This document shows, one piece after another, positions 1-28,336 of a stretch of 28,336 nucleotides of DNA. This DNA is from a virus, in the IMG/VR virus record IMGVR_UViG_3300022562_000919, positions 1 to 28,336 of that record; one strand, written 5' to 3'. The notes beneath the pieces were generated by a model. It was not told where the DNA came from. It worked only from the letters and a program-made list of their open reading frames with translations, and did no database searches. The stretch's first letter is position 1, and each line of letters begins with the position of its first letter. The position numbers and the translations under genes are program-made.

Positions 1-189
1 AATCCAATGAATATGATGCAGCAGTTCCTGCGGATGAAGGGTATGGGCGCACCCGGACAATTGGATCCCAGTCAGATACCTGGTCAACTTCAGGGTCCAA
101 CCAGTCTCGGTCAACCTTGGGGTCCGACGAGTCTCGGTTCACTGATAACGGGATCGCGTCCCAATCTGGATGTGGGAGTACTTAGATAA
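1..189 (+). CDS. C-terminal end of a virion-region protein (5' partial)
   Basis: An open frame enters from the left edge and ends with TAA at 187-189. At least 62 residues are visible. It is rich in Met, Gln, Gly and Pro and carries a nine-residue tandem repeat (GPTSLGQPW followed by GPTSLGSL), also visible in the DNA as a 27-base period at about 93-146. The stop overlaps the next start (TAATG), so the genes are translationally coupled. The true start lies outside the window; internal ATGs at 7, 13 and 16 exist but none is clearly preferred. I do not recognise the family. Position next to the large virion protein suggests a structural or internal virion component (inference). Confidence 0.6.
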   Translation, partial: NPMNMMQQFLRMKGMGAPGQLDPSQIPGQLQGPTSLGQPWGPTSLGSLITGSRPNLDVGVLR

Positions 190-1319
190 TGGCAATCAGT
201 AATAGAGAACCGCAAACACCCGCGTATCAGGCCATCGGACAGACTCAAGTCGCGCAGCCGGCGCAGGCAAGTGTTCAGGGTTGGGATAAGTTTCTTCAGG
301 ATATTTCCGGCCCTGGAATGACTAATACATTGTTGACCTTGGGGCTGGGTCTCACAGGTCCGTTGGCTCCTGGACAGACTGAAGCCAACAAAGCTCTGGA
401 AGCTATCACCGGGGCGGCAGGAAACTATCGCGCTTTGCAGACGCAGGAGAAACATGAAGGGCGTGCAGAGAGACAGGTGAAGGCGCAGGAGAGGCAGACG
501 GATATCGCTGCCGAGCGCAATGTTATAACTAAGGATCAGGGAGAAGAAACTCTTCGGCAGGGCCGCGAAGGCTTGGAGAACGAGCGGCTGAGAACGCAAG
601 CGTATATTAGAGCTATCGAGCAGCAAGCGAAAGCTCTAGCGGCCGCGGGTCAGATGACTCCAGATAAGGCACTTCAGTATGCAACGTCTGCTGTCAATGA
701 GCAAGAGAAAACGATAACTTCTCGTCTGGCCGAAATGGACCCGCAGGATCCGGACTATGCGGCAACCTACAAAATGTGGATGGAGTTCGGTCAGAGAAAA
801 GGGGAATATATTAACAACCTGGCTCGCCAGTTTATGATTCCCCCGGTAGCCCCGGCGCCGATAAGCGACCCGTTTGCTTTCCAGGAAATGATTCGCAGCG
901 ACCAGAGGTATCTATCTGATCCAGCGGGTTACGAAAAGATGCTACAAGAGACTACGGGTGATAAATATCGTCCGAGAACTGGCGGTTTTACTGGCGGGCC
1001 TATGCATGGAGGGGGCGCGGAAACCCCCGCTACGCCGCCGGAGAGCGCCCCTGCCGCGCCAAAACAACCTAGTGTTACTGAGGCAACGGCGGCCAAGCCA
1101 GCAACTGTCGATAAAGCTAAGCGCTTGGAGGAGAAGATCGATAAGCTCAAAGTCAAACTCGGGAAGGATAAAGAGCTGAAAGAGCCAGGTATCGGTGGTA
1201 TAGGTGCTCGAGCTATTAAGGAAGGGCGGGCACCCCTGGGTATGGCGGAGAAGAAGCGGTTGCAGCGTAAACTGGAAGTTCTGGAAAAGGAACTGACTAA
1301 GCTTCGCGGAGAAAAGTAA
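189..1319 (+). CDS. Coiled-coil protein, putative internal virion protein
   Basis: 376 residues. The ATG shares its A with the upstream TAA. Residues about 80-200 are highly charged and Gln/Glu/Arg-rich with heptad character (predicted long helix or coiled coil). Residues about 255-300 are a Gly/Pro/Ala-rich linker, and the C-terminus from about 305 is a second Lys/Glu-rich helical region. There is a Gly/Leu-rich stretch near residues 45-65 but no clear membrane helix or signal peptide. It ends one base before the giant polyprotein gene. Such proteins next to LPD-type polyproteins are often ejected or internal virion proteins; that role is inferred from position and composition only. Confidence 0.75.
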   Translation: MAISNREPQTPAYQAIGQTQVAQPAQASVQGWDKFLQDISGPGMTNTLLTLGLGLTGPLAPGQTEANKALEAITGAAGNYRALQTQEKHEGRAERQVKAQERQTDIAAERNVITKDQGEETLRQGREGLENERLRTQAYIRAIEQQAKALAAAGQMTPDKALQYATSAVNEQEKTITSRLAEMDPQDPDYAATYKMWMEFGQRKGEYINNLARQFMIPPVAPAPISDPFAFQEMIRSDQRYLSDPAGYEKMLQETTGDKYRPRTGGFTGGPMHGGGAETPATPPESAPAAPKQPSVTEATAAKPATVDKAKRLEEKIDKLKVKLGKDKELKEPGIGGIGARAIKEGRAPLGMAEKKRLQRKLEVLEKELTKLRGEK

Positions 1320-1320
1320 C

Positions 1321-4300
1321 ATGGCCTACGATGTAGAGGAGTTCTTTAGAAAAAGTCAGATGTCTGCGGTGGATGCGTTCTTCGCAGGCCCGCCGCGAAC
1401 TGGTCCTGACTTTTCGGCATTGATGCAGACTCCGCTGGTGCCTCCCCCAGAGCCGCCCGGTATTACTTCGTCTGCGTGGCAACGGGGGTGGGCAACAACC
1501 AAGGCTGACTTAGCGCAGTCTGCCGCACTAGGCTTGGGTGCCGTGGGTGCGGATGACATGGAAACTTCTATGCTCAAGTATGCAGATGAGCAGATGAAGT
1601 TTGCTGCGGAGCTTCCAAAGTACGCGAAGGACTTTGATGAGCTTGAGACTGGTGGAGACTATGCTCTCTTTGCATGGGAGACACTCGTCGAGAATATGCC
1701 GATGTTGGCTACGTTAGCCGTGCCTGGGTTCACCGGCGCCAAGATAGCTTCCAAGGTGTTCAAGGCTGGAACTGAAACAGCCAAGGCTGTCGGTGCTGCC
1801 ACTGCCGCTGCGGCTGACTATGGTATCCTTACCGGTGAGACAGCTGGCGCGGTGCGGGAAACTGGGGAGGAGTTGGAAGGAAATCGTGGTTTGATCGCTG
1901 GCACCGGCGCGTTGAAGGCAGCTCTAGATTTCATGCCGTTTGCCTTGGTAGCGAAGAATATGGGATTGCTCGGCAAGGCCAACAGCTATTTCACTGAATG
2001 GCTGGCGCATCAAGGATTCATTACTCGCGCCGGTGTGAATATGGCGACTATTGCTGCCTCTGAGATTCCGACAGAGACCCTGCAGGAAGGACTCGATATC
2101 GTAGCAGAGAAGGTAGTCAAGGATGCTCTCGACGCTGGCTTCTCTGAGCAGGATGTTTGGAGACTTAAGGCTGCCGCCGCGGGTGCTTCGACGTTTGCGC
2201 TGCTTGGTATTCCTGCTGCTGTAATGAAGCCACAGGTTAAAGAGACCAGACCTGATGTAGAAGAAGAGGAGACGCCACCTGAATTTGCTTTGACTCCCCC
2301 TCCTTCTGAAGCGGATGAGTTTGTAGGGCCAACGTTCCCACCTAACGGCCCGGTGCTACCGGAAGGCTATGTGGGAGCGCCTGAGCCTTTGCCAATTCCT
2401 GGCGAAGCATTAGCTGGGCCCACCCGCGGGCAAATGGAGTTTGACTTTGAAGGTCGGGGCGGGGTAATTAAGTCTGGTGACTTTACCATTGGAGATAAGG
2501 TTGCTAGACGAATTCAGATTCTGAAGGATGGCAAGCAGAGAAATCTGACTCAGGCAGAACTCGATGATGCTGAGTCTCTACGAATCGAGTCTACAGTTCC
2601 GGCGGAGCGGCGCACCCCCGCGCAGCAATTCATGGTGCAGCAGAAGAGGCTTCGAGATCTACGGCGTATGCGTGATGTTGCGCAGGGGATCGAGGGCACC
2701 ACCGGGTTTACTGGCCCACTGACAGAGAAAGGCTTGAGATCACCAATTCAGGTGGTGAAGACTCGTGTCGATAAGAAGAACATTACGCAGGCCAAAAGAC
2801 TGAAGGATGCAAGAGAGAGGCTGCTCTCTAATCCACTAAGCTACCGCAAGGATGGTGAGCTACGAGTGGTGATAGAGAAGCGCCTTGCGAAGATAGACCG
2901 AGAGTTGAAGAATATCGAAGGGCTGATCGAAGATGATCCAGCCTACTTGCGATTTTTGGATGAGCGCGATGCGGAGGCTGGTCGACCGCCCGAGGACATC
3001 ATTGATCTGGTAGCTCGGACTGTTATACCAGAACCGAACCAGCTTAGCGGCTTGCCGCGGCAAACACAAACACCGCGCGAAATTCTTTCTGGGGTACGGA
3101 GTCCCGAACAAGCAGCGCCGCAAATTCCTCCGACGGCTGCAGCTGAGGTTGATCTAGCCCAACCTGAGGACTCCGTAACCCCACCAACTGTTGAGGAGAG
3201 TAGTAATCTTAATCCAAGAGAGCAGGCGATCCTCGCCAAGTTGCAGGAAAGAGAAGCAACTGATGGCTTAAACGAAGCTGGTTACGCACAGTTGGAAAGG
3301 CTACTCGCTAAGCAGGCGGGGGAGCAGCCGGCCGCACGGGAGAAGTCAACCGACCAGAAAGAACTGGAAAATCTTGCCAAGGAAATTGGGAAGGATGAAA
3401 CTGTTCTAAGGAAGAAAGAGGGTGGTGGAAAAGGGATTGGCGTATCGGCTGTCAGGGCGGCAATACGAAGGCTGCAGAAGATCTTCGGCATTGAAGTTGA
3501 GGTGGTGGATTCAGACACGTTGGCAAAGATGCACCTGCCGACTGACTCCGAAGGTTTGACGGTAACATTTGCTGATGGCACCCGCCGGGTGTTCTTGAAT
3601 GCAGATAGAATTCCTTCGGTGTATGAAGCCAAGATTACCTATCTGCATGAGGTGATAGGACACTTTGGTGTGCGTAGCGTTCTAACGCAGGATCAAATGC
3701 GACAGATCCAAGAGATGCTAGGCATGCCGGATGTTGTTTCTACGGAAGAATATATTGCCCGCCTGGCAGAGAATACGAACTATGCACCGAAGTTGTGGAG
3801 GAAGATAGTCAACTTCTTCAAGCGGGTGTTTAGGCTGGCGGACCCGGAGCTTGATATTCGTGATGAAGCTCTGCGGAATATGTTGAGGGATGTGGCGGGT
3901 AAATTACGGGAGCGAGTAATTAATAAATACTCGCCGGACTTAATGGGGCCGGCTGTAATGGAATCCCCCGTGACAATTCTTCACAAGAAGTTGTCTCTCG
4001 AAGGGGGAGAGCAGCACGCCGGAGAAGTAGCCCAGTGGAATTCTCTGTGGGAGATTAAGTTTGGACGCTATATGTATACCCCACTACAGATGCTCAAGCG
4101 GTTTGGGAGACTAGCACCAGTTGAGGTTAAGGGATACCTGGACCGAGTAGAGCAGTGGTGGAATACCAAGATGCGTATTATCTCTGAGGCTGAGCCGTTA
4201 GCCACGAGATGGAACGCGCTCTCCGCGTTACAGGGAAAGAGACTTGGCGAAGCTTTGCTGGAGATCAATCTTCAGAGTGAGCGACAGGAGCGGCGTCTGT

Positions 4301-6825
4301 CCCCTGCGGAAGTGGAGGCCATGCTGCGACGGTTGCAACTGGATGACAAGACGAAAGCCCTGTACTATGAGATCGACAAGTCCTTTACACATATCCTTAA
4401 TCGACTTGAGGCTGGTCTGAAATACTCGGCTGCTCGTGAGACGCTTGGCTCTGCGGAAGAAGCTACTAGGTTTATCGCAGCTTGGAATGCGGCGCCGGAC
4501 GCGAAGGCTCAGGTTGAACTTCTGGATAAGTATGACATAGTGGGGAAAGGTGCCAGACTTAATCAAAGGCTGACCGAGATTGATAAAGACTTCCAGCAAC
4601 TGCGGCACCGGAACTACTTTCCCCACATGCGCTTCGGTAGCTATGCTGTCACCATTAAGGCGGAGCAAGATGGCATAGAGTATGGTGGGAAGAAGTATAA
4701 GCGTAACGAGGTGATCATCTTTGAGACGTATGAAAGTACGACAGCTCAGCGTGCTGCCGCCGAGAAGTGGATGGTGGAGAAACCTGCTGGCTCGAGTGTC
4801 ACCGCAACTACGTTAAAGGATGAGGAGTTTGCCTTCCTTGGTATGCCACCAAGTCTGTTCGCAACCATCGAGGAGCAACTGACTCTTACTGAAGAGCAAC
4901 GGAATCGACTCAAGGAGATCTTTATTAGGAACTCTCCTGGGCGCGCTTTCCTTCGGCATCTTATCAAGAGGCGTGGCGTTGAGGGATTTAGTGCTGATGC
5001 CAGTAGGGTGTTCGCGACCTATGTGTTGAACGCAGCAAATCACATTGCTCGTGTTGAGCACTACCGAGACATGCAGGATAATCTCCTTGGGTTGGAAACC
5101 AGACAGAAAGGATTCGATCCTATCTTGACAGCCGAAGCGAGGAAGCTAGATCCAAATGCTCCCGCGGTGCCGGCGGAAGGGATTGATCAAAACAAGGTCG
5201 GGGTGCTGGCAAATTATTTCAATCGGCATTATAAATATATAATGAATCCCGGCAATGATCTGGCGAAGCTGCGAGCGATAGGGTTCATGTGGTACCTTGG
5301 GTTCAACGCTAAGTCGGCGGTAGTAAATCTGAGTCAGGTTCCCCTGGTTACGTATCCATATTTGGCTGCTAGATTCGGGGACTCCAAAGCGATTAGCGCA
5401 CTGACGAAAGCTATGCCAGCGGCTGCGAAGTTTGCACGCGGCTTGAACGCACAGCTGTCGCCAGAGGTAGACGCTGTTATCAAGAGACTATCTGACGAAG
5501 GTCTGCTTGATGAATCAATGGCTGTGAATCTGGCTGGCTTTACTGAATCTGATCCGCTAGAAAAGATGGTGCCTAAAACTAAATCTGGACGGCTGTTCGA
5601 TAGATTTAGTTTGGCGGGTGCCTGGATGTTCCGTAACGCAGAGAAGTATAATCGTTATGTGACTGCGATTGCTAGCGCGCGCCTGGCGGTGCAGGAAGGG
5701 GCGTCGGTTGAGGAAGCCTATCGGATTGCTCGGCAGACGGTGCAGAGCACCCAGTTTGAATATGCCAAGTGGAATAGACCAGAGTTTATGCGTGGTAAGA
5801 AGAGCGTGTTCTTCCTCTTCTGGCAGTACATGCAGCACGCAAGTTTCTTGGCGTTTGGTGGACACAACGCTGGCACCGCGGTTAGGTTCTGGACACTTCT
5901 ACTTCTCGCGGCAGGCTTCCAGGGATTACCCTTTGCTGAGAATCTACTTGATCTCTATGATTGGTCGTCAGCAAAGTTGAAGAGTCTCACTGGCTGGGGT
6001 GATCCACATACTGATTCCAGGAAGGAATTGCGTGAGTTGGTGGTGGCGCTCGGCGGTGACCCCAATCTTTGGATGCATGGTATGTCCAGCTACTTTGGGC
6101 TAGGACCGTTGCATTTGCTCGAAGCTGTGGGTGTGCCCATACCTCGAACAGACGTCAGTGGTTCCCTAAGTATGGGTCGGGTGATACCCGGTATCGAGTC
6201 TCTTACCGATCAGGCAGCTAAGCCCGAGGAGAAGTTTGGGCGCACCGTTATAGAAGCCATGGGTCCTGTTATGGGGATGCCGTATGTTTTGTGGAGAGCA
6301 CTCGCTGATGATAATCCCGACCTTTATAAGAGATGGGAGAGAGCGATGCCGACTGCGATTAAGGGAGCTATGCGTGGCACCAGGTGGATGACTCGCGGCG
6401 GTGAGGAGTTCCGTGGGGGTGGAGAGCTGATTGGATTTGATATGCAGGATATCGATCAGCGTCTCGAAGCTATTACTCAAATGTTTGGCTTCGCACCATC
6501 GAGACTTAATCGTGCGTATGAACTCTCCGCCGCGCAGGAAAGCACCAAGAGATATTACGGAACTAAGAGAACTCTCTTGATGGAAGACTACGCGTGGGCT
6601 AAGACGCACAATCGTATGGATATGCTTGCGGATGTGAAGCGGGAGATTAGGAAGTTTAATCACACCGCTCCACACCCGAAGCTACGCATTACTCCTAACG
6701 TCCTACGTCAGTCGCTTTCGGAGAGGGCACGTAGATCGAAGGATCGGACTGCGGGTCGGAGTTCGGAAAGGATGTTTCGCGGGCTTTACTCCGACCTTGA
6801 AAAAGTTTATCCCCAGCAGGAGTGA
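1321..6825 (+). CDS. Giant virion polyprotein with zincin-like motif and LPD38-like region
   Basis: 1834 residues. The start is supported by GGAG nine bases upstream. Residues 1-110 are unique. About 120-305 is Gly/Ala-rich and hydrophobic, with an ETLQEGLD segment typical of phage large polyvalent proteins. About 305-700 is a Pro/charged linker. H776-E777...H781 (LHEVIGHFGVR) is a metallopeptidase-like motif with HExxxH spacing rather than canonical HExxH. Residues about 1310-1500 (FNAKSAVVNLSQVP and following) resemble the LPD38 domain of phage polyproteins. The likely role is an ejected internal virion protein that crosses or modifies the cell envelope during infection (inference from family). 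The last 131 bases overlap, antisense, the end of the leftward ATPase gene. A near-perfect copy of the phage palindrome lies inside it at 3912-3934. Confidence 0.88.
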   Translation: MAYDVEEFFRKSQMSAVDAFFAGPPRTGPDFSALMQTPLVPPPEPPGITSSAWQRGWATTKADLAQSAALGLGAVGADDMETSMLKYADEQMKFAAELPKYAKDFDELETGGDYALFAWETLVENMPMLATLAVPGFTGAKIASKVFKAGTETAKAVGAATAAAADYGILTGETAGAVRETGEELEGNRGLIAGTGALKAALDFMPFALVAKNMGLLGKANSYFTEWLAHQGFITRAGVNMATIAASEIPTETLQEGLDIVAEKVVKDALDAGFSEQDVWRLKAAAAGASTFALLGIPAAVMKPQVKETRPDVEEEETPPEFALTPPPSEADEFVGPTFPPNGPVLPEGYVGAPEPLPIPGEALAGPTRGQMEFDFEGRGGVIKSGDFTIGDKVARRIQILKDGKQRNLTQAELDDAESLRIESTVPAERRTPAQQFMVQQKRLRDLRRMRDVAQGIEGTTGFTGPLTEKGLRSPIQVVKTRVDKKNITQAKRLKDARERLLSNPLSYRKDGELRVVIEKRLAKIDRELKNIEGLIEDDPAYLRFLDERDAEAGRPPEDIIDLVARTVIPEPNQLSGLPRQTQTPREILSGVRSPEQAAPQIPPTAAAEVDLAQPEDSVTPPTVEESSNLNPREQAILAKLQEREATDGLNEAGYAQLERLLAKQAGEQPAAREKSTDQKELENLAKEIGKDETVLRKKEGGGKGIGVSAVRAAIRRLQKIFGIEVEVVDSDTLAKMHLPTDSEGLTVTFADGTRRVFLNADRIPSVYEAKITYLHEVIGHFGVRSVLTQDQMRQIQEMLGMPDVVSTEEYIARLAENTNYAPKLWRKIVNFFKRVFRLADPELDIRDEALRNMLRDVAGKLRERVINKYSPDLMGPAVMESPVTILHKKLSLEGGEQHAGEVAQWNSLWEIKFGRYMYTPLQMLKRFGRLAPVEVKGYLDRVEQWWNTKMRIISEAEPLATRWNALSALQGKRLGEALLEINLQSERQERRLSPAEVEAMLRRLQLDDKTKALYYEIDKSFTHILNRLEAGLKYSAARETLGSAEEATRFIAAWNAAPDAKAQVELLDKYDIVGKGARLNQRLTEIDKDFQQLRHRNYFPHMRFGSYAVTIKAEQDGIEYGGKKYKRNEVIIFETYESTTAQRAAAEKWMVEKPAGSSVTATTLKDEEFAFLGMPPSLFATIEEQLTLTEEQRNRLKEIFIRNSPGRAFLRHLIKRRGVEGFSADASRVFATYVLNAANHIARVEHYRDMQDNLLGLETRQKGFDPILTAEARKLDPNAPAVPAEGIDQNKVGVLANYFNRHYKYIMNPGNDLAKLRAIGFMWYLGFNAKSAVVNLSQVPLVTYPYLAARFGDSKAISALTKAMPAAAKFARGLNAQLSPEVDAVIKRLSDEGLLDESMAVNLAGFTESDPLEKMVPKTKSGRLFDRFSLAGAWMFRNAEKYNRYVTAIASARLAVQEGASVEEAYRIARQTVQSTQFEYAKWNRPEFMRGKKSVFFLFWQYMQHASFLAFGGHNAGTAVRFWTLLLLAAGFQGLPFAENLLDLYDWSSAKLKSLTGWGDPHTDSRKELRELVVALGGDPNLWMHGMSSYFGLGPLHLLEAVGVPIPRTDVSGSLSMGRVIPGIESLTDQAAKPEEKFGRTVIEAMGPVMGMPYVLWRALADDNPDLYKRWERAMPTAIKGAMRGTRWMTRGGEEFRGGGELIGFDMQDIDQRLEAITQMFGFAPSRLNRAYELSAAQESTKRYYGTKRTLLMEDYAWAKTHNRMDMLADVKREIRKFNHTAPHPKLRITPNVLRQSLSERARRSKDRTAGRSSERMFRGLYSDLEKVYPQQE
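3912..3934. repeat. 23-bp palindrome, intragenic copy
   Basis: Arms GCGAGTAATT and AAATACTCGC around AAT. It differs from the perfect intergenic form at 20481-20503 by a single arm base. It lies inside the polyprotein gene, where it encodes residues about 864-872. No TATAAT box sits at the spacing seen at the leftward promoter copies. It may be a roadblock or auxiliary operator. Confidence 0.65.
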
Positions 6826-7987
6826 TGGAGATAAACATATCCTCCCCCTTCTGATATAGCTTTACGAAGCCCGCGCGAACTACACCGCCTAGTGCCAAGT
6901 CGAATTGCTCGGCTGACATTAGGTGGTATAGTTTGCGCCAGAGTTCTTGCTTTGATATAGAGTGTGTAGTACGCAAGGCACTTAATACTGCGGCGGTGTA
7001 CTTGGCTTCTCGTGAATCGGATATTCTCTGGAATACTAAAGGTAGATTTTCTTCTAATGCGGACACTAATATATCTGCAGTGGTTAGATCATCGGCGGTG
7101 ATTATCCTTTCGTTACGCTGAGACGCGGCGATTACAAGAGCCAGCTTGTGAACATGTGTCTGCTTTCTAGCGATGTAGCCGCCGAAGCGGTCGCCTGCTA
7201 GATGTTCATGGCGAGCTTGCCAGTGCTTTTCATACCACGATTCGCCTAGTTCTTTCGCATCTTTTGTTAGTGTGTATTCTCCAGTTATCTGCGCTATATT
7301 GTTGAGGTCCGCGACAAGAGCTTTTCTCAGCGGTGCGAATTCTTCAGTCATGCGCTCTTTGGGATAGGCTTCTAGATGTCTCTTGGCTTCAGCATACACG
7401 AAGATTGTGCGTGATGTGAAGCCGCCGCCGATAGCGTATTCAGGAAAGTTTCCTTCGATCCAGGCCGGCGTGGTGCACCCGATGAAGTTGAGCCACGGGT
7501 TGGCGATTTCAGATTCGCCATCAGCTTTCGTATGCCGCTTCCACGGGATATCTCTGCCGTCCCATAGGTCGACTAGGACGTCAATCATTTCTCTATTATG
7601 TGGATCGAGGAAGGTTCCAAGTTCGCTTGCAGCGATTGTAATTGCAGACATCGAAATGTCGTCAAAGTATTCTGTTGATTCTGCAAAGGAAGAAGTAAGC
7701 GCTTGCCATGTTGCAGAGTCGGGACCAAAGTGAATGCCAGGAACTTCCCTGAGCATTGACATGCCGACTCCAACTGTCGTTGACTTTGATACCACCCCGG
7801 GTGGGGCGACGAAGACGATGAAGAAGTTAGGTTTCCATTTGAAATACCCCATGTCAATCCAGCACTTTCCTCTGAGTGCACCGGCGATGGTTGCCACTGC
7901 GGCCCACAAGTGGAAGGTGTCTGGTGCTTCGAGATGCTTTGTATATTCAACATATGCTTTCATCCAATGTTGGAGGATTCTTGCCAT
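6695..7987 (-). CDS. DUF3987-like replicative ATPase (primase-helicase type)
   Basis: 430 residues from ATG at 7987. An in-frame TTG at 8011 would add eight residues, but AAAGGA six bases before the ATG favours the shorter form. Residues about 55-75 contain a Walker-A-like loop (APPGVVSKST, K68). A SELGTFL segment follows at about 121-127, and the winged-helix-like end is at about 325-390. Proteins of this type sit in phage replication modules and are thought to act as helicase-like ATPases. The gene overlaps the polymerase C-part gene by 28 bases, so it is the last gene of the leftward replication operon. Its C-terminal tail (about residue 390 onward) is low-complexity, and the final 131 bases are antisense to the polyprotein gene. 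Family call is by motif and context. Confidence 0.8.
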   Translation of the reverse strand: MARILQHWMKAYVEYTKHLEAPDTFHLWAAVATIAGALRGKCWIDMGYFKWKPNFFIVFVAPPGVVSKSTTVGVGMSMLREVPGIHFGPDSATWQALTSSFAESTEYFDDISMSAITIAASELGTFLDPHNREMIDVLVDLWDGRDIPWKRHTKADGESEIANPWLNFIGCTTPAWIEGNFPEYAIGGGFTSRTIFVYAEAKRHLEAYPKERMTEEFAPLRKALVADLNNIAQITGEYTLTKDAKELGESWYEKHWQARHEHLAGDRFGGYIARKQTHVHKLALVIAASQRNERIITADDLTTADILVSALEENLPLVFQRISDSREAKYTAAVLSALRTTHSISKQELWRKLYHLMSAEQFDLALGGVVRAGFVKLYQKGEDMFISITPAGDKLFQGRSKARETSFPNSDPQSDPSIYVPSPKATDVGR

Positions 7988-8709
7988 GACACATCCTTTA
8001 CTTCGCCCCAAGATTTATTGGAGATTGAGAGGCCAACTCCGATGGTGAGAGGATCATCATATGGAATTTCGATTAGAAGATTATCTCTAATGACGGGGCG
8101 GATTTGAGGATCGAAGTGTTTTGGATATTGGAATACTAAAGAGTCGTGTACTTGTAAGAGGACTTCAACTTCAGGAAGATTGGTAACTAGATTCTTCCAG
8201 CCATGGTTTATGACGAGTGCGACGGTGGACTGGGGAATCCAAGCGAGCGCCTGCGGAAGCAGCATCTCAATGCGGTCGAAATAAAATCTTCTATATCCGA
8301 ATCTATTCTCCACGTATCGACGTGTTTCAAGCTGACGCTCAATTTCATTGTGCCAGTTTTTAATTCCAGGGTGCATTTGAAACCATTTAGACTGGAATTT
8401 GTCAGCTTCATGTACAGTGATACCAAGGGTCTTGGCGAGGGTTCGACCATTGCCACCGTAATTGGTGAGGTGGACACCAGCCTTAACTCTCTTTCGATGA
8501 GGATCGTCTGGTCCGGTGGGATATTTCCCAAATATGCTCTTACAGTTTTCGTTATGTAAGTCGAGAGACGGGTCTCTGAATATAGACTTAAGGTCACTGT
8601 CGTCAGCTTCCCAGGCGACGACTTGTGCGTCCGCTTGTTCAAGATCGGAGTCTCCTATGAGATAGCCGGGGTCTGGAGTAAACAGGGTGCGTAAGTTTGG
8701 GAGTTTCAT
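7960..8709 (-). CDS. Family-A DNA polymerase, C-terminal palm/fingers part (split gene)
   Basis: 249 residues carrying the catalytic core of a Pol I-type polymerase. Motif A is D22-LEQAD (catalytic Asp22; the usual steric-gate Glu is Asp27). Motif B is R72...K76...Y84-G, with His at the place of E. coli Phe762. Motif C is QVHDS with D189. It lacks everything before motif A, including the exonuclease and thumb, which are encoded by the gene just upstream. The ATG overlaps the upstream TGA (ATGA), with AAGGGGGAT as a ribosome site inside the end of that gene. The two products must associate to make an active enzyme (inference). An in-frame TAA stands immediately before the ATG, so this frame cannot be read from further upstream. 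Confidence 0.93.
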   Translation of the reverse strand: MKLPNLRTLFTPDPGYLIGDSDLEQADAQVVAWEADDSDLKSIFRDPSLDLHNENCKSIFGKYPTGPDDPHRKRVKAGVHLTNYGGNGRTLAKTLGITVHEADKFQSKWFQMHPGIKNWHNEIERQLETRRYVENRFGYRRFYFDRIEMLLPQALAWIPQSTVALVINHGWKNLVTNLPEVEVLLQVHDSLVFQYPKHFDPQIRPVIRDNLLIEIPYDDPLTIGVGLSISNKSWGEVKDVSWQESSNIG

Positions 8710-10337
8710 TTATCCCCCTTGGAAATATTCTGCAGGTTGGTGCCATAGCCGAAGGCATCTTCGGATGAAGCGAGGCGAAATGTTTCAGTTCCCGCTAGAT
8801 TGTAGGAACACCGCAGCCGTTGATCTCTGTCGAGATTCACCGAGGCGACCGAGTAGAAGGTGCCGCAGCGACGGAACTCTATGATGGCGTCGATGATTGG
8901 ATACAGTATAGGGTCGGCTTTCTTCCGAAGGGTGCCGAGCGCATCCTTGGCTAGCGTTGGTTGCTTCGTCTTCTTGTGGAGAATAGGGGGCACCCCGAGT
9001 TCGTTGTAGAAGAGTTGCTTCATCTGTGGAGATGAGCGAGGGTTGAAGTCACGATCCAAGACGTAATTCAAAAAGTTCTGTTGGTGGATCATTGCTTCTA
9101 GCAACTGCTTGCATATAGCTTCTCGTCGTGACATATCCACCCGGATACCCCTCAGCATGGATATAAGCACCGGGCGCACCATCGACATTTGATTCGCAAC
9201 CTGTGCTTCTAGTCCCATGGATTGCGCAGCGCCTTCTATTTCATATGAAGCTTCGTAGGTGCGAACGCAGTCGGTGCAGTTGTACGCCCAGAGGTTTTCC
9301 TCATCTACATAGCGGGGGTCCCATTGCTTGCCTTCGTCTTTCCAATAGACGTGATGGTTGCAGTAGAGGGAGGAGATAAAGTCTAGTCCTTTCGGTAGAC
9401 CGGGGAATAGCGTGTGGTGCGCTAGCATTGTATCGAGGTGTGGCCACGGGATGAAGCCCCAGTACCTAGCGATGTATTGCATATCGTAGATCCAGTTCTG
9501 TCCTACGACTTCTACGTTGGGATGTAGTAGAAGGCGCGCTAGCATATAGATTATGCTGGCTTCTTCTTCGTTATCCCAATACCCGAGGGGCTTATGGACA
9601 TCCATTAGTGGAATGCAGATTGCTTCCGTTGATGACCAGGCGAAACCGATGCAGGCGATATGCCGTTGACGAGTCTCGATGTCAACTGCCAGTCGGATTG
9701 TACCTTTAGTTGCTGCCGCTAACTGATCGGAGATTGTTGCAATAGTGTCATTGAACGAGGGGCGGATGATAAAAGAATAGCCCGGCTTGTTTTGTTGGTT
9801 AGCAAGAATCTTGTTGACGCGCCGGAGGTCTTGCACCATGATGAATCGCCATGACCACATACGGAGAATGGCAGCCGGGTGGTAGGTAACTAGAATGGGT
9901 ATTCTATCATGGTAGGTGAGTTGAGAGCCGCGCCACTTGGTGATTCCTGATTCACCAGTTAGTGCCCACAGTGCCGTATCGCCAAGAGCGATTATTATCT
10001 TTGGATTAACTGTCTCTATTTCTTCATAGAGTTCGAGCAATCCTTCGCGAATTGTATCATCGGGATAGCGTCCCATGATTTCTGTCACACCCGCCTTGCG
10101 TGCGGCGGTGCGTTTGAGAAACCATTTGGAGATATCATTCGACGGGGGACGATACTTACACACGTTGGTAATGTAGCAATCGTTTCGAGTGATCCCGGCC
10201 TCGTGTAGCATGGAGGTTAATTCTATGCCAGAGGTACCCACGAATGGGCGCCCCTGGAGTTCCTCAGTTGAGCCGGGTGCTTCGCCTACCACCATGATGG
10301 TGGCATCTGACGGGCCGTACGCTGGGATCTTTTTCAT
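8706..10337 (-). CDS. UDG-like domain fused to 3'-5' exonuclease and DNA polymerase A N-part
   Basis: 543 residues. Residues 1-180 match family-4 uracil-DNA glycosylase: GEAPG at 18-22, GRPFVG at 29-34, YRPPSN at 62-67, and HPAAIL at 153-158. All four cysteines that hold the 4Fe-4S cluster in family 4 appear absent (no N-terminal CxxC; the Cys of KCRPP is Tyr62; no later Cys). Residues about 213-365 are a DnaQ-like proofreading exonuclease with D219-x-E221, D285 and D356. Residues about 380-543 are the thumb and start of the palm, ending in NLQNISKGDK, just before motif A. The next gene supplies motifs A-C. The ribosome site is weak; the start lies seven bases after the dUTPase stop, so coupling is likely. 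Fusion of UDG and Pol A domains is known from some phages. Confidence 0.92.
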   Translation of the reverse strand: MKKIPAYGPSDATIMVVGEAPGSTEELQGRPFVGTSGIELTSMLHEAGITRNDCYITNVCKYRPPSNDISKWFLKRTAARKAGVTEIMGRYPDDTIREGLLELYEEIETVNPKIIIALGDTALWALTGESGITKWRGSQLTYHDRIPILVTYHPAAILRMWSWRFIMVQDLRRVNKILANQQNKPGYSFIIRPSFNDTIATISDQLAAATKGTIRLAVDIETRQRHIACIGFAWSSTEAICIPLMDVHKPLGYWDNEEEASIIYMLARLLLHPNVEVVGQNWIYDMQYIARYWGFIPWPHLDTMLAHHTLFPGLPKGLDFISSLYCNHHVYWKDEGKQWDPRYVDEENLWAYNCTDCVRTYEASYEIEGAAQSMGLEAQVANQMSMVRPVLISMLRGIRVDMSRREAICKQLLEAMIHQQNFLNYVLDRDFNPRSSPQMKQLFYNELGVPPILHKKTKQPTLAKDALGTLRKKADPILYPIIDAIIEFRRCGTFYSVASVNLDRDQRLRCSYNLAGTETFRLASSEDAFGYGTNLQNISKGDK

Positions 10338-10344
10338 TGGGATT

Positions 10345-10812
10345 TTATTCGCTCATAAATCCGGTAGAGCCGAAGCCACCCGCACCGCGAACTGTTGACG
10401 ACAGTCTATCGACTTCGATAAGGGTGAACTCGGGGGTGGGAACTATTACGAGTTGACCGATGCGATCGCCTCCCTTAATAATAAGGCTGCGCGTATTGTG
10501 GCTGATGAGGATAACCCCGACTTCCCCTCGATAGTCAGAGTCAATAACCCCTGGCGCATTTGCAACCGAGATTGAGTATCGTGCTGCAAGTCCGGAACGA
10601 GGGCATACAAGGCCGACATAACCTTCTGGTATTGCGATAGCAAACCCCAGTTTAATGAGGACAGATGGACTACTGGGCTTCCACCCGTCGAGACTTCCAG
10701 GAAGTGAAACAACAGTACCTCCCGGGATTGCAAGGTCATAGCCCGCAGAGCCTTCCGTAGCTCTCGTCGGTAGAACAGCGTCTTCAGTGAGTCTTTCAAT
10801 CTGAACATTCAT
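10345..10812 (-). CDS. dut: dUTP diphosphatase (trimeric dUTPase)
   Basis: 155 residues, the usual length. All five motifs are present: AGYDL (23-27), PRSGLA (71-76), GVIDSDYRGE (88-97, catalytic D91, Y94), RIGQLV (117-122) and the C-terminal RGAGGFGSTG (142-151). It hydrolyses dUTP to dUMP and pyrophosphate, keeping uracil out of phage DNA and feeding dTMP synthesis. GGAGG lies six bases before the ATG, and the gene overlaps the methyltransferase gene end by 17 bases. It stands directly before the UDG-polymerase gene, so two anti-uracil functions are adjacent. The active site looks complete. Confidence 0.97.
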   Translation of the reverse strand: MNVQIERLTEDAVLPTRATEGSAGYDLAIPGGTVVSLPGSLDGWKPSSPSVLIKLGFAIAIPEGYVGLVCPRSGLAARYSISVANAPGVIDSDYRGEVGVILISHNTRSLIIKGGDRIGQLVIVPTPEFTLIEVDRLSSTVRGAGGFGSTGFMSE

Positions 10813-12097
10813 TCAGTGCCTCCACAGCAAGATGGTAGTATTTCTCAGACTGTTCGATGCCAGTAGCAATGCACTTCAACTCGGTGGCCGCTGGAAAAAT
10901 GGGGCCTCCTCCAGCGAACGCGTCGAGTACGGTGTCTCCGGGATAGACGGATCGTCTAAGAAGATTAAGGTAAAGGTCGACGGGTTTGGCAGCAGGATGA
11001 ACGGATCTTCCTGGATTATTAACTCCAATAACGTCTGTATACATGGCAGTAACTGGTCGCCTTCCTTTATTGGCATAGAGGATAGCTTCGTATGTTCGAC
11101 GAGGTCCATAATCAGCGTTAGGAAATGAACCCGTGTTGCCTTTCGCCCAGATGATAGGCATTGGCCAACAACTCCAGCCAGCCAGTTCGAAAGCGACGAA
11201 CAGTTCTGTAAATCTTCGAATGTCGCAGAAAATGTATGAATGAGCCTGTGGCTTTGCGACTCTAAAAGCAAGGCTAGCAAAGTCTTCACAGACTCTTGTG
11301 AAGGCTGCGTCGCTGTCGTCGTAGTCATGTTTGTCACCGTCCCAGAAAGTTATCTTGTTGATGTCGACACCGTATGGTGGATCGGTGAGGATGACATCGA
11401 AGGATTCTTTGTAGGAATCATCTGATAGAATTTCGTAGCAGTCCCCGTGGAATAGCGTGTGCACCGAGGTGGCGGCGTCGAAGTCTTTGGCTAGCTGGAC
11501 GCGCTTAGCCCGCTTCTTTTCTTCCTTGATAAGTTTCAAGGCTTCCTTGGGGTTACGAGCGGCGGCTACGATTGGGTCGTCAAGAAACTCTTCGAGCTGT
11601 AGAGCTTGGGTGACCTGTTGGATTTCATGCTTCTTGGCGTCGCGGCCAGCGATCTCGGTGGCGGTATCTGTTGCAGACCACCCACTGAGGGTTGACTTCG
11701 AGTATTCGCCATGCTTATCTGTGCGAAGGCGGTGGAGGTCTGCGATAGCTTTCGCGTGCTCCTGCCATGTCAGGTCTTGACGAACAACATTTTCTTCAAG
11801 CTCGACCTCACGGAGTGATAGCTCGTCGAGTTCGTCTAAGATGGTGTATGGTATCTCGTCTTCATCTACCCTCGTTCCGTTGCAGGTGAAGGGAATGTTC
11901 TTGTCGTGGAGACTTACCATTGCTCGGTAGCGGCGCTCACCCGCGGCCAACGTGTGTCCGTCGGAGCGCAGTACGATTGGGTGAAGTAGTCCGTGGGTTG
12001 CGATGGAGTCGGCGAGTTCTTGCAGTTTCTTCTCGTCGAACTCCCTGCGTTGTCTATTATCAGGAATACGAATATCCTGGAAGTTGATTGAATACAT
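10796..12097 (-). CDS. ParB-like domain fused to DNA N-methyltransferase
   Basis: 433 residues. Residues 1-115 are a ParB/Spo0J N-terminal-like domain with the GERRYRA motif at 53-59. A helical linker follows to about 210. The C-terminal methyltransferase has TDPPYG at 238-243 (catalytic motif IV) and then DAFAGGG at 392-398 (SAM-binding motif I). That order is typical of beta-class N6-adenine or N4-cytosine enzymes. It probably methylates phage or host DNA at a site set by its own target domain; no partner restriction enzyme is in the window, so protection from host restriction is the likeliest role (inference). GAGG lies eight bases before the ATG, and a GC-rich hairpin stands 24 bases upstream. 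Confidence 0.93.
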   Translation of the reverse strand: MYSINFQDIRIPDNRQRREFDEKKLQELADSIATHGLLHPIVLRSDGHTLAAGERRYRAMVSLHDKNIPFTCNGTRVDEDEIPYTILDELDELSLREVELEENVVRQDLTWQEHAKAIADLHRLRTDKHGEYSKSTLSGWSATDTATEIAGRDAKKHEIQQVTQALQLEEFLDDPIVAAARNPKEALKLIKEEKKRAKRVQLAKDFDAATSVHTLFHGDCYEILSDDSYKESFDVILTDPPYGVDINKITFWDGDKHDYDDSDAAFTRVCEDFASLAFRVAKPQAHSYIFCDIRRFTELFVAFELAGWSCWPMPIIWAKGNTGSFPNADYGPRRTYEAILYANKGRRPVTAMYTDVIGVNNPGRSVHPAAKPVDLYLNLLRRSVYPGDTVLDAFAGGGPIFPAATELKCIATGIEQSEKYYHLAVEALNECSD

Positions 12098-12121
12098 GTG
12101 GGAATCCTCAAGGAAAGAGAA

Positions 12122-12141
12122 GGGGGACGTCCATGTCCCCC
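12122..12141 (-). other. Hairpin just upstream of the ParB-methyltransferase gene
   Basis: Seven-base perfect stem GGGGGAC / GTCCCCC with a six-base loop. On the leftward transcript it is followed by a pyrimidine stretch (TTCTCTTTCC), not a real U-tract, so readthrough is expected. It ends 24 bases before the start codon, just 5' of the ribosome site. Two other hairpins in this operon have the same placement. Confidence 0.6.
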
Positions 12142-12162
12142 AGGTGGTTGACGATGGCTCGA

Positions 12163-12612
12163 TTACAGCTTGGCTACACCCTTCACTTCTGCCCAGGTCT
12201 GACCGTTGTCGTCAATGCGGTGCTTGATGTTGCACTTGACGGCCTTGCCAATGAGCATGTTGAAGTTGAACTGCTGCTTGGGATCGTTGAGGTCGCACGC
12301 GTCGCGGAGCTTACCCAGGGAAACGTTCTTCCCCTTGCGGCGGTCGATGGTGCCGTCGTCAGCGATGTCGAGAATCATCGACTGACGTGCACGAGGCTCG
12401 GCCATGCCGGTTGCTTCGCGAGCTTCATCGTCGTCGATGATGTAATCGACTTCGAGGAAACGATAGGTGTTGCCGTTCTTCTGCGAGACGATCTCTTTGG
12501 CGTTGATGGCATTGATGATGCCAGTACGCTCGCCTATCGGTACAGCGACGAACTCAGTGGAGTTAGAACCAACGTAGTCCTGATTGAGAAATGATTCAGC
12601 GTCGAAAGACAT
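12163..12612 (-). CDS. DUF669-like single-strand DNA-binding protein
   Basis: 149 residues with an OB-fold-like pattern of short strands. It has an N-terminal FDAESFLNQ, a central YRFLEVDYII, a charged DGTIDRRKGKN turn, and LGKLRDACDL near residue 100. This matches, by eye, DUF669-type proteins encoded beside RecA-like Sak4 ATPases in phages, which bind ssDNA for replication and recombination. AGGAG lies seven bases before the ATG. The gene sits 41 bases after the Sak4-like gene in the same operon. No acidic SSB-type tail is present. Family assignment is moderate. Confidence 0.75.
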   Translation of the reverse strand: MSFDAESFLNQDYVGSNSTEFVAVPIGERTGIINAINAKEIVSQKNGNTYRFLEVDYIIDDDEAREATGMAEPRARQSMILDIADDGTIDRRKGKNVSLGKLRDACDLNDPKQQFNFNMLIGKAVKCNIKHRIDDNGQTWAEVKGVAKL

Positions 12613-12653
12613 AGTGAGTCTCCTAATTGATTGAGATTGAGATTGATGTATGA

Positions 12654-13451
12654 CTATTTATCGCCGTACTTAGCACGCCAGTTTTCGATTATTGGCACGA
12701 AAGATGGGACTAAGTTGTCGTCGATAGGCAAGTCACGGGCCTTTAGCGCGGTGTTCGCGGTGGCTGTCGACCAACGAAAGCTGGTGCCGTCGCGAATTGT
12801 ATTGATGCAGTTGTCGAAGAAGCGGGGGATGATCGGGGCCAGCTTGCGCCCAAGCGTGGATGGCATATTGACTATGCGGCCAGTAGTTTCATCGCGCTCC
12901 GGTTCGAGGTGGGCGGTTAAGACGAAGTGGCATTTGGTGTCGGCGCACCACTTATTAATGAGGCGGCCGAGGTTGTCCATAGCCATGCCCCAGTCGGCCA
13001 TAGACTTTATGGGTTTCGATCCAACCACGAGATCCATTGCCATGATGTTAAGACCGGAGAGAGAATCGACAACGAAGACACGGGAAGAGTCCCATGTTGA
13101 AATGTCACCGAACTCCTTCCCGCAGCGGTCGCATTTGAAGTTGCCGCATGAGTCGATGACTTCCGAGAATTGTGCGTATTCACGTTTGTTGATTCCCTCT
13201 AGACCAGCAAGGGACTTGAGTGATAGCGTATTAATCTTGGTCACGCTGTCTTTCATTGCGGACCAAGACGGTGTCGCGGGTGCGATGTAGTGGGAGTGGT
13301 ACTTGTCGGACGGTAAGTCTTCGAGCACCGTGCCGCCTGGTTCTGTCTGGAGTACAAACAGTTCGAGGCCAGCATCGACGAGGGTTCGCAGGCTGTAGGT
13401 TTTACCCGAGCCTGATTCTCCCAAGAGAAGGATGTTAAGACCGTTACTCAT
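12654..13451 (-). CDS. Sak4-like AAA/RecA-fold ATPase with a cysteine insertion
   Basis: 265 residues. Walker A is GESGSGKT at 11-18, Walker B is VFVVDS with D129, and a LTAHLEPERD segment at 178-187 is typical of AAA_24/Sak4 recombinases. These pair with a phage SSB to anneal or exchange single strands. Between Walker A and B there is a Cys cluster C102-x4-C107-x2-C110, which looks like part of a zinc ribbon. A fourth ligand is not obvious (C169, C174 and several His are candidates). GAGG lies six bases before the ATG. The gene overlaps the preceding small gene by eight bases. Confidence 0.88.
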   Translation of the reverse strand: MSNGLNILLLGESGSGKTYSLRTLVDAGLELFVLQTEPGGTVLEDLPSDKYHSHYIAPATPSWSAMKDSVTKINTLSLKSLAGLEGINKREYAQFSEVIDSCGNFKCDRCGKEFGDISTWDSSRVFVVDSLSGLNIMAMDLVVGSKPIKSMADWGMAMDNLGRLINKWCADTKCHFVLTAHLEPERDETTGRIVNMPSTLGRKLAPIIPRFFDNCINTIRDGTSFRWSTATANTALKARDLPIDDNLVPSFVPIIENWRAKYGDK

Positions 13452-13638
13452 ATGACGCCTCGCTTAATTTAATGGCAGAGGAAATTGATTCTTGCAGGTC
13501 GAAGATGAGACCTTCGATCTGAAAGGCAATCTGCTCCTGATCGAATCCAAAGTCGAGACCTGACGAGATTACTTCATGGTGAAGTTCGTCTAGCTTCTGA
13601 ATGGATTCGTCGATTGATTGACGAAGGATGTTTGGCAC
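13444..13638 (-). CDS. Small acidic helical protein, first gene after the internal promoter
   Basis: 64 residues from a GTG start, with GGAG nine bases upstream. It is acidic and predicted to be helical throughout; there is no recognisable domain. It is the first gene of the distal leftward operon (promoter at 13697-13725), and its end overlaps the Sak4-like gene, so the two are coupled. It might be a helper of the recombinase, but this rests only on position. Confidence 0.65.
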   Translation of the reverse strand: MPNILRQSIDESIQKLDELHHEVISSGLDFGFDQEQIAFQIEGLIFDLQESISSAIKLSEASYE

Positions 13639-13669
13639 GGGGAATTACTCCACGACTGTAATTAGTAGG

Positions 13670-13692
13670 GCTAGTATTTCGTAAATACTAGG
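13670..13692. repeat. 23-bp palindrome at the start site of the distal replication operon
   Basis: Arms CTAGTATTT and AAATACTAG (9 of 9 paired) around CGT. On the leftward strand it begins five bases after a perfect TATAAT, so it covers the predicted start site and the first ~20 transcribed bases. This placement fits a repressor operator. Confidence 0.8.
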
Positions 13693-13696
13693 GCGC

Positions 13697-13725
13697 ATTA
13701 TACCAGCTCTCAAGCGACGAAGCAA
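13697..13725 (-). promoter_or_regulatory. Sigma70-like promoter for the Sak4-to-polymerase operon
   Basis: On the leftward strand: TTGCTT (13725-13720), 17-base spacer, TATAAT (13702-13697). The predicted start is near 13690, inside the palindrome at 13670-13692. It lies in the 92-base gap between two leftward genes and would drive the genes from 13638 to 6695. Confidence 0.8.
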
Positions 13726-13730
13726 CAACT

Positions 13731-13916
13731 TCACTTTAATCCATTAATGGTGTAATGCTTAAGCGTTTCCCTTAGTTCAGCGAAGCTCTTTGTTGCCGCT
13801 TCGAGCGCGTCATATAAAATTCGATTTTCTTCCTCAAGCTCAGCGATGCGCTGTTCAAGACCCGAAATATGTTGCTGTACGGCGGTTGGAAGATTTTTCT
13901 CAGTCATTATGTACAT
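13731..13916 (-). CDS. Small coiled-coil protein
   Basis: 61 residues. Residues about 15-52 form a clear heptad pattern (ISGLEQRIAELEEENRILY), so a dimeric or trimeric coiled coil is expected. GAGG lies six bases before the first ATG; a second ATG three codons in is possible. It is the last gene before the internal promoter. Function unknown. Many phages encode such short coiled-coil proteins near recombination genes. Confidence 0.65.
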   Translation of the reverse strand: MYIMTEKNLPTAVQQHISGLEQRIAELEEENRILYDALEAATKSFAELRETLKHYTINGLK

Positions 13917-13937
13917 ATCTCACCTCAATGTGCACGT

Positions 13938-14246
13938 TCATTTCCCTCCTGTTATTAGGTAGATGGGGTATGACTTTCCGGTCGCGTCCATCCAGTCGAG
14001 AGCTAGCACCAGCTCGCGCGCTAGCACTGATGCTGGTACACCACGAGTTGGATCAACCGGGTCGTATTGCAATAGGAAAGGCGGGCCATGCCGGGGACAT
14101 GGCCTGGGGAAGGTTGTCCACCAATCGGGTGCGTTGATGAGACGAGCCCAAACATCTCCACAAGTGGGACAGAAATACAGGGTGGATGGGAGAGTCTCAT
14201 CCGGAACTCCCCCAAGTATTTCGTTGGAGATGAAGAAGATTGGCAT
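13938..14246 (-). CDS. Small putative zinc-ribbon protein
   Basis: 102 residues. CPTCG (C26, C29) and CPRHG (C50, H53) form a plausible CCCH zinc site, followed by a hydrophobic and helical C-terminus (ELVLALDWMDATG). It starts four bases after the winged-helix gene stop, so it is in the same operon. No known family recognised. A role in nucleic-acid binding or as an inhibitor of a host enzyme is possible but unsupported. Confidence 0.65.
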   Translation of the reverse strand: MPIFFISNEILGGVPDETLPSTLYFCPTCGDVWARLINAPDWWTTFPRPCPRHGPPFLLQYDPVDPTRGVPASVLARELVLALDWMDATGKSYPIYLITGGK

Positions 14247-14250
14247 GAGG

Positions 14251-14598
14251 TTAATCCGTCAGCAACTTGCGTGCTTCGGACAGTTTACGCAAGATGGGTT
14301 CGGCCTTTGCCATTGCGTCGAGGAGTATCTCGATGGGGTCGGCTGCCTTCGTCTCGAGTTCTTCAAGGGTTAGTACCTTGGGTATCGGCTTGTTAATCAA
14401 GAAGTATTGACGGTGGCCTTGCCAGCCGGTGAAGCCCAGCTCTCCGACGCGAGCGAGGCGTGCGAGAGTGCAGCTCATGACGTTCTTTGGCACGCCGAAG
14501 TGCTCGGCAGCAACTTCAACGGTGAAGTGTCCTTTGATCTTGCCGCTTTTGAGAGCATACCGAACTTTGCTAGACAGACCTTTATTGACTTTGACCAT
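14251..14598 (-). CDS. Winged-helix-like DNA-binding protein
   Basis: 115 residues. Residues about 26-52 fit a helix-turn-helix (TVEVAAEHFGVPKNVMSCTL), followed by a possible wing (GFTGWQGHRQYFLI) and a C-terminal helix rich in Leu/Glu. This is the clearest candidate transcription factor in the window, and so a candidate reader of the 23-bp palindromes (inference). GGAG lies seven bases before the ATG. It starts ten bases after the RecB/Cas4-like gene. Confidence 0.7.
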   Translation of the reverse strand: MVKVNKGLSSKVRYALKSGKIKGHFTVEVAAEHFGVPKNVMSCTLARLARVGELGFTGWQGHRQYFLINKPIPKVLTLEELETKAADPIEILLDAMAKAEPILRKLSEARKLLTD

Positions 14599-14608
14599 GA
14601 GGGTTCTC

Positions 14609-15517
14609 CTATATCTGATCGACTTTCATTGGATTCCATCTATAGATGGTGAAGTTCCCCTCTATCCAGTTAGAGGGATTTGGGGAAGCACAAAGCGTAC
14701 GGTAGGCACAGCCGCCGTAGTTAGAGCAGGCGCCTGATTCCTCTCCATCGTGAGGCCAATAGTTTGATAGAAAGGAGTTCTTCATCTCCTGCGTACGCTC
14801 GATCAACCTATCGTGCCACCGTTGGATGACGAACTCCGGACGGTAGACGATGGCTTCCGAGTGGTTGATTTGTGTTTTGAGCACCGCGGTGCCGCGGATG
14901 ATTGCTCCGGCTACGGGGTAGTCGTATTGTTGGGCAGCCCAGCAGTAGCCAGTGAATTGCGCGCGAAGATCCCACTGTTGAGACCAGGTGGCACCCAGGC
15001 GTCCGGTAGTCTTATCGTCTACTACGAACAGGGTGTTGTTCATCACACCCAGCATGTCGAAGCGACCCGAGTATAGTAAGGGGTCGCCTGTGACAGGATG
15101 GGTTATGTCGATCGGGATGGCGAACGAGAATTCAACTGAGGGTTCTCCCGACGAGGTGATGAGTGGCTTGATGTAGTCTGTCGCGGGTGGCCACTGCCTC
15201 AAGTAGGAGAGGTAGGCATCAACGATAGCGTACCACTGTTTGGATTCCTTGGGATCGAAGTCAATGTCTCCATATTCCCGAAGGAGAGCGAGCAGGCCGA
15301 GGGCGACTGCGTCGTCGTAGGATGCTCTGTTGGAATAGTATTCACGGCGGAATGTCTCCAAGCCCTTGGCGTAAGCACCGCCGGCGTTCAGATGAATGTT
15401 GACTGACGCGGGGCAGAGGCCAACGACGTGGCGTAGGTAGAACTTGTGGGGACACTCTGCATAGTCGGCTCTCATTGAAGAGTCGATTGTTGCAGGAAAG
15501 ATTTCTTCAAGATCCAT
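14609..15517 (-). CDS. RecB/Cas4-like PD-(D/E)XK nuclease with Fe-S cysteines
   Basis: 302 residues. The nuclease core is GRFD (D154), then VVDDKT (D167, K169), then QFTGYCWAAQQ (Q188, Y191). Cys22 and C264, C270, C276 are placed as the four Fe-S cluster ligands of AddB/Cas4-type exonucleases. It is expected to resect DNA ends for Sak4/SSB-driven annealing, or to act in replication. The usual N-terminal His of RecB motif I is replaced (GGAYAKGLE). AGGGAG lies seven bases before the ATG. It overlaps the preceding gene by 11 bases. Confidence 0.88.
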   Translation of the reverse strand: MDLEEIFPATIDSSMRADYAECPHKFYLRHVVGLCPASVNIHLNAGGAYAKGLETFRREYYSNRASYDDAVALGLLALLREYGDIDFDPKESKQWYAIVDAYLSYLRQWPPATDYIKPLITSSGEPSVEFSFAIPIDITHPVTGDPLLYSGRFDMLGVMNNTLFVVDDKTTGRLGATWSQQWDLRAQFTGYCWAAQQYDYPVAGAIIRGTAVLKTQINHSEAIVYRPEFVIQRWHDRLIERTQEMKNSFLSNYWPHDGEESGACSNYGGCAYRTLCASPNPSNWIEGNFTIYRWNPMKVDQI

Positions 15518-15830
15518 GGTTGAACTCCCTAAGTGCTTGAGCTATGATTGGAATGTACGCGTGGGTGTATCGACATACGATTACTTTGTTCTCTCGAATT
15601 TTGAATTGGAGTTTGTCTGCTGCATCCAGCAGGGCTGAATCCAATTCCGTTGGCGGCCGCGGTGTCTCTTCGCGAAGGGCTTGACGAAAGTTGTAGAGAT
15701 CGCGGCGAAGGATAGCGGCAGAGACGCCATATGGCGCCGGGTCGACAACAACGAGACCTTTGGTGTGCGCGAGGAGGAATAGCGCACGATAGAGGTCTGG
15801 ATATTTGTCCAGTTTCTTTTGGGAGGGCAT
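15507..15830 (-). CDS. Hypothetical protein, helical with basic N-terminus
   Basis: 107 residues, mixed helix and strand (LVVVDPAPYG; RENKVIVCRY). Residues about 27-60 could hold a helix-turn-helix-like segment, but weakly. It starts five bases after the upstream stop and overlaps the nuclease gene by 11 bases, so it is coupled to it. No family recognised. Confidence 0.65.
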   Translation of the reverse strand: MPSQKKLDKYPDLYRALFLLAHTKGLVVVDPAPYGVSAAILRRDLYNFRQALREETPRPPTELDSALLDAADKLQFKIRENKVIVCRYTHAYIPIIAQALREFNHGS

Positions 15831-15835
15831 GTCGA

Positions 15836-16060
15836 TTAATCCGCTATGAGATCGGATAGGTCGACTACCTTGGTGGTGGCGCGCTTGCGAGCTGGGGTTT
15901 GTGCCAGCGTCTCCCGCTCAAGGGAGATTGCTTTGACTGCGTCCCGCAGTTCATCAAGGTTGTACGGTGGGGACGCGGGATCAGCAAGACCTTCGGCTAC
16001 CTTCTTGTCGTGATCTACGACACGACGGCGAAGATCGTTGAGGATGGATTCTGTTGGCAT
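15836..16060 (-). CDS. Hypothetical small charged protein
   Basis: 74 residues, helical, with basic TPARKRATTK before an acidic C-terminal end. AAGGAG seven bases before the ATG is the strongest ribosome site of this operon part, and an 11-bp hairpin stands 21 bases upstream. Function not recognised. Confidence 0.65.
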   Translation of the reverse strand: MPTESILNDLRRRVVDHDKKVAEGLADPASPPYNLDELRDAVKAISLERETLAQTPARKRATTKVVDLSDLIAD

Positions 16061-16081
16061 TGGATTACTCCTTGGTTAGTG

Positions 16082-16114
16082 GGGAACGGTGGCCCATTGT
16101 AGCCCACCGTTCCC
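16082..16114 (-). other. Hairpin just upstream of the 74-residue protein gene
   Basis: Eleven-base perfect stem (GGGAACGGTGG / CCACCGTTCCC) with an 11-base loop, filling the gap between two leftward genes. There is no U-tract after it. It ends 21 bases before the next start codon. Confidence 0.65.
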
Positions 16115-16120
16115 GACAGG

Positions 16121-16312
16121 TCAACGCTTTAGATTGAGCTGCGCCAGAAACTCCTTGTAGAGTCTGACGGTTAGCTCAGATCGTGCGCCGAGTGGTGGCT
16201 CGCCTGTTAGTGGATCAGCGAGGAACTCGTTGATGGCTGCTGCCACAGACGTGGGCACCCTCAACTTCCAGTCGACCGGACGGTCGGTCTTTGCTTTGCG
16301 GCCTCGTGCCAT
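16121..16312 (-). CDS. Small basic ribbon-helix-helix-like protein
   Basis: 63 residues. A basic N-terminus (ARGRKAK) is followed by a short strand (DWKLRVP) and two helices (SVAAAINEFLAD; SELTVRLYKEFLAQL). This order fits a ribbon-helix-helix DNA-binding fold of the Arc/MetJ type. It could be a second candidate regulator for the palindromes. GAGG lies eight bases before the ATG. The start is two bases after the membrane-peptide stop. Confidence 0.65.
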   Translation of the reverse strand: MARGRKAKTDRPVDWKLRVPTSVAAAINEFLADPLTGEPPLGARSELTVRLYKEFLAQLNLKR

Positions 16313-16314
16313 GA

Positions 16315-16401
16315 TTAATACCTCAATAGTTCTAGTGATACCAACACGAAGGCTAGCAGCACCGTGGTTAACAACAAGATGAAGACGAGTCGCTCGAGCA
16401 T
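16315..16401 (-). CDS. 28-residue single-pass membrane peptide
   Basis: Reads MLERLVFILLLTTVLLAF and then VLVSLELLRY. One hydrophobic segment of about 20 residues (5-23) is flanked by charged ends. The ATG shares its A with the helicase TAA stop (TAATG), GAGG lies seven bases before the ATG inside the helicase end, and the stop is two bases before the next ATG. Signals on both sides argue that it is translated. A small membrane protein could act in lysis inhibition, superinfection exclusion or envelope signalling; none of these is shown by the sequence. Confidence 0.72.
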   Translation of the reverse strand: MLERLVFILLLTTVLLAFVLVSLELLRY

Positions 16402-17897
16402 TACGACACCTCGTGGTAGACGTACGTCAGTGTGCGCTGCGCGCGGGTGACGGCGACGTAGATGAGGTTGTTCTCCTGTTCGAGTTGCGCGCGTGTCTTG
16501 GCGAACTTCGACGGGCAGAGGTCGGGCAGGTAGAAGTAGATGTTGTGGGCCTGCGTTCCCTTTGCACGGTGGATGGACGAGAGAGTGACACCATAGCCTG
16601 GCGTAAAGAGTTTGGCAAGTGTCGACTTGATGGCGGTCACTGAGTCGGATTCTTGGGCGATGGCGGATACTGATGCGTATTTGTCATCGACGATTCCTGC
16701 TCGGGAGTAGAGGCCGCTATCGAGGCAGCGATTGTATTCCGCTTCGTACCACTTATCGAGGCGGTCAACAAAGACTCGAATGTCGTCCGTCTTGAAGCCG
16801 TTGATGAAGGAGATGAGTTGCTTGTCGAAGTTGCCCAATACTGTGACTGGCACCCGGAGGCGAAGCAGACGCATGCCTAATTTGAAGAGGGGCGCGTTGT
16901 TTCGGCAGACGACCAGGTCGTTTGATGTGAGAGCGGAGAGGGTATCCTCTTCGAATACATCAATTTGGGAGACTTCTCCATCTGGGGCGTCAGGCGGACA
17001 GTGGATTGCCGGCACGTAGCTGGCTGCCACATCTGTGATGAGCTTTGGACAGCGATAGGTTAGGGAGAGAGGTAGCTCTGTTGTCGCGAACTTCTCCCTG
17101 AAGCGGTTCATGGAGTTGGCATCTGCACCACGGAAGCCGTAGATAGCTTGGGCTGTATCACCCACCGCGATCAGTCGGCCACCGGATGGTGAGAGGATTC
17201 GCTCGACCACGAGGTGCTGGACTTCATTTAAGTCTTGGGCTTCATCCACGAAGACGAAGTCGAACTTCGGGAATGTTGCGTTGTAGAGGAGGGGGAGATA
17301 GAGCATGTCATCAAAGTCGATGACTTGCATCTCTCGGTTTGACATGGCAAGGGCGCCGGCTGCCCAAGAGGCGAACTCGTCGTCCATTCCTTCGGGGACG
17401 TTGAGTGTGTAGTCGGATAGCAGGGGGAGGAAGTCCTCAGCTCGTGGGTCGAACATTGCATTGTTCTTGGCGAGCGATACGAGGCGAGCCACGTCGCGAA
17501 GGCAATCCTCGATGTAATCGGCGGGGATGATTGTCTTGAGCATGTTGGAGACTTTCCAGCCGTCGACCTTTGGCTTCTTGCCGCGGAAGCACGAGAGGCC
17601 GAGCGAGTGGAATGTGCGGGCGTCTACGCCTGGTGCACAGCGCTGTTGCAGCTCTTGGGCGATTGATTTGTTGAAGGCGAGCATGATGATTGAAGCGTCC
17701 GGATTGGCGAGCTTCGCGCGGGTGGAGGCCTCTAGAATTGTGGTTGATTTGCCGCTTCCGGCGACAGCTTCCACGATGGCGTTGCCCGTTTGGGATTCAA
17801 TGAAAGTGAAGATCTCCCTCTGGTAGGGAGACCAGTCGACGGTTTCATTTGGAGCAAGGGCGGGAATCTCCAGATCGAATGGATTGAATGTGGGCAT
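16401..17897 (-). CDS. UvrD/Rep-type superfamily 1 DNA helicase
   Basis: 498 residues, compact for the family. Motifs are in order: Walker A AVAGSGKST (44-52), Ia around FNKSIA (75-80), TFHSLG (95-100), motif II FVDEAQD (216-222), motif III GDTAQAIYGFRGAD (246-259), LTYRCP (279-284), motif V TLSSIHRAKG (438-447), and motif VI YVAVTRAQ (480-487). It should be an ATP-driven 3'-5' DNA helicase for replication or recombination. GAGG lies nine bases before the ATG. The upstream gene ends one base before it, and the membrane peptide overlaps its stop. All catalytic motifs look intact. Confidence 0.95.
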   Translation of the reverse strand: MPTFNPFDLEIPALAPNETVDWSPYQREIFTFIESQTGNAIVEAVAGSGKSTTILEASTRAKLANPDASIIMLAFNKSIAQELQQRCAPGVDARTFHSLGLSCFRGKKPKVDGWKVSNMLKTIIPADYIEDCLRDVARLVSLAKNNAMFDPRAEDFLPLLSDYTLNVPEGMDDEFASWAAGALAMSNREMQVIDFDDMLYLPLLYNATFPKFDFVFVDEAQDLNEVQHLVVERILSPSGGRLIAVGDTAQAIYGFRGADANSMNRFREKFATTELPLSLTYRCPKLITDVAASYVPAIHCPPDAPDGEVSQIDVFEEDTLSALTSNDLVVCRNNAPLFKLGMRLLRLRVPVTVLGNFDKQLISFINGFKTDDIRVFVDRLDKWYEAEYNRCLDSGLYSRAGIVDDKYASVSAIAQESDSVTAIKSTLAKLFTPGYGVTLSSIHRAKGTQAHNIYFYLPDLCPSKFAKTRAQLEQENNLIYVAVTRAQRTLTYVYHEVS

Positions 17898-17898
17898 G

Positions 17899-18114
17899 TC
17901 AATTGTCCTCGTGATAAAGAATGGTTGCGTGTGGCAGCTGGGGAATCTCTAGGAGATGCGGCTGCCAGGTAGTGGAAACATCCAGGTCGAGGCGTGCGAT
18001 TTCGGCCTCGAGATGGCGCTCGGCTTCGACGCGATCGTTGGCGACGATCACGGAGAATGGATAAGAGTAGCCGTCGAATGGCAGGTTCGTGCAGATGTAG
18101 ACTTTCATGGGCAT
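17899..18114 (-). CDS. Hypothetical small protein
   Basis: 71 residues with a strand-rich N-terminus (KVYICTNLPFDGYSYPFSVI) and an acidic helix (DRVEAERHLEAEIARL). ATGs at codons 1 and 3 are both possible; AGGA fits the first. It sits one base from the genes on both sides, so it is tightly packed in the operon. Family not recognised. Confidence 0.6.
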   Translation of the reverse strand: MPMKVYICTNLPFDGYSYPFSVIVANDRVEAERHLEAEIARLDLDVSTTWQPHLLEIPQLPHATILYHEDN

Positions 18115-18115
18115 G

Positions 18116-18523
18116 TTAATCCTGTTGGTCGTTGCGGTTGATCCAGTGGGCGTCTATTACGCTCGGGAAGTAGAGATGTGACGTGTGGGTATCGTCGCCG
18201 CGGAGGGTGAGCTGCACGCGGCCTGTTGAAGATGGTTTGTGTGGGGGAATGATGCCGGTGACATCGTACCAACCATCGTCGAGGCGGACGGTATCGCCAA
18301 TGGCAACTTCAATATTATTGTCGTCGTAGACGAGAGTGGGTTTCGCCGGTGGGGTTGATATAGGGTCGGGGATGGTCATGATTTCTCCGTAGTCGAGAAT
18401 GGATAGGAGGGTAGCCGCGAGATCACGGCGCTCGTCGTATGTCATGGATTCGCCGCGATATAGGCGGTACATGACGGATTCGAGGCGATGCTTGTCGTCG
18501 AGTTCTATTGCGAAGATTTCCAT
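18116..18523 (-). CDS. Hypothetical protein with SH3-like beta region
   Basis: 135 residues. The N-terminal 50 residues are helical (RRDLAATLLSILDYG). About 65-125 is beta-rich, with IGDTVRLDDGWYDVTGIIPPH and VQLTLRGDD, similar in pattern to small barrel or SH3-like domains. GAGG lies nine bases before the ATG. No function can be named. Confidence 0.6.
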   Translation of the reverse strand: MEIFAIELDDKHRLESVMYRLYRGESMTYDERRDLAATLLSILDYGEIMTIPDPISTPPAKPTLVYDDNNIEVAIGDTVRLDDGWYDVTGIIPPHKPSSTGRVQLTLRGDDTHTSHLYFPSVIDAHWINRNDQQD

Positions 18524-18527
18524 TGTG

Positions 18528-18743
18528 TTAGTCCTCGTAGTAGGAAATGATTTGGTCGACGAGGAATTGTATCTCGTCGGGGAGTAGCTCGTTGGTTATG
18601 TCGTGGCCACCGAGCCAGACGTGCACGATGTCAAAGTACGCAGCGGTTGGTGGCTCAATGTCGGAGCCGTCATAGGCTGGGATGTAGCTTCCAACTACTG
18701 TTACTGGAAGGGTGAGTTCCGCGTTGTGTTTACTCAGTACCAT
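18528..18743 (-). CDS. Hypothetical small acidic protein
   Basis: 71 residues, beta-rich N-terminal part (AELTLPVTVVGSYIPAY) and an acidic helical end (PDEIQFLVDQIISYYED). GAGG lies nine bases before the ATG, inside the preceding gene, and the two genes overlap by 14 bases. The pattern resembles small phage proteins of unknown role. Confidence 0.6.
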   Translation of the reverse strand: MVLSKHNAELTLPVTVVGSYIPAYDGSDIEPPTAAYFDIVHVWLGGHDITNELLPDEIQFLVDQIISYYED

Positions 18744-18939
18744 GATTGGGATCCTCGAGGTCGGATAGGAGTTGACGAAGGAGGGCCGTATATGATGGGC
18801 CCGTGATGTTCGTGATGTTTAAAGGCAAGCTGTGCCGAGTAAAGGTGGTGGTTGGGCAATACTCGGCAAGCATGCGATTGAGGTCCTCGACGTCGAGGAG
18901 CACTCGTCTGATTTGTTGTAGGAGGAGGAGAGTTTCCAT
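18730..18939 (-). CDS. Hypothetical small helical protein
   Basis: 69 residues, Leu-rich helix at the start (LLLLQQIRRVLLDVEDLNRML) and another near the end. The ATG shares its A with the upstream TAA (TAATG); no good ribosome site, so coupling is likely. A second frame over the same bases is open but lacks this linkage. Family not recognised. Confidence 0.55.
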   Translation of the reverse strand: METLLLLQQIRRVLLDVEDLNRMLAEYCPTTTFTRHSLPLNITNITGPSYTALLRQLLSDLEDPNHGTE

Positions 18940-19502
18940 TAGGGCTGACCATAAGGGTCGTGGGCTGCTAGCTTGTGGGGATAATTCCAGCCGTTGATGA
19001 GATCAAACCCGTGGCGCTGGTTAGAGCTGCCTGGAGTATAGAAGCCTAGATCGAGTTGGAGTTGGGATTCTCCAACGTGGAAGGCGCGGCGGATGAAGGG
19101 ATCATCGCTTAGTGGTAGCTGGCCGACGCAGTATGGGCAGAAGGAGAGATGCACCGCGTTGTATTCGATGCGCAGGTCGGGCGGTGGCTCTGTGTGAGGG
19201 CCCAGCTTTTCGATGGGGATGTACTCATGGCGAGTTTGCATGTTGTCGAGCTGCCGCTTGATGAAGATGGAGTCGCTTATGGGCGCGATCCAAGAGGAGG
19301 AGCAACGGCAAGTGTAGTGGTTGTAGAAGACTACCTTGCAGATGTCTAGGGGATTTCGTAATCTGGTTGGCGCGCGGGGGCGGATGGCGCGAGCAATGAC
19401 TCGCGTTGGATTGGGTGGCGTTTTAGCCTTGGGATTGCGTTTGGGTTTGGGTGCTGCAAGGACTTTTTGCAAGGCTTTATCGAAGTCGTCAAAGATGTCC
19501 AT
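18939..19502 (-). CDS. Putative zinc-binding hypothetical protein
   Basis: 187 residues. The N-terminal ~50 residues are basic and Pro-rich (KPKRNPKAKTPPNP). A cysteine set CRC (C65, C67) and CPYC (C122, C125) could bind one zinc. The C-terminal third is uncharged and aromatic. GAGG lies seven bases before the ATG, and a 9-bp hairpin stands 20 bases upstream. The basic arm and zinc site suggest nucleic-acid binding (inference). Confidence 0.65.
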   Translation of the reverse strand: MDIFDDFDKALQKVLAAPKPKRNPKAKTPPNPTRVIARAIRPRAPTRLRNPLDICKVVFYNHYTCRCSSSWIAPISDSIFIKRQLDNMQTRHEYIPIEKLGPHTEPPPDLRIEYNAVHLSFCPYCVGQLPLSDDPFIRRAFHVGESQLQLDLGFYTPGSSNQRHGFDLINGWNYPHKLAAHDPYGQP

Positions 19503-19522
19503 GTTGATACCTCATCAGTGAT

Positions 19523-19546
19523 GGGGGAACCACATAAGGTTCCCCC
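19523..19546 (-). other. Hairpin just upstream of the 187-residue protein gene
   Basis: Nine-base perfect stem GGGGGAACC / GGTTCCCCC around a six-base loop. No U-tract follows on either strand. It ends 20 bases before the start codon and six bases after the preceding stop, the same placement as at 16082-16114. Confidence 0.65.
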
Positions 19547-19552
19547 TTGGGG

Positions 19553-19795
19553 TTAGCGGAGAATCTCGAACCTATCCGTTAGGTAGGCAGAAGGCCCATC
19601 CATAGAAAGGAATTCTTGGAGGATCTCGATACACTCGAATTCATCCTTGGCACGGTAAGCCGAGGTGTGCTCTTTGGATACTTCTTCGGCGATGGCATCT
19701 GTAATGCAGACGAGATGATATTGTTCAAGGCCGTCGTGCGGCTCAATGGGTGAAACGGTCAAGATGTGATCTCCGATTGATAGATAGACGTTCAT
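19553..19795 (-). CDS. Hypothetical small protein
   Basis: 80 residues, alternating strand and helix (VYLSIGDHILTVSPI; YHLVCITDAIAEEVSKEH; DEFECIEILQEFLSM). No family recognised. A predicted promoter with TTGAAT and TAAAAT lies about 60 bases upstream, so it may head its own transcript as well as being part of the long leftward unit. Confidence 0.62.
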   Translation of the reverse strand: MNVYLSIGDHILTVSPIEPHDGLEQYHLVCITDAIAEEVSKEHTSAYRAKDEFECIEILQEFLSMDGPSAYLTDRFEILR

Positions 19796-19855
19796 CTAGG
19801 GTAAATCCTCGTCGGTTGATTGGAAATCCGGCAAGTAAGGCCGGGGCCAGCTTGG

Positions 19856-19884
19856 ATTTTATAATAGTGGGGCGGGAAATTCAA
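19856..19884 (-). promoter_or_regulatory. Predicted sigma70-like promoter before the 80-residue gene
   Basis: Leftward strand: TTGAAT (19884-19879), 17-base spacer, TAAAAT (19861-19856). It lies in the 121-base gap at 19796-19916, which has no gene. Imperfect inverted arms (AGCTTGAATTT and AAAATCCAAGCT on that strand) bracket the promoter and may be an operator. Confidence 0.55.
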
Positions 19885-19916
19885 GCTAGTAATTTTTATA
19901 GGGGTATAAGACAAAG

Positions 19917-20435
19917 TTATGACTCCTCGTCTGTATCGAGATTGTCTTTGGCATCCCAATCGGGAAGTGGCGATGGGGTTGGCTTGAAGATGTCGGGTAT
20001 AGAGTCAGCTGGGTTCTTGAATAGTCCTTGAGCCAGCGCGGTGTAGTCTATGGAGTCTTGGGGAACGTCGGGGATGTCGTTGAGTTGGGATAGGCATTGT
20101 GCCCAGTCGAGTTCATCTCGCCGGGCGAACTCAACCCACGCGGAGTGGTTCTCCAGGTCGTCTAGGTTGGCATAGATTAGAACCTGGCGGGTGCGGAGTG
20201 TCGTCGCCATGTGTTGATGTTCACTGGCGAGCTTGATGTTGGAGGGGCCGCCTTCCTTGCGAAGGGCTTTGGCTTCGGATTCCAGGGCACGGATGAAACC
20301 GTAGTATTGGTAGCGTAGCTTTTCGGCTGCGCGTATCGAGGGGGTGAGTAACTTTATGGTGGCGTCTTGGGATATCTTTGAGTATAAGAGCCAGAAGGAG
20401 GGTGGATAGTTTGCGGGCTTGCGAGATTGGGGCAT
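19917..20435 (-). CDS. Hypothetical protein, first gene of the long leftward block
   Basis: 172 residues. Mostly helical and charged in the middle (IRAAEKLRYQYYGFIRALESEA), with an acidic C-terminal tail (WDAKDNLDTDEES). GAGG lies eight bases before the ATG. It is the first gene after the divergent promoter with the palindrome operator, so it is probably made early. I see no conserved motif. Acidic early proteins are often host-takeover factors, but that is speculation. Confidence 0.68.
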   Translation of the reverse strand: MPQSRKPANYPPSFWLLYSKISQDATIKLLTPSIRAAEKLRYQYYGFIRALESEAKALRKEGGPSNIKLASEHQHMATTLRTRQVLIYANLDDLENHSAWVEFARRDELDWAQCLSQLNDIPDVPQDSIDYTALAQGLFKNPADSIPDIFKPTPSPLPDWDAKDNLDTDEES

Positions 20436-20480
20436 GGCGTAGTCCTCGGGCCGATTGTGTCGGCGGGGTTGGTTGGTGGG

Positions 20481-20503
20481 GCGAGTATTTGGTAAATACT
20501 CGC
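20481..20503. repeat. 23-bp palindrome at the main leftward promoter
   Basis: Perfect arms GCGAGTATTT / AAATACTCGC around GGT; pairing extends one more base on each side. On the leftward strand it starts five bases after TATAAT at 20513-20508, the same geometry as at 13670-13692. Confidence 0.8.
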
Positions 20504-20507
20504 CCTA

Positions 20508-20536
20508 ATTATAGGGTAAGTTTGCGGACGAGGCAA
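20508..20536 (-). promoter_or_regulatory. Sigma70-like promoter of the long leftward block
   Basis: Leftward strand: TTGCCT (20536-20531), 17-base spacer, TATAAT (20513-20508). The predicted start falls in the palindrome at 20481-20503. It would drive the gene block starting at 20435. Confidence 0.78.
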
Positions 20537-20541
20537 ACCCG

Positions 20542-20763
20542 TTTTACCCGTAGTTTCCTATTCGGACCGGTAGTTTCCTCATATCCAATAAATAGGCCGG
20601 GGGCGGCATATACCGCCGGGGGAGTACCGCCGTCTATATCTCTATAGAAAAAAAAAATAAAAAAGGAAAGTATAGGGACGAGGCGAGGGCAGGGTATACC
20701 GCCAAAGGGCAATTTGTTGGATATGAGGAAATTACCGGGTCTAATAGGTAATTACGGGTAAAA
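20542..20763. repeat. 47-bp imperfect inverted repeat
   Basis: Arms at 20542-20588 and 20717-20763 match in inverted orientation at 41 of 47 positions by hand alignment. Both outer ends read TTTTACCCGTA and both inner ends carry TTTCCTCATATCCAA. The 128-base spacer holds the A-tract and three TACCGCC copies. Each arm lies just upstream of a divergent promoter. Confidence 0.8.
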
Positions 20764-20785
20764 TGAATTTAACGACAGATAATGC

Positions 20786-20813
20786 TTGCCTTGTGGAAAT
20801 ATGGGGGTATAAT
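20786..20813 (+). promoter_or_regulatory. Strong sigma70-like rightward promoter
   Basis: TTGCCT (20786-20791), 16-base spacer, TATAAT (20808-20813). The -35 and -10 hexamers equal those of the opposing leftward promoter. A small inverted repeat TAGGC / GCCTA (20824-20839) lies just after the predicted start. It drives the 165-residue gene at 20868. Confidence 0.78.
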
Positions 20814-20867
20814 TGGCATTGGTTAGGCAATACCGCCTAGCGTTAACGAAAGTTAGGAGTATTTCAA

Positions 20868-21365
20868 ATGGCTGAGCGTAACAATCCCTATTCTCTGAAA
20901 GTCGAACTGGACGCCGAAGCTGATGCAGTTGTGGTCATCGTGCGTGAGAAGGACGCGAAGGGTAACTTCGAAGAGATCGACCGCGAGGTCTTTCCGCTGT
21001 CCGACGTGCATGAGGACTGCCGTCCGCTGAGCGATCTTTATGGCTATAGCAAGCTCTTGCAGGATCGTTCGAGCGATACCAAGGCCGGGCCGGAGAAGCT
21101 CGACGCGATGCGTGACGTTCGTCAGCAGTTGAGCGAAGGGCAGTGGGAGCGGGAGCGGCGTGCTGGCGCACCGACCGTGTCGGCAGAAGTCGAGGCTCTC
21201 GCGTCGATCAAGGGCGTGTCGGTTGGCGACATTCAGAAGGCGCTTCGTTCCTTCAGCAAGGAGCAGAAGGAGAAGATCCTGTCCAACCCGCAGGTCATGG
21301 AGCTGGCCGAGACCATCCGGGCCAGCCGCGACAGTGTCGCCGTCGACCTGACCGACATGGCATAA
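20868..21365 (+). CDS. 165-residue protein, probably highly expressed; paralogue of the gene at 21763-22260
   Basis: 165 residues. The acidic beta-rich N-terminus (about 8-45) precedes helical segments. Residues 58-116 align with 51-110 of the leftward neighbour (shared elements SxxLQxR, KLxAM, EGxWxxER, E-x-L-x-SIK). AGGAG lies eight bases before the ATG. It stands alone between a strong promoter and a strong terminator, and its codons are visibly more GC-rich and biased than those of neighbours, so high expression is likely. The family is not known to me. A virion, DNA-binding or host-modifying role cannot be told apart from sequence. Confidence 0.85.
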   Translation: MAERNNPYSLKVELDAEADAVVVIVREKDAKGNFEEIDREVFPLSDVHEDCRPLSDLYGYSKLLQDRSSDTKAGPEKLDAMRDVRQQLSEGQWERERRAGAPTVSAEVEALASIKGVSVGDIQKALRSFSKEQKEKILSNPQVMELAETIRASRDSVAVDLTDMA

Positions 21366-21392
21366 TCTATAACAGTTTCCTCATCGGTGTTT

Positions 21393-21416
21393 GGCCCCTT
21401 CGGGGGCCTTTTTTTT
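21393..21416 (+). terminator. Intrinsic terminator after the 165-residue gene
   Basis: GGCCCC / GGGGCC stem with a TTCG tetraloop followed by eight T. It is 27 bases after the stop codon and should end the monocistronic transcript. Confidence 0.93.
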
Positions 21417-21500
21417 GGCCCGGTGATAGGACGCGCTGGCGTGCGCCTTCTGTTGGGTAATTTTACCGGGCTTTCCAGACAGGAAAAATAAAACGCAAAT

Positions 21501-21525
21501 AAAAACCCCCGGCCGGAACCGGGGG
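21501..21525 (-). terminator. Intrinsic terminator of the leftward paralogue unit
   Basis: CCCCCGG / CCGGGGG stem with a six-base loop, read leftward and followed by TTTTT. It lies seven bases after the 59-residue gene stop. On the other strand a short CTTTTC follows, so it may also be a weak rightward stop. Confidence 0.88.
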
Positions 21526-21532
21526 CGCTTTT

Positions 21533-21712
21533 CTAGAAGCAACTCATCCTACCATAATCGGGATCGTCTTCCCATTCTTGAACTGCCTCGTGGGGAGTTA
21601 ATTCTGAATCCCACAAATCCCACCAGCAATAGTCGGGTATCGAATTATGGTCCATTCCGATCTTACGCTCAAGAATGGAATCCACCTTATCCAACCATGT
21701 CTCAAACTTCAT
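21533..21712 (-). CDS. 59-residue acidic aromatic protein
   Basis: Reads MKFETWLDKVDSIL at the start, with DYCWWDLWDSELTPHEAV in the middle and an acidic end. This pattern (a helix, then a tryptophan/tyrosine-rich DxxYWD-like segment, then a PxEA helix) is common to short uncharacterised phage proteins. GAGG lies six bases before the ATG. It follows the 165-residue paralogue by 50 bases and is closed by a terminator, so it is the last gene of that unit. Function unknown. Confidence 0.8.
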   Translation of the reverse strand: MKFETWLDKVDSILERKIGMDHNSIPDYCWWDLWDSELTPHEAVQEWEDDPDYGRMSCF

Positions 21713-21762
21713 ACTTCACCTCGTCGGTAGTAGGAGGGCCATCCTTGGCCCAGAACTCGTCC

Positions 21763-22260
21763 TTACAGCATATCGTCCAGAACTCCAGTAGCGGGGGCTT
21801 TAGCGCGCTTCGCTTCAACCTGCGCCACCTCGTCCTTGTATTTCTCCCTAAGGACACTCCTCTGGTCCTCGTCCAAGGAATTCCATGCGGCCTGTACCTC
21901 GGCCACCGAAACCTTGAATCCCTTGGCAACCTTGATCGAGTGTAGTACCTCAATTATGGCCGGGAGAATCCGAGGGCCAACCTTACGCTCTTTAGCCCAT
22001 TCGCCTTCGAGCCATCGAGCACTGACCTCGTCCATGGCCATCAGCTTGCCGAGCGGGTCTTCCTTGAACTGGCTGGTCCTCTGCTGGAGGGCCGTCGAAA
22101 GCCCGTGAAGCATCAGCTGCTGCTGGATTTCCACCGGATAATCGTCGAAGACATAATACCGATGTGACAGAATTTCGTCGCCATCTTTTACGTTCATCGT
22201 CACGCTCATCGTGGTGGTATCCAATTCCGGACGCAGACCCATTTTAATGGTTTTAGCCAT
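21763..22260 (-). CDS. 165-residue paralogue of the rightward protein at 20868
   Basis: 165 residues. The N-terminal beta-rich part (residues 1-40) precedes a helical core that aligns with the 20868 protein (GLSTALQQRTS, KLMAMDEV, LEGEWAKERKVGP, IIEVLHSIK). Both genes are the same length yet lie on opposite strands in convergent order. AGAGG lies about nine bases before the ATG, and a TTGACA promoter is ~80 bases upstream. Its codon use is more ordinary than that of its paralogue. No known domain. Confidence 0.85.
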   Translation of the reverse strand: MAKTIKMGLRPELDTTTMSVTMNVKDGDEILSHRYYVFDDYPVEIQQQLMLHGLSTALQQRTSQFKEDPLGKLMAMDEVSARWLEGEWAKERKVGPRILPAIIEVLHSIKVAKGFKVSVAEVQAAWNSLDEDQRSVLREKYKDEVAQVEAKRAKAPATGVLDDML

Positions 22261-22338
22261 TTTGCTTTACCTCTCATCGATGTTAAAGAATCCGCGGCGC
22301 TGGGGCCGGGGAACTAGCTAACCTTAGCCAGTGAAGAT

Positions 22339-22367
22339 ATTCTCTCATAGTCCGGCCAGGATGTCAA
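22339..22367 (-). promoter_or_regulatory. Sigma70-like promoter of the leftward paralogue unit
   Basis: Leftward strand: TTGACA (22367-22362, consensus), 17-base spacer, GAGAAT (22344-22339). The small GCTAA-N2-TTAGC palindrome lies between it and the start codon at 22260. Confidence 0.7.
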
Positions 22368-22510
22368 GCCTTTTTTGGGGTATGGGGATGAATTTCTTTT
22401 GGTCTCATCCTCTGTTGAGAATTATCCCCGGCCTACACCCCCGGCGGGGGGTGGGGGGCTCCCGTCATGTATCCACCCGGGCGAGCCGACAAAATTTATC
22501 AATTTCATGG

Positions 22511-22533
22511 GCGAGTATTTACTAAATACTAGG
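22511..22533. repeat. 23-bp palindrome upstream of the packaging genes
   Basis: Left arm GCGAGTATTT; right arm AAATACTAGG, a mix of the two arm types. Seven central base pairs plus one outer pair are complementary. It lies 107 bases before the TerS start. No TATAAT box at the five-base spacing on either strand. Confidence 0.75.
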
Positions 22534-22580
22534 CCGTCCAATTCCCCAATAAATGCCCCAATATCCCCCTAAATTTCCAT

Positions 22581-22609
22581 TTGCCGAATCCCCTATCCTG
22601 CGCTAAACT
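22581..22609 (+). promoter_or_regulatory. Possible rightward promoter for TerS
   Basis: TTGCCG (22581-22586), 17-base spacer, TAAACT (22604-22609). Weak match; chosen because it is the best-spaced pair between the palindrome and the TerS start. Confidence 0.35.
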
Positions 22610-22639
22610 TTAACATAGGTATAGTGGAATTTTTAAATC

Positions 22640-23116
22640 GTGGCTGAAACTCAAATCAAAGAAGTATCGCACCGGCACGAAGCCATCATTGATTGGCTTC
22701 TTGCTAATCCGCAGGTGAAAAACCTGCAGGTGCTGTGCGACCGATTGAATGTCAGCCGGAGTTGGTTATCTATCGTGATGCGCAGTGATGCTTTCAGAGC
22801 TGAGTATGAGAAGCGCCGCGATGAGTATAATCAACTTCACGCAGATAAAGTTCAATCTCGCCTCTACGAGGTTGCCCTTAAAGGTATCGAAAAGGTCCTC
22901 GACGCCCTCGACGCGGACGAGGTGGATCCCCGCTTCGCCCTCGATTCTGTCGATAAAGCAACCAATAGGTTGGGCTTTAGTCCGTCGAGCGGCTCCCGCC
23001 CGCAAGTAGCGATTAACGTGGGCATAGTCGATAAGGGACTTCTTGCAAGCGCCCGTGAGAAAATGCGGCAGGTCACTGTCGTTAATGTAGAACCGGAGAC
23101 TTGTGAAGAAGGATGA
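22640..23116 (+). CDS. terS: Terminase small subunit
   Basis: 158 residues from a GTG start. Residues about 28-48 form a helix-turn-helix (LQVLCDRLNVSRSWLSIVMR), followed by a charged helix (EYEKRRDEYNQL) and an oligomerisation-type helix, as in phage small terminases that recognise pac/cos DNA. The C-terminus is an extended tail. The ribosome site is weak (GTGGAA). A nuclease gene overlaps its end and TerL follows, which supports the call. It should hand DNA to TerL for packaging. Confidence 0.85.
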   Translation: MAETQIKEVSHRHEAIIDWLLANPQVKNLQVLCDRLNVSRSWLSIVMRSDAFRAEYEKRRDEYNQLHADKVQSRLYEVALKGIEKVLDALDADEVDPRFALDSVDKATNRLGFSPSSGSRPQVAINVGIVDKGLLASAREKMRQVTVVNVEPETCEEG

Positions 23117-23600
23117 CCTCGAGTGGGTGCGATTAGCAGATTCCATACCTCCGTTTGCTCGGAAGAAGCGGCTGCACGGGCGGCGGAGGATGGGTATCAA
23201 ATACGAAGAGAAGGTCAAAGAGCACTTCGAAGAAGCCTTCCCTCCCAAGGTCGGGCACCCGTCGTTCATCTCTGGTCCGTGGCTAGAGTACAAAATATTA
23301 AACGAAGGCAAAGTCCGCTACGCACAGCCGGATGGCTTACTCGTGTCTTTGGATACGGGGGTGCTGACTATATGCGAGATCAAATACCAGCACACCGCGC
23401 AGGCGTATTGGCAGGTGATGGACAAGTATTTGCCTCTTGTGGAGAGACTATTTAATACTACCAATATGTGGAAGATTGGCGTCTGCGAGATTGTTAAGTG
23501 GTATGATTGTGCGGTGGTATTTCCCGCACATGTGACGCTGCGCGACTGTATTGCATCAGTTCGGCCTGGGGAATTCGGAGTCCACATATGGAAGCCGTGA
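23103..23600 (+). CDS. PD-(D/E)XK nuclease between the terminase genes
   Basis: 165 residues from GTG with GGAG four bases upstream; overlaps TerS by 14 bases. A basic N-terminal region (ARKKRLHGRRR) precedes the nuclease core: QPDG (D77), then CEIKYQ (E92, K94). Such VRR/RecB-like folds cut DNA or resolve branches. Placement in the packaging cluster suggests it trims or resolves replicative DNA before or during packaging (inference). The TerL start overlaps its last 13 bases. The active-site trio looks complete. Confidence 0.8.
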   Translation: MKKDDLEWVRLADSIPPFARKKRLHGRRRMGIKYEEKVKEHFEEAFPPKVGHPSFISGPWLEYKILNEGKVRYAQPDGLLVSLDTGVLTICEIKYQHTAQAYWQVMDKYLPLVERLFNTTNMWKIGVCEIVKWYDCAVVFPAHVTLRDCIASVRPGEFGVHIWKP

Positions 23601-25081
23601 GGGAGGAAATTCCACTTGAGGAAATAATTCATCTGGCAGCAATAGATGATGATTTCTACGGTCGGCATTTCTTCCCCAAGACTATCCGCCAACAAACTCC
23701 ACCTTTCCACAAGAAGGTAGATCTACTTCTAGCAGATCCAGAGAAGCGACACCTCGCCATTAAGATATTCCGCGGCGGAGCAAAGACCACAAAGCTGCGT
23801 GTTTTCACGTCTAAACGTATCGCATATGGTGTCTCGCACACCATTTTGTTTATATCGAAAACCCAAGACCATGCGCTAAAGACAATCAATTGGATAAAGA
23901 AGAATGTCGAATATAATAAGCTGTGGTCACAGACATTCGGCTTAAAACCTGGGCCTAAGTGGACCGGGGAAGAAATCACCATCCTGCATGGCGTAGAGGC
24001 TTTCCCCATAACCGTCGTAGCGCTTGGCATCACCGGGCAGACACGCGGTGTTAATATTGATGACTATCGCCCCGACCTGATTGTCGTAGACGATCCATGC
24101 GATGAGATTAACACCGCGACCTTTGAGCAGCGGGAGAAGATTTCGAATATCTTCTTTGGCGCCCTTGAGAAATCTCTCGCACCCCGGAGCGAATCGTGGG
24201 ATGCGAAGATGGTTCTCTTGCAGACCCCATTGGACGGGGATGATCTTATCGAGAGGTGCATGAAAGATCCGCAATGGCACACCGCGGAGTTCTCCTGCTT
24301 CGATGATAGTGGCGATAGTAACTGGCCAGCGCGGTGGAGTACCGAGGAACTGCTTGCAGATAAGCAGGCGCATATCGATAGGAATCAACTCTCCTTGTGG
24401 ATGCGAGAGATGGAGGTGAAGATAGTCTCTCCGGAGCTATCACACTTCAGGCAAGAATGGTTGATGAATTGGGATGTCTTGCCAGATGGCATGATTACCT
24501 ACATAGGTGTTGATCCCACGCCACCGCCGAAGGATGCCGAGCAGAAAGCTGTTCTCGACCCGAGGCGGCTCGATGATGCGGCAATCGTCGCATTTGGGTT
24601 GTGGCAAGGAAAGGCATTCTTGCTAGACTATTATACCTGTAAGTCTCCTAATCCGGATGAGTTGATCTCTAAGATTTTTGAGTTCGTCATCCGGTTTAAG
24701 CCGTTGAGGGTTGGCTTTGAGTCTATTCTCTTTGCGAGAACTATTAAGTTCTACCTTGAGAAAGAGATGCGGAAGCGTCATCACTTCTTCACAGTTGAAG
24801 CAGTTGAAGATCGGAGGAAGAAGTCTCTTCGGATAGTGCAGGCATATACTGCTCGCGCTAGTGGGCGCACACTCTATGTGCATAGAACGCACACGGAGTT
24901 CATTGAGCAGTTTGTACGCTATCCTAATGTGGAACACGACGACCTGCTAGACGCGGGTGCGATAGCGCTCGATATGATTAATCCAATTTTGGATGGCGAA
25001 TATATCGAGGGTATCTACGAGATTCTTGAGCAAGAAGAGAAAGCCTTACCTGATCTAGGGGAGTGGAGATCTGCTATATGA
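23588..25081 (+). CDS. terL: Terminase large subunit
   Basis: 497 residues from ATG at 23588, chosen because GGAG lies seven bases upstream and it cuts the overlap with the nuclease gene to 13 bases. The ATPase has Walker A FRGGAKTT (61-68) and Walker B PDLIVVDDP (D168/D169). The RNase H-fold nuclease has GVDPT (D309), FESI (E379) and HDDLLDA (D451/D452). It powers DNA translocation into the prohead and cuts the DNA. The stop overlaps the portal start (ATGA). All catalytic positions are present. Confidence 0.96.
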   Translation: MEAVREEIPLEEIIHLAAIDDDFYGRHFFPKTIRQQTPPFHKKVDLLLADPEKRHLAIKIFRGGAKTTKLRVFTSKRIAYGVSHTILFISKTQDHALKTINWIKKNVEYNKLWSQTFGLKPGPKWTGEEITILHGVEAFPITVVALGITGQTRGVNIDDYRPDLIVVDDPCDEINTATFEQREKISNIFFGALEKSLAPRSESWDAKMVLLQTPLDGDDLIERCMKDPQWHTAEFSCFDDSGDSNWPARWSTEELLADKQAHIDRNQLSLWMREMEVKIVSPELSHFRQEWLMNWDVLPDGMITYIGVDPTPPPKDAEQKAVLDPRRLDDAAIVAFGLWQGKAFLLDYYTCKSPNPDELISKIFEFVIRFKPLRVGFESILFARTIKFYLEKEMRKRHHFFTVEAVEDRRKKSLRIVQAYTARASGRTLYVHRTHTEFIEQFVRYPNVEHDDLLDAGAIALDMINPILDGEYIEGIYEILEQEEKALPDLGEWRSAI

Positions 25082-27009
25082 GCATGCAATTAGAATTAAA
25101 ATTCGACAGTGATCTCCATACTAAATTGCGGCAGGCGGTGCGAGATCGGTACCAAATGTCGTACAACAAGATGTCTTGCTACTACGAGACGTGGAAGGAT
25201 TCTGAAGAACGCTTCATCGCGTACCTTCCCACTAAGGAAGGCGATCTCCTTCGGAAGCAGCGGCGCAAAGATGGCACCCCGCAGTTTACTACACTGCAGG
25301 TGCCGTATTCTTATGCGATGCTTCTCACCGCGCAGACCTACTGGACTACGGTGTTCTTGAGCCGTGACCCAGTGTTTCAGTATAGCGCTCGCCACGGTGC
25401 GCCGGAGATGCAGGTGCAGGCGATTGAAGCTCTGCTGAGTTATCAGACTCTGGTTGGCGAGCAGTTGGTGCCGCTCTATATTTGGCTCTTGGATAAGGCT
25501 AAGTACGGCTTGGGTATTGTCTGCAATTATTGGGAGATAGAGCAGTCGATTGTCTCCTCAATTGAAGAAGCCCCAGATACATACCTTGGTCTTCCATTGC
25601 CGGGGAAGACGAAGAAGATTCGTCGATCGAAGAGAATCCGGGGATACGCTGGGAATAAGCTCTTCAATGTACGTCCATACGACTGGTATCCTGATCCGCG
25701 GGTGCCGGTGAAAGACTTCCAGCGTGGAGAATTCTGTGCGAGGGCGGTTGAGCTGAGTTGGTCAGACCTTGTGAAGGGTGAAGAAGACGGACGATATATG
25801 AACGTCGAAGTTCTTCGCAAGCGGAAGTATATGCGTCAGCGGGATGAGCAGCAAGGTACCGGCCAGGTTGAATATCCAGAGAAGAATATAACCGCAGATG
25901 CGATGGATATTGGATATACCACTGGCGTAGAGATGGTTATCCAGCTCATCCCTAAAGATTGGAATCTGGGATCGAGTACCTACCCGCAGAAGTGGATCTT
26001 TACTCTGGCGGATAACGATGTTCTCGTCGAGGCACGCCCGTTCGCCCATTACCACGCGAAGTATCCCTACGCGGTGCAGGAGTATGAACAGGATGGCTAT
26101 GCGTTAGTCCCACGGTCAATGCTGGAGATAGCTGATCCGCTGAATGATACACTGACGTGGCTTTTCAATTCGCATTTCCACGCGGTGCGGAAAGTGCTGA
26201 ATGATCAGCTAGTGGTTGATCCAAGCAAGGTTGCTATGAAGGATCTCGAAGATCCTACACAGGGACGTCTTATTCGCTTAAAACCGCAAGCCTGGGGCAC
26301 CGATCCAAGGCTGGCGGTGCACCAACTGCAAGTTGTCGATGTTACACAGAATCATCTTCGAGACGCCCAGATTGTTGCTGAGATGATGCAGCGTGTCACT
26401 GGAGTGACAGACAATCTGATGGGTGTAGTAAATCCAGGAGGGCGTAAGACGGCGACGGAGGTTCGCACCTCAAGTTCGTTTGGAACGAACCGCTTGAAGA
26501 TGCAGGCTGAATACGACTCGGCAATGGGTTGGGCACCGCTCAGCCAAATGATGCTGCAGAACACTCAGCAGTATTATGATGAAGAGCAGTGGTTTAAGAT
26601 TGCTGGAGACTTGGTAGAAGGGAAGCAGTATGTCCAAGTTACACCTGACGATATTCAGGGCTTCTACGACTTCGTTCCAGTCGACGGTACGTTGCCGGTA
26701 GATCGATTTGCGCAAGCTAATCTGTGGAGAGAGCTGATGGCGCAGATGTCTAAAATGCCGGAGCTTATGCAGCAGTATAGCATGGGAAAGATTTTCAGCT
26801 ATGTGGCGAAGCTCTCCGGTGCAAAGAATATCGATCAGTTTAAGATTGAGGTGGTGCCAGATGCTATGGCAGCGCAGCAAGCACAGGCTGGTAACTTGAT
26901 TCCAATGGGAGGAAGAAATGGCAACGGACGAGGAACTGTCGGAGGCGAGGGAGAATCTGCACGCCCTCCGCTCCCTACTCAAATCTCGGGGGTGGGCCCT
27001 AGTGGCTAG
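25078..27009 (+). CDS. Portal (head-tail connector) protein
   Basis: 643 residues from the ATG that overlaps the TerL stop; an upstream in-frame ATG would lie inside TerL. Sequence features of podovirus-type portals include PYSYAMLLTAQTYWTTVFL in the N-terminal part, NDTLTWLFNSHFHAVRKVLN in the centre, and VTGVTDNLMGVVNPGGRKTATEV. The C-terminal end is Gln/Gly-rich. It forms the ring through which DNA is packaged and to which the tail attaches. The last 92 bases are also coding in another frame for the next gene. Confidence 0.88.
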   Translation: MSMQLELKFDSDLHTKLRQAVRDRYQMSYNKMSCYYETWKDSEERFIAYLPTKEGDLLRKQRRKDGTPQFTTLQVPYSYAMLLTAQTYWTTVFLSRDPVFQYSARHGAPEMQVQAIEALLSYQTLVGEQLVPLYIWLLDKAKYGLGIVCNYWEIEQSIVSSIEEAPDTYLGLPLPGKTKKIRRSKRIRGYAGNKLFNVRPYDWYPDPRVPVKDFQRGEFCARAVELSWSDLVKGEEDGRYMNVEVLRKRKYMRQRDEQQGTGQVEYPEKNITADAMDIGYTTGVEMVIQLIPKDWNLGSSTYPQKWIFTLADNDVLVEARPFAHYHAKYPYAVQEYEQDGYALVPRSMLEIADPLNDTLTWLFNSHFHAVRKVLNDQLVVDPSKVAMKDLEDPTQGRLIRLKPQAWGTDPRLAVHQLQVVDVTQNHLRDAQIVAEMMQRVTGVTDNLMGVVNPGGRKTATEVRTSSSFGTNRLKMQAEYDSAMGWAPLSQMMLQNTQQYYDEEQWFKIAGDLVEGKQYVQVTPDDIQGFYDFVPVDGTLPVDRFAQANLWRELMAQMSKMPELMQQYSMGKIFSYVAKLSGAKNIDQFKIEVVPDAMAAQQAQAGNLIPMGGRNGNGRGTVGGEGESARPPLPTQISGVGPSG

Positions 27010-27199
27010 TATTGCAGAGGGGCAAATTGAGTCCAGGCGAAATGTTCTTGGGGATATGCGCGTGGTAACTCAAGAGGATGTGGCGGAACACAACTTTATG
27101 GTGGGAGAGAAGTACGGCATAGCCGCCTTCCTAGCTCTTCCACAAAATCTGATAGAGGCGGCGGAGGAATTAGTGTATGAACGCAGTGACGGAGAATAA
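26918..27199 (+). CDS. Small helical protein overlapping portal
   Basis: 93 residues. The ATG has a strong GGAGG five bases upstream, inside the portal gene, so 92 bases are read in two frames. The protein is helical and charged (EARENLHALRSLLKSRGWALV; GQIESRRN), with a conserved-looking pattern of short phage proteins found after portals. Its end overlaps the scaffold gene by 23 bases. Role unknown; a head-assembly accessory is plausible. Confidence 0.8.
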   Translation: MATDEELSEARENLHALRSLLKSRGWALVASIAEGQIESRRNVLGDMRVVTQEDVAEHNFMVGEKYGIAAFLALPQNLIEAAEELVYERSDGE

Positions 27200-28019
27200 T
27201 ACTGTCGTGGAGCCTGAAGCTCCCGATTCAGATACCCAGGATGCATTCGATACGTTTGTCGACGAGTTTGATAATGAGTCGAATGAACCTGATCTGGCTG
27301 AAGATAAGCCAGCGGAACAACCGAAGGTTGAAGAGGCGAAGCAGGAACCGGAAGTACCCGCGGAGAAACCGGAACCTGTAGCTGCTGAAGAGACCGAAAA
27401 GGAAGTCCCGCCGGAAGTTGTCCAGCCAGCTCCGCCGGAGCCTGTGGCTCAGACTCCCGCAGAGACGCCGCCAGGACAGTCGTATGACGAGTTGAAGTCT
27501 AACGCTGTCGCTGAACTTGAGAAGAGATATGCTCTCAGTCAGGAAGATGCGGATGCAATGATTAGTGAGCCAGAGGCTGTTATCCCGAAGTTGGCCGCCA
27601 GGCTGTACGTGGACATCTATGAGAATATGATGAATATGTTGCAGCATCAACTTCCTCACGTAGTGAGGGATGTGCAGACGACCAGCTCGAGACAACAGAA
27701 GGATGAAGAAGCCTTCTATACAGCTTGGCCTGCCTTGCGCAATGTGGACAGAAATGAACTCATTCGCATCGGCCAGATGTATCGGCAGCTGAATCCACAG
27801 GCAACAAGGGAGCAGTTCATTCAGGATGTGGGCGTGCAGAGCATGGTTAGATTTAGACTGCCGATACCCGGCTATAATGCGCCACCCCCGCAACCCGATG
27901 TAACTCCGCACATGCCTGCTAGACCGACGGCCCCCGTAATGCCGAATCAGTCCACCGGAGGGAATCTGTTCGCAGATTTGGCCGATGAGTGGATTGAGGA
28001 TGATAAAAACGGGAGCTAG
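27177..28019 (+). CDS. Scaffolding-like protein
   Basis: 280 residues. Residues about 1-105 are acidic and rich in Pro, Glu and Ala; about 105-225 is helical with a YDELKSNAVAELEKRY segment; the C-terminus is Pro-rich with an acidic end (ADLADEWIEDDKNGS). An acidic disordered arm, helical middle and position between portal and capsid fit a phage scaffolding protein that shapes the prohead. GGAGG lies nine bases before the ATG. Its TAG stop lies inside a copy of the 23-bp palindrome. Confidence 0.75.
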   Translation: MNAVTENNTVVEPEAPDSDTQDAFDTFVDEFDNESNEPDLAEDKPAEQPKVEEAKQEPEVPAEKPEPVAAEETEKEVPPEVVQPAPPEPVAQTPAETPPGQSYDELKSNAVAELEKRYALSQEDADAMISEPEAVIPKLAARLYVDIYENMMNMLQHQLPHVVRDVQTTSSRQQKDEEAFYTAWPALRNVDRNELIRIGQMYRQLNPQATREQFIQDVGVQSMVRFRLPIPGYNAPPPQPDVTPHMPARPTAPVMPNQSTGGNLFADLADEWIEDDKNGS

Positions 28020-28037
28020 TATTTGTTAAATACTTGC
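28015..28037. repeat. 23-bp palindrome before the major capsid gene
   Basis: Left arm GCTAGTATTT, right arm AAATACTTGC around GTT. It overlaps the stop codon of the scaffold-like gene and lies 20 bases before the capsid start. A possible -35/-10 pair (TTGAGG at 27994, 17-base spacer, TAGTAT at 28017) would place a promoter box inside the palindrome, but the match is weak. Confidence 0.75.
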
Positions 28038-28057
28038 CCTAGTAAGGAGTTAGACTT

Positions 28058-28336
28058 ATGGCTGCTGTAGCTGGCTTGCGTGATACAACCGATATGGGGA
28101 CCGACGAGCGCCCCAAAAACTTTCGTGAACTGATCCTCTGGCGTGACCCGAATGGGTCGGCCCCGCTGACCGCCCTGATGGCGCGTATGCGGAAAGAGAC
28201 GGTTGACGATCCTGAGTTCAATTGGTGGGAAGAGGAGCAGAAAGCAATCCGCGTCAAGGTCGTTGCGACCATTACCGACGCTATTACGACTGTTGCCCTG
28301 GTGACTACCGAAGACGCCACCGCGCTTGATCTGGTA
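28058..28336 (+). CDS. Major capsid protein, N-terminal part (3' partial)
   Basis: 93 codons are visible before the right edge. AAGGAG lies eight bases before the ATG. The N-terminus reads AAVAGLRDTTDMGTDERPKN, followed by FRELILWRDPNGSAPLTALM and FNWWEEE, a pattern of SU10-type phage major capsid proteins. Codon use is visibly optimised compared with the neighbours, as expected for an abundant virion protein. The gene is cut by the window end. Confidence 0.82.
   Translation, partial: MAAVAGLRDTTDMGTDERPKNFRELILWRDPNGSAPLTALMARMRKETVDDPEFNWWEEEQKAIRVKVVATITDAITTVALVTTEDATALDLV

Follow-up and report, generated by a model that had tools for sequence, protein, structure and literature searches.

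Family-A DNA polymerases serve as standard markers and tools, and the usual view is of single-chain enzymes. The window, which is the whole stretch of DNA analysed here (a complete virus record of 28,336 bases), carries such a polymerase in two reading frames. Is this a genuine two-gene enzyme or a damaged copy of one gene, and how would two chains be made and work together?

The gene pair and its junction

Two adjacent genes on the same strand of the window together encode one complete polymerase, as in a split phage polymerase. The pair and its junction comprise the following features.

8706-10337, minus strand: N-half gene (543 aa), comprising a UDG-like domain, a 3'-5' exonuclease, the thumb and the beginning of the palm; last residues NLQNISKGDK
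9849-10322, minus strand: UDG superfamily domain (residues 6-163; Pfam PF03167, 5e-30)
9252-9725, minus strand: 3'-5' exonuclease domain, DNA_pol_A_exo1 (residues 205-362; Pfam PF01612, 3e-8)
8721-9077, minus strand: first part of DNA_pol_A, thumb/palm, up to the NLQNI motif (Pfam PF00476, profile 20-132 of 381, 4e-9)
8714-8720, minus strand: AAGGGGG, putative ribosome-binding site of the C half, within the N-half gene, 4 nt upstream of the ATG
8710-8712, minus strand: TAA in the C-half frame, abutting its ATG
8706-8709, minus strand: ATGA overlap of the N-half stop TGA and the C-half start ATG
7960-8709, minus strand: C-half gene (249 aa), with motif A (DLEQAD), fingers with O helix (RKRVKAGVHLTNYGG) and motif C (QVHDSL)

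The N-half reading frame ends in ...GTNLQNISKGDK-TGA, and the C-half frame starts at an ATG, its protein beginning MKLPNLRTLFTPDPG (first residues MKLPNLRTLF). In Pfam, the C half matches positions 140-374 of the DNA_pol_A profile (3e-26) and picks up where the N half leaves off (132 / 140); the two halves are complementary and no conserved part is absent. A preliminary description of this DNA had proposed a family-A polymerase split between an NLQN-type motif and motif A, with nothing lost at the junction. The reading frames and Pfam domains bear out the first point and the complementary profile pieces (20-132 and 140-374) the second. The ATGA overlap, the ribosome site for the second ATG and the in-frame TAA that it had described are all present in the window sequence.

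Split and fused relatives

A query with the single sequence gave no matches among viral contigs, and alignment-based searches were needed. Two profile searches of viral contigs yielded 160 loci, which became 133 distinct loci, window included, when near-copies were merged. About 81 of these were fused, three were fused with a long in-frame insert and 49 were not fused; because the loci are the best-scoring matches, the ratio of split to fused is not a population frequency. The cut lay at the linker of the window in 48 of the 49 unfused loci. L070 was rejected as a split at this linker, being broken elsewhere, and L024, L040, L074, L082 and L138 were rejected as splits on re-check, being fused. 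L132, L140-L143 and L153 were also rejected; they are fused and carry stop-free in-frame inserts of ~1.1-1.2 kb at motif B (N before TNY/SNYGG), which are probably inteins.

The preliminary description had proposed a search of related phages for the same split, and we found it in 47 other distinct loci. Because all of these are cut at the same linker, the split is more than chance. In the split loci that we read, the N and C halves shared a strand and kept one order, with a spacing that ranged from an 11-nt overlap to a gap of 2.9 kb. In most split loci the N half stops 5-12 residues past NLQN, without an added domain, and the C half begins within a few residues before LPN. A putative ribosome-binding match of at least 4 nt at 3-12 nt was present in 36/48 split loci, compared with 18% at random positions, the former figure being an upper estimate because the choice of start favours matches.

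The nearest relative found (L006, of L006/L086) has the same cut, with ~1.1 kb between the halves that holds a methyltransferase ORF and others; its identity to the window is 63% and 73% in the two halves. The ORFs between the halves encode a methyltransferase in L006 and L016, an RNase T exonuclease in L025, a Lon-type protease in L048, a ribonucleotide reductase in L063, a dUTPase in L064 and L076, an HNH nuclease in L039 and a deoxyribosyltransferase-like protein in L037. This cargo is varied, unrelated and intact, and some loci have nothing between the halves.

Of the closest GenBank phages, isolate ctMlz233 (MW202489) and Microcystis phage Mel-JY34 have fused polymerases and Vibrio phage ABTNL-3 a split one. 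ABTNL-3 belongs to the lineage of the window and has the same cut (NLQNLPKGDG / ...LPNIKKLF) but, unlike the window, has a 184-aa ORF with no assigned function between the halves. We found no discussion of the ABTNL-3 split in the open literature. In L004 (Caulobacter phage Kuura), a related enzyme has a different break: the polymerase is joined and the N-terminal domains are separate instead.

According to the preliminary description, a single missing A in an AAA run would also explain the split. Such a sequencing or assembly error, in which a base lost in an A or G run splits an intact gene, would agree with the joined ORFs missing nothing and with about 81 relatives being fused. However, the explanation fails its own test, since not every related genome is fused: the split surrounds whole, intact and unrelated genes in the nearest relative and in dozens more. 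The C half, moreover, comes with a start codon and ribosome site of its own. L006 is cut at the same place and a methyltransferase ORF and others separate its halves, which a lost base cannot explain. An error is already refuted for the family, and we consider it very improbable for the window. We conclude that this is a real, recurrent and widespread two-gene family-A polymerase; its recurrence and wide distribution go beyond what the preliminary description had envisaged.

The break and the catalytic core

The residues D22 of motif A, K76 of the O helix and H188-D189 of motif C were invariant across 45 C halves. Between the window and L006, pN was 0.25 and pS 0.75 in the N half, and 0.20 and 0.84, respectively, in the C half; only the direction of these values is meaningful, because synonymous sites are saturated. 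Purifying selection acts on both halves, and the catalytic residues are intact. Two motifs of the C half (7960-8709; residues 22-27 and 72-84) are variants conserved in the lineage, with Asp at the position of Klenow Glu710 and His at that of Phe762 (HxTNY).

Modelled alone with AlphaFold2, the C half gave a mean pLDDT of 95.8, and the model aligned with residues 632-876 of Bst Pol I over 232 residues (Z 23.7, rmsd 2.1). The motif A Asp, the O-helix Lys, the motif C Asp and the predicted Pol I fold identify a family A DNA polymerase (PF00476). Among solved structures, the fused family matched the Klenow fragment best in sequence, and the aligned NLQNIPVRNEEGRRIRQAF of that fragment marks the place of the cut. 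In the AlphaFold model of a fused relative (L009; mean 94.2) the linker is a coil where pLDDT dips to 82-83, and the split site is a variable stretch in fused relatives. The break thus falls in a predicted flexible linker or variable loop just before the catalytic core. In Pol I, the part equivalent to the N half grips DNA and proofreads, and both catalytic aspartates are in the part equivalent to the C half. Given these roles and its place, the cut parts a DNA-gripping and proofreading half from a half with both catalytic aspartates. When N-half and C-half distances were compared, r was 0.50 for split and 0.69 for fused loci, a difference given no weight because the two sets differ in divergence.

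Proposed synthesis, assembly and origin of the two chains

We think it highly probable that the two subunits are synthesized by coupled translation and assemble non-covalently into a family-A replicative polymerase. In a tailed phage, one polycistronic message would carry both halves. Ribosomes completing the N half (UDG, proofreading exonuclease, and thumb with outer palm) would stop at the TGA inside ATGA and reinitiate at the C-half ATG, with help from the ribosome-binding site a few nucleotides upstream, and so produce the C half (motif A, fingers and motif C). The two chains, still unjoined, would then fold together as a normal Pol I. Both Asp residues that bind metal and the O helix that binds dNTP would come from the C half, and DNA grip and proofreading from the N half; the N half could be active alone as well. 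Reinitiation is suggested by the ATGA and the ribosome site. Coupled translation, assembly and activity are what we infer from the evidence as a whole, two-subunit assembly being very likely. Termination-reinitiation with two subunits, the reading preferred in the preliminary description, is the best fit, with assembly itself deduced.

In Aeromonas phages 25 and 44RR, a family-B polymerase is split as gp43A/43B, and the phage 25 subunits co-purify and are active (PMC2988022). As in the window, two adjacent genes encode a phage replicative polymerase, but of family B and in association with a seg endonuclease or an untranslated insert (PMC2988022). By analogy, phage 25 gp43A/43B is a direct functional precedent for the window pair. 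The archaeal split PolB (Methanobacteriales; Nanoarchaeum equitans) is likewise a two-polypeptide replicative polymerase, but of family B, and has been attributed to intein loss or is joined by a split intein (PMC4104785). The family-A 'DNA polymerase part I / part II' of LUZ24/PaP3, in separate genes (PMC3890496), was rejected as the same split, being cut between the exonuclease and polymerase domains and not within the palm. The OM43 phages MEP401/402 have a split family-A polymerase in which the authors suspected an intron (PMC10580990). In these phages and in Alcaligenes phage QDWS535 the cut also comes after the NLQN-type motif and before motif A, with a small ORF between the halves in MEP401/402 and a 1-nt overlap in QDWS535. 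Unlike the window, they represent a different polymerase lineage that lacks the UDG domain and is cut ~15-20 residues downstream, right before motif A. The region is therefore cut in at least two lineages. In the open-access literature we found split family-A palms reported only for the OM43 phages, as a possible intron, and earlier reports may exist; the phage polymerase surveys searched made no mention of such splits.

Could one continuous protein nevertheless be restored? A group I/II intron or a split intein would do so by RNA or protein splicing, in line with the intron proposed for the similar OM43 split (PMC10580990) and with the three distinct fused loci that have long in-frame inserts at motif B. 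However, the N halves finish 5-12 residues past NLQN with no extra domain, and the window has no room for an intron or intein because its ORFs overlap. No Rfam family matched at gathering score in any of 27 sources, the window among them, although Rfam models can miss divergent introns. Split-intein parts were absent from the termini: the N tail of the window has 6 residues, its C half runs from MKLPN, and other split loci are equally short. Splicing is therefore an extremely remote explanation. Equally little credence is due to a programmed -1 frameshift yielding some fused protein beside the two halves. The frames are offset by -1 and a G run lies just upstream, but the gaps in relatives reach 2.9 kb. 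As the preliminary description had said, the window junction has no X XXY YYZ slippery heptamer, and the TAA closes the second frame before the ATG.

A further possibility differs from non-covalent assembly of coupled subunits in origin only: the gene was divided by a homing endonuclease that has since disappeared and left a scar, while function was kept by assembly. T4-type phages offer a precedent (PMC2988022), and L039 is split with an HNH nuclease gene (4559-4999) between its halves that its close relative L042 does not have. Against this origin, the cargo is mostly not nuclease, and the comparison of L039 with L042 suggests that the nuclease arrived later, in a gene that was split before. 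We regard such an origin as unlikely.

On a tree of 122 rows, made by a quick method and with weak deep branches, 12 changes between split and fused were needed without L070 and 13 with it; strongly supported branches force nine in the latter version. Over evolutionary time the linker has repeatedly been cut or rejoined. The C halves of L012, L016, L019, L022, L025, L037, L038, L065 and L071, from several clades, all open with MVA[KQR]T. Because this start is shared, some splits may reflect one fission followed by re-fusions or C-half exchange, and not 12 fissions. A broader proposal, which we offer tentatively and think rather unlikely, is that the linker before motif A is at once a recurrent fission/fusion hot spot and a docking site for accessory-gene exchange inside an essential gene pair, and that the split allows a surplus of the UDG-exonuclease-thumb half to be made and to act alone in repair, whereby polymerase assembly would be regulated.

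A large phage lineage with a palm repeatedly cut at one loop provides natural split polymerases for study and engineering, and because the cut recurs, gene fission can be tested in replicate. In annotation and marker surveys, the assumption of one ORF will cause the halves to be missed or misnamed.

The neighbouring genes in the window encode a dUTPase, a Sak4-like protein, a DUF3987 primase-type protein and a ParB-methyltransferase fusion (10796-12097), in which a ParB N-terminal domain is joined to an N6/N4 DNA methyltransferase. The UDG-superfamily domain stands at the polymerase N terminus throughout the lineage (9849-10322 in the window, and relatives), with a phage dUTPase nearby. The UDG fusion and the adjacent dUTPase suggest that replication may be linked to the handling of uracil.

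Follow-up and report, generated by a model that had tools for sequence, protein, structure and literature searches.

Several phage regulators are known that act through repeated or palindromic sites. Arc and Mnt of P22, members of the Arc/MetJ/CopG ribbon-helix-helix (RHH) class, are small strand-helix-helix proteins that bind palindromic operators over early promoters and act at one control region, and p4 of phi29 is a dual regulator that works at both early and late promoters via inverted repeats. In the cluster A mycobacteriophages, a single repressor (that of L5) acts at sites found at promoters and in short intergenic spaces, with each genome displaying its own variant of the motif and the repressor gene carrying a site of its own (PMC6550527, PMC9283540). 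These stoperators are asymmetric 13-bp elements of temperate phages, oriented with transcription and present in more than 20 copies per genome, and their binder is a monomer with HTH and stoperator domains (PMC6550527, PMC9283540). The SPBRE of phage SPbeta, a 15-bp element repeated in several intergenic or promoter regions, was found by sequence 24 years before MrpR, a tyrosine-recombinase-fold repressor of this temperate phage, and was later shown to be the site of that repressor (PMC10516654). A literature search retrieved no paper describing, in lytic phages, RHH regulators whose palindromes are spread genome-wide. Here we describe a set of palindromes in a virus record of 28.3 kb (the window, i.e., the whole stretch of DNA analyzed), which we take, with a probability of roughly 0.6, to be operators for a single symmetric DNA-binding regulator that the phage itself encodes; the most likely candidate is a predicted RHH protein encoded at 16121-16312, for which we predict binding to these sites.

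Palindrome sets in the window and its relatives

The window encodes the terminase, portal, scaffold, the start of the capsid gene, a large virion protein and a split DNA polymerase, along with a primase, dUTPase, Sak4-like protein, exonuclease and helicase. Judged by the portal, its named relatives are Microcystis phage Mel-JY34 (46%) and Vibrio phage VS-ABTNL-3 (40%), on neither of which a literature search found a paper, in addition to Caulobacter phage Kuura and a Desulfofustis phage; related portals are encoded on 492 IMG/VR stretches. None of the relatives found is near enough for aligning the gaps of the window. Genes in the relatives were called with a simple script, and a profile search for the tyrosine integrase (PF00589) returned no match in 30 records, namely the window, which is an incomplete genome, and 29 relatives.

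An earlier note on this DNA had listed five palindromes sharing AGTATTT-N3-AAATACT, and our motif scan, which covers the whole record, recovers all of them, with four exact cores at 13673, 20484, 22514 and 28018 and one with a single change at 3915. Only ~0.7 matches are expected by chance in the window even if three mismatches are allowed; likewise, one 6-bp dyad has four copies, against a maximum of one (184 cases) or two (16 cases) in 200 dinucleotide shuffles, and thus the set also stands out from shuffled sequence. The half-site reads GGGC[G/T]AGTATTT from the outside to the center. The GCG or GCT type of the outer arms is as had been described, but their complementarity is not constant: the outermost bases are often alike on both sides without being complementary, which fits a half-site read by a protein better than a hairpin.

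Four copies do lie in gaps next to gene starts, as had been proposed, with the fifth inside a virion gene. The copy at 13670-13692 (GCTAGTATTTCGTAAATACTAGG) falls in a gap (13639-13730) within the leftward replication operon and lies 32 bp upstream of the minus-strand gene 13444-13638, and the perfect copy at 20481-20503 (GCGAGTATTTGGTAAATACTCGC) marks the start of the long leftward early block, 46 bp upstream of the minus-strand gene 19917-20435. A further copy at 22511-22533 (GCGAGTATTTACTAAATACTAGG) precedes the small terminase gene (22640-23116) by 107 bp, and that at 28015-28037 (GCTAGTATTTGTTAAATACTTGC) overlaps the stop codon of the scaffold gene, ends 6 nt before the Shine-Dalgarno sequence of the capsid gene and lies 21 bp upstream of its ATG at 28058. 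Membership in the set is uncertain for the copy with one change at 3912-3934 (GCGAGTAATTAATAAATACTCGC), which is located within the large virion protein gene (1321-6825). The copies in this gene in the window, G020 and G044 fall at different places of the protein and are hence not a conserved site.

The expectation that the sites would be conserved in relatives fails for the exact letters and holds for the feature. The window motif has no exact match in 37 + 19 records, two unrelated contigs excepted; matches in L005 (a tandem array), L090/L091 (a helicase match only), L311, L312 and an Anaerolineales MAG were discarded as unrelated DNA. Instead, about 15 relatives display their own repeated palindrome of ~25 bp in short intergenic gaps, at recurring junctions. 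Thus, the Desulfofustis phage has GCTATGTCCCAANTTGGGACATAGC nine times and VS-ABTNL-3 has CAATCGN6CGATTG three times, in gaps, while the palindromes of other relatives read CGGGGGTAAN7TTACCCCCG (G009), GCGGTTAAN8TTAACCGC (G031 and G033), GGGGGTTAN9TAACCCCC (G018) and GATTATATN3ATATAATC (G024). Nearly all sets, which comprise 4-9 palindromes per genome, are of one build, with a length of ~25 bp, a half-site that is GC-rich outside and AT-rich inside, and a variable center.

The identical procedure applied to 20 hold-out contigs, most of which were obtained through the terminase, yielded five further sets spread over the genome (G038, G044, G048, G054 and L229), and the mirror-repeat controls on these contigs gave two, which are weak or of low complexity; the sets of G020 and G013 were recognized after the hold-out contigs. 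Among the 49 contigs with a length of 24 kb or more, palindromes score at least 9 in 14 and the mirror-repeat control does so in 3, with several on either side being terminal repeats or low-complexity sequence. Palindrome families near contig ends (G046), of low complexity (G047), clustered (G049), in terminal copies (G022) or in coding sequence (G025) were set aside, and no palindrome set was found in Kuura (L008).

Placement, selection and promoters

When whole genomes are rescanned with each consensus, 48 of the 64 sites have intergenic centers, whereas the share of intergenic DNA predicts 6.0. Across the relatives, differently spelled palindromes return to the same junctions; since the sites were chosen by similarity, the counts for each class of junction are descriptive. 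One class is the divergent early/late region next to the terminase small subunit and a pair of paralogs, which the window sites at 20481 and 22511 fit. Other junctions are those after the DNA polymerase (G009, G020, G024, G031, G033, G038, G048, G054 and G013), after the exonuclease (G009, G044 and Mel-JY34) and after the capsid gene (G009, G018, G020, G024, G038, G044, G048 and Mel-JY34), the 3′ end of which lies outside the record in the window phage. A palindrome directly upstream of the capsid gene is seen in the window only and is not conserved among the relatives.

The strongest single result comes from two pairs of relatives, G020/G048 (~75% DNA identity) and G031/G033 (~72%), which provide six pairs of sites at orthologous junctions. 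Identical positions number 106 of 112 in the arms, 24 of 36 in the spacers, 242 of 351 in the intergenic flanks and 850 of 1209 in the coding flanks; i.e., the arms are kept (95%) and the center is not, with 67-69% in spacer and intergenic flanks (p = 3e-9 for arms versus flanks and p = 5e-5 for arms versus spacer). Accordingly, the sites are under selection. At the orthologous post-capsid site, the sole two changes form a symmetric exchange of A..T for C..G.

Putative early promoters of the sigma70 type, each with the palindrome directly downstream, are found on the minus strand of the window at 13697-13725 (TTGCTT at 13725-13720, 17 bp, TATAAT at 13702-13697) and at 20508-20536 (TTGCCT, 17 bp, TATAAT). 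The spacing of the −35 box, −10 box and operator is identical at the two sites, and either promoter ends 7 nt before the core AGTATTT, so that the palindromes at 13670 and 20481 start at the expected start of transcription. In G038, TTGACA immediately precedes the palindrome at three sites, and the right arm of each contains a −10 box (CATAAT or AATAAT); one of these promoter/palindrome combinations is the promoter of the RHH gene itself (21295-21516), with the palindrome 33 bp upstream of that gene. More generally, a promoter score of at least 15 is attained at 18 of 77 sites in the direction of the gene, at 5 of 75 in the opposite direction (p = 0.003) and in 24 of 279 other gaps (p = 0.0008). 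Around three-quarters of the sites lack a recognizable host promoter, most of these lying within late or replication operons, and a −10 box at a fixed distance common to all sites was not found, the promoters being confined to a subset.

The position of the sites supports repression of early promoters. The activator role that the earlier note offered alongside is unsupported because, at the visible promoters, a protein bound to the site would stand in the way of RNA polymerase. Promoters of a phage sigma factor or phage RNA polymerase were also considered and rejected, as the sites are symmetric and adjoin genes of either strand. What stands of the initial proposal is a phage-wide operator set, as indicated by the genome-specific sets in the relatives, the intergenic bias, the selection on the arms and the overlap with early promoters.

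Candidate regulator and rival explanations

Of the two products that had been put forward as binders, the one at 14251-14598 occurs in one of 29 genomes, i.e., in no relative, and only that at 16121-16312 retains its candidacy. The latter, a predicted RHH protein of 63 aa, is a minus-strand product of the leftward early operon, with the promoter/operator at 20481 upstream of its gene, and belongs to a family of 60-80 residues present in most relatives. Its AlphaFold model (mean pLDDT 86.7) shows an extended N-terminal stretch followed by helices at 21-31 and 43-62, which is the RHH arrangement of an extended strand and two helices within ~45-60 residues. RHH proteins provide the best PDB profile matches and align in register along the strand and the helices (9kkd, E = 0.005; EndoAI, 0.07; NikR, 0.15; 2k6l, 0.37), and Pfam RHH_3 matches 2 of 30 family members below the gathering score (best E = 0.007). 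A Foldseek search with the model of the isolated 63-residue chain had no RHH chain among its matches; RHH folds are intertwined dimers. Within the family, variation is greatest in the strand, the DNA-reading element of RHH proteins.

Each of the 13 near-complete genomes that have a set encodes a member of the family, counting the divergent copies of L007 (34511-34741) and L009 (9872-10105), which were assigned by synteny or by eye, but so do 22 of the 26 in which no set was detected; the association of the family with the sets is therefore not significant (p = 0.28). A prediction that G045, whose RHH strand is similar to that of the window, would display window-type operators failed, as this genome has no such sites. 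Given its presence in genomes lacking a detected set, profile scores below cut-offs and the case of G045, we regard the protein, from its sequence and predicted fold, as only the probable cognate binder of the palindromes.

The alternative that has to be weighed most is that the sites are operators of another phage protein, either a member of the paralog pair at 20868-21365 (plus strand) and 21763-22260 (minus strand) or a small regulator that differs from phage to phage, here perhaps the winged-helix-like product of 14251-14598. In most relatives the two paralogs border the divergent control region, and 12 of the 13 genomes that have a set encode the pair; the very different palindromes of L007 and L009 would suit different regulators. 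Against this, the model of the paralogs, a three-strand plus helical fold, has no meaningful match to a DNA-binding protein in a fold search, L009 has a set without the pair, and 14251-14598 is missing from the relatives; we therefore consider this alternative unlikely. Still less likely are sites of a host transcription factor exploited by the phage, comparable to the CtrA sites of some alphaproteobacterial phages. There is a precedent for phages with host-factor sites (PMC9437464), and a spelling private to each phage could reflect differing hosts. Yet, when the extended motif was searched for in 84,980 bacterial and archaeal species, each represented by a single genome, 29 stretches were found and no genome resembled a regulon for it, and the gradual drift of the GC-outer/AT-inner half-site across the relatives fits a phage-borne partner better. 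CtrA itself was rejected: its TTAA-N7-TTAA dyad is absent from the window consensus, the nearest being that of G031 with N8. Separately, one uncultured Anaerolineales genome displays several matches to the extended motif, which lie in a longer palindrome of another kind.

A function at the RNA level, with transcript hairpins serving as terminators, processing sites or mRNA stabilizers, would be in keeping with palindromes between genes and with the intrinsic terminators that several relatives have in the post-capsid gap. However, a run of five or more T follows just 1 of the 59 sites located between co-directional genes, and sense-strand G-T and A-C mismatches stand at 29:29 between such genes, indicating that G-U pairing is not used; the palindromes are, therefore, neither terminators nor selected RNA hairpins. 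As the copies within one genome are also alike in sequence beyond pairing, some sites overlie promoters or fall in divergent regions, and Rfam has no match, we judge a role in RNA improbable. Least probable of all are sites for DNA transactions, such as replication, packaging, recombination or partition by the ParB-methyltransferase fusion at 10796-12097. This fusion is encoded in most relatives and 25-bp palindromes have the size of recombinase or centromere sites, but tyrosine integrases are missing from the 30 records and the placement tracks gene starts and promoters and does not converge on a single origin or end.

Returning to operators of the RHH protein, we infer the identity of the binder, repression and an action at sites inside operons, and posit the following course. 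After the early host-type promoters fire, the RHH protein would accumulate from the leftward block and bind the ~25-bp palindromes, closing its own promoter and that of the replication block by covering the transcription starts at 20481 and 13670. It would also bind the copies with no visible host promoter, i.e., those before the terminase and capsid genes and, in the relatives, after the capsid and DNA polymerase genes, where it would most likely hinder or meter the passing RNA polymerase, as stoperators do. In the gap after the capsid gene, seven relatives have a palindrome only, eight an intrinsic terminator only and one has both; this alternation is suggestive in that it fits roadblocking without proving it, the counts being too small.

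Comparison with known systems

A wider generalization may be entertained, if tentatively: tailed phages of ~40-50 kb that seem to lack a tyrosine integrase could, as a large group, possess a private, fast-diverging operator code, in which a very small RHH repressor, whose DNA-reading strand is hypervariable, and its 4-9 cognate 25-bp palindromes close the early promoters and roadblock at recurring operon junctions (after the capsid and polymerase genes) in place of terminators. If true, this would define a global transcription regulator for a whole uncharacterized phage group and supply at least 15 naturally diverged protein-operator pairs located at corresponding places in the genomes, offering a direct route to study a regulator and all its sites changing together. 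It would also bear on whether genome-wide operators or roadblocks exist beyond temperate phages.

Like Arc and Mnt, the window phage combines a small candidate RHH protein with palindromes at early promoters; unlike in those systems, the sites form a whole-genome set, and the candidate features a longer inter-helix loop with a conserved DP...YGARS motif. In contrast to the sites of phi29 p4, which lie far upstream, the palindromes are positioned at or after the start. The resemblance to the mycobacteriophage stoperators extends to sites at early promoters and in short intergenic gaps and to a motif private to each genome, and the candidate RHH gene of G038, with a palindrome at its own promoter, parallels the L5-type repressor gene. 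The differences from stoperators are the ~25-bp palindromes, their number of 4-9 per genome, the RHH candidate and the lack of a detected tyrosine integrase. As with SPBRE, a short repeated element in intergenic and promoter regions was first noticed from sequence, but the element here is a palindrome and the candidate an RHH protein, unlike MrpR; an MrpR-like fold was likewise not detected by PF00589 in the window and 29 relatives, a profile that a degenerate recombinase-fold repressor could evade. With its symmetric sites, a different class of candidate protein and no tyrosine integrase in 30 records, the palindrome set is a member of neither the stoperator nor the SPBRE/MrpR system, although it would work like both.

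Paralogous genes at the early/late divergence

The divergent control region of the phage is flanked by two paralogs of about 165 aa each, encoded at 20868-21365 (+) and 21763-22260 (-), whose family is present in most relatives, frequently as two copies, and for which no match was found in Pfam, PHROG or PDB. The gene at 20868-21365 is predicted to be bounded by strong intrinsic terminators of opposed directions (21393-21416 and 21505-21526), one 3′ of the gene and one facing.

The palindrome core in the phage and in unrelated DNA

In all five palindromes of the window (3915-3931, 13673, 20484, 22514 and 28018), the third spacer base of the AGTATTT-N3-AAATACT core is T on the + strand, independent of the direction of the adjoining genes. 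At least four contigs of the Anaerolineales MAG bin10018 (L285, L289, L293 and L306) also contain the core, there within a longer palindrome of the ACCGAGTATTTTNAAAATACTCGGT type. Palindromes of the CGAGTATTTGGTAAATACTCG type form a tandem array at 1820-2370 of L005, an unrelated IMG/VR contig, which has the core in common with the window by chance or through another cause.

Virion and replication genes

The 1834-aa virion protein (1321-6825, +) contains the motif HEVIGH, which is similar to the active site of zinc metalloproteases. On the - strand, a fusion of a ParB-like domain and a DNA methyltransferase (10796-12097) is retained in most relatives. The DNA polymerase is divided between two ORFs (7960-8709 and 8706-10337, -) that overlap by 4 nt; it is likewise in two parts in Vibrio phage VS-ABTNL-3 (24872-25768 and 26300-28006), whereas in the related phage L009 it is undivided.
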